Source: Streptomyces asiaticus | GTDB lineage: Bacteria; Actinomycetota; Actinomycetes; Streptomycetales; Streptomycetaceae | Assembly (NCBI RefSeq): GCF_018138715.1 | Contig: NZ_JAGSHX010000006.1 | Location: 1,426,001 to 1,490,000, forward strand | Reading direction: 5' to 3' | Length of the DNA: 64,000 bases | Shown: positions 1-64,000 of the stretch, one piece after another | Layout of the letters: the number at the start of each line of letters is the position of its first letter | Position numbering within the stretch: position 1 is the stretch's first letter | Made by a program: the position numbers and the translations under genes | Notes under the pieces: generated by a model | Database searches by the model: none | The model's input: the letters and a program-made list of their open reading frames with translations, nothing else | Told to the model about the DNA's origin: nothing

Positions 1-575
1 ACGCAGTGGATATGCGCCCGCGGGATCGCGTTCACGGCCGGGTTGTCCAGCCGGACCGGCTGCTGGAGGCAGCGCACCGGCTGATCCGACAGCATCGACC
101 GCAGCCACTCCACATCCGCCGGTTCGGTCACCCCGAACAGACCCGAGGACGGCTCCATCCCGGCCAGGGGTGGTATCCGCCAGCCGCTCTCGGACGTCAG
201 GGCCTGGTCGATCATGGCCTGGGTGAAGGGCATGACATCGACCGCGCTCTCGCCGTCCTCCGGGACCATGGCGTCGAGATAGACCAGCTGCGCGATCCGC
301 TCCGGGACCCGGTTGGCGGCGGACGAGATGACCAGCCCGGCGTAGCTGTGCCCGACGAGCACGACATCGGTGAGGTCTTCCTCGGTGATCAGCCCGACGA
401 TGTCGTCGACATGCGTATCCAGCCCCACCTCCGGGCCCGCCAGATGCGCCGTGTCGCCGTAGCCGGTCAGCGTCGGCGCCAGCACCCGATGCCCGGCCGC
501 CGTCAGCAGCGGGACCACCCGCTCCCAGCACTGCCCGCTGTGCCAGGCACCGTGCACCAGCAAATATGTCGACAT
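1..575 (-). CDS. alpha/beta hydrolase, C-terminus beyond the window edge
   Basis: The frame is open from an ATG at 575 to base 1, so about 191 residues are visible and the C-terminus is missing. It begins MSTYLLVHGAWHSGQCWE, the HGAW oxyanion-hole segment typical of small esterase-like alpha/beta hydrolases. The nucleophile elbow reads GHSYAG. A likely acid-region strand (LVYLDAMVPEDGES) follows, and a cap region with tryptophans comes next. The family covers esterases, salicylate-esterase-like enzymes and signal-hydrolysing proteins, so the substrate cannot be named. The promoter region holds two copies of a GGGACAnTGTCCC palindrome, pointing to tight repression by a regulator that is not in this window. 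The gene sits alone, tail-on to the window edge. Confidence 0.85.
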   Translation of the reverse strand, partial: MSTYLLVHGAWHSGQCWERVVPLLTAAGHRVLAPTLTGYGDTAHLAGPEVGLDTHVDDIVGLITEEDLTDVVLVGHSYAGLVISSAANRVPERIAQLVYLDAMVPEDGESAVDVMPFTQAMIDQALTSESGWRIPPLAGMEPSSGLFGVTEPADVEWLRSMLSDQPVRCLQQPVRLDNPAVNAIPRAHIHC

Positions 576-605
576 AGTCCTACTCCATCCCCACACCGAA
601 TAAAC

Positions 606-643
606 GGGACACTGTCCCGATTGACGATATGGGACAGTGTCCC
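606..643. promoter_or_regulatory. paired 13-bp palindromes, probable TetR-type operator
   Basis: GGGACACTGTCCC at 606-618 and GGGACAGTGTCCC at 631-643 are each perfect 6-1-6 palindromes and are reverse complements of each other. Their starts are 25 bp apart, and they lie 30-70 bp upstream of the hydrolase start at 575. Spacing and symmetry suit two repressor dimers on a promoter. The binding protein is an inference; no regulator gene lies beside it in the window. Confidence 0.6.
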
Positions 644-670
644 GCTTAGCAAGCGGGGACGGCACGGCGG

Positions 671-1549
671 TCAGGAGTTGATCTCGTACGGGTCGCCGTA
701 GACCTTCCACTTCAACGGGGGCGCCAGGTCGAAGTTCTTCTCGTTGAGGAACTTCCGCTGCTCGGTGTCGACCCGGCTGGTGTCGCTGTGCGCCTCCTCG
801 CTCTTCATGGCCTCCTTACGGGCGTCGAGGAAGGCGTTGAGGTAGGTGGTCTCATTGCCGCCCTGCGCCGGGGACTTGGCCTTGGACAGGGCGGTCTTAC
901 GGATGCCGCCGAAGCTGTACTTGCTGTTGCCGGGGCCGTGCATCACGATCGCGTCGTAGTAGATGAACTGGCCGAGCGCGCCCACGCCGTCGTCCTTGCC
1001 CTGCTTGACGGCCGGGTTGAAGTAGACGCGGTCGCGCTCGTGCTCCTGGGCGTCCTGGAACGCCTTGTCGGCGGCGGCCTTCTTCCAGTCCTTGGTGAAG
1101 TTCGGGTCGAGACCGTCGTGGGAGTCGGTGCCGTCGACGTCGCGCAGCGCGGGGAGGTACTTGGCCAGGACGTTGCCGGGCTTCTGCTGGGTGTAGTACT
1201 CGACGAGTTCCAGCATGTCGCCGGTGCCGGAGCAGAATCCGATGATGCCCGCGGTGTAGCCGCGGCCGTCGCCTATGTCCTCGATGTACTTGAACTGGGC
1301 GCGCCAGTCGAGCGAGGAGTTCTCGGCGCTGGAGACCAGCTTCATGGCGATCTCCTTCTTCGCCGGGTCGTCCAGGCCGCTCGCCGCCGCGGCCTTGTGC
1401 GCCGAGTGGGTGTGGCGCACATCCGACGAGGACGGCAGGTGGTCGGACGCCTGCCCGACTCCGACGCCGGTGAAGACGAGCGCGGCCGGTACCGTGACGG
1501 CCACGGCCGCGAGGCCGATCCTCCTGTGCATGGGGGACATGGGGGACAT
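671..1549 (-). CDS. csnA: secreted GH46 endo-chitosanase
   Basis: This 292-residue protein hydrolyses beta-1,4 bonds in chitosan outside the cell. The N-terminus (MHRRIGLAAVAVTVPAALVF) is a signal peptide with a positive start and hydrophobic core. The mature domain matches GH46 enzymes such as Streptomyces N174 chitosanase along its length, including SSAENSSLDW and IEDIGDGRGYT. The catalytic Glu is about residue 76 and the Asp about residue 94, equivalent to E22 and D40 of N174. It ends in the family-typical YGDPYEINS. The ATG at 1549 has ACGGAG just upstream; a second in-frame ATG at 1531 would shorten the signal peptide by six residues. A CsnR-type operator lies about 90 bp upstream (1638-1656), implying induction by chitosan oligomers. 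Confidence 0.95.
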   Translation of the reverse strand: MSPMSPMHRRIGLAAVAVTVPAALVFTGVGVGQASDHLPSSSDVRHTHSAHKAAAASGLDDPAKKEIAMKLVSSAENSSLDWRAQFKYIEDIGDGRGYTAGIIGFCSGTGDMLELVEYYTQQKPGNVLAKYLPALRDVDGTDSHDGLDPNFTKDWKKAAADKAFQDAQEHERDRVYFNPAVKQGKDDGVGALGQFIYYDAIVMHGPGNSKYSFGGIRKTALSKAKSPAQGGNETTYLNAFLDARKEAMKSEEAHSDTSRVDTEQRKFLNEKNFDLAPPLKWKVYGDPYEINS

Positions 1550-1637
1550 GGGGACTCCGTTCCTTGTCGACTGTGGGGGAAGTGCGCGCGGCCGCCCCAG
1601 GGCACGCCGGGGCAGCCCCGGCCCCCTGAGGCGATCC

Positions 1638-1656
1638 GTTAGGAACCTTTCCTAAC
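1638..1656. promoter_or_regulatory. CsnR-type operator upstream of csnA
   Basis: GTTAGGAACCTTTCCTAAC is a perfect 8-bp inverted repeat around CCT. It resembles the TTAGGAAA-TTTCCTAA box bound by the ROK-family repressor CsnR at Streptomyces chitosanase genes. It lies 89 bp upstream of the csnA ATG, between csnA and the 3' end of the next gene, so it can act only on csnA. No csnR gene is in the window. Confidence 0.75.
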
Positions 1657-1768
1657 CATTCAAGCGAGCGCGTCGTGTCCACCACAAGGGTTTGGACGCC
1701 ATTCAGCGCCATTCGACAAAGAAGCAACCCGTGTCGTACCGCCCCGGGAGGCGGCCCCAACCCCCTTG

Positions 1769-3055
1769 TTACGACTGGGGGATGGGCATCGCGGGGTCCG
1801 CGCCGCCGGTCGCTCCGGGACGCTTTCCGGTCGCCCCCGAAGCCCCGGCCCCGGACGGTCCGGCCGAAGCCCCGCCGCCGGACGGTCCGGCGGGAACGGC
1901 CGGCTCGGCCGCACCCTCGGCCGCGGCCGGTACCTCCGTCACCGGCCGGGCCGCGATCGCCCGCCACCACGGCTCCAGCGGCAGCCCCTGCTCCGGCTCG
2001 AACGGCTGGCCAGGACGCGGAACGGCCACATTCGCCCCGGCCTCCTCGGCCGCCGCCACCGTGCCCTCGGCGGGCTCCTCCCACGGGTGCGGGGCGAGGT
2101 TGAAGGTGCCCCAGTGGATCGGCAGCATGATCCCCCGCACCGGGTCCCCGCCCTGGAGATCGAGATGGGCCCGCATGCCCTCCTCGGGGGTCATGTGGAT
2201 GTCCGGCCAGTAATCGGAGTAGGCACCGATCTGGATCATGGTCGCGTCGAACGGCCCGTGCGCCGCGCCGATCTCCGCGAAACCGGGGAAGTAGCCGGTG
2301 TCCCCGCTGTGGTAGATCCGGCGCCCGGAACCCGCCACCACCCAGGAGGCCCACAGAGTGTGCTGGGTGTTGCGCAGCCCGCGACCGCAGAAGTGGCGGG
2401 CGGGGGTGGCGGTGAGCGTGAGCCCGGCGACCTCGGTGGACTCGTGCCAGTCCAGCTCGGTCATCCGCTCGGCCGGGACGCCCCAGCGCTCCAGATGGGC
2501 CCCCACCCCGAGCGGGACGACGAACATCGCGTGGCTCCGCACCAGCGCCCGGACCGTGGGCATGTCCAGATGGTCGTAGTGATCATGGGAGATGACCACC
2601 GCGTCCACCGGCCCCAGCTCCCGCAGCGGCACCGGCACCGGGTGCAACCGCTTGGGCCCCACCATCGAGAAGGGCGAACAGCGCTGTCCCCAGACGGGGT
2701 CGAACAGCACCCGCCGCCCGTCGATCTCCGCCAGCACACTGGAGTGCCCCATCCAGGTCAGCCGCAGCCCGGAGGCGGGAGGGGTGGCCAGATCGGCGAC
2801 GGTGGTGGGGTGCACCGGCACGGTCCCGGCCGGGGCCCGGCGGACGCGCTCCTCCTTGCGGAAGTAGGTGGACGCGAGCTTCAGCATCGAGCCCGACGGG
2901 GCGGTACGGGCCCCCACCGGGTTGACGAACACACCGTTCACGAAGTTCGGCGACCGCCGGATGCGCTCCATCCGCTCCCCACCGGGATCCGCTCCGAAGG
3001 CGGCGGGGCGCAGGGCGGCGGTGAGCCGGGAACGTGTCGGATGTAAGCCGGTCAC
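1769..3055 (-). CDS. metallo-beta-lactamase-fold hydrolase, UlaG/NAPE-PLD-like
   Basis: A 428-residue hydrolase with the metal-binding signature SHDHYDHLD, preceded by GHSSVLAEIDGRRVLFDPVWG and followed by HFCGRG, HSGDTGYF and LPIHWGTF, which supply the other metal-ligand histidines and aspartates. This order is that of the UlaG/NAPE-PLD-like branch of the MBL superfamily rather than true beta-lactamases. The last 60 or so residues are a low-complexity Ala/Gly/Pro tail with GAS and PSG repeats. I chose the GTG at 3055 because CTGGAGG lies 6-12 bases upstream; the frame stays open to 3121 but without a Shine-Dalgarno. It follows the GNAT gene by 69 bp on the same strand. The substrate is unknown. 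Confidence 0.85.
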   Translation of the reverse strand: MTGLHPTRSRLTAALRPAAFGADPGGERMERIRRSPNFVNGVFVNPVGARTAPSGSMLKLASTYFRKEERVRRAPAGTVPVHPTTVADLATPPASGLRLTWMGHSSVLAEIDGRRVLFDPVWGQRCSPFSMVGPKRLHPVPVPLRELGPVDAVVISHDHYDHLDMPTVRALVRSHAMFVVPLGVGAHLERWGVPAERMTELDWHESTEVAGLTLTATPARHFCGRGLRNTQHTLWASWVVAGSGRRIYHSGDTGYFPGFAEIGAAHGPFDATMIQIGAYSDYWPDIHMTPEEGMRAHLDLQGGDPVRGIMLPIHWGTFNLAPHPWEEPAEGTVAAAEEAGANVAVPRPGQPFEPEQGLPLEPWWRAIAARPVTEVPAAAEGAAEPAVPAGPSGGGASAGPSGAGASGATGKRPGATGGADPAMPIPQS

Positions 3056-3124
3056 GGGGCCTCCAGGGTGAGAGGGCGGGAGCACTCCAACGAGCGGTGC
3101 CGTTGGGCTGCAATGACACAACTC

Positions 3125-4012
3125 TTACGAGGGGTGACCTTGTTCCGGAACGGTGCGCTCGGCCGCGATGAAGGACAGCAGCAGGTGGTCCTCCAGCGGG
3201 CGATAGCCGAGACGCTGATAGAGGGCGTTGCTGGTGGGGTTGTCGAGATCGGTGAAGAGCAGGACCTCCTGCACCCCGGCGGCCCGCGCGGCCCCGCTCA
3301 CGGCGGCCGTGGCGGCGCCCGCGTAGCCGCGTCCGCGCAGCTCGGGCGGGGTGTAGACCAGGGAGACCCGGGCCATGCCGGCGATCGTACGGCTGATCCC
3401 GGCACAGGCCACCGGCCGGCCGTCGAGCTCCCACACCGTGATCCCGTCATGGCCGAGCTTGTCGTCCACCTGCGCCGCGACATCGTCCCTCAGCGCGCCG
3501 GTCTCGCGGGCGAACCCCTCGTACCAGGTGATCAGCAGGTCCCGGTCGGCGGTGGTGGCGATCCGGGGCCGCCCCGGTGGGGCCGGATCGGGCGGGGTGA
3601 GGGCATCGAGACGATAGAGCCGGTGGGTCTGCTCGACGGTGGCCACCGCACCGGTGAGGTCCTCCCAGGCGGTGGCGAAGGTCTCGGCGGTCTCGCGCCC
3701 CGCGTTCACTCCGGTGACCTTCAGCTCGCCGTCCCGGGCGAGGATACGGGCGAGGGCCCGGGACGCCTCGCCGGAGAGGGCGGAGAGCAGCGGGGGGTAG
3801 GGCGGCGTGCACAGGAACGCGCCCTCCACCGCCCCGCCCTCTCCGGTCCACCAGCCGTAGACCGGCGGCTCGTCGCCGTATCTGCCGCTGCCCGCCACCG
3901 TCAGGGAGGAGACCACCGTGAGCAAAGTGGTGTTCCGGGCCGGGTGGGTGCGCAGGAAGCCACCCGCCGCGACCCGGAACTCCTCGAGGTCGTACGTCAC
4001 CGTCCACGCCAT
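3125..4012 (-). CDS. GNAT-family N-acetyltransferase
   Basis: A 295-residue acetyltransferase. The C-terminal half is a standard GNAT domain: a core strand VSLVYTPPELRGRGYAG carries the acetyl-CoA pyrophosphate-binding loop (RGRGYA), and the final strand-helix contains NPTSNALYQRLGYRP. The N-terminal half (MAWTVTYDLEEFRVAAGGFL) is a degenerate GNAT-like module, as in two-lobed actinobacterial proteins of this size. The ATG at 4012 has TGGAGC upstream; the frame could start at 4054, but those 14 residues look like leader. It probably shares a transcript with the MBL-fold gene. The acceptor is unknown. Confidence 0.85.
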   Translation of the reverse strand: MAWTVTYDLEEFRVAAGGFLRTHPARNTTLLTVVSSLTVAGSGRYGDEPPVYGWWTGEGGAVEGAFLCTPPYPPLLSALSGEASRALARILARDGELKVTGVNAGRETAETFATAWEDLTGAVATVEQTHRLYRLDALTPPDPAPPGRPRIATTADRDLLITWYEGFARETGALRDDVAAQVDDKLGHDGITVWELDGRPVACAGISRTIAGMARVSLVYTPPELRGRGYAGAATAAVSGAARAAGVQEVLLFTDLDNPTSNALYQRLGYRPLEDHLLLSFIAAERTVPEQGHPS

Positions 4013-4133
4013 GTGCTCCAGGCTGGCGCGTGGCGGCGGAGCGGCGCACCTCAATTTCCTCGCTTCCGGCCGGACGCCCGCTCGGCGCCGGTCAGCGGCG
4101 ACCGAACAGCGGCGGCCGGTCAGCGGCGGCCGG

Positions 4134-5039
4134 TCAGCAGCTCAGGTTGGAGCCGGGGGTGGTGCCGAGTATCTGGACGAACCGCTGGTAGGCGTCTATT
4201 CGGCTCTGCACCTGGCCGGGGTTGCCGCCGTTGCACTCCAGGCTGCCGTTGATCGCGCGGATGGTCTCGCCGAAGCCGCGCTGATTGACCATGGCGTCGT
4301 GCGGGGTCATCGAACCGGCCCCGCGCTGGGTGTTCCAGAACCACAGGGCGGTCTTCCAGGACACCGCGGCGTCCCGCTCCACCAGCCAGGGGTTGCCGAG
4401 CAGATCGATGCCGAGCGCGTCGCCCGCGGCCTTGTAGTTGAAGTTCCAGCTGAGCTGGATCGGGCCGCGGCCGTAGTACGCCGCCTGGCCCGCGGGGCAG
4501 CCGTAGGGCTGGTTCCAGTCGCAGTAGTGCGGGTAGTTGGAGGTGTTCTGCTCCACGATGTGGACCAGGCCGCCGGTTTCGTGGTTGACGTTCGCCAGGA
4601 AGGCGGCCGCCTCCTGCTTCTTGACGGTGTCGCTGCCGGTGTTGGCGAAGCCGGGGTAGGCGCTCAGGGCGGCGGTCAGGCCCTGGTAGGTGTAGAACGA
4701 GTTCCGGTTCGGGAACATCTGGTTGAACTGCGCCTCGCTCACCACGAAGCCGCTCGGGTTCTGGCCCTCGCCGCCGCAGTCGTAGGGCTCCCAGTACCAG
4801 GTGCTGATCACCGGGTCATAGCCCGGGTTGTCGTGCTCCGCGCGGTAGTACTTGCCGTCGGTGTACCGGACGATGTCACCGGTGACGTACGGCTTGCCGG
4901 CCACCCAGTTCGGGTAGTCGCAGGCCGCCTGGGCGGTCGTTCCCGCCGCCGAGGCCGTCGAGGCCATGGGCATGACAAGCACACTCGCGCACACCGCCGC
5001 GGTCGCCGCGAGCGGCGCCAGAACACGTCTCTTCCGCAT
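4134..5039 (-). CDS. secreted GH19 chitinase with N-terminal CBM5/12
   Basis: A 301-residue chitinase. Residues 1-32 form a signal peptide ending ASTASAAG. Residues about 40-88 (CDYPNWVAGKPYVTGDIVRY through WYWEPYDC) are a CBM5/12 chitin-binding module with its aromatic residues intact. The catalytic GH19 domain follows, with HETGG (Glu about 154) and VEQN (Glu about 163), the two catalytic glutamates of Streptomyces ChiC-type enzymes. YYGRGPIQLSWNFNY and a Cys-containing C-terminus complete it. GAAGGAG lies 9 bases upstream of the ATG. A perfect 15-bp inverted repeat of chi-box type at 5093-5128 precedes the gene, so regulation by chitin or N-acetylglucosamine is likely. With csnA it forms a small chitin/chitosan-degrading group under separate control. 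Confidence 0.95.
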   Translation of the reverse strand: MRKRRVLAPLAATAAVCASVLVMPMASTASAAGTTAQAACDYPNWVAGKPYVTGDIVRYTDGKYYRAEHDNPGYDPVISTWYWEPYDCGGEGQNPSGFVVSEAQFNQMFPNRNSFYTYQGLTAALSAYPGFANTGSDTVKKQEAAAFLANVNHETGGLVHIVEQNTSNYPHYCDWNQPYGCPAGQAAYYGRGPIQLSWNFNYKAAGDALGIDLLGNPWLVERDAAVSWKTALWFWNTQRGAGSMTPHDAMVNQRGFGETIRAINGSLECNGGNPGQVQSRIDAYQRFVQILGTTPGSNLSC

Positions 5040-5092
5040 GGGGCCGATCTCCTTCGTGTGGGGGGCCCTGCAACTTCGAGGAACACTCAAGC

Positions 5093-5128
5093 GGTTTGGT
5101 CTATACCAGTCAAGGTATAGACCAAACC
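5093..5128. promoter_or_regulatory. chi-type operator (DasR-box-like) of the chitinase gene
   Basis: GGTTTGGTCTATACC (5093-5107) and GGTATAGACCAAACC (5114-5128) form a perfect 15-bp inverted repeat with a 6-base spacer. Each arm contains a near-copy of the TGGTCTAGACCA motif shared by DasR sites and Streptomyces chi promoter repeats. It sits 54-89 bp upstream of the chitinase start, at promoter distance. Confidence 0.7.
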
Positions 5129-5232
5129 TTTGTGCGGGGATGAGCAAAAGGGCGGACATCACGGGATGACCGGAAGAGCGGACATCACGGGATGCCGGAA
5201 GAAAGGCGCCGGGGCCGGTGGTGCCGGTTCCG

Positions 5233-5805
5233 TCAGTCCGGCAGCAGGTGTGACACCAGGGTGCGCGCCCATTCGGCGGTGGGGGCCTGGTCGGTGAAGA
5301 CGGCCCGGTAGTAGAGGGGGGCGAGCAGAGCCTCGGTGGCGCGTTCGACGGTCGGGGCCCAATTGCCCCGGGCACGTTCCCGGTCGAGCATGGCCTGGAG
5401 CTGCTGCTGACGCTCTCCGGTGCACGCACTGGCGCCTTGCTCCCCGGCCGTGCCGATGGTGGCGCGCACCAGAGGGAGGGTGTCCGGGTCGTTGAGGTCC
5501 TTGGCGAGGTCGGACGCATAGCGTTCCAGGTCACCGCGGAGACTTCCGGTGTCCGGCACCACGTTGCCGTCGGAGAAGCGGCTGGTCGCGACGTCGGCGA
5601 GCAGGTCGCCGACGGAGCCCCAGCGGCGGTAGACCGTGGTGGCGTGCACGCCCGCCCGGGCGGCCACGACCGGGATCGTCAGCAGTTCGTCGGCCTCGTC
5701 GGTGAGCAGTTCCTTGACGGCCCGGTGGACGGCCGCGCGGATGCGGGCGGAGCGGCCGCCGGGCCGGCTGCCTGTGCGGGGCACGGAGGAAGTCGTAGCG
5801 GGCAT
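5233..5805 (-). CDS. TetR-family repressor of the divergent MFS gene
   Basis: A 190-residue TetR-type regulator. Residues about 20-65 form the helix-turn-helix (RIRAAVHRAVKELL, then IPVVAARAGVHATTVYRRWGS), with the canonical TTVYRRW recognition helix. The C-terminal all-helical ligand domain ends TAEWARTLVSHLLPD, as in TetR_C subfamilies tied to efflux pumps. It is divergent from the MFS gene at 5905, and the 99-bp gap is filled with inverted repeats sharing the core CGCACTGATC. That is the usual layout for autorepression plus control of the pump. The effector is unknown. Confidence 0.9.
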   Translation of the reverse strand: MPATTSSVPRTGSRPGGRSARIRAAVHRAVKELLTDEADELLTIPVVAARAGVHATTVYRRWGSVGDLLADVATSRFSDGNVVPDTGSLRGDLERYASDLAKDLNDPDTLPLVRATIGTAGEQGASACTGERQQQLQAMLDRERARGNWAPTVERATEALLAPLYYRAVFTDQAPTAEWARTLVSHLLPD

Positions 5806-5816
5806 GTCGCCAGTAT

Positions 5817-5889
5817 CGCACTGATCGCTGCTTTTTTAGCGCAGCGATCAGTGCGTTAGTGGTACCTTGGGGCCACTAACGCACTGATC
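5817..5889. promoter_or_regulatory. multi-copy TetR operator in a divergent promoter
   Basis: Two nested inverted repeats fill the gap between tetR and the MFS gene. CGCACTGATCGCTGC (5817-5831) pairs with GCAGCGATCAGTGCG (5841-5855). A 17-bp arm at 5846-5862 pairs perfectly with 5873-5889. The core CGCACTGATC thus appears three times, with the middle copy shared by both repeats. This suggests co-operative or alternative occupancy controlling both divergent promoters. Confidence 0.7.
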
Positions 5890-5904
5890 ACTGCGAGGCC
5901 GTAT

Positions 5905-7158
5905 ATGCCCATTGAATCCGCCGCCACCGCCGCACCGCCCGTCGCCGATCCGCACCACGTGCCACGGAAGGGTGCATTCCGCTCCGTGGCCGCCACCTTT
6001 GTCCTCTTCCTGGCCGCCTCCAGCGCACCCTCCCCGCTCTATGTGATCTACCAGCAGCAATGGCGGTTCACGGCGTGGGTGCTGACCCTCGTCTTCGCCC
6101 TCTATGTGGTCGGCCTGCTGGGCTCGCTGCTCGTGGTCGGAGCGCTGTCGGACCATCTCGGCCGCCGGCCGGTGCTCGCCGCGGCGATCGGCCTGGAGAT
6201 GGTCGCGCTCACGCTGTTCCTCACCGCCGGGAACGTGGTCGTCCTGGCCGCCGCCCGGGTGCTGCAGGGCATCGCCACCGGGGCGGCGACGACCACCCTG
6301 AGCGCCACCCTCGTCGACCTCGAACCGCCGCACGCCCGTGGCCGCGCGGGCGCCGTCACCTCGGTGTCCCCCCTGACCGGGCTCGCCCTCGGCGCTCTCG
6401 GCTCCGGTGTGCTGGTGGAGTTCGGCCCCGCCCCGACCCGGCTGGTCTACGCGCTGCTGTTCGGCGGAATGGTGCTGGCGGCGGTGGCCGTCGCCGTCCT
6501 GCCGGAGACGTCTCCCCGTCGGCCGGGAGCCGTCGCATCCCTGCGTCCGCGGGTCGCCATGCCCGCACATCTGCGCGCGGACATCCTCCCGGTGGTGCCG
6601 GCGATGATCGCGGGCTGGGCCCTGGCCGGGATGTACCTCTCGCTCGGCCCGTCCGTCGCGGCCAAGTTGCTGGGGCTGCACAGTCATCTGGTCGGCGGCG
6701 TCGTCGTGACGCTCCTGACCGGCACCGGCGCGCTCGCGGTCTTCCTGCTCCGCTCCCGGTCCGCGTCCTCGCTGCTGACGCCCTCGTCCGCACTGCTCGG
6801 GCTCGGCACCCTGATATCACTCGCCGGAATAGCGGAGGACCTCACCTGGCTTGCCGCCGTCGGCACCGTCGTCGCGGGCCTCGCCCTCGGTGCGTCGGTG
6901 CTGGCGACGTTCGGCACCTTCGCCCGGGTCGCCGAGCCGCACGAGCGCAGCGCGGTCTTCGCGCTGGCGAACGTCATCGCCTATCTGGGAAACAGCGTGC
7001 CCGCCGTACTCGGGGGAATCGCCGTCACCACCCTGGGACTGAGGACCGCCGCCGAGAGCTACGCGCTGGCGATCGCGATGATCGCCTTCTCCGTCCTCGT
7101 CCTGCGCCTGAACCGGGTACGGGCGCGGCGCCGTGACGTCATGGCCCCGTGCGGATGA
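5905..7158 (+). CDS. MFS drug-type efflux transporter
   Basis: A 417-residue membrane protein with about 12 hydrophobic segments. Its MFS signature loop between helices 2 and 3 is GALSDHLGRRPVLAAA. The N-terminal first helix ends SSAPSPLYVIYQQQW, a pattern seen in actinobacterial sugar/drug-type MFS pumps. The mid-protein loop (LPETSPRRPGAVASLRP) separates the two six-helix halves. GAGG lies 8-11 bases before the ATG. Divergence from a TetR gene with shared operators suggests a substrate-inducible exporter. The hydrolase gene follows in the same direction after 88 bp and may be co-expressed, so the pair could detoxify one compound; that is inference. Confidence 0.9.
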   Translation: MPIESAATAAPPVADPHHVPRKGAFRSVAATFVLFLAASSAPSPLYVIYQQQWRFTAWVLTLVFALYVVGLLGSLLVVGALSDHLGRRPVLAAAIGLEMVALTLFLTAGNVVVLAAARVLQGIATGAATTTLSATLVDLEPPHARGRAGAVTSVSPLTGLALGALGSGVLVEFGPAPTRLVYALLFGGMVLAAVAVAVLPETSPRRPGAVASLRPRVAMPAHLRADILPVVPAMIAGWALAGMYLSLGPSVAAKLLGLHSHLVGGVVVTLLTGTGALAVFLLRSRSASSLLTPSSALLGLGTLISLAGIAEDLTWLAAVGTVVAGLALGASVLATFGTFARVAEPHERSAVFALANVIAYLGNSVPAVLGGIAVTTLGLRTAAESYALAIAMIAFSVLVLRLNRVRARRRDVMAPCG

Positions 7159-7246
7159 GGGGCCGGCCAACGGCAGAGGATCCCTCGACCGCCGTTTTCA
7201 TCCACTGCCCGATACGGCATTACACAATGCGGAACAAGGAGACACC

Positions 7247-8104
7247 GTGACGACGACAAGCAGGCCCAGGAAGAACCTCGAGGTGCGGCGATCGGACCAC
7301 ACGACGATCCGGTACACGGCCGGCGGTCCCGCCGGAGGGCCGACTCTGGCTCTCATCCACGGCTGGGCATGCGACCGCGGCGACTTCGACGCGGTGACCG
7401 ACCATCTGCCCGAGGACTACCGCGTTCTCGCGATCGACCTCGCCGAGCATGGCGAGTCGCGGTCGACGCGGGACGTCTGGACCATGGAGGAGTTCGCCCG
7501 CGACGTGGCAGCAGTGCTGGAAGCCGAGTCGGTGGACACATGTGTCGTGGCCGGGCACTCCCTCGGCGGGGCGGTCGCCGTCGAAGTCGGCCGGCTGCTC
7601 CCTGCCACGGTCTCTCATGTGGTCGCACTCGACGCGCTGCACTATCTGTCCCTGTTCCCGGCGCTGAGCGACGAACAGACCGACGCGACGCTGCGCATGT
7701 TCCGCGAGGACTTCGCCGGAGCGGTGCGGGGCCTCGTCGAGGGAGGTTCGCCGGCCGGGACCAGCACGGCTCTCAAGGATGCGTACTTCGAGAAGATGGT
7801 CGCGGTGCGGCAGCCCGCGGGTCTGCGTTCCATCGAGGGTCTGGTGCGTTGGGACATGGACGCGGCGCTGCGCGAGACCAAGCAGCCGATCACCGTGTTC
7901 GCGATACGTGACCTGGTGACGCGTGAAGCGATCGACCGCTACGGGGACCGCTTCGACATCGTGCTCGTCGACCTGGGCACCCACCACTTCCAGGTGGAGG
8001 CACCCGAAGGCACGGCGAAGATCCTGGCCGGCGTGGGAACCGAGCAGGGATCCGGGAACCGGCCCTCGCTCGCGGCCCGGGGCCGAGCGCGGGATCAGGT
8101 CTAG
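7247..8104 (+). CDS. alpha/beta hydrolase
   Basis: A 285-residue cytoplasmic hydrolase. Its oxyanion segment is LIHGWACDRGDFD, the nucleophile elbow GHSLGG, and the C-terminal catalytic His lies in GTHHFQVE. I took the GTG at 7247 because AAGGAGA stands 6 bases upstream; the frame is open back to 7133 but the extra residues overlap the MFS gene and look non-coding. The cap region (LFPALSDEQTDATLRMFREDF) is that of haloperoxidase/esterase-like members. It lies downstream of the TetR-controlled MFS gene. No specific substrate can be inferred. Confidence 0.88.
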   Translation: MTTTSRPRKNLEVRRSDHTTIRYTAGGPAGGPTLALIHGWACDRGDFDAVTDHLPEDYRVLAIDLAEHGESRSTRDVWTMEEFARDVAAVLEAESVDTCVVAGHSLGGAVAVEVGRLLPATVSHVVALDALHYLSLFPALSDEQTDATLRMFREDFAGAVRGLVEGGSPAGTSTALKDAYFEKMVAVRQPAGLRSIEGLVRWDMDAALRETKQPITVFAIRDLVTREAIDRYGDRFDIVLVDLGTHHFQVEAPEGTAKILAGVGTEQGSGNRPSLAARGRARDQV

Positions 8105-8274
8105 CGCCCGGGGCGTAGGTGTCGGCGTCCACCTTCCGGGGGCCGGTCGATGGTCACGACGCTGAGGTGCGGCGCTGACACGCCCGCCCCGCCGCGTCAC
8201 CCACGTCTGCCACCTCTCCGTCGAACCCGTCGCCCCCAGGGCGGCACATTCCGTCAAGTCTCCTTGTCCGCAAG

Positions 8275-8480
8275 TCACCTGGGCTCTCGGGCGCCCGTCT
8301 TCCGGTCGCCGAGCATCAGGCGGGCGTGACCGAGGAGTTCAGCGCCCATCTGAAGCTGAACCGCTTCCATCTCGTCAGCCAGTTTCGGCTGGTAGCCCTC
8401 ACTGTCCGCATCCGAGACCAGATAGCACCCAAGCTGGTTGTACTGGCTCAGCCCAGTTCGGGCAAAGCTGCGGCCGAGGG
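8275..8480 (-). pseudogene. C-terminal remnant of a small actinobacterial protein (uncertain)
   Basis: On the minus strand a stretch reading LGCYLVSDADSEGYQPKLAD, then EMEAVQLQMGAELLGHARLML, ends at a stop at 8275. The composition looks protein-like and resembles small Streptomyces proteins found beside XRE/DUF397 genes. Upstream, the frame runs into the antisense of another remnant at about 8480, so no start or N-terminal domain is left. I regard it as the end of a broken gene; I cannot name the family with certainty. Confidence 0.35.
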
Positions 8481-8487
8481 CCATACC

Positions 8488-8676
8488 TACACCGACGCCG
8501 AGGCGGCCGAGTGGACCGCGCTGGACCCGCTCTTCGGCTACAGCCGCCATCCGCACCGAGGCGCCGGTCCGCCATGCCGGACCGGCGCCTCGGTGATCTC
8601 GGTGGACGGCGACGGCGCGGTGCGCCGCCGCCGTTTCATCCCTACGGAACTGGGCAGTCTCCAGAACGGGTCGTAG
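8488..8676 (+). pseudogene. C-terminal remnant of a radical SAM protein
   Basis: The plus-strand frame from about 8488 to a stop at 8676 reads TDAEAAEWTALDPLFGY, SRHPHRGAGPPCRTG, ASVISVDGDGAVRRRRFIPTELGSL. The order Cys-x2-Gly, VDGDGAVRR, then a short FIPTELGSL motif resembles the C-terminal region of STM4011-like radical SAM proteins, where a Cys usually follows VRR; here it is Arg. No CxxxCxxC domain or start codon precedes it. It abuts the minus-strand remnant at about 8480, so the site looks like a deletion junction joining two broken genes. Confidence 0.4.
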
Positions 8677-8822
8677 CGCGTACGACGTGTTCGCGGGCGG
8701 TGTGCTGGAACGCGCCCCGGCGCCGCCCCCGCCGGTCGCTTCGTGGTCGGTCGGTCACACTGTTTCCCCCTCGATCCCCCTGGTCACGATGAGCGTCACA
8801 GGCCCGGACGTCACACCGGACG

Positions 8823-9074
8823 TCACAGGAACAGAAAGTCCGCCTCCCCGGCCTTCGCGCTCTGGATGAAGCGTTTCATCTCCAGATGCGTGTAGATCAG
8901 GGCCGGTCCGTCCGGGTCGGTCGACTGGCGCAGCGCCACCCGTCCGTCCGTCAGTCTCATGGCCTCGACGCAGCTTCCCCCATTGCCACCGCTCCATGGC
9001 TTGTGCCAGCCCTCGTTGCCGAGTTCCCTTGCCGGCATGCCGCTGTAGACGCGGTTCCCGCATATGCGATCCAT
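8823..9074 (-). CDS. DUF397 domain protein
   Basis: An 83-residue soluble protein with the DUF397 pattern: a Trp-containing start (GWHKPWSGGNGGSCVEA), a middle VALRQSTDPDGPALIYT, then a helix (HLEMKRFIQSAKAGE) and a short acidic end. DUF397 proteins are the small partners of XRE-DUF5753 regulators in Streptomyces (the whiJ/abaA-like type); their mode of action is not settled. The ATG at 9074 is 3 bp past the stop of the XRE gene, so the two are one operon. Confidence 0.9.
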   Translation of the reverse strand: MDRICGNRVYSGMPARELGNEGWHKPWSGGNGGSCVEAMRLTDGRVALRQSTDPDGPALIYTHLEMKRFIQSAKAGEADFLFL

Positions 9075-9077
9075 CGT

Positions 9078-9944
9078 TCAGATCTCCTTGCGAATGCGAC
9101 TCAGAATCGCCTGAGTCGTCTGTGCAGGCGCGGCCTGCGCGCACATCCGGTCCAGGGCCTCCAGGAACGCCGATACATCATCGCGCTGGTCGAAGTAGGA
9201 GCCGCTGACGAGCGTCTCCGTGTACGCGATATCGGGGAGCTCCGGGATCGGGAACCGGAAGATATGGAAGGGGCCGTACATCGCCGGGTGCGGACCGGCG
9301 TCGAACGGCATGACCTGCAAGCGGATATGAGGCGCCTCGGCCTCCTCGATGAGCCTCGCGATCTGGGCACGCATGGTCTCGGCGCCGCCGATGGGGCGGC
9401 GCACCACCGTCTCGTCCATGACCACCCACAGCATCGGCGGGTTGTCCCGGGTGAGCAGCGCCTGGCGCTCCATGCGGAGGGCTACGTTGCGCTCGATCTC
9501 CGATTCGGGCGCATGCGGCATGCCCGCGCGGAGCACCGCGCGGGCGTAGTCCTCGGTCTGGAGCAGCCCTGGGATGTAGTGCGGCTCGTAGGCCCGGATC
9601 AGATTGGCCTCGACCTCCAGGCTGACGAAGGTGTTGAACCACTCCGGCAGGACGTCGCGGAACCGGTGCCACCAGCCGGCCTTGTTGGCCTCGCGCGCGA
9701 GGGAGAGGAACCCCTCGACCTCCTCGGGGTCGGTGACGCCGTACGTCCGCAGCAGCTTCTCGACGTACGGGAGCTTCAGGCCGACCTCGGCCTTCTCCAT
9801 CCGCCGGATCGTGGCATGGGTGACGTCCAGGGCGCGCCCGGCCTGTTCGAATGACAGCCCGGCCTTCTCCCGAAGGTCCTGGAGCCGTTTTCCGAGCACG
9901 ACTCGCAGGACGGTCGGGGCTCCGCCCGCCCGCGCATCCGCCAC
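9078..9944 (-). CDS. XRE-family regulator with DUF5753 domain (WhiJ-like)
   Basis: A 288-residue regulator. Residues about 15-70 form an XRE helix-turn-helix (LGKRLQDLREKAGLSFEQAG, then VTHATIRRMEKAEVGLKLPYVEKLL). Residues about 95-280 are the DUF5753 domain, marked by YEPHYIPGLLQTEDYARAVLRAG, the ERNVALRMERQALL helix and the final YFDQRDDVSAFLEALDRMCAQA. The start is GTG at 9944, preceded by GGAGGGGGACGGTA. It forms a bicistron with the DUF397 gene and is divergent from an HATPase gene, the canonical whiJ-type arrangement linked to development and antibiotic production in Streptomyces. A 15-bp AT-rich palindrome in the divergent region (10023-10037) is a candidate operator. Confidence 0.93.
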   Translation of the reverse strand: MADARAGGAPTVLRVVLGKRLQDLREKAGLSFEQAGRALDVTHATIRRMEKAEVGLKLPYVEKLLRTYGVTDPEEVEGFLSLAREANKAGWWHRFRDVLPEWFNTFVSLEVEANLIRAYEPHYIPGLLQTEDYARAVLRAGMPHAPESEIERNVALRMERQALLTRDNPPMLWVVMDETVVRRPIGGAETMRAQIARLIEEAEAPHIRLQVMPFDAGPHPAMYGPFHIFRFPIPELPDIAYTETLVSGSYFDQRDDVSAFLEALDRMCAQAAPAQTTQAILSRIRKEI

Positions 9945-10022
9945 TACCGTCCCCCTCCAAGTACCTTCACGACACAGCAGTCTGGCATGGGCTCAGCATT
10001 CCGAACAGCCTGCGCTTGCGAT

Positions 10023-10037
10023 TCTGTAATTTACAGA
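10023..10037. promoter_or_regulatory. AT-rich palindrome between XRE and HATPase genes
   Basis: TCTGTAATTTACAGA is a perfect 7-1-7 palindrome and unusually AT-rich for this DNA. It lies 79 bp upstream of the XRE start and about 23 bp upstream of the chosen HATPase start. Position and symmetry suit an operator for the neighbouring XRE regulator. Confidence 0.55.
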
Positions 10038-10059
10038 TTGAACCTTGCCATACGCGAGT

Positions 10060-10524
10060 GTGACAGAGCATAGTGTCGGCGTGGCTCCTTCCTATGAGGC
10101 TCTCCGGTTAGGGCGCGGCGGCACCGTGGTCGCTCCGCCCCGCCACGACGTGTTTCGTCTGCCGGCGCTGAGCACGTCCGTCGCCGAGGCGAGAAGGCAT
10201 GTCGTGCGGCGGCTGGGCTCATGGGGCATCGACCAGGACACCCGGGACAGCGCGGAGTTGATCGTCTCCGAGCTCTTCACCAACGCGGTGCGTCACACCT
10301 CCAGCGAGGAAGTTCGCTGCTCACTCCAGCTCATAGGCACCCGGCTGCGGCTGGAGGTGGCCGACCAGGGCTGTGCGCGCACGGTGCCCGAGGCCCGGTC
10401 GGTGAGCGCGGACCAGGAGGGCGGCCGCGGGCTGATGCTGGTGGAGGCCATGTCGGAGGCCTGGGGGGTCAGGCCGAACCAGGGCGGCGCGGGCCGCGCC
10501 GTCTGGGCCTACCTGGCGATATAG
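10060..10524 (+). CDS. RsbW-like ATP-binding protein (HATPase_c)
   Basis: A 154-residue single-domain GHKL ATPase of the anti-sigma/serine-kinase type. The N box reads SELFTNAVRHT, the G1-like box EVADQGC, and the G2 region EGGRGLMLVEAMSEAWG. No dimerisation or sensor domain is present. Such proteins commonly accompany XRE-DUF5753/DUF397 pairs in Streptomyces, completing the trio here. The start is uncertain: GTG at 10060 is favoured, with TTG at 10045 and GTG at 10081 as alternatives, and none has a clear Shine-Dalgarno, so it may be leaderless. It is convergent with the SGNH gene across a shared terminator. Confidence 0.85.
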   Translation: MTEHSVGVAPSYEALRLGRGGTVVAPPRHDVFRLPALSTSVAEARRHVVRRLGSWGIDQDTRDSAELIVSELFTNAVRHTSSEEVRCSLQLIGTRLRLEVADQGCARTVPEARSVSADQEGGRGLMLVEAMSEAWGVRPNQGGAGRAVWAYLAI

Positions 10525-10567
10525 CGGCCCAGCGGCGACGACACGACGTACGCGAGCGGTGCCGAGG

Positions 10568-10634
10568 GAATAGGGGCAGCGACAGCGCATCGGGCGGTCA
10601 GCCTCGGGGCGCCAACGGGGGTCTGCCCCTATTC
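10568..10634. terminator. bidirectional terminator-like inverted repeat
   Basis: GAATAGGGGCAG (10568-10579) pairs perfectly with CTGCCCCTATTC (10623-10634); adjacent bases extend the stem imperfectly. It lies in the gap between two convergent genes ending at 10524 and 10663. The 43-base loop is long and there is no T-run, so termination is inferred from position. Confidence 0.45.
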
Positions 10635-10662
10635 CTCCGGGACCGCTTCGGGTCACAGGCCC

Positions 10663-11460
10663 TCAGGGCCGCAGCGGCAGCAGATCGGGCCGCTTGGGTT
10701 CCACATGGTCACCCGACGACTCTCCGCGCAGCCGTCGGCCGATCCAGGGCACCAGATATTCGCGCGCCCAGTGGATGTTGTCCCGGCGCACCTCGGCCGG
10801 GGTGCGCTGCCCCTCCGGGGGCCAGGGCTGATCGGGGTCGGCGGGGACGTCGAGGCCGAGCACCTGACCGGCCCTCAGCGCGACCCGGGTGTGACCGTCC
10901 GGCGACAGATGCAGCCGGTCGGCGTCCCAGGCCCGGCGGTCCTGCACCGAGCGCAGCGACCACAGGTCGAGCACCGGGCAGCCGTGGCGGTCGGCGATCG
11001 CCCGCACATGCGCCGTATACGTGGCGATCTTGCCCCGTAGATGGCGCAGCACCGGCACCCCTCTGGTGTCGAAGCCGGTGCACAGCAGCACCGTGCCCAC
11101 CCGCGCCCGGAGGTCGGCGACGGCGGCCTCATAGCGCTCGGCCACATCGTCGGGGTCGCTGCCGGGGCGCAGGATGTCATTGCCACCCGCGCAGAAGGTG
11201 ACCAGATCGGGGCCGAGTTCGATGGCCCGGGCCACCTGCTCGGCCACTATCTGGTCAAGGAGTCGACCGCGTACGGCCAGATTGGCGTAGCGGAAATCGT
11301 CGTGGGGTCGTTGGTCGGACAGCAGGACGGCGAGCCGGTCGGCCCAGCCGACGAACACCCCGTCAGGACCGGGGTCGCCGACGCCCTCGGTGAAGCTGTC
11401 CCCGACGGCTGCGTAGGACCCGATGGAACCGTTGCTGAATCTCTCCTTATCGTCTGCCAC
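10663..11460 (-). CDS. SGNH/GDSL-type esterase
   Basis: A 265-residue hydrolase with all four SGNH blocks: block I GDSFTEG (catalytic Ser), block II VRGRLLDQI (Gly), block III CAGGNDIL (Asn), block V DRLHLSPDG (Asp and His). No signal peptide is evident, so it is probably cytoplasmic. This matches the large group of actinobacterial SGNH hydrolases of about 260 residues; substrates are esters or acyl groups that cannot be specified. It lies 79 bp upstream of the alpha-galactosidase stop, both on the minus strand, and the C-terminal tail (HVEPKRPDLLPLRP) is basic. Confidence 0.9.
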   Translation of the reverse strand: MADDKERFSNGSIGSYAAVGDSFTEGVGDPGPDGVFVGWADRLAVLLSDQRPHDDFRYANLAVRGRLLDQIVAEQVARAIELGPDLVTFCAGGNDILRPGSDPDDVAERYEAAVADLRARVGTVLLCTGFDTRGVPVLRHLRGKIATYTAHVRAIADRHGCPVLDLWSLRSVQDRRAWDADRLHLSPDGHTRVALRAGQVLGLDVPADPDQPWPPEGQRTPAEVRRDNIHWAREYLVPWIGRRLRGESSGDHVEPKRPDLLPLRP

Positions 11461-11539
11461 GTCGGGACATCATTCACCCGATGGCGTGACTTACGCCACC
11501 GTAACCGGGGCTTGACGTGGGGTGATCTATCCCACCTGG

Positions 11540-13651
11540 TCAGTTTCGGCGAAGGTGGAATACGGCGGCGTCCAGGTCGCCGCTCAGCCCGGTGCGCAAG
11601 CCCCGGTGGGCGAGCACCGCTCCACGGTGCACCTCCCCGGTCTCCAGATCCCGGTAGGTGGCCGCCGGGTCGAGCCCGCGCAGCCGCAGCGGAGGCTGTG
11701 CCCGGCCGTGGTGCTGCGACTGGAGCCAGGCCAGCACCACGGTCTCCTCGCCCCGGACGTACTGCACCGCGCTGAGCCCGTCGCCCTCCGGAGGCCGCAG
11801 CCGGTACAGCTCACCGTGCTGGACGACCGGGCGCACCCGCTTGTAGAGCGCCACCCAGTCGCGGGCCTCGGCGAGTTCGGCCTCGCTCCAGCGGGTCAGA
11901 TCGCCACCCACGCCCAGCACCCCGGCCATCGCGCTGACGAAGCGGAAGCGCAGCGAGCTGACGCGGGCGTTGCCCATGGCGTTGGGGCTGTCGGTGACCC
12001 AGGCGGCCATCACCCGGGCCGGGTGGAGCTGACCGAAGCCGTGCTGGATGGCCAGCCGGTCCAGCGGATCGGTGTTGTCAGAGGTCCACACCTGGTCGGT
12101 GTGGGCCAGGACGCCGAGGTCGATCCGGCCGCCGCCGCCCGAGCAGGACTCGAAGGCGACCCCGGGGTGGGCCGCGCGCAGCCGCTCCAGCAGCTCGTAC
12201 AGCCCGCGTACATGGTCGATCCACAACCGTCGCGGATAGGGGTCGCCGGGCCAGCCGGGGTCCGCGAAGGAGCGGTTGAAGTCCCATTTCACATAGTCGA
12301 TGGGCGCGCCGCTCAGCAGAGTGTCCAGCCGCTCCCACAGATAGGCACGCACCTCGGGTCGGGCGAGGTTGAGCACGAGCTGGTTGCGGAACTCGGTGCG
12401 ACCCCGGCCGGGGTGGTGCTGCACCCAGTCGGGATGGGCACGGTAGAGGTCGCTGTCGGGGTTGACCATCTCCGGCTCGACCCAGATGCCGAACCGCATC
12501 CCGAGCGCGTGCACCTGGTCGGCCAGCGGCTTCAGCCCGTACGGAAAGCGGTCCGGGTTGGGCGTCCAGTCGCCGAGCCCGGCCCGGTCGCTGGTGCGCG
12601 AACCGAACCAGCCGTCGTCCACGACGAACAGCTCGACGCCCATGTCGGCGGCCAGCCGCGCGAGCGAGCCCTGCTGCTCCTCGCTCACCTCGAACTCGGT
12701 GGCCTCCCACGAGTTGTAGAGCACCGGCCGGGACCGGTCGGCGCCGGGGACCACATGCGCGAGCTGCCAGGCGTGCCAGGCGCGGCTCGCGGCCCCGAAG
12801 CCGCCGTCGGTCCACAGCCCCGCGAAGACGGGCGTGGTGAAGGACTCACCGGGCGCGAGGAGCAGCTGGCCCGCGTCGTCGTGGCCGACCCCGCCGACCG
12901 CCTGGACGGCGCCGTCGCTCAGCAGCTGGACGGCGATCCGCCAGGCCCCGGACCAGGCGAGTGCGCAGCTGTGCACCTCGCCGCTCTCCTCGGTGGCCGC
13001 CCCGCCGTCCAGGGCGATCCAGGGCAGATGGTGATGGCTGGTATGGCCTCGGCGGCTGCCGATCACCTTCTCGCCGGGGGTGAGCTCGGTGCGGGCGAGC
13101 CGGCTCTCGGCGGCCCAGCGGCCGTGCAGATGGGACAGCCGCCAGCGGTCGCGCGCCGGGAGCGACCAGGCGGCGGAGTCGGCGCGCAGCAGCTCCACCG
13201 GCTCCTGCCCGGCGGTGCCGGTGTGGGCGAGGGCGGTCCAGCGCTCGATGACATCGCCGTCGTCCCGCATCCGGTAGTGGAGGGTGATGTCGAGGTGGTG
13301 CAGCGGATCGTGGAAGCGCAGCCGCAGCTCCTCACCGGTGCCGGGGTCGAGGACGGTGCCGCCGCCGAAGCGCCACTCGGTGCCGCGTACGCCCCCGGCG
13401 TGGACGGACAGGGCGGGGCGTACAAAGCGCGGACCGCCCTCCACGGGGTACTCCTCGCGCCCGTCAAGCGGTGATTCGAACGGCCAGTCCGGCGGCCCGG
13501 GCTCGGCGGCGAGGGCCTCGGCGTCCTCGACCGCGATCCTCGGCCCCCAGTGGAGATGGAGCAGCTCATCACGGTCGGTGAGGTGCAGGGCGTAGCTGCT
13601 GCGCCGCCCCGAGAGCACCCAGAGCCGACCGCTTCCACCGGTTTCGATCAT
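11540..13651 (-). CDS. GH36-family alpha-galactosidase
   Basis: A 703-residue glycosidase that removes terminal alpha-galactosyl units, probably from raffinose-type sugars or galactomannan fragments. The N-terminal half is the beta-sandwich domain; the TIM barrel begins near VLYNSWEATEFEVSE. Catalytic landmarks are VDDGWFG, the nucleophile in YVKWDFNR, SCSGGGGR, and the acid/base Asp in WTSDNTDPLDR. No signal peptide is seen, so uptake of substrate is implied, yet no sugar transporter is adjacent. The ATG at 13651 is preceded by GGGGAG; the frame extends to 13750 without a ribosome-binding site. It is divergent from the tyrosine phosphatase gene. Confidence 0.93.
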   Translation of the reverse strand: MIETGGSGRLWVLSGRRSSYALHLTDRDELLHLHWGPRIAVEDAEALAAEPGPPDWPFESPLDGREEYPVEGGPRFVRPALSVHAGGVRGTEWRFGGGTVLDPGTGEELRLRFHDPLHHLDITLHYRMRDDGDVIERWTALAHTGTAGQEPVELLRADSAAWSLPARDRWRLSHLHGRWAAESRLARTELTPGEKVIGSRRGHTSHHHLPWIALDGGAATEESGEVHSCALAWSGAWRIAVQLLSDGAVQAVGGVGHDDAGQLLLAPGESFTTPVFAGLWTDGGFGAASRAWHAWQLAHVVPGADRSRPVLYNSWEATEFEVSEEQQGSLARLAADMGVELFVVDDGWFGSRTSDRAGLGDWTPNPDRFPYGLKPLADQVHALGMRFGIWVEPEMVNPDSDLYRAHPDWVQHHPGRGRTEFRNQLVLNLARPEVRAYLWERLDTLLSGAPIDYVKWDFNRSFADPGWPGDPYPRRLWIDHVRGLYELLERLRAAHPGVAFESCSGGGGRIDLGVLAHTDQVWTSDNTDPLDRLAIQHGFGQLHPARVMAAWVTDSPNAMGNARVSSLRFRFVSAMAGVLGVGGDLTRWSEAELAEARDWVALYKRVRPVVQHGELYRLRPPEGDGLSAVQYVRGEETVVLAWLQSQHHGRAQPPLRLRGLDPAATYRDLETGEVHRGAVLAHRGLRTGLSGDLDAAVFHLRRN

Positions 13652-13818
13652 CGCACTCCCCAATTCTCCACAGGTATCAACATGATCGGGGAGGGCGGAC
13701 GGTGCGGCAATGCCCGCACCCTCACGAGACCGATTGCCCGTTGCACGCATGTCGTATGGTCAGCTTCAGCCCGCCTCGTCGACGAGCCGCGTCGGCGGCC
13801 GATGGTGAAGGAGAGCCC

Positions 13819-14643
13819 GTGACGCAGCAGTCGCAGTCGCCGCAGGTCCCCCAGGCCGAAAGCCGATTGGTGGGGGTACGCAATTTCCGTGATCTCGGTG
13901 GACTGCCGGCTGCCGACGGCCGCCGGGTACGGCCCGGAGTACTGTTCCGCAGCGGCCATCTCGCCCATGCCACCGAGGCGGACACGGCCTACCTCGACTC
14001 GCTCGGCCTGCACACCGTCTTCGACTTCCGCAACGCCGCCGACATCAAGCTGGAGGGTCCGGACGTCACGCTCCGCGGGGTCCGCAACGTCAATCTGCCG
14101 CTGTCCGACCCGGCCGACGGCGCCGGGTTCTGGAGGATGGTGCGCGAGGGCGATCTGAAGACCCTGCGCGAGCTGCTCTCCGAGGGCCGGGCCGAGAAGC
14201 GCATGATCGGCTCCTACCGCTCCATCATCACCACCCGGCTCGTCGAACACGGCCGGATCCTCCGCGACATGGCCGAGGACAGCTCACCGGTGCTGATGCA
14301 CTGTTCCGCGGGCAAGGACCGGGCCGGGCTCTCCATCGCGGTGACCCTGCTGGCCCTCGGCGTCGACCAGGAGGCCATCGAGGCCGACTACCTCGAGTCG
14401 GCGGCCACCCACCGGCGCTACAAGATCTGGCGCAAGGGCGCTCCGGGGGACGGCTCCGACCCCATGTCGCCCGAGGTCATGGCGCTGCTGCTGCCGCTGT
14501 TCGACGCGCGCGCCGAATATCTGGCGGCGGCGTTCACGACCATCGAGGAGACCTGGGGCGGCCCCGAGCGCTATCTCGCCGAGGGGCTCGGCCTCTCCCC
14601 CGAACAGCGCGACCGGCTCCGGGAACGGCTGCTCACCGCCTGA
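13819..14643 (+). CDS. tyrosine phosphatase family protein (MptpB/Siw14-like)
   Basis: A 274-residue phosphatase of the Y_phosphatase3 group. It begins with the family's NFRDLGGLPAADGRRVRPG segment and GVLFRSGHL, has DFRNAADI in the middle, and the catalytic P-loop HCSAGKDRAG (Cys nucleophile and Arg). The extra Lys-Asp in the loop is typical of bacterial dual-specificity or phosphoinositide-type members such as mycobacterial PtpB. The GTG at 13819 has AAGGAGAG 5-12 bases upstream; the frame is open to 13702 without a start signal. No partner gene reveals the substrate. Confidence 0.9.
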   Translation: MTQQSQSPQVPQAESRLVGVRNFRDLGGLPAADGRRVRPGVLFRSGHLAHATEADTAYLDSLGLHTVFDFRNAADIKLEGPDVTLRGVRNVNLPLSDPADGAGFWRMVREGDLKTLRELLSEGRAEKRMIGSYRSIITTRLVEHGRILRDMAEDSSPVLMHCSAGKDRAGLSIAVTLLALGVDQEAIEADYLESAATHRRYKIWRKGAPGDGSDPMSPEVMALLLPLFDARAEYLAAAFTTIEETWGGPERYLAEGLGLSPEQRDRLRERLLTA

Positions 14644-14664
14644 CGCGCTTCACGGGCTGGGGAG

Positions 14665-16178
<1,514 letters not shown>

Positions 16179-16195
16179 CCGGGGTCCCCCATCGG

Positions 16196-17605
16196 TCAGC
16201 GGTTGGCCACCGCCTGTTTGACGAGCGCCCGGCCGAAGTCCCAGATCAGACCGCCGCCGTCGTGTGCGTCGTCCATGACCGCTGTGAACGCCTCGACGAA
16301 ACGGTCCACTTCCCGCTCACCGATGATCAGCGGCGGGATCAGCTTAATGACCTCCAGATGGTCGCCGGACACCTGGGTGAGGATGCGATGGCGCCGCAGC
16401 AGCGGGACGACGACCATCTGCGCGAACAGCCCCTTGCGCGCCGCCTGGAGCATCGCCCACCGGCCGCGCAGCCCCAGTGAGCTGGGTCGGCCGAACTCGA
16501 TGCCGATCATCAGCCCCCGGCCGCGGACGTCGTGCAGCAGCTCGTAGCGGTCCACCAGGGCGGCGAGGCGGTCGCGCAGCAGCTCGCCGGTGCGGCGGGC
16601 GTTGGCCACGACCTCCTCGTCCTCCATGACGGCGAGGACGGCGAGCCCGGCCGCCATGGCCTGGGCGTTGGAGCCGAAGCTGGCCGAGTGCACCAGCACC
16701 CGGTCCATCGACGAATAGACCCTTTTGAAGATCCAGTCCTTGCCGAGGGTCGCACCGACCGGCACATAGCCGCCGGAGAGTGCCTTGGCCACGCACACCA
16801 GATCCGGTTCGACGCCGTCCTCGTGCTGGTAGGCGAAGAAGTCCCCGGTGCGGCCGAGGCCGGTCTGCACCTCGTCCGCGATGAGCAGGGCCTTGTGGCG
16901 GTGGAGCAGCTCCTGTGCGGCGCGCAGGAAGCCGGGCGGGGCCTCGTGCACCCCCTTGCCCTGGATGGGCTCCACCACGAACCCCGCCACGTCCCCGCGC
17001 GCCAGCTCCCGCTCCAGCGCCTCGAGGTCGCCCATCTCGATCGGGGTGTCGGGCAGCAGCGGGGCGAACCCCTTGCGGAAGCCGTCCTCGCCGTTGACCG
17101 ACAGCGCGCCGGTGGTCAGCCCGTGGAAGGCGTGGGCGCAGTACAGGACGCGCGGCTTGCGGGTGGCGTAGCGGGCGAACTTCAGGGCGGTCTCGACGGC
17201 CTCGGTGCCGCTGTTGCCGAAGAAGACCCGGTCCAGATGGGGGGCGTGGGTCAGCAGCCGCTCGGCCAGCAGACCGGGCAGCGGCTGGCAGTCGAAGCGG
17301 GTCAGATCGGCCAGGTCGGCGTCCAGGACGTCGTGCAGCGCCTTGCGGACCACGGGGTGGTGGCGGCCCAGGCCCATCACCCCGAAGCCGGCGAGCATAT
17401 CGAGGTAGTCCTGGCCCTCGTCGTCCCAGAAGTACGCGCCCTCGGCCCGCTCGTAGACCTTGTCGAACCCGATGGTGCGCAGCATCCGGGGCAGCTGGTG
17501 GTTGAGGTGCCGGGTGTGCAGGTCGTACCGCTCCGAGGCGCGCTCGGCCAGCAGCTTGCCGAGGTCGAAGCCCGAACGCCGCTGCTGCTGCTCGGCTGCT
17601 GTCAT
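16196..17605 (-). CDS. hpnO: hopanoid aminotransferase, PLP class III (HpnO-like)
   Basis: A 469-residue PLP enzyme of the ornithine/acetylornithine aminotransferase class. The PLP-binding Asp lies in [15 protein letters not shown], and the Schiff-base Lys in [35 protein letters not shown] is the phosphate-binding stretch. In hopanoid operons this enzyme converts the ribosylhopane aldehyde to aminobacteriohopanetriol. Its ATG at 17605 overlaps the dxs stop by 4 bp, so translation is coupled. Identification as HpnO rests mainly on operon position; by sequence alone it would be a class III aminotransferase. Confidence 0.9.
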
Positions 17606-19575
17606 GCCTGGCTCTCCTCGGCGGCGGTACGGGCTTCGGCGGCGGTACGACCCCCGGCGGGCGTACGGGCCCCGGCGGCGGCACGCGCCTCGGCGAGGGC
17701 GCTCGCCCGCTCCGGGTGGGCCGCCTCGATACGGGTCAGGGCCGCCCCGATCCGGCCCGCGATCTCGGCGGGGGTGAGCCCGATGTCGGCGAGCACCTCA
17801 CCGCGCTTGGCATGGGCCAGGAACGCCTCGGGGATGCCGAACGTCCGCACCGGCAGGTCGACTTCGGCGTCCCGCAGCGTCTGGGCGACGGCCGCGCCCA
17901 CCCCGCCGGTGCGCACATTGTCCTCCACGACCGCCACCAGCCGGTGGCGCGCCGCGAGCCCGGGGAGCTCGGGGTCGACGGGCTTGACCCAGCGCGGATC
18001 CACCACCGTGCAGCCGATGCCGCGCCCGGCCAGCAGCTCGGCGGCGCGCAGCGCGACGGGCGCCATGACCCCGGCCGCGACGAGGAGGACGTCCTCGCCC
18101 CGGCGCAGGACGTCCATCCCGCCCACCCGGTCGATCGCCGGAATCGGCTCCCCCACCGACTCCTTGGGGAAGCGGATGACGGTCGGCGCGTCGTCCACGT
18201 CGATCGCCTCGCGCAGCTGGGCGCGGAGCTGGTCGGCGTCGCGCGGGGCGGCGATCCGCAGCCCCGGCACCACCTGGAGGACGGACATGTCCCACATGCC
18301 GTTGTGGCTCGGCCCGTCGGTGCCGGTGACACCGGCCCGGTCCAGGACGAAGGTCACCCCGCACCCGTGCAGGGCGACATCCATGAGGATCTGGTCGAAG
18401 GCGCGGTTGAGGAAGGTGGCGTAGACGGCGAGGACCGGGTGGAGTCCGCCGGTGGCGAGCCCGGCCGCCGAGACCGCCGCGTGCTGCTCGGCGATGCCCA
18501 CGTCCCACACCCGCTCGGGGTACGCCTCGGCGAAGCCGGCGAGCCCCACGGGGTGCAGCATCGCGGCGGTGAGGGCGACCACATCGGGCCGCTCGGCGCC
18601 GATCCGCACCATCTCCTCGCCGAACACCGAGGTCCATGAGCGGCTGCCGGAGGGGGTCAGCGGCGCGCAGGTGAGCGGGTCCATCGCGGCCACGGTGTGG
18701 AAATGATCCGCCTCGTCCTCCAGCGCGGGCGGGTAGCCCCGCCCCTTCTCGGTCAGGCAGTGGACGAGGACCGGGCCGTGGAACCGCTTGGCGCGGCGCA
18801 GGGCCGACTCGACCGCCTCGGTGTCATGGCCGTCGATGGGGCCGACGTACTTCAGCCCCAGGTCCTCGAACATGCCCTGCGGCGCGAAGGCGTCCTTGAA
18901 CCCCTTCTTGGCGCCGTGCAGCGGCTGGCCGACCACGGGGGTGCGCTGGAGCACGTCCTTGCCCCAGGCCAGGAAGCGCTCGTAGCCGTCGGTGGTGCGC
19001 AGGGTGGCGAGGTGGTTGGCGAGCCCGCCGATGGTCGGCGAGTAGGAGCGCTCGTTGTCGTTGACGACGATGACCAGCGGCCGGTCCCGGGCGGCGGCGA
19101 TGTTGTTGAGCGCCTCCCAGGCCATACCGCCGGTCAGCGCCCCGTCCCCGATGACGGCCACCACATGGTCGGTGCCGCCGTGCACCTCGTTGGCCTTGGC
19201 GAGGCCGTCGGCCCAGCCCAGCACGGTGGAGGCATGGCTGTTCTCGATGATGTCGTGCTCGGACTCGGCCCGTGACGGATAGCCGGACAGCCCGCCCTTG
19301 TGGCGGAGCTTGGAGAAGTCCTGGCGGCCGGTGAGCAGTTTGTGGACGTAGGACTGGTGGCCGGTGTCCCACAGGATGCGATCGGCGGGCGAGTCGAAGA
19401 CGCGGTGCAGGGCTATGGACAGCTCGACCACGCCGAGGTTCGGTCCCAGATGGCCCCCGGTCCTGGCCACCGCCTCGATCAGGAACTCCCTGATCTCCTG
19501 GGCGAGCGCGGCCAGTTCCTCACCGGTCAGCGCCTTGAGGTCGTGCGGGCCCCGGATGTTCTCCAGCAATGGCAC
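17602..19575 (-). CDS. dxs: 1-deoxy-D-xylulose-5-phosphate synthase
   Basis: A 657-residue thiamine-diphosphate enzyme making DXP from pyruvate and glyceraldehyde 3-phosphate, the first MEP-pathway step. The N-terminal ThDP half shows [29 protein letters not shown] and the [16 protein letters not shown] motif. The central pyrimidine-binding domain has [20 protein letters not shown] and the [15 protein letters not shown] loop; a transketolase C-terminal domain follows. The last 30 residues are a low-complexity tail with TAAEAR repeats. The start is GTG at 19575 with GAGGAGGGGAACC upstream. It lies between ispG (23 bp upstream) and hpnO (4-bp overlap); Streptomyces usually have a second dxs elsewhere, so this copy looks dedicated to hopanoids. 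Confidence 0.95.
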
Positions 19576-19598
19576 GGTCGGTTCCCCTCCTCGGTGTA

Positions 19599-20765
19599 TC
19601 AGCTCACGGTGACGTCCGGGGTACCCGACGGGACCCCCTCATCCTCCATGCGCCGCGCGATGTTCATGGCCTCGTCGATCAGGGTCTCCACGATCTTCGA
19701 CTCCGGCACGGTCTTGATGACCTCGCCCTTGACGAAGATCTGCCCCTTGCCATTGCCTGACGCCACCCCCAGATCCGCTTCCCGCGCCTCACCCGGACCG
19801 TTCACCACACAGCCCATGACCGCGACCCGCAGCGGGACCTCCATGCCCTCCAGACCGGCCGTCACCTCATCCGCGAGCTTGTACACATCCACCTGCGCCC
19901 GACCGCACGACGGACACGAGACGATCTCCAACCGCCGCTGCCGCAGATTCAACGACTCCAGAATCTGGATCCCGACCTTCACCTCCTCCGCCGGAGGCGC
20001 CGACAGCGACACCCGGATCGTGTCCCCGATCCCCTCACTCAACAGCGCACCGAACGCCACCGCCGACTTGATCGTCCCCTGAAACGCCGGACCCGCCTCC
20101 GTCACACCCAGATGCAGCGGATAGTCACACTGAGCCGCCAGCTGACGATAGGCGTTGACCATCACCACCGGATCGTTGTGCTTCACCGAGATCTTGATAT
20201 CCCGGAACCCGTGCTCCTCGAACAGCGAGCACTCCCACAACGCCGACTCCACCAACGCCTCCGGCGTGGCCTTGCCGTACTTCTCCAGCAACCGCTTGTC
20301 CAGCGACCCCGCGTTCACCCCGATACGAATCGGCACACCCGCGTCCGACGCCGCCTTCGCGATCTCCCTGACCTTGTCGTCGAACTGCCGGATGTTCCCC
20401 GGATTCACCCGCACCGCCGCACACCCGGCATCAATCGCCGCGAACACATACTTCGGCTGGAAGTGAATATCGGCGATCACCGGAATCTGCGACTTCTTCG
20501 CGATCACCGGCAACGCGTCCGCGTCATCCTGCGACGGACACGCCACCCGCACGATCTGGCACCCCGACGCCGTCAACTCCGCGATCTGCTGCAACGTCGC
20601 ACCGATGTCCGCCGTCACCGTCGTCGTCATCGACTGCACCGAGATCGGCGCGTCGCCGCCCACGGCCACCGATCCGACCTGGAGGCGGCGTGAGACCCGG
20701 CGCGGTGCGAGGGGCCTGCCCGGCACGCCGGGCAGGCCGAGTGCGACTGGTTCCGCTGAGCTCAT
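19599..20765 (-). CDS. ispG: flavodoxin-dependent (E)-4-hydroxy-3-methylbut-2-enyl-diphosphate synthase
   Basis: A 388-residue 4Fe-4S enzyme converting MEcPP to HMBPP in the MEP pathway. The N-terminal barrel has [23 protein letters not shown] and RVNPGNI; the C-terminal cluster domain carries [13 protein letters not shown] and [18 protein letters not shown] with the three cluster cysteines. Two starts are possible: ATG 20765 ([10 protein letters not shown], 4 bp after the hpnH stop) and ATG 20777 (overlapping hpnH by 8 bp). I give the former. It sits between hpnH and dxs. Like dxs, it is probably an operon-borne extra copy supplying C5 units for hopanoids. Confidence 0.95.
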
Positions 20766-20769
20766 CGCG

Positions 20770-21795
20770 TCACCCATGGCTTCCGGCGGCGGTCTCCCGG
20801 GCGGCGCGCAGCGACTCCTTGAGGGAGCCCATGGTCGCCAGGACCGCGGTGGGCTCATAGCCGCAGTGGGCCATGCAGTTGTCGCAGCGCGGATCCCTGC
20901 CGCGGCCGTAAGCGTCCCAGTCGGTCTCCTCCACCAGCTGACGGTAGGTCGGGACATAGCCGTCGCTCATCAGATAGCAGGGGCGCTGCCAGCCGAAGAG
21001 GGAGTAGTTGGGAATGCCCCAGGCCGTGCACGGGAAGTCCGTCTTGCCCTCGAGGAAGTCGAGGAAGAGCGGGCTGTGGTTGAGCCGCCAGCGGCGCCGG
21101 TTGCCCCCGGCGAACGCCTTGCGGAACAGCTCGCGGGTCTGCTCGACGCCCAGGAAGTGCTCCTGGTCGGGTGCCTTCTCGTACGCGTAGGCGGGCGAGA
21201 TCATCATCTCGTCCACCTCGAGTTCGTCATTGAGGAAGTCGAGCACGTCGATGACGGTCTGCGGGGTGTCGGTATTGAAGAAGGTGGAATTGGTGGTGAC
21301 CCGGAAGCCGCGCCGTTTGGCCTCCTTGATGGCCTCCACCGCCTCGTCGAACACCCCCTCCTTCGCCACCGATTCGTCATGCCGCTCCCGCAGCCCGTCG
21401 ATGTGCACCGCGAAGGCGAAGTACGGGGACGGCTTGAACAGATGCATCTTCTTCCGCAGCAGCATCGCGTTGGTGCACAGGAAGACGTACTTCTTCCGCG
21501 CCACCAGCTGCCGTACGATCTCGTCGATCTGCGGGTGCATCAGGGGTTCGCCGCCCGCGATGGACACCATCGGCGCGCCCGACTCCAGCACCGCGCCCAC
21601 CGCCTGGGCGACCGGCATGCGCTGCTTGAGCACCCCGGCCGGATGCTGGATCTTCCCGCAGCCCTCGCACTTGAGGTTGCACGCGAACAGCGGCTCGAGC
21701 TCGACGATCAACGGGAACTTGTCCCGCCGCTTGATCATCTTCTGTTCAAAGAGATACGTCGCGACCCGGATGGTCTGGCGGAGAGGCATGGCCAT
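20770..21795 (-). CDS. hpnH: adenosylhopane synthase, radical SAM enzyme HpnH
   Basis: A 341-residue radical SAM enzyme that joins the 5'-deoxyadenosyl group to diploptene to give adenosylhopane. The cluster motif is CNLKCEGC (Cys-x3-Cys-x2-Cys) near residue 40, followed by the SAM-binding GGEPLMHP. The C-terminal part has further cysteines ([35 protein letters not shown]) as in HpnH orthologues. The ATG at 21795 has AGGAGGTGAGC nearby; a second in-frame ATG lies two codons on. The gene overlaps the 3' end of hpnG by 50 bp, so expression is tightly coupled. Confidence 0.95.
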
Positions 21796-22522
21796 CTAGC
21801 TCACCTCCTGGGAGCAGCGAAGAACGGTGCCAGTGAAAGAAAGCGGGGAGAACGGTCCGAAGAACCCGGAAAGCCGATATTCCACCGCGTAGCGTGCCGA
21901 TTCGGACGAGTTCATGTTCTGGAGCGTCCACGACCACCCGGACGGCCGCAACCGGACGGACGCCGTGGCCGACGGCGGTGCGCAGGGTCGCGGCGGACTC
22001 CATGTCCACCGCGATGGCGCCGGTGCTGTGCAGCGCGGCCCGCTCGGCGCCGCGCACCACATGGTCCGAGCCCACGACCGGACCGATATGGACGGCCCGG
22101 CGGGGGCCGCCGGGGAGGGGAGGGGACAGGGCGTCGGCGAGGATCCGGGTGCCGGCGCACAGGGTCCGGCCCGCCGGATCGCGGGTCTCGTCGGCGACAA
22201 CGATGTCCCCCGGATGCATTCCGGGGGCCAGCCCGGCGCAGAAGCCGGTGGCGATGACGGCGGTGGGCCGCTCACCGGGCGTGGCGCGCCGCTCACCGGG
22301 GGCACCGGGCGCACCGGGTTCACCTGGCTCACCGGACCTTCCGGTGAGCGCCCGGGTCACGGCGCGCTCGGCCGACTGCGGCCCCATGCCCGTGCGCAGC
22401 ACGGTCACGGCCCCGGCGGCGGCGCCGAGGCCCGCGCCGCGCAGGGCGAACCGCTCGATGCCGAGCGCACAGGCGATCAGCAGCGCCGCACCGTCGGCCT
22501 CCGCGGCCGGATCGGCGGACAT
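21746..22522 (-). CDS. hpnG: adenosylhopane nucleosidase HpnG
   Basis: A 258-residue phosphorylase/nucleosidase-fold protein that removes adenine from adenosylhopane to give ribosylhopane. Family features are IATGFCAGLAPGMHPGDIVVADETRD and the VDMESAATLRTA active-site segment containing the ribose-binding Met-Glu. Between the first strand-helix unit and the catalytic core is a Gly-Pro-rich insertion with GEPGEPGAPGAPGE, unusual for this family. Its ATG shares the A of the shc TGA stop (TGATG), and its 3' end overlaps hpnH by 50 bp. The substrate assignment follows from operon context; by fold alone it would be a nucleoside phosphorylase-like protein. Confidence 0.92.
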   Translation of the reverse strand: MSADPAAEADGAALLIACALGIERFALRGAGLGAAAGAVTVLRTGMGPQSAERAVTRALTGRSGEPGEPGAPGAPGERRATPGERPTAVIATGFCAGLAPGMHPGDIVVADETRDPAGRTLCAGTRILADALSPPLPGGPRRAVHIGPVVGSDHVVRGAERAALHSTGAIAVDMESAATLRTAVGHGVRPVAAVRVVVDAPEHELVRIGTLRGGISAFRVLRTVLPAFFHWHRSSLLPGGELDGHASPPDHPGRDVSL

Positions 22523-24468
22523 CAACTGCTCCGCGGTCGCGCCCCGGTGGGCTCGCCGTGGACATACCGGCCCAGTGCCGTGACCGGGAAGACCTGCCGG
22601 TACAGGTGGTAGTTGATGGAGAAGTCCCAGGGGAAGCCGGTGCCGGTGAAGTACGGCTCGTCCCAGGAGCCGTCCTGCCGCTGGGTCTGGGCGAGCCAGG
22701 TGACCCCGCGCTCCACGGCCGCGCCGTCCCGCTCCCCCGCCGCCAGCAGCGCGAGCAGCGCCCACGCCGTCTGCGAGGCGGTGGAGGCGCCCCGGCCCAT
22801 CCACTCGGCGTCGAGGTAGGAGCGCTGGTCCTCGCCCCAGCCGCCGTCCTCGTTCTGGACGCTCTCCAGCCAGCGGACGGCCCGGCGGACCGCCGGATGG
22901 GAGGCGGGGACGCCCGCGGCGATCAGCGCGGGGACGACGGAGCCGGTGCCGTAGACGTAGTTGGTGCCCCAGCGGCCGAACCAGGCGCCGCTCGGCTCCT
23001 GCTCGGCCAGCAGCCAGGAGATACCGCGCCGGGTGCGGGCGTCGTACGTCCGCCCCTCGTGCGCCAGCATCTCCACGACATGCGCGGTGACATCGGCCGA
23101 CGGCGGGTCGATCACCTCGCCGAAGTCGCAGAACGGCAGCTTGTTGGGGAGCGGGCTGGTGTTGTCGACGTCGAACGCGCCCCACGCCCCGTTCTTCGAC
23201 TGCATGCCCAGGGTCCAGCGCATGGCCCGCCGCACGGCCGCCTCGATCCGCTCGGGCTCGGGGTGGTCGACCCGGCGCAGCGCCAGGATGACCTCGGCGG
23301 TGTCGTCGATGTCGGGGTAGTTGTCGTTGTGGAACTCGAAAGCCCAGCCGCCGGAGGGCAGCCCGGGCCGCCGGACCGACCAGTCGCCGGGCCGGTCGAT
23401 CTGCTCGGTCAGCATCCAGTCGGCGGCCTTGACCAGCGCCGGGTGGTCCGGCGCGAGACCGGCGTCGGCGAGCGCGATGGCGGCCAGGCAGGTGTCCCAG
23501 ACCGGGGACTGACAGGCTTCGATCATCCGGCTGCCGTCCTCGCGCCACACCGCGAACCGGTCCAGCGACTCCAGACCGGCGCGCATCACGGGGTGGTCGA
23601 GGTCGTAGCCGAGCAGATGGAGGGCGATGAGGGAGTAGACGGCGGGCGGCTGGATGCCGCCCCAGCAGCCGTCGTTCTCCTGCCGCTCCACGATCCAGCG
23701 GGCGCAGGAGCGCAGCGCGGCCCGGCGCAGCGGGCGGAAGGCGACCTTGTGGTAGGCGTGCAGCGCCCGGTCCAGCCGCTGGAAGGCGCCGTCCCAGGAG
23801 GCGACGGGGGCGAGCGGGCGCGGCGGATTGGGCCTGCGGGGGTCAATGTGGAGCTCGTCGAGGGGGAAGGGGGCCGGGCGCACGGGGCGCTTGGCCGAGA
23901 CGATGGTGAGGGGCACGATGGTCTGCCGGGCCCAGCAGCCGAAGTCGTAGATGTTGAGCGGAAGCCACTTCGGGAAGTAGATGATCTCCGGTGGCAGCTC
24001 GGGCAGGTCCTCCCAGCGCCACCAGCCGAAGAGGGCCAGCCAGATCCGGGTGAACACCCGACTGCTCGCGATCCCGCCCCGGGAGCGCACCCAGGCGGAG
24101 GCGGCGGCCATATGGGGCGCGTCGGGCTCGTCGCCGGCCAGCCGCAGGGCGACATACGCCTCGATGGTGGCGGAGAGCTCGGGCGGACCGCCGTGGAAGG
24201 TGGCCCAGGTGCCGTCGGTGGCCTGCTGGGAGCGCAGATAGCGGGCCGCGGCGTCGAGGGTGTCGGGGTCCTGGATGCCGAGGAACTGGCGGAGCATCAG
24301 GTCCTCGGCGTCCATGGTGACGTTGGTCTCCAGGTCGCCCTTCCACCAGCCCCGCTCGTCCTGGCGGGACAGCAGGTGGTCCACGGCGCGGGCCATCGCC
24401 TCACGGGCGACGCTTAACGTCTTGGGCTCGAATGATTCGGAGGGTTGGACGGTCGGTGTCGCTGTCAT
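22522..24468 (-). CDS. shc: squalene-hopene cyclase
   Basis: A 648-residue class II triterpene cyclase converting squalene to hopene/hopanol at the membrane. The proton-donating DxDD motif is DIDDTAE (Asp 386, 388, 389). Several QW-type repeats are visible (QDERGWWKGD, QQATDGTWATF, QENDGCWGG, QSKNGAWGAF, QEPSGAWFGRW, QNEDGGWGED, QRQDGSWDEP), which stabilise the double alpha-barrel. GxGFP-like FTGTGFPWDFSINYHLYR near the C-terminus is also diagnostic. It is preceded by a 104-bp gap with a strong hairpin (24517-24543), the only sizeable break inside the operon, and is followed without gap by hpnG. Confidence 0.97.
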   Translation of the reverse strand: MTATPTVQPSESFEPKTLSVAREAMARAVDHLLSRQDERGWWKGDLETNVTMDAEDLMLRQFLGIQDPDTLDAAARYLRSQQATDGTWATFHGGPPELSATIEAYVALRLAGDEPDAPHMAAASAWVRSRGGIASSRVFTRIWLALFGWWRWEDLPELPPEIIYFPKWLPLNIYDFGCWARQTIVPLTIVSAKRPVRPAPFPLDELHIDPRRPNPPRPLAPVASWDGAFQRLDRALHAYHKVAFRPLRRAALRSCARWIVERQENDGCWGGIQPPAVYSLIALHLLGYDLDHPVMRAGLESLDRFAVWREDGSRMIEACQSPVWDTCLAAIALADAGLAPDHPALVKAADWMLTEQIDRPGDWSVRRPGLPSGGWAFEFHNDNYPDIDDTAEVILALRRVDHPEPERIEAAVRRAMRWTLGMQSKNGAWGAFDVDNTSPLPNKLPFCDFGEVIDPPSADVTAHVVEMLAHEGRTYDARTRRGISWLLAEQEPSGAWFGRWGTNYVYGTGSVVPALIAAGVPASHPAVRRAVRWLESVQNEDGGWGEDQRSYLDAEWMGRGASTASQTAWALLALLAAGERDGAAVERGVTWLAQTQRQDGSWDEPYFTGTGFPWDFSINYHLYRQVFPVTALGRYVHGEPTGARPRSS

Positions 24469-24516
24469 GGCTTCCCCTCTGCAGTGTGCTCATCTGCCGT
24501 CTTTGGGGCTTCCGTC

Positions 24517-24543
24517 GGCCGGCACCCCGGCTGGGTGCCGGCC
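24517..24543. promoter_or_regulatory. hairpin in the gap before shc, possible attenuator or processing site
   Basis: GGCCGGCACCC (24517-24527) pairs perfectly with GGGTGCCGGCC (24533-24543) around a 5-base loop. It lies about 50 bp upstream of shc and 30 bp past the polyprenyl synthetase stop. No T-run follows, so partial termination, RNA processing or 3'-end protection are all possible. It may set different levels of the upstream and downstream enzymes. Confidence 0.55.
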
Positions 24544-24572
24544 GGCGACTGCGAACTAGCGGTCCATGGCGA

Positions 24573-25670
24573 TCATCTCTCTCGTACGACGACGAAGTCG
24601 GCGAGCGCCACGAACCGCGCCCGGATCTCGGCGGGCATGTCCACCGAACCCAGCGCCTCCATGGCGGTCGCATGCTGTCTGCGGGCCTCCTGAGAGGTCC
24701 AGTCCCGGCCACCTGCCTGCTCGATCAACGCGGCGCGCACGGCGAACTCCTCCTCGGAGAAGTCGGCGAACTCCTCCTCCGGCTTGTGCGCGTCGGCCGC
24801 GAGGATCTGGGCGAGCCGCTCGGAGTCGGGGCCGCCGGCGTCGAGCGCGGCGACCACGGGGAGGGACTTCTTCCGCTGGCGCAGATCGCTCCAGGTCCGC
24901 TTGCCGGTCGCCTCCGGGTCGCCCCAGATGCCGAGCAGGTCGTCGACGGCCTGGAAGGCGAGGCCCAGGTGGTAGCCGTAGCGCTCCAGGGTGTCGGCGG
25001 TGCGGTCGTCGGCGCCGCCGAGCACGGCGCCGATGGAGGCGGCGCAGGCGATCAGGGCGCCGGTCTTGTTGCCCTCCATCTCCAGGCACTCCTCGACGGT
25101 GACCCGCTCGCGGTGCTCGTAGGAGATGTCCTGCGCCTGACCGTCGATCAGCTTCCGGGTGGCGGCGGTGAGCCGGCGGGTGGCCCGCCCGGCCTCGGCG
25201 GTGCCGATCTCCAGCAGTATCTCGTTGGCCAGCGCGAACAGGGCGTCACCGACCAGGATGGCCTGGGCCGGGCCGTGCACCTTCCAGACGGTGTCGCGGT
25301 GGCGGCGCTGCTCGTCCCCGTCCATGAGGTCGTCGTGGAGCAGCGAGAAGTTGTGCACCAGCTCGACCGCGACCGCGCCGGGCACCCCGGCCTCGGGGGT
25401 GGCGCCCGCCGCCTCGGCGGAGAGCAGGGCGAGCGCGGGGCGTACGGCCTTGCCGCCGTCGCCCTCGGCCGGGTTGCCCTCGGCGTCGATCCAGCCGAAG
25501 TGGTACGCGGCGACGGTGTTCATGGGCGGGGCCAGCCGGTCGACGGCGGCGCGCAGCACCGGCGTGGCGAGCGTACGGCCGCGGTCCAGCAGCGCCATGA
25601 CGCCTGCGGTGTCGACACCTGGGGTCGCCGGGGTCACGGTCTCTCCTCTGTTCTTGGTGGTGGTGCTCAT
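24573..25670 (-). CDS. polyprenyl diphosphate synthase of the hopanoid operon
   Basis: A 365-residue trans-isoprenyl diphosphate synthase. The first Asp-rich motif is LLHDDLMDGDEQRR, the second AVDDLLGIWGDPEATGK, where the usual fifth Asp is Gly, a form seen in actinobacterial GGPP/FPP synthases. The conserved Lys-Ser (KKS) and GKAVRP blocks are present. In this operon the expected product is farnesyl diphosphate, the substrate of HpnC/HpnD, though sequence alone cannot exclude geranylgeranyl diphosphate. The ATG at 25670 overlaps the hpnE stop by 4 bp and has AAGGAGG upstream. Confidence 0.93.
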   Translation of the reverse strand: MSTTTKNRGETVTPATPGVDTAGVMALLDRGRTLATPVLRAAVDRLAPPMNTVAAYHFGWIDAEGNPAEGDGGKAVRPALALLSAEAAGATPEAGVPGAVAVELVHNFSLLHDDLMDGDEQRRHRDTVWKVHGPAQAILVGDALFALANEILLEIGTAEAGRATRRLTAATRKLIDGQAQDISYEHRERVTVEECLEMEGNKTGALIACAASIGAVLGGADDRTADTLERYGYHLGLAFQAVDDLLGIWGDPEATGKRTWSDLRQRKKSLPVVAALDAGGPDSERLAQILAADAHKPEEEFADFSEEEFAVRAALIEQAGGRDWTSQEARRQHATAMEALGSVDMPAEIRARFVALADFVVVRER

Positions 25671-27163
25671 GCCGCCTCCTTGGGCGTCCCCCCGCCCGGG
25701 GCGGGGAGAGGGTTCACATGCGGGCGGCCGAAGACGGACCCTAGGTCGGTGAGGGCCGCGCGGGCGGCGGAAAGACCGCTGCGCACGGCGCCCTCCATGG
25801 TCGCGGGCCAGCCGGTGGCGGTCCACGCACCGGCCAGGTAGAGGCCGGGCGCGTCGGTCGGGGCGGAGGGCCTGAGGAGGCCGACGCCGGGGACGGGGGC
25901 GAAGGTGGCGGTGCGCTCCCGGGTGACGAAGAAGTCGCGCACCCGCGCCCCGCGGGCGACCGGAAGCAGCCGCTCGAGCTCGGGCAGATAGCGGGCGCGC
26001 AGCTCGGCCACCGGGCGGTCGATGTCGTCGTACGCGGCGGACTGCGACACCGCCAGGTACTGGCTGTCCCCGGCCCCGGGCGCGTCCCTCAGCCCCGAGG
26101 CGTCCGTACGGTCGAAGACCCACTGGACGGGGGAGCCGATCGCGGCGAAGAAGGGGCGGCGCAGCACCGTGCGGTCGTAGATCACATGCAGATTGAGGAT
26201 GGGCGCGGTGCCGATGCGCAGCAGCCGGCCGGGGTCCTTCAGGGCGCCGTCGGGCAGCAGGGCGTGCGCCTCGCGCTGCGGTACGGCCAGTACGAGAACG
26301 TCCGCCTCGGCCCGCGGCCCCTCCCCCGGCCGCCCGGCGGTGGCCGCGCTCCAGCGGCCCTCGGGGGTGCGGGTGACGGCGGTCACCCGGGTACGCAGGC
26401 CGGTCCGCACGCCCGCCGCGTCCAGGGCGCGGTGGGCGTGGGTGTGGTGCAGCTCGCCGAGCGGGGCGCGGGCCCAGCCGATGTCGGCGGCGCCGGGCCG
26501 GGAGAGCAGCCCGGTCTTGAAGACCATCGCGGCCAGGCCCAGCGATACATGGGGCGCGGTGGCGTTGAGCGTGGCCACGCCGACCAGGTCCCACAGCGCC
26601 TCGACGGCGCGCGGCGACTGGCCGTGGCGGCGCAGCCAGCCGGCGAAGTCCACCCCGTCCAGCGCCGGGTCCTCGGGGTCCAGCCGCCCCAGGGCGAGCG
26701 CGGCGCGGCCCACCTGGGCGCGCTCGGCGAGGGAGAGATGGGGGTAGGTGGCCAGGCTCGCGGACAGATGGAGCGGCACCGGCAGGGCGGTGCGGCGCAG
26801 CCGGCCGAGCCGCCGTCCGTCGCGCCCCCGGGCGTCGAGGACGGGGACGTCCAACCGGCCCTGGAGCGGGGCGAGTCGGGCCGCACCGACCCGCTCCAGG
26901 AACCACTGGTAGGCGGTGCAGCAGCGCAAGTACACATGCTGGCCGTTGTCGACGCTGAGCACGCCCGCCGGGGAGGAGCGGTGGAAGGAGAAGGCGAGGC
27001 CGCCCAGGCGGGGGCGGCCCTCGACCAGGGTGACCCGCAGCCCGGCGTCGGCCAGCGCGAGCGCGGCCGTCGTACCGGCGAGCCCGCCGCCGATCACCAG
27101 CGCGCTCCGCCCGGCGGGGCGTGGCCCGGCGGGCGGAGCGGGGTCCAGGGTCGAGTGGGTCAC
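25667..27163 (-). CDS. hpnE: hydroxysqualene dehydroxylase HpnE
   Basis: A 498-residue FAD-dependent amine-oxidase-fold enzyme that reduces hydroxysqualene to squalene. The N-terminal dinucleotide fold is VIGGGLAGTTAALALADAG with VEGRPRLGGLAFSF, and the C-terminal FAD contact is APGLYLAGAWTATGWPATMEGAVRSG. DNGQHVYLRCCTAYQWFLERVG is typical of HpnE. The start is GTG at 27163, overlapping the hpnD stop by 4 bp, with GGGAGG upstream. The gene also overlaps the next cistron by 4 bp. Together HpnC, D and E replace a squalene synthase, and no separate squalene synthase is seen here. Confidence 0.94.
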   Translation of the reverse strand: MTHSTLDPAPPAGPRPAGRSALVIGGGLAGTTAALALADAGLRVTLVEGRPRLGGLAFSFHRSSPAGVLSVDNGQHVYLRCCTAYQWFLERVGAARLAPLQGRLDVPVLDARGRDGRRLGRLRRTALPVPLHLSASLATYPHLSLAERAQVGRAALALGRLDPEDPALDGVDFAGWLRRHGQSPRAVEALWDLVGVATLNATAPHVSLGLAAMVFKTGLLSRPGAADIGWARAPLGELHHTHAHRALDAAGVRTGLRTRVTAVTRTPEGRWSAATAGRPGEGPRAEADVLVLAVPQREAHALLPDGALKDPGRLLRIGTAPILNLHVIYDRTVLRRPFFAAIGSPVQWVFDRTDASGLRDAPGAGDSQYLAVSQSAAYDDIDRPVAELRARYLPELERLLPVARGARVRDFFVTRERTATFAPVPGVGLLRPSAPTDAPGLYLAGAWTATGWPATMEGAVRSGLSAARAALTDLGSVFGRPHVNPLPAPGGGTPKEAA

Positions 27164-28122
27164 ACCGGCCTCCCGGGGCCGCGGCGCTCCACGGCACGGG
27201 CGTCGAGACCGGCGAGCCCGCGCACCGCCACATACGCCTTCTCATGGCCGGGCAGCGAGACACGGCCGCGCAGGACGGCCGCGGGGTCCTTGGCGATCCG
27301 GTCCAGCAGCCTGCGGTAGATGCCCGCCATGGCGGCCACACACGCGCCGCTGCGCCGGTCCAGCAGCGGCAGCAGCCGGAACCCCTCGGTGAACAGCGCC
27401 CTGGCCCGGCGCACCTCGAAGTGGACCAGACCGGTGAAGTCGGCGTCGGGCGGTGCGGTGGAGCTGCGGAACGCGGCGGTGCAGCCGAATTTGGCCAGGT
27501 CGTCGGCGGGCAGATAGGTGCGCCCGGTGGCGGCGTCCTCGCGGACGTCGCGCAGGATGTTGGTCAGCTGGAGGGCGAGCCCGAGGGTGTCGGCGTAAGC
27601 CGGGGCGCGCTCGAGCTCGTCCTCGCTGTGGCCGGTGCCGGGGGCGGTCCCGAAGACGCCGAGTGACAGCCGTCCGATGGCGCCCGCCACACAGCGGCAG
27701 TAGACCTTTAGGTCGTCCCAGGTCTCGTAGGTCTGCCCGGCCACGTCCATCAGCACGCCGTCGATCAGCTCGTCCAGCGCGTCGAGCGGGATCGGGAAGC
27801 GGTGTGCGGCATGGGCGAGGGCGACGGCGACGGGGTCGGTGTCGTCCTCCTCGATGCCGCCGCCCCGCATCCGGTCCAGCAGGGCGCGGGTGTCCGCCAG
27901 CCGGGTGCGCTTGGCCTCCGGGTCGAGGGGGCCGTCGCCGATGTCGTCGACCCGGCGGGAGAAGGCGTACAGGGCCGACATCGCATGGCGCTTCTCCGTC
28001 GGCAGCAGCCTGATGCCGTAGGCGAAGTTACGGGCCTGGTGGCCGGTCACGGCCTCGCAGTAGCGGTACGCCGCGAGCACTGGCGCGGACGCGTGCGGAG
28101 ATCCCTTCACGGTCCGGCTCAC
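27160..28122 (-). CDS. hpnD: presqualene diphosphate synthase HpnD
   Basis: A 320-residue squalene/phytoene-synthase-fold enzyme condensing two FPP molecules to presqualene diphosphate. The first Asp motif is SRRVDDIGD and the second is NILRDVREDAATGRTYLP. YCRCVAGAIGRLSLGVFG is the conserved helix before it. The related protein HpnC is encoded directly upstream with a 4-bp overlap; HpnD is told apart by the canonical RRVDDIGD/RDVREDA pair and by order in the operon. Confidence 0.93.
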   Translation of the reverse strand: MSRTVKGSPHASAPVLAAYRYCEAVTGHQARNFAYGIRLLPTEKRHAMSALYAFSRRVDDIGDGPLDPEAKRTRLADTRALLDRMRGGGIEEDDTDPVAVALAHAAHRFPIPLDALDELIDGVLMDVAGQTYETWDDLKVYCRCVAGAIGRLSLGVFGTAPGTGHSEDELERAPAYADTLGLALQLTNILRDVREDAATGRTYLPADDLAKFGCTAAFRSSTAPPDADFTGLVHFEVRRARALFTEGFRLLPLLDRRSGACVAAMAGIYRRLLDRIAKDPAAVLRGRVSLPGHEKAYVAVRGLAGLDARAVERRGPGRPV

Positions 28123-29060
28123 CCCTCTCTTCGCAGTGTCGCCCCCACCTCGCGCAGCAGGCTGAGCTTGGTGGGCCTGGGCGGTCCAGGGAGTACGTCA
28201 TGTCCCGCGGCCGCGACCGCCCGCAAGGCGGCCCGCCCCCCGGCCACGAATCCGGCGAGCAGCACCTTGAGCCTGCCGTGGACGCTACCCACCAGGGGGG
28301 TGCCTTCATTCAGCAGGGCAGCGGCGCGTTCCGCCTCCTTCGCGACCAGCGCGCGCACCCGTACGCCGCCCCTGGGGGCGGCGAGGTCGGCCTCGGTCAC
28401 ACCGAAGCGTTTCATGTCCTCGGCGGGCAGGTAGACGCGGTCCCTGCGGAGGTCCTCGGCCACGTCCTGAAGGTGCTCGATGATCTGCAAGGCGGTGCAG
28501 ATGGCGTCCGAGTGGCGGATCCGCTCGGGGCTCGCGGTGCCGGTGATGCCGAGGACGAGCCGTCCGACCGGGTTGGCGGACAGCTCGCAGTAGTCGAGGA
28601 GGTCCTGGTAGGTGGCGTACCGCCGGATCCGCTGGTCCTGGCGGTTGGCCTCGATCAGCCCCAGGAAGGGCCCTTGGTCGAGCCCATGGCGGTGGACGGT
28701 GGGGCGCAGGGCCCGCAGCAGCGGATGGCGCGGTTCCACGGCGGGCTCGAAGACCCGGCGGAGGTCGGCCTCGAACGCGTCCAGCATCGCGAGCGCGTCG
28801 TCCGCCCGGTCGCGGTCAAGACCGAGCAGTTCGGCGTCGGCGCCGCCGGGGGGCAGATCGCCGTCGCCGATGTCGTCGACCAGCCGGGCGTAGCCGTAGA
28901 CGGCCATCAGATCGGTGCGCCAGGCGCGGGGGAGGAAGAAGGGGGCTACGGGGAAGTTCTCGTGGGCGGCCTTGTCGAGCACGGCGCGAGCGGCTTCCTG
29001 CCCGCCGCTCCGGCTGCTCGACGTGGTATGGGACCCGCTGCGCTCGTCCTCGACGGTCAC
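28119..29060 (-). CDS. hpnC: hydroxysqualene synthase HpnC
   Basis: A 313-residue squalene-synthase-like protein converting presqualene diphosphate to hydroxysqualene. Its motifs are YARLVDDIGDGDL and EHLQDVAEDLRRDRVYLP; the second motif begins with QDVAED in place of the RDVxED of HpnD, as in HpnC proteins. FPVAPFFLPRAWRTDLMAVY is the typical N-terminal segment. The chosen start is GTG at 29060; its ribosome-binding site is weak. It is the first gene of the hopanoid operon and overlaps hpnD by 4 bp. Confidence 0.92.
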   Translation of the reverse strand: MTVEDERSGSHTTSSSRSGGQEAARAVLDKAAHENFPVAPFFLPRAWRTDLMAVYGYARLVDDIGDGDLPPGGADAELLGLDRDRADDALAMLDAFEADLRRVFEPAVEPRHPLLRALRPTVHRHGLDQGPFLGLIEANRQDQRIRRYATYQDLLDYCELSANPVGRLVLGITGTASPERIRHSDAICTALQIIEHLQDVAEDLRRDRVYLPAEDMKRFGVTEADLAAPRGGVRVRALVAKEAERAAALLNEGTPLVGSVHGRLKVLLAGFVAGGRAALRAVAAAGHDVLPGPPRPTKLSLLREVGATLRREG

Positions 29061-29421
29061 CGTGGACAGCCAGGCGTACGGGCGAGACCCAGGACGCCAC
29101 GTGGGTCCCGGCGACCGGGCCCCTCGGGAGCGCTGGAGATGGGCCGTGTAGCCAATGCCGTCACATCCCCCGTTCTACACCGGTTACCAGGGTCCGCACG
29201 ATCCGGACACGCCGCTCCGTCTTGTCAACGGGCCCCGGCCCCTAGCCCCCGAACAGGCGACAAGGGCCCGGCTCCGGCATGATCCGGACGGGCATTGCCA
29301 CAGCTTACGCCTCTCGGTGTACACATGTACGGAGCGATACCCCGATGTGACCTTCGACGGGGCGCCGGGCGGGTGACCGGCGAACGCCCCCGGGCCGGTG
29401 TCCGGGGGCCTTCGGACGACC
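29061..29421. promoter_or_regulatory. leader and promoter region of the hopanoid operon
   Basis: This 361-bp gap separates hpnC from the 3' end of the TetR gene and must hold the operon promoter. I see no convincing -35/-10 pair. It contains a 12-bp palindrome at 29319-29330 and GC-rich direct repeats around GATCCGGACG/CCGGACACG. No protein-like reading frame is visible on either strand. Confidence 0.5.
29319..29330. promoter_or_regulatory. palindrome upstream of hpnC
   Basis: GTACACATGTAC is a 5-2-5 palindrome about 260 bp upstream of hpnC and 91 bp past the TetR stop. It is AT-richer than its surroundings. It could be an operator of the adjacent TetR protein, but distance and lack of a second copy make this tentative. 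Confidence 0.3.
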
Positions 29422-30162
29422 TCAGACGACCTCTTCGTAGAACTCCGAGATGTCCAGCACCCGGCACAGGTCGCGGAGCTCGAACTCGAAGAAGTGCTGA
29501 CCCTCAGAGAGCGCGAAGGACATATGGCCGAGCGCCTCCATGGAGATCACCCCGTACAGCCGCACCCAGCAGCGGAGCATCACGGCGATGGCTCCGGGGG
29601 GCATGTCGACGTCCTGGTCCTCGCTGAGCGCGGTGAGGGTGCGCGCGAGGCCGGGGTCGAGCTCCTCGACCTCGGGGGCGGGGAAGCCCCGCACCCGCCA
29701 CAGGTCGGCCACCAGATCGGAGTAGACGGAGCCGAAGACCCAGCTCATATGGCGCTCGGGCTTGGTCTCCTCGCGGCCGAGCCCCGGGGCCCAGGGGCCG
29801 AGGATGAGCCCGAACTCATGGGGGTGCTTGATCGCCCAGACCCGCAGCGCGCGGGCGCCGCTGATCCACCGGCGGCCCGGCTCCTCCTCGGGGTGCTGGC
29901 CGAGGACCCCCTGCATGAAGCGGGCCATCTCCTCGAAAATGTCCACACGCAGCTGAAGGATCAGCGCATCCCGGCTACTGAAGTAGCGGTAGACGGCCGG
30001 CGCGGTCATGCCCATCTCACGCGCGATGGCCCGGATGGTCACGTTTTCCGGGCCCTCCTGAACCAGGAGCGTCCGGGCAACGTCCTTGATTTCACGGATG
30101 GTCGCGATGCGCAGCCGCTCGCGCCGTGAGTACGGTGCGACGTGCGCTTCCCCTGGCGACAC
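29422..30162 (-). CDS. TetR-family regulator next to the hopanoid operon
   Basis: A 246-residue regulator. The HTH spans about residues 15-62 (RIATIREIKDVARTLLVQEG, then TIRAIAREMGMTAPAVYRYFSSRDALI). The C-terminal domain resembles the TetR_C_13/WHG-type ligand domain of actinobacterial regulators (RRWISGARALRVWAIKHPHEFGLILG). The GTG at 30162 is favoured by GGGAGGGGGAC just upstream; the frame extends to 30267 without a start signal. It lies between the hopanoid operon and the synthase cluster on the same strand, and its target could be either or neither. A TTTAGTGAAC element at about 30230 in its own upstream region resembles half of a TetR site. Confidence 0.88.
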   Translation of the reverse strand: MSPGEAHVAPYSRRERLRIATIREIKDVARTLLVQEGPENVTIRAIAREMGMTAPAVYRYFSSRDALILQLRVDIFEEMARFMQGVLGQHPEEEPGRRWISGARALRVWAIKHPHEFGLILGPWAPGLGREETKPERHMSWVFGSVYSDLVADLWRVRGFPAPEVEELDPGLARTLTALSEDQDVDMPPGAIAVMLRCWVRLYGVISMEALGHMSFALSEGQHFFEFELRDLCRVLDISEFYEEVV

Positions 30163-30893
30163 GCGTCCCCCTCCCTGATGCTGCGCCGCTCGACAACCCG
30201 GCGTACACGCACACGATACAGCGCCTCCGTTTAGTGAACAGCGGCGGTGACAGTGCCTCTGGTTCAACTGCTAGCCCCCTGACCCTGCCACAGATCCGCG
30301 GGGTTGCCCCGCCGGATGGCTCAGCGACCACCATCCGGGTCACCCGGGGGCGCGGGGGAGCGTCCGTACATACGTCGGACATTCATTCGGAGGCATTGTG
30401 CGCGAGTGCTCCGGGGAGCGGACGGGGGGCGGTGGACGGCCACACCGGGCGCCACCTGGGAGTAAACGCCCGTAGCGATCGTGAAATGAAGTTCTTGCGC
30501 GTCCCGGCGCACCTGGGGAAAGGGTCCGTCCCACCCCTTCCACCAGGAGCGTCAAGAAAACCGACCGGTCGGCGCGGTGGATTTCCGCCCCCGCCCGGGA
30601 ACGGTTTCCGCGGCCCGCCGGAGGGCGTAGCCCCGGCGCGGGAGCGCTGCCGCGCGATCGGCCCGGGCCTCGCCCTTCGCGCCCGGCCGCACATCTTCCG
30701 CATTTCCGAACCCAGCGCCACGGGACGCGTTTTCCCCGAAATGCGCCCGCGTCCCGTCGATAATGATCCACCGCCACGGACCCCTGCTTCCGACGGTGTG
30801 CCGGGTATCCCGGGCCGGGGCGCGCGGGCGAAATCGGGAAAGGCGACGGCGCCGGTCCGGCCCGGAACTCCGATTCCGCTTCCGCCCTCCGGG
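30163..30893. other. 730-bp gap between the P450 and TetR genes, no supported gene
   Basis: This stretch separates the P450 stop from the TetR start. It must hold the end of the synthase-cluster transcript and the tetR promoter. It includes an AT-richer patch (around 30370-30400 and 30760-30780) and a 24-codon frame opening with GTG at 30397 behind CGGAGG, which I do not credit. I see no clear terminator, repeat or RNA gene. Confidence 0.5.
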
Positions 30894-32327
30894 CTATGGG
30901 TGATGGGGGCAGGCGGCGGGGGCGGCGGGAGCGGTCCGGCGGGACGGACGGGGGGCGGCGGTGGATCGCTCGCGCGGAGTCACCGTCACCATCACGTCCT
31001 TCAGCGGCCGCAGCGAGATCACCGGTGAGCCGTACCGCAGTTCGGTCCCCGGGATCCGGCTGATCCGGAAGCGCTGGTTCACCATGGCCACGATGATGCG
31101 CAGCTCCAGCAGCGCCATGAAGTTGCCGACGCACTGCCGGGGCCCCGAGCCGAACGGCAGGTACGCCATCCGCGGCCGCTCCTTGATGGCCTGCGGGGTG
31201 AACCGGTACGGGTCGAAGGCCAGCGGGTTCTCCCAGTGGCGCGGGTTGTGGTGGGAGACCAGCGGGGACAGCAGGATCGAGGAGCCCGGCTCGATGCCGT
31301 AGCCGCCGAGGGTGTCCGCCTCCACCGCCGCCCGGGGGAAGATCCAGATGGGCGGGTGCATCCGCAGGCTCTCGTCGACGACCATCTTGGTGTACGTCAG
31401 CGCCTCGGCGCTCTCCGCGTCCGGCAGGCCGCCGCCGAGCACCGTGGCGATCTCGGCGTCCAGCTCCTCCTGGACGCCGGGATGAGCGGCGACCGACAGC
31501 AGCGTCCAGCACAGCGAGACGGCGGTGGTCTCATGGCCGGCCAGATAGACCGTGAGCAGCTCGTCCTTGATCTGCTGATCGGTCCAGGGCTCACCGGTGG
31601 CCGGGTCGGTGGCCCGCTCCATCAGCGCGATCAGCGGCCCCTCCCCCGTCTCGGCGTAACTCCGGCGCACATCGGCCACGATGCGGTCGAAGACCCGGTG
31701 GATCCTGAGGATCTTGCGCTGACGGTCCGTCGGCACCCAGGAGGGCAGCATCTCGGTGGCGGTGCCGCGGCGGAACATCACCTCCACCACATCGTCCACG
31801 ATCGTCTTCAGCAGGGCCGAATCCGGCTTGATGTCGTAGGCGAACAGCGAGCGGGAGAGGGTGACCAGGGTCAGCCGCAGCATGTCGGTCATCAGGTCGA
31901 CCGGCTCACCGGCGGCGGCCTTGCGCTCCCAGGTGTCCAGCATCTCCTCGGTGGCCCGGATGATGTTGGGGATGATGTCGGTGATGGCGTTCTTGAGGAA
32001 GACCGGCTGTACCGCCCGCCGGTGGGCGCGCCAGAACTCGCCGTCGGTGGTGAGCAGTCCCTTGCCCATGACCACGCCGAACTGCTCGTAGAGCGGGCCG
32101 CGGACGTAGTTGCCGTTGTTCTCCACCAGCACCCGGCGTACCGCCTCGGGCTCGGTCACCTGGTGCACCAGGAACGGGCCGAGCCGCATCCGGACGATCT
32201 CGCCGTGGTCGCGCTGGAGTCCGAGCAGGAATTCGGCGGTGTTCCGCTTCCAGGGGCCCAGACTGCCCAGCAGCGGGGCGCCCTTGGGGCCGGGTGCGAT
32301 GCGCGGCGCGGAGGTCGCTGTGGTCAT
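30894..32327 (-). CDS. cytochrome P450, tailoring oxygenase of the synthase cluster
   Basis: A 477-residue P450. The I-helix oxygen-activating motif is LAGHETTAVS, the K-helix ExxR is ESLR, and the haem loop is FGSGPRQCVG. The N-terminus (GPKGAPLLGSLGPWKRNTAEFLL) and WRAHRRAVQPVF resemble the group that includes fatty-acid and terpene hydroxylases rather than typical macrolide P450s. A Pro/Ala/Arg-rich tail of about 20 residues ends the protein. Its ATG overlaps the SDR stop by 4 bp, so it is the last gene of the cluster's core operon. No ferredoxin gene is nearby. It probably hydroxylates the polyketide or lipid product. Confidence 0.93.
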   Translation of the reverse strand: MTTATSAPRIAPGPKGAPLLGSLGPWKRNTAEFLLGLQRDHGEIVRMRLGPFLVHQVTEPEAVRRVLVENNGNYVRGPLYEQFGVVMGKGLLTTDGEFWRAHRRAVQPVFLKNAITDIIPNIIRATEEMLDTWERKAAAGEPVDLMTDMLRLTLVTLSRSLFAYDIKPDSALLKTIVDDVVEVMFRRGTATEMLPSWVPTDRQRKILRIHRVFDRIVADVRRSYAETGEGPLIALMERATDPATGEPWTDQQIKDELLTVYLAGHETTAVSLCWTLLSVAAHPGVQEELDAEIATVLGGGLPDAESAEALTYTKMVVDESLRMHPPIWIFPRAAVEADTLGGYGIEPGSSILLSPLVSHHNPRHWENPLAFDPYRFTPQAIKERPRMAYLPFGSGPRQCVGNFMALLELRIIVAMVNQRFRISRIPGTELRYGSPVISLRPLKDVMVTVTPRERSTAAPRPSRRTAPAAPAACPHHP

Positions 32328-33250
32328 CGGTGGTCTCCTTGCTTTCGCGGCCGCGGCCCGCGGGGCACCGGAAACAGGCGGCGCACGAAGAGATGGTCGA
32401 AAAGGACGTCGGAGGTGAGGCGCCGCAGGGCGATCGTGCTGTGGGCGAGCAGTCCGACGGGGTAGCGGGCGCGCGGCCGGGAGCCGCGGGCGCCCTTGGC
32501 CACCACCTTCGCCACCCGGCGGGCCACATCGTCCGCCTGGATCGCGAAGGTGCCCGCCAGGGTCCGGCGGCTGCCGGTGTAGATCGCCTCGAAGTACTCG
32601 GCGCTCTCCCGGCGGAAGGTCTCGTACGTCCGGCTCACCGGCCGCAGATTGGCCACATAGGTGGCGCCGAAGCGGGTGGTGCGCACCGGGCCCGGCTCGA
32701 CGAGGACGACCCGCACCCCGAAGTCGGCCACCTCGTTCCGCAGCGAGTCGCTCAAGCCCTCCACGGCGTGCTTGGTGGCGTTGTAGAAGCCCGAGCCGGG
32801 GACGGCGTAACGGCCGAAGATGGAGGAGATGTTGACGATCGTGCCGCCGCCGTGGGCGCGCATCGCGGGCAGCACCAGCTGGCTGAGCCGGACCAGGCCG
32901 TACACATTGGTCTCGAACTGTTCGCGCACCTCGGCCAGGGAGGCTTCCTCGATACAGCCCGACATGGCGTAGCCCGCGCTGTTGACCAGCGCCCCGACCG
33001 CGCCGTGCTCCGCCTCGACCTTGGCGACGGCGGTGGCCATGGACTCCTCGTCGGTGACGTCGAGCGCCATGGTGCGGATGCCGATCGCCGCGAGCTCCGC
33101 CAGCGTCTCGGGCCGCCGCGCGGTGGCGTACACGGCGTGCCCGGCCCGGTGCAGCCGCAGCGCGCACGCGCGGCCGATTCCGGAGGAGCAGCCGGTGATG
33201 AGGACCGGGATGCCGGCCCCGGAGCCCGGGGCCGGCTCATGGCCGGTCAC
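32324..33250 (-). CDS. short-chain dehydrogenase/reductase of the synthase cluster
   Basis: A 308-residue classical SDR. The NAD(P) site is LITGCSSGIGRACAL, NSAGYAMSG follows, and the catalytic tetrad includes the Ser in NISSIFGRYAV and Tyr-x3-Lys in YNATKHAVEG. EPGPVRTTRF is the usual post-active-site loop. The C-terminal extension is basic and hydrophobic (LFDHLFVRRLFPVPRGPRPRK), suggesting membrane association. The start is GTG at 33250 inside a GTGA overlap with the SnoaL-like gene, and the stop overlaps the P450 start. It is likely to oxidise or reduce a hydroxyl/keto group of the product. Confidence 0.92.
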   Translation of the reverse strand: MTGHEPAPGSGAGIPVLITGCSSGIGRACALRLHRAGHAVYATARRPETLAELAAIGIRTMALDVTDEESMATAVAKVEAEHGAVGALVNSAGYAMSGCIEEASLAEVREQFETNVYGLVRLSQLVLPAMRAHGGGTIVNISSIFGRYAVPGSGFYNATKHAVEGLSDSLRNEVADFGVRVVLVEPGPVRTTRFGATYVANLRPVSRTYETFRRESAEYFEAIYTGSRRTLAGTFAIQADDVARRVAKVVAKGARGSRPRARYPVGLLAHSTIALRRLTSDVLFDHLFVRRLFPVPRGPRPRKQGDHR

Positions 33251-33684
33251 GCCGGGGGCGCGTCGAACGCCCCGAGCTGGGTGGCGAGGTCGTAGGAGTC
33301 CATGGAGAACCAGCTCTCCACGATCTTGCCCTCGTCGTTGAACTCGTCGATGACGATGCCGGGGATCTCCAGCTTGCGGCCCTGCGCCGGGATGAGGCCC
33401 GCGTAGTCGTCGCCGGTGTGGGTGCCGCGCGCGGTGAAGCGGCTGACGACCTTGTTCCCCTCCAGGATCCAGTCGTCCACGGTGACGTGGAGGTCGGGGA
33501 AGGAGGCGCGCTGGAGCCGCACCCACTCCTTCAGGTGCTCCACGCCCTCCTTGCCGTTGGCGGCGGTGCCGTGGCTGATGTGGTCCTCGGTGGCGCCCTC
33601 GTAGATGACGTCCAGGTTGCCCTTGTTGAGGCACTCCTCGTAGTAGCGCGCGAGGACGGCCTTGTTCTGCTCGGGAGTGGACAT
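33247..33684 (-). CDS. SnoaL-like polyketide cyclase (NTF2 fold)
   Basis: A 145-residue NTF2-like protein. It shows the SnoaL pattern: an N-terminal helix (NKAVLARYYEECLNKGNLDVI), SFPDLHVTVDDWILEGNKVVSRF, then THTGDDYAGLIPAQGRKLEIPG and FNDEGKIVESWFSMDSYDLATQLGAF. The Asp and His positions used by SnoaL-type cyclases for acid-base catalysis are retained. Such enzymes cyclise aromatic polyketides by aldol chemistry, which is unexpected beside a reducing PUFA-like synthase. It lies 11 bp after the KR-DH gene and overlaps the SDR gene by 4 bp. Confidence 0.88.
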   Translation of the reverse strand: MSTPEQNKAVLARYYEECLNKGNLDVIYEGATEDHISHGTAANGKEGVEHLKEWVRLQRASFPDLHVTVDDWILEGNKVVSRFTARGTHTGDDYAGLIPAQGRKLEIPGIVIDEFNDEGKIVESWFSMDSYDLATQLGAFDAPPA

Positions 33685-33695
33685 GAACTGCCTTT

Positions 33696-36098
33696 CTATT
33701 CCGTCGTGTTTCCCAGCGGGCCGGAGAGTCCCGAGACGGTCGCCACGGGCTCCCCGGAGTCTGCGTCGGTGATCCGCCAGACGCCGAGCGAGGGATCGCC
33801 CTCGACACGGGTGGGTCCGCGCTCGGCGGAGTGCGGTGCGATCCGGCCGAGGACCAGGGGGTCGGCGGTGACCGAGAGGCCGTCGCCCTGGGTGGTGCAC
33901 CGCCGCACCACGTTCTCCAGCGCGGCGACCGGAAGGGCCGTCCCGGGCACGTACGGCGTCGCCCACAGGTCGACCGGCAGGCAGCGCGGGACCTCGGCCA
34001 CCAGGCGGCCCGCCGGCCCCGCCGTCCATGCGGAGAGCGGCACCACGGCGCCGCGCCAGTGCAGGAAGGGCGGCCCGGAGCGGAGGGTGGTGGTCTGCTG
34101 GACGTCGGGGCGCGGCGGGGCGGGCGGCCGGGGCGCGCCGGTCTCGTGGACGATGCGCAGGCTCGCCTCCGGGCCGTCCGCGGCCCCCTCGTGGCGGTAG
34201 CGGACCTCCACGATCCAGTCGTGCCCCTCGTGGAAGCCGCGGATCTCGCGGACCAGCCGGATCGCGGGGCCGTCGAGGCGCAGCAGCGCCAGCGGCACCA
34301 CGATCTCCTCCAGCGCACCGGCCCGCAGCGCCGGGAAGTCCTCGGGGACGATCCATTCGGCGGCCCGCAGCGCGTTCTCCAGCAGCAGGGAGGGCGGCAG
34401 CGCGGGGGCGCCGTCGACGCGGAAGTCGCCCAGCGCGGGGGTGTGTTCGGGGTCGATGACGACGCGTGCCGTGAGCTGGGCGTGCGGCTGGTAGGAGGTC
34501 ACCTCGCCGAGGTGGAAGACCTTCGGATACGCGGCGGCGAAGCCGGGCAGCGCGGGCACCACCGGATAGCCGATGGCCTGCCCCGGGTCGATGGCCTTGC
34601 CCAGCGGTCCGACGAAGGTGACCTCGCCCTCGGACCCCGCCAGCAGTTCGGCCCGCCAGCGCTCCAGACCGTCCGCCACGTCGATCGCGGCCATGTAGCG
34701 CAGCGTGGCGGCGAAGTTGGCGATCAGACCGATGCGGTCCCAGGTGGGCCAGGCGAGGGTCATCACGGGGAACGCGGCCCGGCGGGCGGCCCACTGGCCG
34801 AGCCGCGCCAGACCGTCGTTGGCCGCCGCGTACTCGAGCTGGCCGACCATGCCGCCGAGCCGTCCGGTGAGGGAGCCGACGCTACAGAAGAACTTCAGGT
34901 CGCGCCCCCGCACCTCCTCGAAGACGTTGAGGAAGCCCTCGATCTTGACCTCGACGGTGCGCAGGATCTCCTCGTCGGTCTTCTTCGGCAGCCGGGCTGA
35001 GGTGTCCACCCCGGCGTTGTGCACCACCCCGGCGAGCCGGCCGCCCTCCAGCGCGTCCTCGCGCCGGATGAGCTCGCGCACCTGGGCGCGGTCGGTGAAG
35101 TCGCAGCGCGCGTACTCGATGCGCAGCCCCTCCCGCCGGGCCGAGGTCAGATGGGTGGCGAGCTCCCACAGCCGGCGGGTGCGGGCCAGCCGGCCGCGGA
35201 CCACGGCGGGCGACTCGCCCTTGGCGCGGCCCGCCCAGATCTGCCTCTCGTACGCCTTCCACCCGGCCTCGTCCACGCCGAACCAGGGCTCGTCCCCGCT
35301 GGGGAACGGCTCCCGGCCGGTCACCACGACCCGTACGCCGTGCCGGGCGGCCAGCGACCTGGCCAGCTCCCAGCCGATGCCGCGGCCGCCGCCGGAGATC
35401 AGCACGGTGTCCTCGGAGCCGAGGGTGAGGGCGAGCGCTGCCACCGGCCGGTCCTCGGGGGTGAGGGTGTACCGGCGGCCGTCGCGGTAGCCGACCTCGA
35501 TCTCACCGGTGCGGCCGAGCTCGGCGGCGACGATGCCGGGCAGTTCGGCGGAGGCGGCCAGGTCGATGTCCACGACGCGGGCGGCCACGTTGGGGAACTC
35601 CCGGTGCAGGGTCTTGGCGAGCCCCGCCCAGATGCCGCCGAGCGGCTGCTCGAGACCGTCCCGCGGATGCTGGCCCATCCCGCCGCCGAGGTAGCTGACG
35701 GCGAGATAGCACAGCCGGTCCGCGGCGGTCTCGGCCGCCCAGTCGTCGTAGACCCCGCGCAGCGCGGTCACGGTCTCGGTCAGCGCCCGCCGCCACGCCC
35801 CGGCGGAGGCGGCCCGGTCCGGGTCGTACGCCCGGCCCACGGTGAGGTCGACGACGGCGTCCACGGGGCCGGGGCCGTCCGGCTCCCGGCGCACCAGCGC
35901 GCCGTGCCCCTTCAGTTCCCGCTCCACCCCGGCGGCGATGTCCTCCTCGCCGCCGATCAGCAGCACCCGCAGCCCGGCCAGCCGGGGGTGCGGCCCGGCG
36001 GGGCGGGGCAGCTCGGTGAGCCGCCACACCATCCGGGTCACCGGCTGGACCGGCGCGTCCTCCGCGGTCACGGTCATGTCCGGCTGAGTCGCGGTCAT
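33696..36098 (-). CDS. ketoreductase-dehydratase-fold protein, third synthase subunit
   Basis: An 800-residue two-domain protein. Residues about 40-225 form the structural half of a KR. Residues about 228-500 are a catalytic KR with ISGGGRGIGWELA, HNAGVD, Ser near 406-409, Tyr 423 and Asn 427 (LEYAAANDG). Residues about 540-790 look like a double-hotdog dehydratase, but the HxVxG motif reads FRVDG, with Phe 559 in place of the catalytic His, so this DH is probably structural or non-catalytic. No KS, AT or ACP is present; it must work on chains carried by the AT-ACP protein. The ATG overlaps the stop of the large synthase gene by 4 bp. Confidence 0.85.
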   Translation of the reverse strand: MTATQPDMTVTAEDAPVQPVTRMVWRLTELPRPAGPHPRLAGLRVLLIGGEEDIAAGVERELKGHGALVRREPDGPGPVDAVVDLTVGRAYDPDRAASAGAWRRALTETVTALRGVYDDWAAETAADRLCYLAVSYLGGGMGQHPRDGLEQPLGGIWAGLAKTLHREFPNVAARVVDIDLAASAELPGIVAAELGRTGEIEVGYRDGRRYTLTPEDRPVAALALTLGSEDTVLISGGGRGIGWELARSLAARHGVRVVVTGREPFPSGDEPWFGVDEAGWKAYERQIWAGRAKGESPAVVRGRLARTRRLWELATHLTSARREGLRIEYARCDFTDRAQVRELIRREDALEGGRLAGVVHNAGVDTSARLPKKTDEEILRTVEVKIEGFLNVFEEVRGRDLKFFCSVGSLTGRLGGMVGQLEYAAANDGLARLGQWAARRAAFPVMTLAWPTWDRIGLIANFAATLRYMAAIDVADGLERWRAELLAGSEGEVTFVGPLGKAIDPGQAIGYPVVPALPGFAAAYPKVFHLGEVTSYQPHAQLTARVVIDPEHTPALGDFRVDGAPALPPSLLLENALRAAEWIVPEDFPALRAGALEEIVVPLALLRLDGPAIRLVREIRGFHEGHDWIVEVRYRHEGAADGPEASLRIVHETGAPRPPAPPRPDVQQTTTLRSGPPFLHWRGAVVPLSAWTAGPAGRLVAEVPRCLPVDLWATPYVPGTALPVAALENVVRRCTTQGDGLSVTADPLVLGRIAPHSAERGPTRVEGDPSLGVWRITDADSGEPVATVSGLSGPLGNTTE

Positions 36099-39000
36099 GT
36101 CCGGTCCTCCCCCGCCGGTGCCTGCTCCAGGGGGACGGCCTCGCCGGTCTCTGCGTCGACATAGCCGATGAGGGTGGCCCGCATGTCCTTCATCTGGAGC
36201 AGCATCCGGCCGTCGGGCCGCACCGCCACGAAGCGGTTGCTGATGGTGTCGGCCGTCAGATCGAAGCCGGGCGGGGTGACGAAGAGATCGATGTCCTCCC
36301 CGGACGCGGCCAGGTCGTGGTCGCTGATCTCCTCGTACAGATCGATCCGGCGGATCGACAGCGGCGCGGCCACCGGCACCAGATGCCCGTCGACCAGGTC
36401 CAGCACCCCCACCCGGGCCAGCCCGTCGAGCAGGATGCTCGGCACGGTGAAGCGGGACCACACCGGATCGCCGGCCGGGACGTCGGGCGCGTAGCGGGCG
36501 CGCTTGCCCCGGGGGTGGATCCGGGTGTCGGTGGTGGAGACGAAGGGGCCGGTCAGCCGCACCGGGGAGCCTGGCTGGTGGTACGGGTCGGGCACCGGGG
36601 TCTCCTCCCCCGTCGGCCACTCCTCCCAGCGCGGCGCGGTGGGCGCCTCGGTGTCGAGCAGCACCCGGGCCAGGAAGTGCACCCGGTCCTCGACCAGGAC
36701 CACCCCGCTGGGCGCGACCACGTCCTCGGTGATCCGCACCTGGACGACGGTCACCTCACCGGGGCTGTCCACCAGTTCGGCGCGGATCCGCCTGGGACCG
36801 GCCGGGATGTCGCGGTAGACCCGCAGGAAGTGCTCGAAGCGCAGATCCTCGAAGGCGATCACCCGCTTGCCGGGGACCAGGGCCCGGGCGGCCTCGGCGG
36901 CCAGTTCGGTGACGAAGGTGCCGGGCAGGGTGGCCTCGCCGCGCACCGTGTGGTGTTCGAGATAGCCGTCGGTGTCCAGGTCGAAGGGGCACTCGTAGAC
37001 CACGGACCGCTCGTCGGAGGCCACCAGCCGGCGCAGGAAGAACCCGGGCCGCCGGTCCAGATAGCCGGGGTAGAAGCGCTCCACGGTGGCGCGCTCGGCG
37101 TCGCCGAGGTGGACGACGGAGGGGCGCCGCACGGGGGCGTGGAGCTCCTGGACGAAGTGGTGGATGCCCTCGGCGATGGCCATGTTGCTGTACGAGCCCG
37201 CGCGCTCGTAGTACGCCTTGGTCAGCTCGTTGGCGCCCATGCCGACGCCTTCCCACAGCGTCCAGCCGATGGTGAACTCGTCCGTCCGCGAATCGGTCGC
37301 GCGGGTGTGGGTCGCGGCGGCGGCCAGGAAGTCGTTGGCCGCGGCGTAGTCGGCCTCCCCCAGCTGCCCGAAGTAGCCCAGCAGCGAGCCGAAGTTGCAC
37401 CACAGCCGGGGCGGCGCGGTGCGCAGGGCGCGCTTGAGGTGGAGGTAGGAGTCCAGCTTCAGATCGCGGATGGAGGCGAACTCGGCGAAGCTCTTGTCCT
37501 TGATCAGCCCGGAGCGCTGTAGCCCGGCGGCGTTGACCAGCAGGTCGATCCGCCCCCGCTCCTCCAGGACCCGGCCGATCGCCCGGTCCACCGCCGCGCC
37601 GTCGCGCATGTCGCAGGCGAGGTAGGTGACCCGTCCCGCGCCGCTGTGGGCGGCCATCTCGTCCAGGTTGCGCTTCGCCCAGCGGGCGTTGACCATGCGG
37701 TCGAAGGCGCGGTTGATGTCGGCCACGGTGCGGCCGTCGCGCCGGGCGATCTCCGTCTTGATGTAACCGGCGCGCCGGGCGGCGAACTCCTCGTCGGTGC
37801 CCTGGTACGTCTCCGGCGGATAGTCGTCCAGGGAGTTGCTGCCCAGGACGTAGATCCGGGGCCGGAAGTGCTCGGCCACCGCCTTGACCACCTCGGCGGT
37901 GATGCCCCGGGCTCCCCCGGCGACCACCACGACCGAGTCCGGGCCGAGGACGGCCGGTGCCCCCGCCGCCAGGTCGTTCGGCTCGTCGGAGAGCAGATAC
38001 GCCTTCCGCACGCCGTCGAGGTCGAACACCACGGGGAAGACCCGCTCGGCCGCGCTCTCCTCCTCGGCGCGGGCCATCGCCTCGGTGAGGTCGGTGGCCG
38101 AGGTGCACAGCGTGAAGACGAGGCAGGCGTCCCGCTCCAGGGCCGCGGTCTTCCACAGCCCGGTGAAGAGCCCGGTGTACGGATGCGGGGTGCCGTCCGG
38201 CGCGGCGCCCAGCAGCAGCGCCACGGCCGAGGAGCCGGGGTCGCCCAGGTCGTCGTAGAGGTGCTGGAGGGTCAGATAGGCGGCGTCGTGCAGGGCGGTG
38301 AGGGCGGGCGCGGGGCCGTCCGTGGCCGCCCGGCCGAGGTCACCCACCACCCTGAGGTGGGTGACCCCGGGGCCCGCGCCCGCCAGGGCTCGGCGGACCG
38401 ACTCCTCGGTGACCTCGGCCAGGTGGTGCCAGCCGGGGCGCGGGGCCGCGAGCGGCGCCGTGGACAGGACGGTGAGGTCCGCGTCCGGCGGCGCGGCGGC
38501 GGCGAGCGGCCCGGGGGCGTCGGTGAGCACCACCGCCCCGGCGGGCAGGAACGGGACGCGCTCGCGTACGGGGCGCGCGGGCAGCTCGGTCAGGACGGGC
38601 ACCTGGCGGCGGACCCGTACCGGGGTGCCGTCCGCGAGCCGTCCGCCGGTGGTGAACGCGGCGGGCAGCGCGGCCGGGACCGCCTCCCGGCCCTCGGACT
38701 CCCGGCCCTCGGACTCCCGGCCCTCGGACTCCCGGCTGTCGGACTCCCGGCCCTCGGACTCGGAGCCGGCGGACTCCGGGCCGGCGGACTCCGGGCCGTC
38801 ACCCGGGATGGTCAGCCGGAGCCGGGCCCCGGCGGCGCCCTCGCTCTCGTCGGTGGCGATCTCCACGGTCCCCGAGGGCCGGTGCAGCGCCTTGAGGACG
38901 GCGAGGCCGCCGGCCGCGCCCAGGTAGCGGGCGTGCTCGGGCGCGGGCGTACCGCACAGCAGGACCTCCTCCGGGGCGGCCTCCCCACGCCCCGCCTCGA

Positions 39001-42000
39001 CGGCGCCGAGCGGCTCGTCCACGTACGCGAGCACCTCGAGCCCGGCGGCGCGGGCCCGCTCCTCGGTGGTGAGCGCGAACAGGAAGGCGCCCTCGGCGAG
39101 TTCCCGGGCCTCCGGCGGCAGCAGCTCGCCGATCAGCGTCCGGTACTCCGGGAGGCTGTTGCCGTTGATCCCGCCCGCGAGCGCGAAGTCCAGCTCACCG
39201 GTGCGCAGATAGCGGCCGGCGGAGGTGATGGAGGAGACGGCGGAGGCGAAGCCGGAGTCCATCGTCATGTTCGGGCCGTTGAGGTCGAAGTAGTTCGCCA
39301 CCCGGGCCGAGATGATGTTGGGCATCTGGCCGGGGAAGGAGTCCTCGTTGGAGGCCGGGATCATGCCGCGTACGCGGTCGCCGAGCCGCTCCAGCACACC
39401 GGGCAGGGCGTCGGAGGGCAGTTCGCCCAGCGCCTCGGCGATGTCGTCGAGGTAGCAGCGGTTGGCGTAGAGCATCGCGGCGCGGGTCGGGCCCATATGG
39501 CCGACGAACACCCCGGTCTTGAGCGCCCGCTCCTGCCAGAAGTCCGGCATCTGGTCGCGCAGTTGATGGGCGCACTCCACGATCATCAGCTGGCAGCGGT
39601 CCAGGGCGCGGATGGTCTTGGGCGGCAGCCGGACCTTGCTGAACGGCGGCGCCGGGTACTCGTCGCCGAAGCTGTCGCGGGGGCGCGGCCCGCCGCCCAG
39701 CCAGCGGGTGACCTCCTCGCGGCCCGCCAGCCCCGGCAGATGGGCCGACCAGCCGACGATCGCCACCCGGCTGCCGGTGTCCGGGACCTTGGTGACGGTC
39801 GCGGGGGCCCGGTCGGTGGCGGTGGCGGCTCCGGCGGCGGGGCGCGCCCGGTGCTCGGAGACGATCAGATGGGCGTTGGTGCCGCCGAAGCCGAAGCCCG
39901 ACACCGCGGCCAGCCGCGGGCTGTCGGACCGCTCCGGCCAGTCCTTGTGCTCGGGGGTGATCTCCAGTCCGGTCTCGGCGAGCCGGAAGTCCTCGCGGGG
40001 CTTGGAGAAGCGGAACTGACCGGGGATGGTGTGCTCGGCCAGGCCCAGCAGGTTCTCGATGAGCGAGACCACGCCCGCCGCCCAGCCGGTGTGGCCGATC
40101 AGGGACTTGTTGGAGGTGACCGCGGCGGGTCCGGCGGTGCCGTAGTACTCCCGCAGCGTGGTGAACTCGGCGAGGTCACCGGCCGGGGTGCCGGTGGCGT
40201 GGGCGTTGACCCAGCTCACCGCGGAGCCCTCGACCTCGCCCGCCTCCAGGGCGCGCCGCACCGCGAGGCTCTGACCGGCGGCGTTGGGGGCGTAGATGGC
40301 CTTGCCCTTGCCGTCGGACGACGAGCCGAAGGCGCGGAGCACCCCGAGCACCTCGTCGCCGTCGGCCCGTGCCCGGCTCAGCCGCTTGAGGACGACCAGC
40401 GCGGCGCCGTCGGCGAAGATCACGCCATCGGCGTCCTCGTCCAGCGCGTGCACCTCACCGCGCTTGGAGAGCCCCTGGAGCTTGGAGAAGAGCACGGTGC
40501 CGCGCGGCGCGAGCGCGAAGGCGCCGCCGCAGACGGCGATGTCCTGCTTGCCCATCAGCAGGCCCTTGGCCGCGATGTCGATCGCGTACAGCGACGAGGA
40601 GCAGGCGGTGTCCACCATGTGCAGCTCGGTGGAGGGCGGCAGCAGGCCGCGCATCGCCAGCTCTCCGACGCGGTGCGGCAGGAAGCGCGAACGGTCCTGT
40701 CCGGCGCGCCAGTAGCGGCGGTTCAGGGCCGCCTCGATGTCGCCGCCGAGGGCGGTGCGCTCACCGTCGTCCAGCGGCAGGTCCCCGAGGATGTCGTGGG
40801 TCATCCGGGTGACGCTGTCCAGCACCCCGGCCTCTTCCAGGTGCTGGCTGCCGTCGGGGGTGTAGCCGACCACGAAGGAGCAGCGGTCGGAGTCCTGGTG
40901 GCGCACTCCGTCCAGGGCCTGGACCAGGCTGTGGCGCAGCCACATGGTGGTCAGCTCGTGGTCGTCCGCGCCCTCGGCCATGCTGTCGACGGAGCCGGGG
41001 GCGGCCTGGAAGTCGGTGATGAAGACGCAGCGGTCGGCGTACGCCTTGTCCTCGGCGGCCGTGTCGACGGCGTGGAAGTTCTCGTGCCGCCAGCGGTCCC
41101 GGGGGATCTTGACGAACAGCTCGTCACCGGTCGTACGGAGCTTCCAGAACTCCTCGGGACTGTTCGCCCCGGCGACCGCGAGGCCCATGCCGACGACGGC
41201 GATCGCGTCGTCGGGGACATCGGGGGCCACGGGCTCAGGGGCCACGACGGGATCCGGCTCGGGCGCCAGGACGGGCTCGCGCGTCACGACGGGCTCGGGC
41301 GCCACGACAGGCTCGCGCGTCACGACGGCCTCGCGCGTCACGACGGCCTCGCGCGCCACGACGGGCTCCGGCTCCGGTGCGGCCGGTGCGGCCTCCTCCC
41401 GTACGGGGGCCGCGGCGGGCGGCGACATGAGGGCGGCGCCCAGCGTCAGTCCCCCGTCGGCGAGCACCACCTGTCCGGTGATCCACCGCGAGGCGTCGGA
41501 GGCCAGGAAGGCGACGACGTCGGCGAACTCCTCCGGGGTGCCCAGCCGTCCGAAGGGGGTCGCCCTCGCGATCACCTCCTGCATCTCCCGGGCCCTGGGG
41601 AACTTGTCCGCGACCTCGCTCTCCAGCATGGCGGCCGAGGCGGTGTTCACCCGGATGCCCAGCGGGGCGTACTCCACGGCGAGATAGCGGGTGGCGGCCT
41701 CGGCGGCCGCCTTGGCGGGGGCGCAGGCCGAGTAGTTGGCCATCACCATCTGCGAGCCGCCGAGCGCCGAGACGGTGACGATCGACCCGCCGCCGCCCCG
41801 CGCCATCAGCGGGACCGCGCCGCGGGCGCAGCGCAGTCCGCCCTTGTAGTTGGTGTCGATGGCCTTGGCGATGTCCTCGTCGGTCACCTCGGCCAGGGGC
41901 AGCAGGGCCCCGTTGGCGGCGCTGTTGACCAGGATGTCCAGCCGCCCGTGGCGCTCCTCGATCTCGGCGAACATCCGGTCGACCTGCTCCTGCCGGGCCA

Positions 42001-42193
42001 CCGAGGCCCGGGCGAGCTCGACCCGGGCGCCCTCTGCCACCAGTTCGTCCCTGGTGCGCTTGGCCTGGTCGTGCGAGTGGAAGTAGTTGAGGACGACATC
42101 GGCGCCGCGGGCCGCGAGGGTCCGCGCGATCGCCTTGCCCACGCCCTTGGAGCCCCCGGTGACCAGGGCCACCTTCCCCGTGAGGTCTTTCAT
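36095..42193 (-). CDS. PUFA-synthase-like multidomain synthase: ER(FabL)-KS-KS0-KR-DH
   Basis: A 2032-residue iterative synthase. Residues 1-255 are a FabL-like enoyl reductase (GGSKGVGKA; NYSACAPAK with Tyr 154-x6-Lys 161). Residues 256-327 are a linker of VVTREP/VVAPEP repeats. Residues 328-780 form an active KS: Cys 531 (DTACSSS), His 665 (HATGTP), His 701 (NKSLIGH). Residues 808-1110 are a second KS-like domain with Phe 982 where Cys is expected (DSGFAS) and no HATGT block, resembling a chain-length factor. After an ESEGR repeat linker (1130-1170), a PfaA-type KR follows (AGGARGITAE; Ser 1603, Tyr 1616, Asn 1620), then a DH-fold domain with HTVRGEATLP (His 1748). It contains no AT and no ACP; those are on the gene 48 bp upstream. 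Confidence 0.9.
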   Translation of the reverse strand: MKDLTGKVALVTGGSKGVGKAIARTLAARGADVVLNYFHSHDQAKRTRDELVAEGARVELARASVARQEQVDRMFAEIEERHGRLDILVNSAANGALLPLAEVTDEDIAKAIDTNYKGGLRCARGAVPLMARGGGGSIVTVSALGGSQMVMANYSACAPAKAAAEAATRYLAVEYAPLGIRVNTASAAMLESEVADKFPRAREMQEVIARATPFGRLGTPEEFADVVAFLASDASRWITGQVVLADGGLTLGAALMSPPAAAPVREEAAPAAPEPEPVVAREAVVTREAVVTREPVVAPEPVVTREPVLAPEPDPVVAPEPVAPDVPDDAIAVVGMGLAVAGANSPEEFWKLRTTGDELFVKIPRDRWRHENFHAVDTAAEDKAYADRCVFITDFQAAPGSVDSMAEGADDHELTTMWLRHSLVQALDGVRHQDSDRCSFVVGYTPDGSQHLEEAGVLDSVTRMTHDILGDLPLDDGERTALGGDIEAALNRRYWRAGQDRSRFLPHRVGELAMRGLLPPSTELHMVDTACSSSLYAIDIAAKGLLMGKQDIAVCGGAFALAPRGTVLFSKLQGLSKRGEVHALDEDADGVIFADGAALVVLKRLSRARADGDEVLGVLRAFGSSSDGKGKAIYAPNAAGQSLAVRRALEAGEVEGSAVSWVNAHATGTPAGDLAEFTTLREYYGTAGPAAVTSNKSLIGHTGWAAGVVSLIENLLGLAEHTIPGQFRFSKPREDFRLAETGLEITPEHKDWPERSDSPRLAAVSGFGFGGTNAHLIVSEHRARPAAGAATATDRAPATVTKVPDTGSRVAIVGWSAHLPGLAGREEVTRWLGGGPRPRDSFGDEYPAPPFSKVRLPPKTIRALDRCQLMIVECAHQLRDQMPDFWQERALKTGVFVGHMGPTRAAMLYANRCYLDDIAEALGELPSDALPGVLERLGDRVRGMIPASNEDSFPGQMPNIISARVANYFDLNGPNMTMDSGFASAVSSITSAGRYLRTGELDFALAGGINGNSLPEYRTLIGELLPPEARELAEGAFLFALTTEERARAAGLEVLAYVDEPLGAVEAGRGEAAPEEVLLCGTPAPEHARYLGAAGGLAVLKALHRPSGTVEIATDESEGAAGARLRLTIPGDGPESAGPESAGSESEGRESDSRESEGRESEGRESEGREAVPAALPAAFTTGGRLADGTPVRVRRQVPVLTELPARPVRERVPFLPAGAVVLTDAPGPLAAAAPPDADLTVLSTAPLAAPRPGWHHLAEVTEESVRRALAGAGPGVTHLRVVGDLGRAATDGPAPALTALHDAAYLTLQHLYDDLGDPGSSAVALLLGAAPDGTPHPYTGLFTGLWKTAALERDACLVFTLCTSATDLTEAMARAEEESAAERVFPVVFDLDGVRKAYLLSDEPNDLAAGAPAVLGPDSVVVVAGGARGITAEVVKAVAEHFRPRIYVLGSNSLDDYPPETYQGTDEEFAARRAGYIKTEIARRDGRTVADINRAFDRMVNARWAKRNLDEMAAHSGAGRVTYLACDMRDGAAVDRAIGRVLEERGRIDLLVNAAGLQRSGLIKDKSFAEFASIRDLKLDSYLHLKRALRTAPPRLWCNFGSLLGYFGQLGEADYAAANDFLAAAATHTRATDSRTDEFTIGWTLWEGVGMGANELTKAYYERAGSYSNMAIAEGIHHFVQELHAPVRRPSVVHLGDAERATVERFYPGYLDRRPGFFLRRLVASDERSVVYECPFDLDTDGYLEHHTVRGEATLPGTFVTELAAEAARALVPGKRVIAFEDLRFEHFLRVYRDIPAGPRRIRAELVDSPGEVTVVQVRITEDVVAPSGVVLVEDRVHFLARVLLDTEAPTAPRWEEWPTGEETPVPDPYHQPGSPVRLTGPFVSTTDTRIHPRGKRARYAPDVPAGDPVWSRFTVPSILLDGLARVGVLDLVDGHLVPVAAPLSIRRIDLYEEISDHDLAASGEDIDLFVTPPGFDLTADTISNRFVAVRPDGRMLLQMKDMRATLIGYVDAETGEAVPLEQAPAGEDRT
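38684..38803. repeat. 15-bp minisatellite coding the linker before the KR
   Basis: The unit CTCCCGGCCCTCGGA is present in exact or near-exact form about eight times, the last three units diverged. On the coding strand it encodes ESEGR/ESAGP repeats, an acidic flexible linker between the KS0 domain and the KR region. The unit length is a multiple of three, so copy-number changes keep the frame. Confidence 0.9.
41222..41377. repeat. 18-bp imperfect repeats coding the ER-KS linker
   Basis: Six-codon units encode VVTREA, VVTREP, VVAPEP and VLAPEP in about eight imperfect copies (residues 273-324). They form a Pro/Glu/Val-rich hinge between the FabL-like enoyl reductase and the KS. The DNA repeats are clearest around 41280-41360 (TCACGACGGCCTCGCGCG). 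Confidence 0.85.
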
Positions 42194-42241
42194 CGGAACG
42201 ACTGACTCCTTCTGCGACTGCGGCGACGAGGGGTGGGCGCT

Positions 42242-43813
42242 TCAGCCCGTGGCGGAGGCCGGTGTGTGGGCCCCGTGGTCGTTGAGCTGCTGGAGCACAA
42301 AGTCGGTGATCTTGCCCATGGTGTTGTAGGTGGCCAGCCGGAAGCCGGACTCGCGCGGCGGCAGCCCGTAGCGACTGGAGACCCTGGACAGAAGTTCGAC
42401 CTGCTTGACGGAGTCGACGCCCAGCTCGGCCTCAAGCTGCACCTCGTCCTCGAAGACGTCCTCGGGGTATTCGAGCGCCTCGGCGTAGAGGGTCCGCAGC
42501 TCCCCGAAGAGCTGGTCGCGGCCGTACCCCTCGGGCCGCGAACCGGACGCGGGGGCCGCCGGGGCCGCCGGGGTCTCCGGCGCGGGAACGGGAGCGGGAG
42601 CGGGAGCAGCCTCGGCGGCGGGCTCAGGCTCGACGGCCGCCGCGGGCTCCGGCCCGGGCTCGGCACCGCCACCCTCGGTCGACTTGCGGAAGGCGTCCAG
42701 TTCGGTGCGGACCAGCTCGAGCACCATATGGCCGCGTTCGCTCCAGTACGCCGCGAAGACGTCCGCGGGCACCGAGGGGGCCAGCAGCTCGGCGAGCCCG
42801 CCGCGCTCCGGCGCCGCCAGACCGGCCTCGCGCAGCGCGTCGAGGGTGCCGTCGAGCGCGAGCCGCCCGCCGGTCACGGCCAGCGTGGGCAGCGACCGCA
42901 CCGCGGAGCCGTCGGTCACCTTGGCGACCAGCTTGGAGAGCGCGGCGCGCCCGCCCGCCTCCACGAACACCTCGGCACCGGTCTCCCGCAGGTGCCGTAC
43001 GGCCGCGGCGAACCGCACCGGCCGGGTGAAGTGCTCGGCCAGCAGCTCGGCGAGGTCGTCGCCCGGCTCGTAGTAGCGCTGGAGGATCGGCGAGTAGACC
43101 GGGCGGTTCAGCGGACGCTGGTCCAGCTTCCTCACGTACGCGGCGAACTCGGGGGCGGCGGGGGCGAGCGCCGGGGTGTGGAAGGGGAAGGGGGTGTCGA
43201 TCTCGATGGCGCCCACGTCCAGCTGCCCGGCGATCGCCACCACGCGGTCCAGGATTCCGGCGGGGCCGCTGACCACGGTCTGCTCGTCGTGGTTCTCGGT
43301 GGCGACGGCCAGCAGCGGCTCGTCCACCAGGTCCAGCAGCTTGCGGGTGCGCTCGGCGCTCGCGGCCAGGGCCACCATGCGGCCGTCGACCCCGCCCTGC
43401 CGCTCGATCACGGCGACGCGCTGGGCGACGATCCGGACCCCGTCCTCGACCGAGAAGGCCCCGGCCGCCACCAGGGCGGTGATCTCGCCGAGGCTGTGCC
43501 CGGCCAGCACGTCCGGGGCGACGCCCTGGGCGGCGAGGATCTCGTAGGCGGCCAGACCTGCGCCGTAGATGGCGACCTGGGAGGCCCAGGGGTCGTTGTC
43601 GAGCAGATCGCGCAGATCCGCCTTGCGCTCGCCGAAGAGCACCTCGGAGATGCGGCTGCCGTAGAGCTCCTCGGTCACGGTGTCGAGCCGCTCGAAGACC
43701 CGGCCGATCTGGGGGTGGCGCTCCTTGGCGCGGCGGAGCGCCTCGCCGTCGAAGCCGCCCTGTCCGGGGAAGAGGAACGCCGTCGTGACGCCGGGGGACG
43801 GATTGCTGGACAT
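42242..43813 (-). CDS. acyltransferase-ACP protein, first synthase subunit
   Basis: A 523-residue protein. Residues 10-330 are an FabD-like acyltransferase with FLFPGQGG, GHSLGE (Ser 107) and FPFHTPAL (His 212); the PFHT form fits malonyl rather than methylmalonyl. Residues about 370-425 are an Ala/Pro/Glu hinge. Residues 430-510 are one acyl-carrier domain with LGVDSVKQVELL (phosphopantetheine Ser 468), the DSxK form characteristic of PUFA-synthase carriers. Only one ACP is present, whereas PfaA proteins carry several in tandem. No phosphopantetheinyl transferase is in the window. The ATG has GGAGG upstream. The gene is the first of the core operon, 48 bp before the large synthase. Confidence 0.92.
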   Translation of the reverse strand: MSSNPSPGVTTAFLFPGQGGFDGEALRRAKERHPQIGRVFERLDTVTEELYGSRISEVLFGERKADLRDLLDNDPWASQVAIYGAGLAAYEILAAQGVAPDVLAGHSLGEITALVAAGAFSVEDGVRIVAQRVAVIERQGGVDGRMVALAASAERTRKLLDLVDEPLLAVATENHDEQTVVSGPAGILDRVVAIAGQLDVGAIEIDTPFPFHTPALAPAAPEFAAYVRKLDQRPLNRPVYSPILQRYYEPGDDLAELLAEHFTRPVRFAAAVRHLRETGAEVFVEAGGRAALSKLVAKVTDGSAVRSLPTLAVTGGRLALDGTLDALREAGLAAPERGGLAELLAPSVPADVFAAYWSERGHMVLELVRTELDAFRKSTEGGGAEPGPEPAAAVEPEPAAEAAPAPAPVPAPETPAAPAAPASGSRPEGYGRDQLFGELRTLYAEALEYPEDVFEDEVQLEAELGVDSVKQVELLSRVSSRYGLPPRESGFRLATYNTMGKITDFVLQQLNDHGAHTPASATG

Positions 43814-44182
43814 GCCGATGCCTCCATGGCTGTGGTGGTGACGGTGGGTGGGGTGCGTCACCCGCGCGGGTGACGCGGCGCTGTGGGCGGCCGAAGGCCG
43901 TTGTGAGGTGCGGGCGTGCGGGGTGGGCGTGACGCGAGGGGGCCCGGCTACGGGGCGTCCGGCGGGCTGCTCCCCAACCCGCCCCTTCCCGTTACAGGGG
44001 CTTCGCCCCTGGGCCCGGACGCCCTTCGGGCGTGTCCTCAATCTCCCCCAGCTACCGCTGGGAGGTGCCCCCTGGACGGGCTGAAATCAGCCCCTCCGGC
44101 GCTTGAGGAGCGGGGTCTGGGGCGGAGCCCCAGTTGAGGGAAGGGGCGCCGCCGCAGGCGTACGCGATCCGTCGGACACCCC
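43814..44182. other. 369-bp gap with a composite repeat, promoter region of the synthase operon
   Basis: This separates the AT-ACP gene from the FAD-enzyme gene. From about 43957 it carries fragments related to the 184-bp repeat: GGCGGGCTGCTCCCC followed by CGCCCCTTCCCG near 43965, and at 44130-44182 the inverted counterpart of the repeat's GTGTCCGACGGATC end. Between them are short hairpins (CAGGGGCTTCGCCCCTG; GTCCAGGGG-type). It probably terminates the FAD gene transcript and contains the promoter of the synthase operon. No gene is seen. Confidence 0.6.
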
Positions 44183-45556
44183 CTAAGCCACGCGGGCGAC
44201 CGGGGAGTCGAGCAGGAAGGTGCCCATGCTCCCGAGGTTGGCGGCGATCAGTCGGTCGGCGAGCCGGGTCGCCGGGGGCAGATGCCGGGGGGCGCCGCGG
44301 ACGAGCCAGCGCACCATCCGGATCTTCCAGCCCGGTTCGGAGCCCGGCGGGATGTGGTCGAAGAGGGCGTGGATATTGGCCGGGGAGTAGAACTCGGCGG
44401 GCGGGACGATGGTGGCGAACATCCCGACCATGCCGCTGCCGTGGTGCGGGCTGCGGGCCATCGCCCGGATGAACTCCAGCTCCTCGCGGTTGTAGTCGGC
44501 GATCGCGGCGTGGTCGCGGGTGTACTGGAAGTGGCCGCTCACCAGGGCGTCACGGCGCCGGGCGTAGCCGGCGAGGGCGGGGGCGAGGTCGCGGTCCCCG
44601 GCCAGGGCCGGCTCCACGGCCTCCACCAGCAGTTCGGCGCCGCGCAGCGAGTCGGTGATACCGGCGGCGGTGATGGGGTCGCGGGTGTAGCCCGCGTCGC
44701 CGACCAGGGCCCAGCCGGGGCCGTGACAGTGGCGCAGGAAGTTGGGGACCGCGCCGGTCATCCACTTGTCGACGCGCCGGGTGTCCCGCAGCCGCGCCGC
44801 GAACTCCGGGTCGACCTCCTCGAAGGCGGAGACGACCGTGGCGTCGCGCTCCCCGTCGGCGGACGCCTTGAAGTCCTTGACCGGCAGGGCGAGTCCGACG
44901 ATGGTCAGGCCGTCGTGGGTGGGCCAGGTGAAGGCGTGCTGATGGCGGTGGCGGTAGGTGCGCACCTTGCCGTCGTGCGGCAGATCGGCCCAGTACGACC
45001 AGTGGCTCTTGTTGAGCACCGGATGGGAGTCGTACTTCTCGGCCCCCACCAGCCGGGCGACGGTGGAGTTCGAGCCGTCGGCGCCCACGACCAGCCGGGC
45101 GTGCTCGACGATGGGGGTGCGGTCCCCGGTCTCGGCCCGGACGCCGATGACGGTGCCCTGGGCGTCCGTCAGCAGCTCCCGCACGGCGACCTGTTCCCGC
45201 AGTTCGGCCCCGGCCTTGACGGCGGCCTCCAGCAGGATCTCGTCCAGCTTGCGGCGCTCCGGGGAGTACGCCTCGGCCACGCCCTCCACGGCGGGCAGCT
45301 TGGCCATCAGCTGGACGGGACCGCTCTGCAGACCGTAGGAGTGAATGGGCGGGCAGCCGGTGGCCGCCACCTCGTCCAGCAGCCCCCAGCGCTTCAGCCG
45401 GAGAATTCCCGGAGGGTGGACCAGATTGGTGGCGGCCCCCTTACCGCCGGGGAATTTCGCCCGGTCGAGGAGGAGGACCCGGTACCCCGCTCTCGCCAGG
45501 AGCATCGCGGTCGATGACCCGCTGATGCGTGCTCCTACCACAATGACGTCGTACAT
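44183..45556 (-). CDS. FAD-dependent oxygenase/reductase (geranylgeranyl-reductase-like fold)
   Basis: A 457-residue flavoprotein. The FAD fold starts IVVGARISGSSTAMLLARAG, with LDRAKFPGGKGAATNLVHPPG next; the middle LVVGADGSNSTVARLVGA (DG motif) and GWALVGDAGYTRDPITAAGITDSLRGA (GD motif) complete the group A monooxygenase/GGR signature. The C-terminal part is Pro-rich and hydrophobic. I chose ATG 45556, which has GGGGGA upstream; ATG at 45568 and 45574 are alternatives. It lies between the exporter and synthase genes, all on the minus strand, and is likely to hydroxylate or epoxidise the product. A reductase acting on double bonds is the alternative. Confidence 0.88.
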   Translation of the reverse strand: MYDVIVVGARISGSSTAMLLARAGYRVLLLDRAKFPGGKGAATNLVHPPGILRLKRWGLLDEVAATGCPPIHSYGLQSGPVQLMAKLPAVEGVAEAYSPERRKLDEILLEAAVKAGAELREQVAVRELLTDAQGTVIGVRAETGDRTPIVEHARLVVGADGSNSTVARLVGAEKYDSHPVLNKSHWSYWADLPHDGKVRTYRHRHQHAFTWPTHDGLTIVGLALPVKDFKASADGERDATVVSAFEEVDPEFAARLRDTRRVDKWMTGAVPNFLRHCHGPGWALVGDAGYTRDPITAAGITDSLRGAELLVEAVEPALAGDRDLAPALAGYARRRDALVSGHFQYTRDHAAIADYNREELEFIRAMARSPHHGSGMVGMFATIVPPAEFYSPANIHALFDHIPPGSEPGWKIRMVRWLVRGAPRHLPPATRLADRLIAANLGSMGTFLLDSPVARVA

Positions 45557-45637
45557 AGCGTCCCCCATACCCAACGGTCACCCGGGATCCGGGGGCCGGT
45601 GGATCTTCTTGTTCGCTCTGACTTCGCTCTCTCGAAT

Positions 45638-47101
45638 TTAGTTGCGCGATCGACTCGGCAGGTTTCCCTGATATGAATCCTCGACGGCCCCCGAAGAAAT
45701 CACCTTCGTTTCGGCCGGCGCGGTGCGGCCGCGCGGTGCCATGAGAATGGCCAGACAGCCGGCGGCGGCGATTCCGGCGCCGATCCAGGCGGCGGGCCGC
45801 AGCCCGTCCACGAATTCCTGCGGCGAGCCGTATCCGCCCAGCGTGGTGAATACGGAGGTGAGCACCGCGACGCCGAGTGCGCCGCCGAGCTCCCGGAAGG
45901 TGTTGTTGGCGCCCGAGGCGATTCCCTGGTCGCGGGGCGCGACGACGTTCATCGCCATTTCCGCGACGGGCGAGAAGAACAGCCCCAGGCCGATTCCGCC
46001 GAGCACCAGACCGGGCACCTGGTCGGCGTAGGCGGTGTCCGCGCTCACCACGGACGCCAGCCAGCCGAGACCCGCGGCTTCGAACAGCAGGCCCGCGGCG
46101 ACCACCAGACGGTTGCCGAGCCGGGCGGTCAGCAGCGCCGCCAGCGGGGCGACGACGACCGGCATCGCCGTCCACGGCAGCATCTTCACGCCCGCCTCCA
46201 GCGGCGAGAAGCCCTGGATGTTCTGCATGAACTGGGTGAGCAGGAAGACCAGTCCGAACATGGCCGCGAACATCAGCAGGCTGGCCGCGTTGACCGCGCT
46301 GAACGCCCGGTTGCGGAACAGCCGCATCGGCAGCATCGGTTCGGCCGTGCGCAGCTCCCAGCCGACGAAGAGCGCGAGCACCACCAGGCCGCCGGCCAGG
46401 AAGCCGAGCACCCGGCCGCTGGTCCAGCCGTGTTCGGTGGTGGACACCAGCGCGTAGACCACGCCGAACACCCCGAGGCTGACCAGGACCGTGCCCACCG
46501 GGTCCAGCGAGGTGTCCGGGCGGGTGGACTCGACCAGCTTCCACAGGCCGAGCACCAGCACCACCACGCCGATCGGCACATTGACCCAGAAGATCCACTC
46601 CCAGGAGATCTTCTCCACCACGGCCCCGCCGATCAGCGGGCCGAGCGCGACCGCGAGCCCGCTGAGGGCCCCCCAGACGCCCAGCGCGACACCGCGCCTG
46701 CGCTCGGGGACGGCCACCGTCAGCAGGGTCAGCGTCAGCGGCATCACCACGGCCGCCCCGAGCCCCTGTACGGCCCGGGCGGCGATCAGGGCGTCCGCGC
46801 TGTCGGACAGCGCCGCGGCGGCGGAGGCCCCGGTGAAGACGACGAGGCCGGCCAGGAACACCCGGCGGCGGCCGAACCGGTCACCGGCGGCCGCGCCGGC
46901 CATCAGGAAGACCGAGAAGGTGAGGGTGTAGCCGTTCACCGTCCACTCCAGGTCCTGGAGGCTGGTGCCCAGGTCCTTCTGGATGGCGGGCAGCGCGGTG
47001 ATGACGACGAGGTTGTCCAAGGCGGCCATGAAGACGGTGAGTCCGGACACCACCAGCGTCCACACGGGGTTCATTCCGCTCGGGCCGGAACGGTCAGTCA
47101 T
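45638..47101 (-). CDS. DHA2-type MFS exporter of the synthase cluster
   Basis: A 487-residue transporter with about 14 membrane segments. Motif A-like GAAAGDRFGRRRVFLAGLVVFTGAS, the RAVQGLGAAVVMPLTLTLL helix (motif C region) and WIFWVNVPIGVVVLVLGLW are hallmarks of the DHA2/EmrB-QacA branch. The last loop RGRTAPAETKV is cytoplasmic. GGAAAGG precedes the ATG. It is 92 bp downstream of the LuxR gene and 81 bp upstream of the FAD-enzyme gene, so it probably exports the cluster product or gives self-resistance. Confidence 0.93.
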   Translation of the reverse strand: MTDRSGPSGMNPVWTLVVSGLTVFMAALDNLVVITALPAIQKDLGTSLQDLEWTVNGYTLTFSVFLMAGAAAGDRFGRRRVFLAGLVVFTGASAAAALSDSADALIAARAVQGLGAAVVMPLTLTLLTVAVPERRRGVALGVWGALSGLAVALGPLIGGAVVEKISWEWIFWVNVPIGVVVLVLGLWKLVESTRPDTSLDPVGTVLVSLGVFGVVYALVSTTEHGWTSGRVLGFLAGGLVVLALFVGWELRTAEPMLPMRLFRNRAFSAVNAASLLMFAAMFGLVFLLTQFMQNIQGFSPLEAGVKMLPWTAMPVVVAPLAALLTARLGNRLVVAAGLLFEAAGLGWLASVVSADTAYADQVPGLVLGGIGLGLFFSPVAEMAMNVVAPRDQGIASGANNTFRELGGALGVAVLTSVFTTLGGYGSPQEFVDGLRPAAWIGAGIAAAGCLAILMAPRGRTAPAETKVISSGAVEDSYQGNLPSRSRN

Positions 47102-47193
47102 GAATACCTTTCCTATGACGGCGCGATTGCTGTGCGACAGGTTGGTTCACGTCGTTATCCGGCCGACGGATAAACGGGCAGACGGCGGCAACG

Positions 47194-47496
47194 CTAACCG
47201 GCCACGCCTCTCCCCGGAACTGTACTTTGGTACAGGTGGCGGTAGCTGAGCGCGACCAGACCGGCCTGTAGTCGCGATTCGACCTGCAGTTTCGCGAGTA
47301 TTGACGCCACATGCGCCTTCACCGTGCGCTCGGTCACTTGCAGCCGCAGCGCGATACGGCGGTTGGACCAGCCCGCGCCGAGCAGTGCAAACGTCTGGCC
47401 CTCCCTGGCTGATAACAGCGGCACACGTTCCAGCTCCCGCGCCCAGTTGGGCACGGGAATATCGGGCACGACGGTGAGACCGCCCCTGTCGGACAC
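47194..47496 (-). CDS. single-domain LuxR-type regulator
   Basis: A 100-residue protein consisting almost entirely of a LuxR/GerE helix-turn-helix: VPLLSAREGQTFALLGAGWSNRRIALRLQVTERTVKAHVASILAKLQVESRLQAGL. There is no receiver, PAS or ATPase domain, so it cannot be a standard response regulator; it may be constitutively active or work with a partner. The start is GTG at 47496 with GGGGGA upstream. It is the promoter-proximal gene of the LuxR-MFS-FAD group and the best candidate for a cluster-situated activator. Confidence 0.88.
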   Translation of the reverse strand: MSDRGGLTVVPDIPVPNWARELERVPLLSAREGQTFALLGAGWSNRRIALRLQVTERTVKAHVASILAKLQVESRLQAGLVALSYRHLYQSTVPGRGVAG

Positions 47497-47517
47497 GGTG
47501 ACATTTCCCCCTAGTTA

Positions 47518-47536
47518 GGCGGCTCTTCGAGCCGCC
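47518..47536. promoter_or_regulatory. hairpin in the LuxR leader
   Basis: GGCGGCTCTTCGAGCCGCC is a perfect 8-bp stem with a 3-base loop, 22-40 bp upstream of the LuxR GTG. It could be an operator or a leader hairpin. Confidence 0.4.
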
Positions 47537-47611
47537 GATCATGCAAGAATCAGACTTGATTGCCCTCTTGATTATTGCGGCCGCACGCCCGTACGAGTCA
47601 AGGATTTCCGA

Positions 47612-47636
47612 CCCTTTCTCGCCTCGCGAGAAAGGG
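47612..47636. terminator. hairpin downstream of the IclR gene
   Basis: CCCTTTCTCGC pairs perfectly with GCGAGAAAGGG around a CTC loop, 50 bp past the IclR stop and about 115 bp upstream of the LuxR start. It fits a terminator that insulates the synthase cluster from the IclR gene. Confidence 0.65.
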
Positions 47637-47686
47637 CTGGTGAAGCGCGGGAAATGCGCTTCGCGTTTACTCCTGTTACCGTAAAT

Positions 47687-48514
47687 TTACTTCGTTCTCG
47701 AATCGTCGCCATCCGGACCGGCGGGACGGCCCCGCCCCAGGTCGGCCAGCGCGGACGCCGTCCGCTCGACCGCCTCGATGACGGTCACCGGACACCGCGT
47801 CATGACCTGCTTGGGCTTCATCACCAGCACCGAGCCCATCACCAGCCCGTCCCAGGTGACCGGCGCCGCGCACTCGTTCCACCCCGCCGCGCACTCCTCG
47901 TGCCCCAGGGCGTACCCGCGCGCCCTGATCCGGGCCAGCGAGGCCAGCAGCCGCACATCGTCCTGGTAGGCGCCGGGACCGGCCTCGGTGGGCACCGGCC
48001 GGTCCAGCACCTCCGACTGGATGGTCTCCGGCAGATACGCCAGGATGGCCCGCCCCGCGGCCCCCACCCGCAGCGAGTGCTCGACGGTCTGCACCGCGCG
48101 CGGCGTCATCCCGAGCTCCGTCAGATCGGAGTCGCCGACGGCCATGTCGACGCACTGCCGGTGCGCGCCGCCGAAGGGCGCCAGCAGATAGAGGAAGGCC
48201 AGCCCCCCGGTGGCCCGGCGCAGCGCCTCGAGGAGGGCGTGGGCGGCCTCCGGCGCGGGCGAGTGGGCCAGGGCCTTGAGACCGAGCTGCGGGGCCGCCG
48301 AGCCCAGCCGGTAGAGACCCCGGCCCTCGCGGACGAAGATGCCCTGGTGCACCCCGGACTGAAGGATCCGGTAGACGGTCGAGTCGTCCAGATCCGCCGC
48401 TCTGGCCAGCGCCCCGGGCCCATGGGCCCGCCCCTCGAGCTGGGTGAAGGCCCGCTGCACGCGGAACACCCTCTCGGCATGACCGCTTCCGCCCACGGCA
48501 CCGCTACTGGCCAC
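47687..48514 (-). CDS. IclR-family regulator
   Basis: A regulator of about 275 residues. The N-terminal winged HTH reads RVFRVQRAFTQLEGRAHGPGALARAADLDDSTVYRILQSG, then FVREGRGLYRLG. The effector domain has the IclR pattern (ALRRATGGLAFLYLL, VGAAGRAILAYLP, RARGYALGHEECAAGWNECAAPV). The GTG at 48514 is chosen for GGGGGG upstream; an ATG at 48595 gives 27 more residues without a ribosome-binding site. Its ligand is unknown. It is flanked by strong terminators on both sides, so it is a monocistron. Confidence 0.88.
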   Translation of the reverse strand: MASSGAVGGSGHAERVFRVQRAFTQLEGRAHGPGALARAADLDDSTVYRILQSGVHQGIFVREGRGLYRLGSAAPQLGLKALAHSPAPEAAHALLEALRRATGGLAFLYLLAPFGGAHRQCVDMAVGDSDLTELGMTPRAVQTVEHSLRVGAAGRAILAYLPETIQSEVLDRPVPTEAGPGAYQDDVRLLASLARIRARGYALGHEECAAGWNECAAPVTWDGLVMGSVLVMKPKQVMTRCPVTVIEAVERTASALADLGRGRPAGPDGDDSRTK

Positions 48515-48614
48515 CCCGTCAGCCCCCCGTGCAGATTCCCCCGTCGCCCTGCCCAACGTGCCACGGATGCACACCCATTCCCATCCGGGGCACATGGTCC
48601 GCTTGTGGCCAACA

Positions 48615-48643
48615 AGGCCCCGCCGGGTTGCCCGGCGGGGCCT
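48615..48643. terminator. strong hairpin terminator downstream of the ABC ATPase gene
   Basis: AGGCCCCGCCGGG pairs with CCCGGCGGGGCCT through 13 perfect base pairs and a TTG loop, about 30 bp beyond the stop of the minus-strand ABC gene at 48675. On that strand it is followed by a short TTGTT stretch. It ends the wall-polymer operon. Confidence 0.85.
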
Positions 48644-48674
48644 GATGGTTTATGGGACGACGTTCGCCGAGCGG

Positions 48675-49508
48675 CTACTTGCCGGTCTCCTTCTCGTACG
48701 CCTTGACGACCTCGTCGGTCGGGCCGTCCATCAGCAACTCGCCCTTCTCCAGCCACAGCACCCGGTCACAGGTGTCCCGGATGGACTTGTTGTTGTGGCT
48801 GACGAGGAAGACCGTGCCGGCCTCCTGACGGAGCTCCCGGATCCGGGCCTCGGAACGCTTCTGGAACTTCCTGTCACCCGTGGCCAGCGCCTCGTCGATC
48901 ATCAGCACATCGTGGTCCTTGGCCGCGGCGATGGAGAACCGCAGCCGGGCCGCCATACCCGAGGAGTACGTACGCATCGGCAGGGTGATGAAATCACCCT
49001 TCTCATTGATACCCGAGAAGTCCACGATGCCCTGGTAACGCTCCCGGACCTGCTCACGCGACATCCCCATCGCCAGACCGCCCAGGATCACATTCCGCTC
49101 ACCGGTCAGGTCGTTCATCAGCGCCGCGTTCACCCCCAGCAGCGACGGCTGACCATGGGTGTAGACCTTGCCGCGCTCGGTGGGCAGCAGCCCCGCCACC
49201 GCCTTCAGCAGGGTCGACTTCCCCGACCCATTGGACCCGATCAGACCGATCGACTCACCCTTGTACGCCACGAAGGTGACCCCGCGCACCGCGTGCACCT
49301 CACGCATGCCCGGCGCATTCTTGCGGCCCAGCAGGCGGCTGAGGGCGGCGGTGGCACTGCCCTTCCCCTTGGGGCCGCCGTTGACCCGGTAGACGATATG
49401 GACGTCGTCGGCGATGACGGTGGGCACCCGCGCCGGCGCGGAAGCCGCCCGAGCGGCCTGGTCGGCCCGCTCCGCCTGGGCACCTTTGTCGAGGGTCTGC
49501 TCAGCCAC
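48675..49508 (-). CDS. polysaccharide/teichoic-acid-type ABC exporter ATPase (TagH-like)
   Basis: A 277-residue ABC ATPase. Walker A is GSNGSGKST, the signature YSSGMAARLRF, Walker B LMIDEALATGD, and the switch His lies in LVSHNN. An N-terminal stretch of about 60 residues (VIADDVHIVYRVNGG, a basic KGKGSATAALSRLLGRKNAP) before the core is characteristic of TagH/RfbB-type exporters. The GTG at 49508 overlaps the end of the permease gene by 8 bp. With the permease it exports an undecaprenyl-linked or similar glycopolymer. It is the last gene of the operon. Confidence 0.92.
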   Translation of the reverse strand: MAEQTLDKGAQAERADQAARAASAPARVPTVIADDVHIVYRVNGGPKGKGSATAALSRLLGRKNAPGMREVHAVRGVTFVAYKGESIGLIGSNGSGKSTLLKAVAGLLPTERGKVYTHGQPSLLGVNAALMNDLTGERNVILGGLAMGMSREQVRERYQGIVDFSGINEKGDFITLPMRTYSSGMAARLRFSIAAAKDHDVLMIDEALATGDRKFQKRSEARIRELRQEAGTVFLVSHNNKSIRDTCDRVLWLEKGELLMDGPTDEVVKAYEKETGK

Positions 49509-50445
49509 GGCCGTACTGCTCCTCTGCCTTCCAGAAGTACACGAATCCCCCGACACCGAAGAGCACCGCCCAGCCCAGGGCCAGCGCCCACACATGCGGC
49601 GGCAGGTTGGCCCCGGTGTAGTCGTCGATCAGGGCGTACCGCATCAGGTCCATGTACACCGCCGCCGGATTCCCGAGCATGGCGTCCGAGATCCACTTAC
49701 TCGCCCCCGCGTGTTCGAGCGTACGGGCCAGCGGGAACATCACGCCGGACGCGTACATCCACGTACGGAGGATGAAGGGCAGCAGCTGAGCGAGGTCCGG
49801 GGTCTTGGCCCCCAGCCGGGCCATGATCAGCGAAAGCCCGGTGTTGAAGACGAACTGGAGCGCCAGCGTGGGAACGATCAGCAGCCAGGCGAAGGACGGG
49901 AAGTGACCGAAGCCCAGCAACACGACGACCAGCACGATCATCGAGAAGAGCAGCTGCTGGAGCTGCTGGAGCGCGAAGGAGATGGGGAGCGAGGCGCGAG
50001 GGAAGTGCAGGGCCCGCACCAGCCCCAGGTTCCCGGAGATCGCCCGAACGCCCGCCATGGCGGACGCCTGGGTGAAGGTGAAGACGAACACACCCGTCAC
50101 CAGGAACGGAATGTACATGTCGTTCGCCATGCCGCGGCTGCTCTTCAGCAGCATGCCGAAGATGAAGAAGTAGACCGCCGCGTTGAGCAGCGGGGTCGCC
50201 ACCTGCCACACCTGACCCAGCTTGGCCTGGCTGTACTGGGCGGTGAGCTTGGCCGACGAGAAGGCGATGATGAAGTGGCGCCGGCCCCACATCTGGCGGA
50301 TGTACTCGCCGAGGCCCACCCGGGCGCCGCTCACCGACAGCTCGTACTTCCGCGCCAGCTCGGCCGGGGACAGTCCCTCGTCGGCTGATGGCGGGCCACT
50401 CACGGCTACCGCACCGTCGTGCGTAGTCTCGCTCACAGTTGACAC
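49501..50445 (-). CDS. ABC-2-type polysaccharide exporter permease (TagG-like)
   Basis: A 314-residue membrane protein with about six hydrophobic segments after a 60-residue cytoplasmic N-terminus. The segment RRHFIIAFSSAKLTAQYSQAKLGQVWQVATPLLNAAVYFFIFGMLL is typical of ABC-2 permeases of the TagG/Wzm group, and the protein ends with VYFWKAEEQYGRG. It partners the ATPase encoded next, with which it overlaps by 8 bp. The start used is GTG at 50445; the next GTG, three codons on, is equally possible. Confidence 0.92.
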   Translation of the reverse strand: MSTVSETTHDGAVAVSGPPSADEGLSPAELARKYELSVSGARVGLGEYIRQMWGRRHFIIAFSSAKLTAQYSQAKLGQVWQVATPLLNAAVYFFIFGMLLKSSRGMANDMYIPFLVTGVFVFTFTQASAMAGVRAISGNLGLVRALHFPRASLPISFALQQLQQLLFSMIVLVVVLLGFGHFPSFAWLLIVPTLALQFVFNTGLSLIMARLGAKTPDLAQLLPFILRTWMYASGVMFPLARTLEHAGASKWISDAMLGNPAAVYMDLMRYALIDDYTGANLPPHVWALALGWAVLFGVGGFVYFWKAEEQYGRG

Positions 50446-50515
50446 TTTCGTCTTCAGGGTGCGCTGAGCGGGGCCGCGCCCCGGGTCGCGCCCGATGCTC
50501 TTCGATACGAGCTTG

Positions 50516-51400
50516 TCAGATGACAGGAGGTCGGCCCAGTCGGGTCAGGCGCCATACCGTACGCCACTTCATGGGGTGGCGTGGACCACATGGTGTCCTC
50601 CAGCCTTCCCGGAACCCCCCGAACCAGGCCCGAAGTGCGGTTTTCGAAGGACGCCTGGCCAGCGTGAGCAGCAGCCAGACGCCCAGATAGACGGGGACGA
50701 GCAGCGCAGGAAGGTTACGCCGGGCCAGCCAGACCCGGTTGCGCGCCACCATGCGGTGGTAGACCGCGTGCCTGCTCGGGGCGGTGGTCGGATGGTGCAG
50801 CACCATGTCCGACCGGTAATCGATCATCCATCCGGCGTCCAGCGCCCGCCAGGCCAGATCGGTCTCCTCATGGGCGTAGAAGAAGTCGTCCGGCAACCCT
50901 CCGACCTGCTGGAACACCGTGGTACGGACCGCGTTGGCACCGCCCAGGAAGGTGGTCACCCGGGAGGACCGCAGGGGGTCGGAGGCGCGCAGCCGGGGCA
51001 CATGGCGACGCTGGGTGACGCCGGTCTCGGGGTCGGCGATGCGGAACGAGATGATGCCCAGCTTCGGGTCGGCGGCGAACGCCTGGCGGCACAGCTCGGC
51101 GGTGTCGGTGCCCGGCAGCAGTCCGTCGTCGTCGAGGAACAGCAGCACGTCGACGTCCGACCCGCCGGGTCCGAACGCCTCGATGCCCACGTTGCGGCCC
51201 GCCGGAATGCCCACGTTCTCGGGCAGCTCGATGGTCCGTACGCCCTCGGGGAGCGTGGGCAGCGGCGAGCCGTTGCCCACGACGACCACCTCGACCGGGT
51301 CGCCGTCCTGCTTGGCGACCGAGTCGAGGAGCGCGCGCAGCTCCTCGGGGCGATTGCCCATCGTCAGGACGACCGCTCCGAGCTTCATCGTGCCGCTCAT
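50516..51400 (-). CDS. GT2-family glycosyltransferase
   Basis: A 294-residue GT-A fold enzyme. The nucleotide-binding start is LGAVVLTMGNRPEELRALLDSV; the DxD-like metal site is LLFLDDDGLLPG; the acceptor-side ED-type motif lies in FFYAHEETDLAWRALDAGW. A short amphipathic segment (LLVPVYLGVWLLLTLA) near the C-terminus may attach it to the membrane. It is similar to rhamnosyl- and galactofuranosyl-type transferases. It starts 2 bp after the CDP-alcohol transferase stop, so it belongs to the wall-polymer operon. Confidence 0.9.
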   Translation of the reverse strand: MSGTMKLGAVVLTMGNRPEELRALLDSVAKQDGDPVEVVVVGNGSPLPTLPEGVRTIELPENVGIPAGRNVGIEAFGPGGSDVDVLLFLDDDGLLPGTDTAELCRQAFAADPKLGIISFRIADPETGVTQRRHVPRLRASDPLRSSRVTTFLGGANAVRTTVFQQVGGLPDDFFYAHEETDLAWRALDAGWMIDYRSDMVLHHPTTAPSRHAVYHRMVARNRVWLARRNLPALLVPVYLGVWLLLTLARRPSKTALRAWFGGFREGWRTPCGPRHPMKWRTVWRLTRLGRPPVI

Positions 51401-51402
51401 GC

Positions 51403-52194
51403 TCACTTGAGCCTGCTCGACGCGAGGATGGACACGAGGTGAAGCAGGGTTTGCAGCAGGGCGATACCGGCCAGTACGGCAACGCCCAGCCGGGTGAAGA
51501 ACAGATCGCCGCGCACCTGGTCCACGACCGCCACCACGAGGATGAGCAGCGACGCCTCGACGCCGAGGACCAGCCGGTGGAACTTCAGCGCCGCGGCCGC
51601 CCTGCGGGCCAGCGCCACACCGGACGAGCGCGGCTCGGCGGCCGCCTCCTTGACCGGCGGCAGACCGCCCTGGTGCCGGGCGACCCCGACCAGGTCGGTC
51701 TCGGCCTTGATCAGGATGGCACCGAGCGCGGCGAGGGTGCCGAGGAACGCCCACAGCCAGTCGATCCGCCCCGAGCCCCACAGGTCGGCGGCGCGCAGAC
51801 CGAAGCCGACGAGCACCGCGGCGTCGCACAGATAGGCGCCGACCCGGTCCAGATAGACGCCGCCCAGCGAGAACTGCTTCTTCCAGCGGGCTATCTCGCC
51901 GTCGACGCAGTCCAGCAGCAGGTAGAGCTGCACCATCAGCACCCCGAGCACGGCGCCCGCGATCCCCGGCACCAGCAGGGCCGGGGCCGCGAGGGCGCCG
52001 AAGACGGTCATCAGATACGTCAGCTGGTTGGGCGTGACCCGCGTGTTCACCAGGTGCCGGTCGATGCGCAGCGAGATCTCGCGCATGTAGAGGCGCCCGG
52101 CCCAGTGCTCACCGCTCCGCCGGTCCTTCACCCCAGCGGGGTGGACGACCGGGCGGAGTTCAGCCACTGATGGCTTGACTGACTGCTTTGGCAT
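51403..52194 (-). CDS. CDP-alcohol phosphatidyltransferase
   Basis: A 263-residue integral membrane enzyme. The diagnostic motif is intact: DCVDGEIAR, eight residues, then GVYLDRVGAYLCD, giving the D-x2-D-G-x2-A-R ... G-x3-D-x3-D metal site. About six membrane segments follow from NQLTYLMTVFGALAAPALLV. It would move a phospho-alcohol from a CDP-linked donor to a hydroxyl acceptor. The donor is probably made by the nucleotidyltransferase two genes upstream. The ATG at 52194 overlaps the end of the dehydrogenase gene by 35 bp; GTG at 52167 is an alternative. Confidence 0.9.
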   Translation of the reverse strand: MPKQSVKPSVAELRPVVHPAGVKDRRSGEHWAGRLYMREISLRIDRHLVNTRVTPNQLTYLMTVFGALAAPALLVPGIAGAVLGVLMVQLYLLLDCVDGEIARWKKQFSLGGVYLDRVGAYLCDAAVLVGFGLRAADLWGSGRIDWLWAFLGTLAALGAILIKAETDLVGVARHQGGLPPVKEAAAEPRSSGVALARRAAAALKFHRLVLGVEASLLILVVAVVDQVRGDLFFTRLGVAVLAGIALLQTLLHLVSILASSRLK

Positions 52195-53233
52195 AGTCGG
52201 CGTATGCGTCCCTGATCGCGTCGGATGAGAGGTCGAGGTGCTCGAGGATCGTGTAGCGGCCGGGGCGCGTCTTCGGAGCGAACTCCACGACCTGGACGAA
52301 CTCGTCCGCGGTGAAGCCGATCTCCTCGGGCAGCACGGGCAGCCCGTGCCGGTGCAGCACCTCGGCCATGTGCTCCGACTCCTCGTGCGCCCCGCGCAGA
52401 CGCATCGCGAAGGCGGCGGCCAGGCCGCACTGCTCGCCGTGGCTGGCGGCGCGCTTGGGGAAGAGCAGGTCGAAGGCGTGGTTGATCTCGTGGCAGGCAC
52501 CGGAGGCCGGGCGGGAGTCCCCCGCGACCGACATCGAGATGCCGGTGAGCACCAGTCCCTCGGCCAGCACCTGGAGGAAGCCGTCGTCGCCGACCCCGCC
52601 GGGGTGGCGCAGCACGGCCTCACCGGCCTGGCGCGCCATCGCGGCCGCGAGGCCGTCGATCTGCTCGCCGGTCTCCCGGTTGGACAGCTCCCAGTCCGCG
52701 ACCGCGGAGATGTTGGACAGGGCGTCGCCGATACCGGAGCGGACGAAGCGGACCGGCGCCTCGCGGATCACATCGAGGTCGATGACCACGGCGATCGGGT
52801 TGGGCACCCCGTACGAGCCGCGGCCCGCGTCGTTGTCGAGGGTCGCGACCGGGGAGCACAGACCGTCGTGCGAGAGGTTGGTGGCGACGGCGACCAGCGG
52901 AAGGCCGATGCGCGCCGCGGCGAACTTCGCACAGTCGATGATCTTTCCGCCGCCCAGCCCCACGACCGCGTCGTAGTGCCCCGACTTCATCCGGTCGGCG
53001 AGCTTGATCGCGTCATCCAGGGTGCCGCCGTCGACCTCGTACCAGCTCGCGCCCGGCAGCGCCGGCGCCAGCCGCTCGCGCAGCAGGGCGCCGGAGCCAC
53101 CGCTGATGGCGATGGCCAGCTTGCCGGAGGAGGAGATCCGCTGGTCGGCGAGGACCCCCGCGAGATCGTCCAGGGCGCCCGCGCGGATGTCGACGACGAG
53201 CGGCGAGGGGATGAGCCTCGTCAGTACTGGCAC
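52160..53233 (-). CDS. glycerol-1-phosphate-dehydrogenase-like enzyme (EgsA/AraM family)
   Basis: A 357-residue iron-containing-alcohol-dehydrogenase-fold protein of the sn-glycerol-1-phosphate dehydrogenase branch. NAD(P)-binding features are AVVGLGGGKIIDCAKFAA; metal-ligand positions are LSHDGLCSPVA (Asp), CHEINHAFDLLF (His) and ASHGEQCGLAAAF (His). Archaea use this enzyme to make the glycerol-1-phosphate backbone; in bacteria the AraM group is rare and of diverse use. Here it sits between a nucleotidyltransferase (13-bp overlap) and a CDP-alcohol transferase (35-bp overlap), suggesting that it makes the phospho-alcohol that is activated and transferred. A cyclitol- or sugar-phosphate substrate is the alternative. 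Confidence 0.85.
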   Translation of the reverse strand: MPVLTRLIPSPLVVDIRAGALDDLAGVLADQRISSSGKLAIAISGGSGALLRERLAPALPGASWYEVDGGTLDDAIKLADRMKSGHYDAVVGLGGGKIIDCAKFAAARIGLPLVAVATNLSHDGLCSPVATLDNDAGRGSYGVPNPIAVVIDLDVIREAPVRFVRSGIGDALSNISAVADWELSNRETGEQIDGLAAAMARQAGEAVLRHPGGVGDDGFLQVLAEGLVLTGISMSVAGDSRPASGACHEINHAFDLLFPKRAASHGEQCGLAAAFAMRLRGAHEESEHMAEVLHRHGLPVLPEEIGFTADEFVQVVEFAPKTRPGRYTILEHLDLSSDAIRDAYADYAKAVSQAISG

Positions 53234-53973
53234 GCGATCTCACGGCCCTTCGCCAGATCGTCGTGGTTGTCGATCTCGACCCACTTGATGTCGCCGATGG
53301 GTGCCACGTCGACCTTGAAGCCGCGGTTGACCAGCTCCTGGTAGCCGTCCTCGTAGTAGAGGTCGGGGTCGCGCTCGAAGGTGGTCTTCAGCGCGTCCGC
53401 GAGCTCCGCGGCGGCCTCGCCCTCGATGAGGGTGACACCGATGTACTCACCGGTCGCCTCGGCCGGGTCCATCAGCTTGGTGATCTTCTGGACGCCCTTG
53501 TCGGGGTCGGCGACGACCTTCATCTCCTCGTCGGCGAGCTGCTTGACCGTGTCCAGGGCGAGGATGATCTTCTGGCCGTTGCCGCGCGCGGCCAGCAGGG
53601 TCTTCTCGACCGAGACCGGGTGCACGGTGTCGCCGTTGGCGAGGATCACGGAGTGCTGGATCGCGTCACGGGCACACCAGAGGGAGTAGGCGTTGTTCCA
53701 CTCCTCGGCCTTGTCGTTGTCGATCAGCGTGAGCTTGACGCCGTAACGCTGCTCCAGGGCCTCCTTGCGCTCGTACACGGCCTCCTTGCGGTAGCCGACG
53801 ACGATGGCGACCTCGGTCAGACCGACCTCCGCGAAGTTGCCGAGGGTCAGGTCGAGGACGGTGGTCTCACCTTCCTTCCCTTCGGGTCCTACGGGCACCA
53901 GGGCCTTGGGAAGCGTGTCGGTGTAGGGGCGCAGACGCCGTCCGGCGCCGGCCGCGAGCACGAGGCCGATCAT
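53221..53973 (-). CDS. sugar-phosphate/phospho-alcohol nucleotidyltransferase
   Basis: A 250-residue NTP transferase. The nucleotide loop is LVLAAGAGRRLRPYTDTLPKALVPVG, with the conserved Lys-Ala-Leu. The Asp of NGDTVHP and the later DGYQELVNRGFKVDV complete the active site. The short length and absence of a left-handed helix domain resemble the phosphocholine- or inositol-1-phosphate-cytidylyltransferase-like group. The ATG at 53973 overlaps the DUF5941 gene stop by 4 bp. It likely makes the CDP-alcohol used by the two CDP-alcohol transferases on either side. Confidence 0.9.
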   Translation of the reverse strand: MIGLVLAAGAGRRLRPYTDTLPKALVPVGPEGKEGETTVLDLTLGNFAEVGLTEVAIVVGYRKEAVYERKEALEQRYGVKLTLIDNDKAEEWNNAYSLWCARDAIQHSVILANGDTVHPVSVEKTLLAARGNGQKIILALDTVKQLADEEMKVVADPDKGVQKITKLMDPAEATGEYIGVTLIEGEAAAELADALKTTFERDPDLYYEDGYQELVNRGFKVDVAPIGDIKWVEIDNHDDLAKGREIACQY

Positions 53974-56495
53974 GCGGGTTCTCCTGATTCGTCGTGTACA
54001 GCGGGTGCTCCTGAGGACACCCAGAAGCGGATGCTCTCGATGAGCACCGCCAGCGCGAGGACCGCCGCCAAAGCGGTCAACGCGATGGTGAAACCTTGGT
54101 TCTGGTGCGGCAGGGCAGCGGCGGCCGTGACCACCACCGTCCGCCCCTCGTGCCCGCCGATCGCCCGCACCAGCCGGTGCGGGGGCGCTCCCGTGCCGCC
54201 ACGGATGCGGTACACCGTGTCGTAGTGATGGTAGGCGACCGCCGCAACGAGCCCGAAAGCCGCCGGCAACGCGCCGTTCACCTCCGAGCAAGCCGCCAGG
54301 ATCAGGATGGTGCCGTATTCGGCCGCGCGGAAGAGCGGCGGCACCAGCCAGTCGAGGGGGCCCTGGAGGGGCGCGGCGACGGCGACGCCCGAGAGGACCG
54401 CGTAGAGCACGGCGCAGCCGACGGGCACCCAGGAGCCGAAACCTGCGGCCGCGGTGCCGGCCAGGACGGCCGCCGTGCCGAGGGCGGCCGCGAGCGGGGC
54501 GAGGTACGAACTCGCCCCGCGGCGGGCGGCCTTGGCGACCAGCTCGGCCAGCGGGCCGGAGTCGGCCAGCTCGGCGAGGGCGCGGGCGGCCCGGTCCGTG
54601 CGCTCGGCCCGGCGGGTCAGCGAGCGCAGCACCCGGCCGGCGGTGGTGTAGCAGGCGGCCAGCGCACAGCCGATGAGCAGTGCGTAGAAGGTGATACGGG
54701 GGGTGGTGAGCGCCGTCAGCACCGCGATCATCGCCCAGCGCTCGCCGATCGGCAGCACGATCATGCGGCGCACCCAGACCGTCCAGCCGACGCTGTCGAG
54801 GCGGCCGGAGAGGGCGGCGGTGGGGCTGGTGTTGCCGGTGGCGTCGTGATTGGCCTCGTTGAAGGCGAAGTCCACGACATGACGGCAGGTCTGGAGCACC
54901 ATCGCGCCGAGCGCGAGCGCCCAGACGTCGTCGCCGTCGGCGCGGGCGGCGCCGAGCGCAAGGCCCGCGTAGTAGGCGTACTCCTTGGCGCGGTCGAACG
55001 TGGCGTCCAGCCAGGCGCCGAGCGTGGAGTACTGGAGCGAGTAGCGGGCCAACTGCCCGTCGGTGCAGTCGAGCACGAACGAGGCGATCAGCAGCACACC
55101 GGCCGAGACGAACCCGGGCCGGGTGCCGGTGGCGGCGCAGGCCGCGGCGATGAGCGCGGTGAGGAGGGAGGCGGTGGTGACCTGATTGGGGGTCAACCCG
55201 CGCCGGGCGCACCAGCGGGCGATGTAGCGGGAGTACGGGCTGATGCAGAAGGTCGTGAAGAAGCCGTCCCGCGCCTTCACGGCCGACCGCAGCCGCACCC
55301 GCTCGTCGTCCACCGCGTCCACGGCGTCCCGCGCCGCGGCCCGCGCGGCGGCGTCCGCGGGCACGGCGGCCACGAGCACCCCGAGCTCGGGCCGGTGCAC
55401 GGTGACGCCTTCGGCGTCGAGGGCGGCGGCGAGGTCGTCCACGCGGGAGCGGGCGTCGGCGGCGGCGTGCATGGCCGCCACCTCGGCGGGGGCCACGGAC
55501 CGCGACGGTGCGGCGAGGCCGTCGGCGGCGTGCCCTGCGGCGACCGTCTCACCGGCCCGCGTGGCGGGCCCGGCAGCCACGGCGTCCGCGTGTACGCCCG
55601 CGGCGGCGCGGTCCGGCGCGGCCCCGTGCGCGGCCTCGCCGGGCGCGGCGGCAGTGGGCGAGTCGGCGGCGGGCGCGTTGGTGGCGCCCATGGCCGCCAC
55701 CTCGGCGGGGGACTCGGAGGGGGACCGCGTGGCGGAGCTGTCGGCGGTGTGTGCCGCGGGGCCTGCACGCACGCCTGTGTCGGCGGCGCGCTCCGGCGCG
55801 GCCGTCCCGGCGGCATCGGTGCGGGTCGCCCGCCCGGCAGCACCGGCGGTGGTGGGCGAGTCGGCGGCGCCGAGGGCCGTGGCGACTCCGGACGGCCGCG
55901 TCCGGCTCCGGCTTCCGGCGTACTCGCCCGACCCGTGTGCCGCGGCGGGCGCGCGCAGCGCGGCGTCCGCGCTCGACGCCGCGGCCGCTCCCGGCGTGCC
56001 CGTGTGGCCGTCCCTGGTGTCCGCGCCGGGGCCCGGGGCCGAGCCGACGGGCGGCTGCGCCTCCCCCGCCCGGTCGGGCACGGCGGCGGGCACCGCTGTC
56101 GGCGCGGCCTCGCGTTCCAGGCTCTCGGCGGAGCCGAGAGCCTGGGCGGGGGCGGCGGTGGGCGCCCCGCCTCCGTTTCCAGCGGGCCGCGCCGTGGCGG
56201 CGGCAGCCGTCACCGCGCGGACCAGGGCCGTACGGGCCTCCGCCTGAACGCTGAGCGCACCGCGCACCGCGGCGGCGGGGAAGCGGGGGTCGGTGAGGGC
56301 CAGCCGCAGGGTATGGACATGGCCGACGAAGCGGGGGTCCACGAGGGCCACCCGCTCATGCGCCGGGACGGCGGCGAGCTCCGCCGTGACCCCGGCGGCG
56401 TCGGCCGCCGTACGCACGGCGAAGCCCAGCGACCGCAGGTCGTCCTCGAGGGACGAGCCGGCGACCGGCGCACCGGTGAGAATCGCGGTCGACAG
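53970..56495 (-). CDS. DUF5941 protein with a CDP-alcohol phosphatidyltransferase domain
   Basis: A protein of about 841 residues. The N-terminal domain (STAILTGAPVAGSSLEDDLRSLGFAVR, then ALVDPRFVGHVHTLRLALTDPRFP) is interrupted by about 220 residues of Ala/Pro/Gly-rich, repeat-bearing sequence (SPAEVAAM occurs in two related forms), then resumes at SRVDDLAAALDAEGVTVHRPELG. The CDP-alcohol motif is DCTDGQLARYSLQYSTLG with LDATFDRAKE following. About ten membrane segments lie downstream. A ribosome-binding AAGGAG stands 9 bases before an in-frame CTG (56495), and the sequence from there reads like the domain's true start; the first ATG/GTG-type codon is GTG 56417, without a signal. It is the first gene of the wall-polymer operon. 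Confidence 0.85.
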   Translation of the reverse strand: MSTAILTGAPVAGSSLEDDLRSLGFAVRTAADAAGVTAELAAVPAHERVALVDPRFVGHVHTLRLALTDPRFPAAAVRGALSVQAEARTALVRAVTAAAATARPAGNGGGAPTAAPAQALGSAESLEREAAPTAVPAAVPDRAGEAQPPVGSAPGPGADTRDGHTGTPGAAAASSADAALRAPAAAHGSGEYAGSRSRTRPSGVATALGAADSPTTAGAAGRATRTDAAGTAAPERAADTGVRAGPAAHTADSSATRSPSESPAEVAAMGATNAPAADSPTAAAPGEAAHGAAPDRAAAGVHADAVAAGPATRAGETVAAGHAADGLAAPSRSVAPAEVAAMHAAADARSRVDDLAAALDAEGVTVHRPELGVLVAAVPADAAARAAARDAVDAVDDERVRLRSAVKARDGFFTTFCISPYSRYIARWCARRGLTPNQVTTASLLTALIAAACAATGTRPGFVSAGVLLIASFVLDCTDGQLARYSLQYSTLGAWLDATFDRAKEYAYYAGLALGAARADGDDVWALALGAMVLQTCRHVVDFAFNEANHDATGNTSPTAALSGRLDSVGWTVWVRRMIVLPIGERWAMIAVLTALTTPRITFYALLIGCALAACYTTAGRVLRSLTRRAERTDRAARALAELADSGPLAELVAKAARRGASSYLAPLAAALGTAAVLAGTAAAGFGSWVPVGCAVLYAVLSGVAVAAPLQGPLDWLVPPLFRAAEYGTILILAACSEVNGALPAAFGLVAAVAYHHYDTVYRIRGGTGAPPHRLVRAIGGHEGRTVVVTAAAALPHQNQGFTIALTALAAVLALAVLIESIRFWVSSGAPAVHDESGEPA

Positions 56496-56765
56496 ACGAA
56501 CTCACTCCTTGGCAGCTGACATGGTGGCCGCGCCGCTGATGGCACTGGCCTGGGGGCCCTCCGGGCCGTGGGCATCGCACGCCCTGGCCCCGTGGGGTCG
56601 GCGGCACGTCCGGCAGAGGCTATCGGATCGATGGAAGCCGCCGTTCACCGCACATTCACCACACGATCGGGGGAACGACCACTTCCGCGCGCCGCCGATC
56701 ATCATGGTGGATGGCGGCTGTCCTCCACAAACGGCGATCGCCCCGCCATGGATAGGGTGCGGGGC

Positions 56766-57752
56766 ATGACATGGCTGATCACAGGTGGTGCCGGATATAT
56801 CGGGTCGCATGTCGTGCGGGCCATGGCCGAGGCGGGCGAGTCCGTGGCCGTGCTCGACGACCTGACCAGCGGCGTCCGGGCGCGGCTGCCCGAGGACGTA
56901 CCGCTGGTGAGCGGCTCCACCCTGGACCGTGGGCTGCTGGACCGCACCTTCGCCGAGCTGGGGGTCACCGGTGTGGTGCATCTCGCGGCGAAGAAGCAGG
57001 TCGGGGAGTCCGTGGAGCAGCCGCTCCGCTACTACCGGGAGAATGTGCACGGGCTCACGGTGCTGCTGGAGGCGGCGGTCGCGGCCGGTGTCAGCCGCTT
57101 CCTCTTCTCCTCCTCCGCCGCCGTCTACGGCATGCCCGATGTGGAACTCGTCACCGAGGACACCCCGTGCCTGCCGATCAATCCGTATGGAGAGACCAAG
57201 CTGGCCGGAGAGTGGCTGGTCAGAGCGGCGGGCGCGGCCCACTCCCTCTCCACGGCCTGTCTGCGCTACTTCAATGTGGCGGGTGCCACGCGCCCCGATC
57301 TGGCCGACACCGGAGTGTTCAACATCATCCCGATGATGTTCGAGCGGATCACCGAGGGAGAGCCGCCGCGGATCTTCGGTGATGACTACGACACCCCCGA
57401 CGGCACCTGTGTCCGCGACTACATCCATGTCGAGGATCTGGCCTCCGCCCATCTGGCCGTGGCCCGTCGGCTGGCGGCGCAGCCGGAGCCGGGCGATCTC
57501 ACGGTGAACATCGGCACCGGCCGGGGCGTCTCGGTGCGGGAGATGTCCGATCTGATCGGCGAGATCACCGGCCGACCCGAGCTCACCCCCGTGGTGGGGC
57601 CCCGCCGGGCGGGCGATCCGGCCCGGGTCGTCGGATCCACCGAACTGATCACCAAGGAGCTGGGCTGGAGCGCCCGGCACGATGTGCGCGCGATGGTGGA
57701 GTCGGCCTGGGAGGGCTGGTGCCTGCACCACCCCGAGGCCCGGCGCGGCTGA
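56766..57752 (+). CDS. galE: UDP-glucose 4-epimerase
   Basis: A 328-residue extended SDR. The NAD site is ITGGAGYIGSHVVRA; HLAAKKQVGESVEQPLRYY, SSSAAVYGMP and NPYGETKLAGEW supply the catalytic Ser and Tyr-x3-Lys; FNVAGATRPD and DGTCVRDYIHVEDLA are the substrate-side signatures of GalE. It interconverts UDP-glucose and UDP-galactose. It is divergent from the wall-polymer operon across a 270-bp gap and probably supplies the nucleotide sugar for the GT2 enzyme. No galT or galK is nearby. The ribosome-binding site (GGGGC) is weak. Confidence 0.93.
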   Translation: MTWLITGGAGYIGSHVVRAMAEAGESVAVLDDLTSGVRARLPEDVPLVSGSTLDRGLLDRTFAELGVTGVVHLAAKKQVGESVEQPLRYYRENVHGLTVLLEAAVAAGVSRFLFSSSAAVYGMPDVELVTEDTPCLPINPYGETKLAGEWLVRAAGAAHSLSTACLRYFNVAGATRPDLADTGVFNIIPMMFERITEGEPPRIFGDDYDTPDGTCVRDYIHVEDLASAHLAVARRLAAQPEPGDLTVNIGTGRGVSVREMSDLIGEITGRPELTPVVGPRRAGDPARVVGSTELITKELGWSARHDVRAMVESAWEGWCLHHPEARRG

Positions 57753-58030
57753 CCGGGCCCCGCCCCGGCGCCGTCGGCCTGGCCGCGAACCTGGTGTCGC
57801 CGGCCCTGCTCCGGGGCGGGCGGCGCACCAGCCTGAACGTCCGGGGCGCCTTCCTGGACCGCACGCCCTTCAGGGACGTCTGGGGGAGCACGTCGACGTC
57901 GGACACCGCACGTTCCAGCCGGAACCGGGTGGGCATGCTGATCACGAAGCCAAGCTGTGCCACTGACACGGACGTGGGGCACATGTGCGGCAGACTTGGA
58001 CGTTCACGAGTCGGAACTATGAGGATGGTC

Positions 58031-58633
58031 ATGCCGATCACACCTGCCAACGGCGGCTCCGCCGAGACCGCCGCGCCGAGCGGTTCCGCAGAGCCGATCA
58101 TGCTCGAGCTGGTCGACGAGGACGGTACGACGATCGGCACCGCGGAGAAGCTCTCCGCACATCTCGCGCCCGGCAAGCTGCACCGGGCGTTTTCGGTCTT
58201 CCTCTTCGACGACGAGGGGCGGCTGCTGCTCCAGCGCCGCGCGCTGGGCAAGTACCACTCCCCCGGGGTCTGGTCCAACACCTGCTGCGGCCACCCGTAC
58301 CCCGGTGAGCCGCCGTTCGTGGCCGCCGCCCGGCGCACCGCCGAGGAGCTGGGCACGGCACCCGCGCTGCTGCGGGAGGCGGGCACGGTCCGCTACAACC
58401 ACCCGGACCCGGCCTCCGGCCTGGTGGAGCAGGAGTACAACCACCTCTTCGCGGGGCTGGTGCGGGCGACCCCGCGCCCGGACCCCGAGGAGATCGGCGA
58501 GATCGCCTTCGTCACCCCCGACGAGCTGGCGAAGCTGCGCGACGAGGGGCCGTTCTCGGCGTGGTTCATGACCGTGCTGGACGCGGCCCGCCCGACGGTC
58601 CGTGAGCTCACCGGGACGGCGGCAGGCTGGTAG
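58031..58633 (+). CDS. idi: isopentenyl-diphosphate delta-isomerase, type I
   Basis: A 200-residue Nudix-fold enzyme interconverting IPP and DMAPP. The active-site Cys lies in SNTCCGHPYPGE and the Glu in EQEYNHLF; AARRTAEELG is the Nudix-like helix, and HRAFSVFLFDDEGRLLLQRRA is the usual core start. The ATG at 58031 has GAGGA upstream; ATG at 58019 would add four residues. It stands apart from the hopanoid operon, which carries dxs and ispG but no idi, and may balance C5 units for it. Its 3' end overlaps the convergent ATPase gene by 26 bp. Confidence 0.95.
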   Translation: MPITPANGGSAETAAPSGSAEPIMLELVDEDGTTIGTAEKLSAHLAPGKLHRAFSVFLFDDEGRLLLQRRALGKYHSPGVWSNTCCGHPYPGEPPFVAAARRTAEELGTAPALLREAGTVRYNHPDPASGLVEQEYNHLFAGLVRATPRPDPEEIGEIAFVTPDELAKLRDEGPFSAWFMTVLDAARPTVRELTGTAAGW

Positions 58634-59114
58634 CCGCGCCGGGCAGCGGAAGGGCGGCCCAGACCACCTTGCCGCCGCTCGCCGTGTGGTCCACGTCGTA
58701 GACCCCGCCCGCCTCCTCCGTGATCGCCGTCACCAGCAGCAGTCCCCGCCCACCGGTCCCGCCCTGGTCCGCCATCAGCGCCACGGGCCGGTAGGGATGG
58801 TTGTCCTCGACGGCGATCCGGACCCAGTCCCGGCTCAGGGAGACCTCGACGGCGATCTCGGGGGAGAGCAGCGCGGCATGCCGTACCGCGTTGGTGACCA
58901 GCTCGGAGACGATCAGAAGCAGACTCTCCACCAGTTCGTCGTTCACCGGCACCCGCTGATGGGCCAGCAGCTCGCGCACCGCGTGCCGGGCCTGTGGCAC
59001 GGAGGAGTCCAGGGCCGGTGCGGTGAACCGCCAGGTCCCCTCGTAGCCGACCGGGGGCGGCGGCGCGGGCGGGGCGTGTCCCGCTTCGGAGGGGACTCTC
59101 CCGACGATCTCCAT
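58608..59114 (-). CDS. RsbW-like ATP-binding protein
   Basis: A 168-residue GHKL ATPase. The N box is SELVTNAVRHA, the G1 region VEDNHPYRP and the G2 region TGGRGLLLVTAITEEAGG. The Pro-rich N-terminal 25 residues (PPAPPPPVGY) are disordered. Such proteins act as anti-sigma factors or serine kinases in Streptomyces, but no sigma or antagonist gene lies beside it. It is convergent with idi and the coding ends overlap by 26 bp. TGGAGA-like GGAG near the ATG supports the start. Confidence 0.88.
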   Translation of the reverse strand: MEIVGRVPSEAGHAPPAPPPPVGYEGTWRFTAPALDSSVPQARHAVRELLAHQRVPVNDELVESLLLIVSELVTNAVRHAALLSPEIAVEVSLSRDWVRIAVEDNHPYRPVALMADQGGTGGRGLLLVTAITEEAGGVYDVDHTASGGKVVWAALPLPGAATSLPPSR

Positions 59115-59464
59115 GTGCGATACCCACCCCTCGCCGCGGCCCGACCTCTCGTATCGAGTGTTGGGAAGCTCTGGTACTGACCCGATGGACTACGCACAAC
59201 TTGACGCTTATCGAGCGTTTTTGATCGTTGGCGTATGCCAGGGTCACGCGCTCGACTGTTCCTGCTCGCGTGGATTCCGTGCATTGACTCTGTGGATTCC
59301 GAGCCTTGACTCAGCCGTGACCGGCTCGAACGGCCGGGCCCGGCCCGGGGGCCGCAGGGGCCGCCGCGCGGCCGGGCACGAGCGGCCCGGACACGAGCGG
59401 CCCGGACACGAGCGGCCCGGACACGAGCGGCCCGGATACGAGCGGCCCGGATACGATCCGCCAC
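59115..59464. other. 350-bp divergent gap with a 15-bp tandem array
   Basis: It separates the ATPase gene (minus) from the crotonase gene (plus) and must hold both promoters. An AT-richer patch lies at 59195-59240, near GCTTATCGAGCGTTTTTGATCG, a candidate promoter region. The last 90 bp before the crotonase ATG are occupied by the repeat array at 59377-59451. No protein-like frame is evident. Confidence 0.5.
59377..59451. repeat. 15-bp tandem repeat next to the crotonase start
   Basis: CACGAGCGGCCCGGA occurs five times head-to-tail, the last copy starting TACG, followed by a partial copy to 59456. It ends 9 bases before the crotonase ATG, where a ribosome-binding site would be expected and none is visible. 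Confidence 0.95.
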
Positions 59465-60223
59465 ATGGAGCCCTCCCTGGAGCACGAGGTCGCCGACGGC
59501 ATAGCGACCGTCGTCATCCGCCACCCCGCCAAGCGCAACGCGATGACCCCCGGGATGTGGCGGGCGCTGCCCCCGCTGCTGACCCGGCTCGCCGCCGACC
59601 CCGCCGTACGGGCGCTGGTGCTCACCGGCGACGGCGACACCTTCTGCGCGGGCGCCGACATCGGCTCGCTGAGCGCCACGTACGAGGAGACCACCGGGAT
59701 CGCGCTGCCCGCCGAGGAGGCGCTGGCCGCCTTCCCCAAGCCGACCCTGGCCGCGGTGCGCGGCTACTGCGTGGGCGGCGGCTGTCAGCTCGCGGCCGCC
59801 TGCGATCTGCGGTTCGCCGAGGAGGGCGCCCAGTTCGGGATCACCCCGGCCAAGCTGGGGATCGTCTACGCCCCCGGCTCGACCCGCCGGCTGGTCGAGC
59901 TGGTGGGACCGGCCACCGCCAAGTTCCTGCTGTTCTCGGGCGAGCTGATCGACACCGAGCGGGCGCTGCGCACCGGTCTGGTGGACGAGGTGCTGCCGGC
60001 GGGCGGACTCGACAAGCGGGTGGCGGAGTTCACGCGGGTGCTGGTCTCCCGGTCGCAGCTCACCCAGGCCGCGGCCAAGGAGTTCGCGGCCGGGCCCGTC
60101 GCGCCGGACAGGGTCGCGTACTGGCAGGAGCAGGTGGGGGACAGCAAGGAGGCCGCCGAGGGCATCGCGGCCTTCTTCGAGCGCCGCCCGCCACGGTTCC
60201 GCTGGACCCCGCCGACCGGATGA
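59465..60223 (+). CDS. crotonase-superfamily protein lacking hydratase glutamates
   Basis: A 252-residue crotonase-fold protein. The oxyanion-hole segments are recognisable: GDTFCAGADIGSL and VRGYCVGGGCQLAAACDLRFA. In true enoyl-CoA hydratases the two catalytic Glu fall in GGGCELA and FGxPEILLG; here they are GGGCQLA (Gln) and FGITPAKLG (no Glu). Hydration is therefore unlikely, while CoA binding and an isomerase, thioesterase-like or other crotonase reaction remain possible. The C-terminal helix (FFERRPPRFRW) is typical of the trimer interface. The start lacks a clear ribosome-binding site. Confidence 0.88.
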   Translation: MEPSLEHEVADGIATVVIRHPAKRNAMTPGMWRALPPLLTRLAADPAVRALVLTGDGDTFCAGADIGSLSATYEETTGIALPAEEALAAFPKPTLAAVRGYCVGGGCQLAAACDLRFAEEGAQFGITPAKLGIVYAPGSTRRLVELVGPATAKFLLFSGELIDTERALRTGLVDEVLPAGGLDKRVAEFTRVLVSRSQLTQAAAKEFAAGPVAPDRVAYWQEQVGDSKEAAEGIAAFFERRPPRFRWTPPTG

Positions 60224-60370
60224 CCACGGCGGGACGCGCCCGGGCCGGGCGGGTTCATGGGATCCGTAAGGGCGTCACGGCGGTCAAGGAGTGGCCGGAT
60301 CCGGCGGGACCGATCAAGACTGGTGAGACCCGGGCTACCGGGGGTGACTACCAGTCGGTAGCGTGCGCCC

Positions 60371-61234
60371 ATGACCACACTTCCCGAGCTTGCCGCCCGG
60401 CGCTGTTACAGCGTCATCAACCCCCTCCACTCCGCCATCTACTTCTCCCCCGACTTCGGCGAGGAACTCGCCGAGCTGGGGCTGAAGGACGGCGCGGCCG
60501 CGTACTTCGTCGGCCGCGCGGCGCCCCTGGGACGGGTGGGCGCGGGCACCGTCACCGCGACCTTCTTCAACTTCAGCCACGAGCTGGTCGCCCGCCACAT
60601 CCCGGCCGCATGGGACGTGGTCTCCCCCGAGGTCGCGCTGGAGGCCCGGCTGCGAGCCGCCGACTCGGTGCTGCGGCGGGTGCTGGGCGAGGAGGTCATC
60701 GCCTCCAAGGAGCTGGCCGAGGCCGCGGAGCTGGCCCTGCGCGCCACGGAGGCGTGCTCGCGCCTGGCGCGCCCGCTGTACGCCGCCCACGCCGATCTGC
60801 CCGTCCCGGACGCCCCGCACCTGGCGCTGTGGCACGCCGCCACGCTGCTGCGCGAACACCGCGGTGACGCCCATCTGATGACCCTGGTCGGCGCCGGGCT
60901 CGACGCGGTCGAGGCGCTGGCCTCCCACACCGCGACCGGTCAGGGCATGTCCACCAAGTGGATCCTGCGCACGCGCGGCTACAGCGCCGAGGAGTGGGAG
61001 GCGGGCCGCCAGCGGCTGCGCGACCGCGGCCTGCTCACCGCCGACAACGAGCTGACGGAGGCCGGTGAGCGGCTGCGCCGGGACCTGGAGGCCGAGACCG
61101 ACCGCCTGGACGCGGCACCGTACGAGCACCTCGGCGCCGAGGGCGTGTCCCGGCTCACCGAGCTCGCCACCGCCTTCTCCACAACCGCCCGCGAAAACGG
61201 CGCCTTCCCGGCCGACCTCCGCAGCAAGAACTGA
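60371..61234 (+). CDS. SCO6745-family protein
   Basis: A 287-residue protein of a family known mostly from actinobacteria. Its N-terminal half (PLHSAIYFSPDFGEELAELGL, KDGAAAYFVGRAAPLG, ATFFNFSHELV) is a helical domain with conserved His and Phe residues. The C-terminal third (WILRTRGYSAEEWEAGRQRLRDRGLL, TEAGERLRRDLEAETDRL) is a winged-helix-like fold. I know no established function. It follows the crotonase gene after 147 bp on the same strand. Confidence 0.85.
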   Translation: MTTLPELAARRCYSVINPLHSAIYFSPDFGEELAELGLKDGAAAYFVGRAAPLGRVGAGTVTATFFNFSHELVARHIPAAWDVVSPEVALEARLRAADSVLRRVLGEEVIASKELAEAAELALRATEACSRLARPLYAAHADLPVPDAPHLALWHAATLLREHRGDAHLMTLVGAGLDAVEALASHTATGQGMSTKWILRTRGYSAEEWEAGRQRLRDRGLLTADNELTEAGERLRRDLEAETDRLDAAPYEHLGAEGVSRLTELATAFSTTARENGAFPADLRSKN

Positions 61235-62031
61235 CGGACGGCCCCCCGGGCCCGCCTGTCGGGACCGCGCCCCTGGATCGCCCGCCCCGGGGCCGCGCCC
61301 CTGGAGAGTGTCCGACGGAGCTTGCCGCCTGCGGCGGGCCGTTCCCCTCCCCGCCCCTTCCCGGCACCTGACGATATGCGGCTCCGCCGCGTGGGGGGGC
61401 TGCGCCCCAGACCCCGGGGTCCAGGGGCGAAGCCCCTGCCACACGGCGGAGCCGCAGATCGATACTGCGGGAAGGGGCGGGCAGGGGAAAGCATCGATAT
61501 GCGGCTCCGCCGCGTGGTCCGCCGGGCACCGCGTAGGTCCACGCGTCCCGGGGCCGCCGCCGATGCCCGCCGCGGGACGGCCGGGCCGCGGGTGCGACGC
61601 ACCTTCACCTCCGGTCAGCCCCACGGGTATGGCGCGCCGCGCGGCCGCTCCGGCCCAGCGGCACCCCCGGCTGAGCGGCCACCGCACCTCAGTCCCGGCG
61701 CACCCACAGGGCGGCGGCCCGGCCCCTGCACCGGCCCGACGCGGGAGCCCGCTGTCGGCCCGACGCGGACCCCAGCCGAGGCCGGGCGCCGGGCGCGCCC
61801 CAGCCAAGGCCGGGCGTGGGGGCCCCGGTACAGGGCCCCGATCGGCGGCCCCGCCGTGGGTCGCGTTTGGCAGGGGCACATCGGGATACCCGCTTGTCGT
61901 GCGCGATCGGCCGTCTGACAACCGGGCGCCCACACCGCGCGCCGCGTACGCCGGCAACAGCCCGTGCGCCGCGTAGCGAACGGCGCCCGGCGGCCACCGC
62001 CGAGCCGCCACCGACCGACAGGAGGTATCCC
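61235..62031. other. about 800-bp non-coding stretch
   Basis: It holds the second 184-bp repeat copy (61308-61491) followed by an extra partial hairpin arm (to about 61518), then GC-rich low-complexity DNA with CCGGCCC-type direct repeats (61680-61850). All frames give Arg/Pro-rich composition without recognisable motifs, so I call no gene. The promoter of the LPFR gene must lie near 61900-62010. Confidence 0.6.
61308..61491. repeat. 184-bp hairpin-forming dispersed repeat, copy 2
   Basis: Same orientation and length as 14665-14848, from GTGTCCGACGG to AGGGGAAAG. The central inverted repeat has two arm mismatches here (CCACACGG and GCAGATC against the copy-1 arm). It follows the SCO6745-family gene by about 70 bp. 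A further arm-like segment repeats just after it at about 61493-61518. Confidence 0.8.
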
Positions 62032-62172
62032 GTGTTCCGTGCCATCGCCGACGTGCTCCGTGCCATCGGTGCCGCCATCGCGACCGTGGTGACGCTTCCC
62101 TTCCGCGCTGTGGCCCGCCTTTTCGGCGGTGTCTCCGACGCGGCGAGCGGACCGCGCCGCAGGCGGGTGTGA
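62032..62172 (+). CDS. LPFR-motif small protein
   Basis: A 46-residue peptide starting with GTG at 62032, with a near-perfect AGGAGG 6-11 bases upstream. It reads FRAIADVLRAIGAAIATVVT, then LPFRAVARLFGGVSDAASG and an Arg-rich end RRRRV. The hydrophobic amphipathic helix, LPFR motif and basic tail match a small protein annotated by that motif in Streptomyces. Its function is not known; a membrane-associated helix is likely. It is easily missed because of its length. Confidence 0.85.
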   Translation: MFRAIADVLRAIGAAIATVVTLPFRAVARLFGGVSDAASGPRRRRV

Positions 62173-62313
62173 TGACCGTTTCCGGCTGATACCGGTGTCC
62201 GCCCGGCCCGTACCCGGGCCTCCCCGGCCCGCCGAAAGCGTCGGCCGCGACCGCTTCGTCAGTGCCACCTGCCACAATGCAGGAGCAGTGCAGACCGAAA
62301 GCGGAGCGTGATC

Positions 62314-64000
62314 GTGACGACGTCCATCGAAGGCAGGATCGCCGAGGAACTCGGCGTACGGGAACGGCAGGTCAAAGCCGCCGTCGAGCTGCTCGACGGC
62401 GGCTCTACCGTGCCGTTCATCGCGCGCTACCGCAAGGAAGCGACGGAGATGCTCGACGACGCGCAGCTGCGCTCCCTGGAGGAGCGGCTGCGCTATTTGC
62501 GGGAGCTGGAGGAGCGGCGCACCGCGATCCTCGACTCGATCCGCTCCCAGGGCAAGCTGGACGAGGCCCTGGAGGCGCAGATCCTCGCCGCGGACTCCAA
62601 GGCCCGGCTGGAGGACATCTACCTCCCCTACAAGCCCAAGCGGCGCACGAAGGCGCAGATCGCCCGCGAGGCCGGGCTCGAGCCGCTCGCCGAAGGGCTG
62701 CTGGGCGACCCGACGGTGGAGCCCACGGCCGCCGCGGCGGCCTTCGTGGACGCCGAGAAGGGCGTCGCGGACGCCGCCGCCGCGCTGGAGGGCGCGCGGG
62801 CCATCCTCACCGAGCGGTTCAGCGAGGACGCGGACCTCATCGGCGAGCTGCGTGAGCGCATGTGGGAGCGCGGCCGGGTGGCCACCAAGGTGCGCGAGGG
62901 CAAGGAGGAGGAGGGCGCCAAGTTCGCCGACTACTTCGACTTCGCCGAGCCGTTCACCGAGCTCCCCTCGCACCGGGTGCTGGCGATGTTCCGCGGTGAG
63001 AAGGAGGAGGTCCTCGACCTCACCCTGGAGCCGGAGGAGCCCTCCGAGGAGACCGGCCCCACCTCCTACGAGCGCTCCATCGCCCAGCGCTTCGGCATCG
63101 CGGACCGCGGCCGCCCCGCCGACAAGTGGCTGGCCGACACGGTGCGCTGGGCCTGGCGCACCCGCGTCCTGGTCCACCTCGGCATCGATCTGCGGCTGCG
63201 GCTGCGCCAGGCCGCCGAGGACGAGGCCGTCCGGGTCTTCGCCGCCAACCTCCGCGATCTGCTGCTCGCCGCCCCGGCCGGGACACGCGCCACGATGGGC
63301 CTCGACCCCGGCTTCCGTACGGGCGTGAAGGTGGCCGTGGTCGACGCGACCGGCAAGGTGGCGGCCACGGACACGATCTACCCCCACGTCCCCCGCAACC
63401 AGTGGGACGAGGCCCTCGCCAAGCTGGCCGCGCTGGCGCGTGAGCACAAGGTGGAGCTCATCGCGATCGGCAACGGCACGGCGTCCCGCGAGACCGACAA
63501 GCTGGCGGGCGACCTGTGCGGCAAGCACCCCGAGCTGAAGCTCACCAAGGTGATGGTCTCGGAGGCCGGCGCCTCCGTGTACTCGGCATCCGCCTTCGCC
63601 TCGCAGGAGCTGCCGGAGCTCGATGTCTCGCTGCGCGGCGCCGTCTCCATCGCGCGGCGGCTCCAGGACCCGCTGGCCGAGCTGGTCAAGATCGATCCCA
63701 AGTCGATCGGCGTCGGCCAGTACCAGCACGACCTCTCCGAGGTGAAGCTCTCCCGCTCGCTCGACGCGGTCGTCGAGGACTGTGTGAACGGTGTCGGGGT
63801 GGACGTCAACACGGCCTCCGCCCCGCTGCTCAGCCGGGTCTCGGGCATCGGCACCGGCCTCGCGGAGAACATCGTCTCCCACCGCGACACCAACGGCCCG
63901 TTCCGCAACCGTAAGGCGCTCAAGGACGTGGCCCGGCTCGGCCCCAAGGCGTATGAGCAGTGTGCGGGCTTCCTGCGCATCCGCGGCGGCGACGACCCGT
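62314..64000 (+). CDS. tex: Tex family RNA-binding transcription accessory protein, cut by the window end
   Basis: About 562 residues are present and the C-terminus with the S1 domain is missing. The N-terminal HTH part reads [36 protein letters not shown], followed by [15 protein letters not shown] and [31 protein letters not shown]. The YqgF/RNase H-like domain starts [17 protein letters not shown], and the HhH region ([27 protein letters not shown]) is reached. Tex is a conserved nucleic-acid-binding factor involved in transcription processes. The GTG at 62314 has CGGAGCG upstream; GTG at 62308 is an alternative. Confidence 0.95.

Follow-up and report, generated by a model that had tools for sequence, protein, structure and literature searches.

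Heterocyst glycolipid (Hgl) synthases, which carry the antiSMASH label hglE-KS, are iterative lipid-type synthases, and the class of cluster described here may form part of what genome-mining software places under that label. The Pfa synthases, like the system at the present locus, are multi-protein assemblies with a KS, a cysteine-less KS partner, and KR and DH domains. The Type L Pfa synthase of S. coelicolor is laid out as KS-CLF-DH2-AT with PfaD in the relevant section of Shulse and Allen (2011, PMC3098273), SCO0126/0127 being the label given to genes of this “EPA” cluster in an excerpt of PMC5932044. The indanomycin cyclase IdmH has been proposed to be a Diels-Alderase with a polyene as its substrate, and it lacks the SnoaL acid/base pair, as stated in the available text of PMC6830212.

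The locus lies within a window (the whole stretch of DNA analysed, 64,000 nucleotides) from S. asiaticus, a Streptomyces with a large genome. It consists of a run of ten co-directed genes, nine at 30894-47496 and an IclR gene at 47687-48514, with the following features:

30894..32327, minus strand, cytochrome P450, 477 aa (Pfam p450, 4.9e-77)
32324..33250, minus strand, classical SDR dehydrogenase with YxxxK, 308 aa (adh_short)
33247..33684, minus strand, SnoaL/NTF2-fold protein, IdmH-like, 145 aa (PF07366; top solved match IdmH; AlphaFold2 pLDDT 96.1)
33696..36098, minus strand, KR followed by a DH that appears inactive, 800 aa (KR domain)
36095..42193, minus strand, FabL-type ER - KS - KS0 (CLF-like) - KR - DH protein, 2032 aa (domains; catalytic residues in 121 aligned sequences)
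39005..39796, minus strand, KS0 or chain-length-factor-like domain of the preceding protein, about residues 800-1063 (KS homology)
41441..42178, minus strand, ER domain of the same protein, residues 6-251, predicted FabL-type SDR with Y-x6-K (3oic, B. subtilis FabL, 2e-48)
42242..43813, minus strand, AT-ACP protein with one acyltransferase and one ACP, 523 aa (Acyl_transf_1, PP-binding)
44183..45556, minus strand, FAD-dependent monooxygenase/oxidoreductase, 457 aa (FAD_binding_3)
45638..47101, minus strand, MFS exporter of DHA2/EmrB type, 487 aa (MFS_1, 5.9e-62; TIGR00711 above its cut-off)
47194..47496, minus strand, small LuxR-type HTH regulator with a GerE domain only, 100 aa (Pfam GerE, 7e-14)
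47687..48514, minus strand, IclR-family regulator, 275 aa, missed by the initial annotation (cluster-linked in relatives)

The ORF and domain check of the window recovered every gene that the initial annotation had listed, on the minus strand and at about the coordinates given there, and domain searches bear out its description of a biosynthetic cluster in which a three-gene reducing synthase with a single ACP is accompanied by tailoring genes and an exporter gene. The 4-bp coupling attributed to most of the core holds for three of the eight junctions between the nine genes (KS/KR-DH, SnoaL/SDR, and SDR/P450); the remaining junctions differ, with 11 bp at KR-DH/SnoaL and a 369-bp gap at FAD/AT-ACP. 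The cluster genes recur at 62-83% identity in different surroundings in three diverged Streptomyces loci, the gene set being shared with S. apocyni, S. altiplanensis, and S.PB5, and also with SAJ15 and further relatives. This recurrence, together with dN/dS values of 0.05-0.44 for the nine genes where the compared genes are orthologous, argues that the arrangement is not a product of chance; the gene cluster is real, as first observed, and conserved. Orthologues of the regulators and the exporter are distributed unevenly: the MFS protein is 77-83% identical in loci L018, L021, and L022 and has no orthologue in L016, L067, L054, or L055; the LuxR-type regulator is 62-76% identical in L016, L067, L021, and L018 and was not found in L022, L054, or L055; and the IclR regulator, 54-72% identical in L016, L067, L021, L022, L018, and L055 in either orientation, was not found in L054. 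The IclR gene is counted as a member of the cluster.

The sequence itself shows which domains are present, the state of their catalytic residues, and the conservation of the gene set. In the large subunit, the KS, KR, and DH residues are invariant in all 121 aligned sequences, and the ER tyrosine and lysine (Y154 and K161) are present in each of the 118 that are ungapped there. FabL-type enoyl reductases are SDR proteins with Y-x6-K in place of Y-x3-K, and the N-terminal domain, whose top single-domain NCBIfam match and top solved match (3oic) are both FabL, shares the SDR fold and this spacing; it is accordingly predicted to be a FabL-type SDR domain. Its NCBIfam FabL score of 223.3 bits lies below the cut-off of 328, as the score of one domain of a fused protein, and the next-best score is 209.5 for a family named glucose 1-dehydrogenase. 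Unlike FabL, the ER is here a domain inside a PKS subunit. The KS0 has no cysteine at the active-site position in any of the 121 sequences (L in 57, F in 49, Y in 7, V in 4, P in 3, and H in 1), and no KS His motif was found within residues 800-1110.

The AT of the second subunit retains S107 and H212 in 28/28 sequences, and the ACP serine S468 is found in 27 of the 28, the other being gapped. This is the sole ACP of the cluster according to Pfam, whose PP-binding profile matches the AT-ACP protein only; a permissive search for the ACP motif in six of the cluster proteins returned this site and one match in the KR-DH protein, which is taken as chance. In the KR-DH protein, KR residues Y423 and N427 are conserved in 27/27 sequences, and the His site of the DH is occupied by F (18), V (3), or L (2) in the 23 sequences of at least 36% identity, His appearing only in three of 26-28% identity. 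The complete iterative reducing set claimed at the outset stands as regards the domains and the single ACP, except that the second DH is without its catalytic His. KS, AT, ACP, KR, DH, and ER are all present with catalytic residues, as in an iterative reducing type I PKS in the broad sense, and the single KS/ACP set suggests that one module would be used repeatedly.

Taken together, the genes of the locus probably form an intact cluster whose product is a secreted, oxidised, and reduced polyketide lipid. We infer the following order of steps and product class. The AT would load the extender, probably malonyl-CoA, onto the single ACP, and the KS and cysteine-less KS0 would extend the chain iteratively, with KS0 serving as the chain-length factor. 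The β-carbon would be processed by KR, DH, and the fused FabL-type enoyl reductase; the second KR is accompanied by a DH fold without the catalytic His, and some positions may therefore retain a hydroxyl group or undergo different processing. The P450, whose heme ligand C399 is present in 24/24 sequences, would oxidise the carrier-bound or just-released chain; in Paraburkholderia it forms one protein with KR-DH, and in Actinacidiphila one with the KS protein, and for this reason it probably works together with the synthase. Further oxidation would fall to the FAD oxygenase and the SDR (Y156 and K160 in 17/17 sequences), a ring would probably be closed by the SnoaL-fold protein through chemistry different from the aldol reaction of SnoaL, the product would leave through the MFS protein, and the LuxR- and IclR-type proteins would control the genes. 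The most likely product to be made and exported would be a polyketide lipid that is oxidised and partly unsaturated and may be cyclised.

An alternative reading of the oxygenase and SnoaL-fold genes is that an FAD epoxidase and a SnoaL/LEH-fold epoxide hydrolase turn a polyene into cyclic ethers, as in the monensin and lasalocid pathways. A second NTF2-fold protein of some relatives, sought by eye and by motif in L018, L022, and L057, resembles the MonBI/MonBII pair, but it has no match in the present genome in a search run without a positive control, and the 32 solved matches obtained at E up to 1 include neither Lsd19 nor MonB. The FAD protein lies nearest to the solved chains 8zop and 3e1t, both named halogenase, and matches squalene monooxygenase only at 6.7e-4, so that the polyether route is considered unlikely. 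FAD-dependent halogenases are marked by W-x-W-x-I-P; this motif was not found in the FAD protein, where the region reads F-T-W-P-T-H, with W211 and P212 in 18/18 sequences.

Kinship to the Pfa synthases requires closer consideration, the initial annotation having called the synthase PUFA-like. The cluster does pair a KS with a cysteine-less KS/CLF, in which it resembles PfaC, and carries a reducing domain set; among the NCBIfam matches of the KS protein, PfaA also ranks second, at 307.9 bits against a cut-off of 1010.1, whereas the PfaA of the same genome scores 1667.6. The latter lies in a Pfa cluster elsewhere in the genome, on contig C1, where PfaA and PfaD both exceed their cut-offs. A TIGR02814 profile search of the genome gave this PfaD as its one match, the window lying on C6, and PfaD is thus absent from the cluster; nor did Pfam and the loose motif scan of six cluster proteins reveal tandem ACPs, only the one.

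In an unrooted KS tree, the cluster family forms its own clade (100/100) outside the PfaA (97/98) and PfaC-type (100/99) clades, paired with the PfaC-type KSs at 89/75, while grouping with the PfaA-type KSs is not rejected by the AU test (p 0.066). The Pfa rows of this tree were 12 KS-AT rows and three KS rows without a following AT. The KS-AT rows comprised the PfaA of this genome and rows from three other genomes above the PfaA cut-off, rows from four other genomes and one from this genome below it, and a further three from plasmids, whose loci were chosen by similarity to the PfaA of this genome and of which only that of S. globosus is annotated with PfaD. A rooted tree, made from the same set minus five rows plus two FabF-like rows, both of them long branches, likewise placed the family outside the Pfa clades and left the PfaC-type pairing open. 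Eight loci (L024, L025, L026, L027, L029, L030, L031, and L033), including the Nostocaceae row L029, scored as ordinary type I PKSs in the NCBIfam scan. By the unrooted tree, the cluster KS is possibly the sister of the PfaC-type KSs. A true PUFA/secondary-lipid synthase of Pfa type, making a membrane polyunsaturated fatty acid, is rendered very unlikely by the score far below the cut-off, the position inside neither Pfa clade, the missing PfaD and single ACP, and the dedicated oxygenases and exporter; the PUFA-like label holds in part, for the pairing of the KS with a cysteine-less partner as in PfaC.

It could also be envisaged that an acyltransferase passes the chain to an alcohol to give a wax-ester-like lipid, since WS/DGAT is encoded within the cluster in L018, L021, and L022 and a carboxyltransferase in L021 and L022. 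WS/DGAT had no match in the present genome in a search that lacked a positive control, and none occurs in L016 (this genome and L016 being the violaceusniger-group loci covered), which makes this outcome highly improbable. Least credible of all is aromatic-type aldol cyclisation of a partly reduced polyketone by the SnoaL-like protein, in view of the complete reducing set of the synthase and because SnoaL Gln105, His107, and His119 correspond to G109, V111, and S124 in each of 37/37 sequences and Asp121 to F126 (F in 33, L in four), as mapped by sequence through the IdmH alignment and not by superposition.

The designation as an aromatic-type SnoaL cyclase is hence not supported, whereas the SnoaL/NTF2 fold is supported by the AlphaFold2 model. 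IdmH (6hnn) is the best solved match both by sequence and by Foldseek, at 30-32% identity; unlike in IdmH, the positions of its Thr131 and Asn117 are occupied by F126 and V111. The pairing of a reducing synthase with a SnoaL-like protein, earlier regarded as odd, has a precedent because IdmH, by sequence the closest relative of solved structure, is proposed to take a polyene as substrate, and an IdmH-type [4+2] cycloaddition on a polyene would be the closest precedent for the reaction.

Returning to the polyketide lipid reading, no product for the cluster and no characterised member of the family was found in the open-access papers searched, in agreement with the earlier failure to match a known product. 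The accessible portions of PMC8880029 and PMC8510958 give no product for it. Four candidates were set aside on the available text of the respective papers: a bisenarsan-type cluster, whose PKS makes trimethylnonenoic acid (PMC12159101); the S. coelicolor “EPA” Type L cluster, with its different domain plan (PMC3098273); the S. olivoreticuli hglE-KS regions, which are weakly similar to known clusters and not tied there to the present family (PMC12472026); and S. melanosporofaciens region 2.8, whose gene list differs (PMC13047742).

A SnoaL orthologue of at least 72% identity occurs in 12 of the 392 sampled Streptomyces genomes, all 12 of which hold a KS0 of at least 61%, in 11 of them no more than about 7 kb away on the same contig. 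KS0 relatives as such are found in 39/392 Streptomyces (about a tenth) by a score cut-off set by the analyst, and in 7/394 sampled genomes of the class, yet none has a product in the open-access papers searched; solving the structure of a single product would assign a function to the whole class. At about 17.6 kb, the cluster is compact enough that cloning it into a laboratory Streptomyces for expression is realistic.

Among the relatives, one KS0 sits on a proteobacterial plasmid. The Paraburkholderia ginsengisoli plasmid cluster (NZ_CP066077, L040) shares the AT-ACP, ER-KS-KS0-KR-DH (50% identity), P450, and KR-DH proteins, but differs in that the P450 is fused to KR-DH and that a PPTase gene and Lol-type export genes of its own are present; a search for SnoaL gave no match there. 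Some KS-KS0 didomain proteins, about 700-820 aa long, stand alone and differ in having no fused ER, KR, or DH; two of them, P0161 (S. noursei) and P0146 (S. griseus), fall within the KS clade of the cluster family, and the ten that were aligned show 39-51% identity. It is tentatively suggested that the family represents a separate iterative-synthase lineage, perhaps sister to the PfaC branch, in which a FabL-type SDR ER might replace PfaD and the P450 might act as a built-in oxidation station, so that oxygenated, cyclised polyketide lipids would come from one synthase-plus-P450 machine. Unlike the Type L Pfa synthase, the cluster has an ER of FabL type fused into a subunit, a single ACP carried by the AT subunit, and no PfaD; the class combines a KS/CLF core with an SDR enoyl reductase in the same protein and a P450 that is physically coupled.

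The nine-gene run described in the initial annotation was borne out by Pfam and NCBIfam. The window, G000:C6:1426001-1490000, is part of an 11.9 Mb genome in six contigs. The cluster and its neighbours are as follows.

47496 down to 30894, minus strand: nine genes for a LuxR HTH protein, DHA2-type MFS protein, FAD oxygenase, AT-ACP, 2032-aa SDR-KS-KS-KR-DH (the KS protein), 800-aa KR-DH, SnoaL-like protein, SDR and P450
47687-48514: IclR gene
29422-30162: TetR gene
48675-50445: two-gene ABC exporter (NBD and ABC-2 membrane protein), O-antigen/teichoic-acid-exporter-like by appearance
22522-29060: hopanoid-type run of two squalene/phytoene synthases, an amine oxidase (HpnE-like), a polyprenyl synthase and a squalene-hopene cyclase
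20770, 17602 and 16196, past that run: radical SAM, DXP synthase and class III aminotransferase
14985-16178: serpin-family protein (PF00079, 1.9e-22), here in a Streptomyces genome

From LuxR to P450 the intergenic distances are 92, 81, 369, 48, -4, 11, -4 and -4 bp, so that only the KS-to-P450 half is tightly coupled; the 4-bp coupling first proposed for most of the core holds for three of the eight junctions (KS/KR-DH, SnoaL/SDR and SDR/P450). The KS protein is 89-94% identical (best segment) in S. violaceusniger, S. iranensis, S. rugosispiralis and others, which suggests that the genome belongs to the S. violaceusniger group of Streptomyces.

The same genes lie in other surroundings in S. 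apocyni (L018), S. altiplanensis (L021) and S.PB5 (L022), each of which retains MFS, FAD, AT-ACP, KS, KR-DH and SnoaL at 62-83% identity. L018 and L022 also have SDR and P450; the stretch covering the L021 locus stops short of these two. The flanking ABC-exporter and squalene/hopene genes have no match in these three loci. The IclR gene is kept in six diverged loci at 54-72% identity, in either orientation (it was not found in L054), and four of the six (L018, L021, L022, L055) have no TetR match; on this pattern it should be counted into the cluster. TetR is retained only in the violaceusniger group, L016 and L067. L016, L067, L054 and L055 have no MFS orthologue, and no LuxR gene turned up in L022, L054 and L055. 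For the nine genes (IclR not included), orthologous comparisons with six relatives gave dN/dS of 0.05-0.44, with no value for SDR against L067 or L016 or for KS against L018; values of 0.51-0.65 came from non-orthologous matches (MFS against L016/L067, LuxR against L022).

With a cut of 73 bits, chosen where the listed scores show a gap, KS0 matches were found in 39 of 392 sampled Streptomyces, the own genome counted; across the class, 7 of 394 sampled genomes had one at E up to 1e-25. The SnoaL-bearing subtype is rarer: an orthologue of at least 72% occurs in 12 of the 392 (next best match 38%), all twelve with KS0 at 61% or more, within about 7 kb on a single contig in eleven and on separate contigs in the twelfth, a 1380-contig assembly. 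KS0 presence does not imply a SnoaL orthologue, as one genome (G302) has KS0 at 65% yet a best SnoaL match of only 38%, on another contig. A second, 35% identical ER-KS-KS0-KR-DH copy at C6:8002868 (L036/L037, G000:C6:7988001-8023000) adjoins an AT-ACP, a P450 and a KshA-like Rieske oxygenase, and KS0 copies resembling it (34-36%) occur in other genomes holding the first cluster. A family member on a Paraburkholderia plasmid (L040, NZ_CP066077.1), amid IS6 and IS110 transposases and with its own PPTase, suggests horizontal spread. Among more distant loci, Nocardia sp. SYP-A9097 (L020) holds a 44% identical cluster, after which come an AfsA-like protein, identified as such by reading its translation by eye, and an ORF resembling an FAD amine oxidase; a split variant (L064, G204:C111) comprises a 1056-aa KS-KS0 ORF and a 1234-aa ORF, together with a pair of FabH-like proteins and a gene resembling 3-hydroxyacyl-CoA dehydrogenase, these names being given by eye.

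In 121 rows, the query and 120 matches listed of 5513, the KS residues C531, H665 and H701, the KR residues S1603/Y1616/N1620 and the DH residues H1748/D1923 of the KS protein are invariant. The N-terminal SDR carries Y154-x6-K161 in all 118 of these rows without a gap at the site. Y-x6-K is the FabI/FabL pattern, FabG having Y-x3-K. Since FabL is also its best single-domain match in NCBIfam (223 bits, against 209.5 for the runner-up, named glucose 1-dehydrogenase, and 194 for FabG) and 3oic (B. subtilis FabL) its best single-domain solved match, the early ER call was right; the domain is assigned as FabL-like, not PfaD, and differs from the usual PKS ER type. KS0, KS-like by sequence, lacks the KS His motif and has L57, F49, Y7, V4, P3 and H1 at the Cys position in the same 121 rows. 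The KR of the KR-DH protein is intact (Y423 and N427 in 27/27 rows, S409 in 26/27), and its DH His position is Phe in the window, with F18, V3 and L2 among 23 rows of at least 36% identity; of the remaining four rows, three have His (26-28% identity; these may be hits to a different subunit) and the fourth is gapped. The synthase counts one working DH, two KRs and one ACP; no thioesterase is present to release the chain.

The P450 gene is flanked by the KS and KR-DH genes in six loci (L053, L056, L057, L058, L060, L061), P450 and KR-DH form a single protein in the Paraburkholderia member, the P450 is the C-terminus of an Actinacidiphila KS protein (P0121), and AT is fused to the KS protein in S. 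bicolor (P0067). These fusions suggest parts that work together, while remaining silent on the timing of oxidation, and the P450 probably belongs to the synthase machine. Parts, catalytic residues, co-conservation and fusions are established by sequence; in the route we propose, malonyl loading would be followed by iterative extension to a length set by KS0, mixed reduction would leave a partly unsaturated chain, and oxidation by P450/FAD/SDR, ring closure and export would complete the route. An unlikely but live alternative is a cyclic ether, formed on a polyene by an FAD epoxidase and a SnoaL-fold epoxide hydrolase; in its favour, a second NTF2-fold-like protein adjoins the cluster in some relatives (L018:18997-19476, L022:19090-19569, L057:2602-3066), with no match in the window genome in a search run without a positive control. 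Still less probable, though kept alive by WS/DGAT acyltransferases and carboxyltransferases in some relatives, is transfer of the chain by an acyltransferase to an alcohol, giving a wax-ester-like lipid.

The initial annotation could match the cluster to no known product, and no characterised family member was found in the open-access literature searched; hglE-KS regions of Streptomyces appear in published papers, PMC12472026 and PMC13047742 among them, with no product tied to the family. Its "PUFA-like" describes a resemblance fairly, but the cluster has neither PfaD nor tandem ACPs. On the PfaA profile the KS protein reaches 307.9 bits, against a cut-off of 1010.1. The genome's own Pfa-type cluster lies apart on contig C1 (L075, G000:C1:1211001-1231000), where PfaA reaches 1667.6 bits and is accompanied by a second large KS protein and the sole PfaD match of the genome; the B. 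subtilis control also gives a match to the PfaD profile, and PfaD by itself is therefore no proof of a Pfa cluster. Another Pfa-type cluster, annotated with PfaD, ACP, thioesterase and acyl-CoA carboxylase genes, sits on a Streptomyces globosus plasmid typed mobilizable (L087, NZ_CP030864.1). In an unrooted KS tree of 41 rows, the 17 family KSs form one clade (100/100, stem 1.13 changes per column), which includes two stand-alone KS-KS0 proteins, one from S. griseus and one from S. noursei, and lies outside three others: PfaA-type (12 rows, 97/98), PfaC-type (3 rows, 100/99) and ordinary type I (9 rows, 100/100). Rooting on two FabF-like rows gave no firm branching order, and grouping with the PfaA-type KSs was not rejected (AU p 0.066); the pairing with PfaC-type KSs (89/75), not firm, indicates that the family may be distant kin of PfaC.
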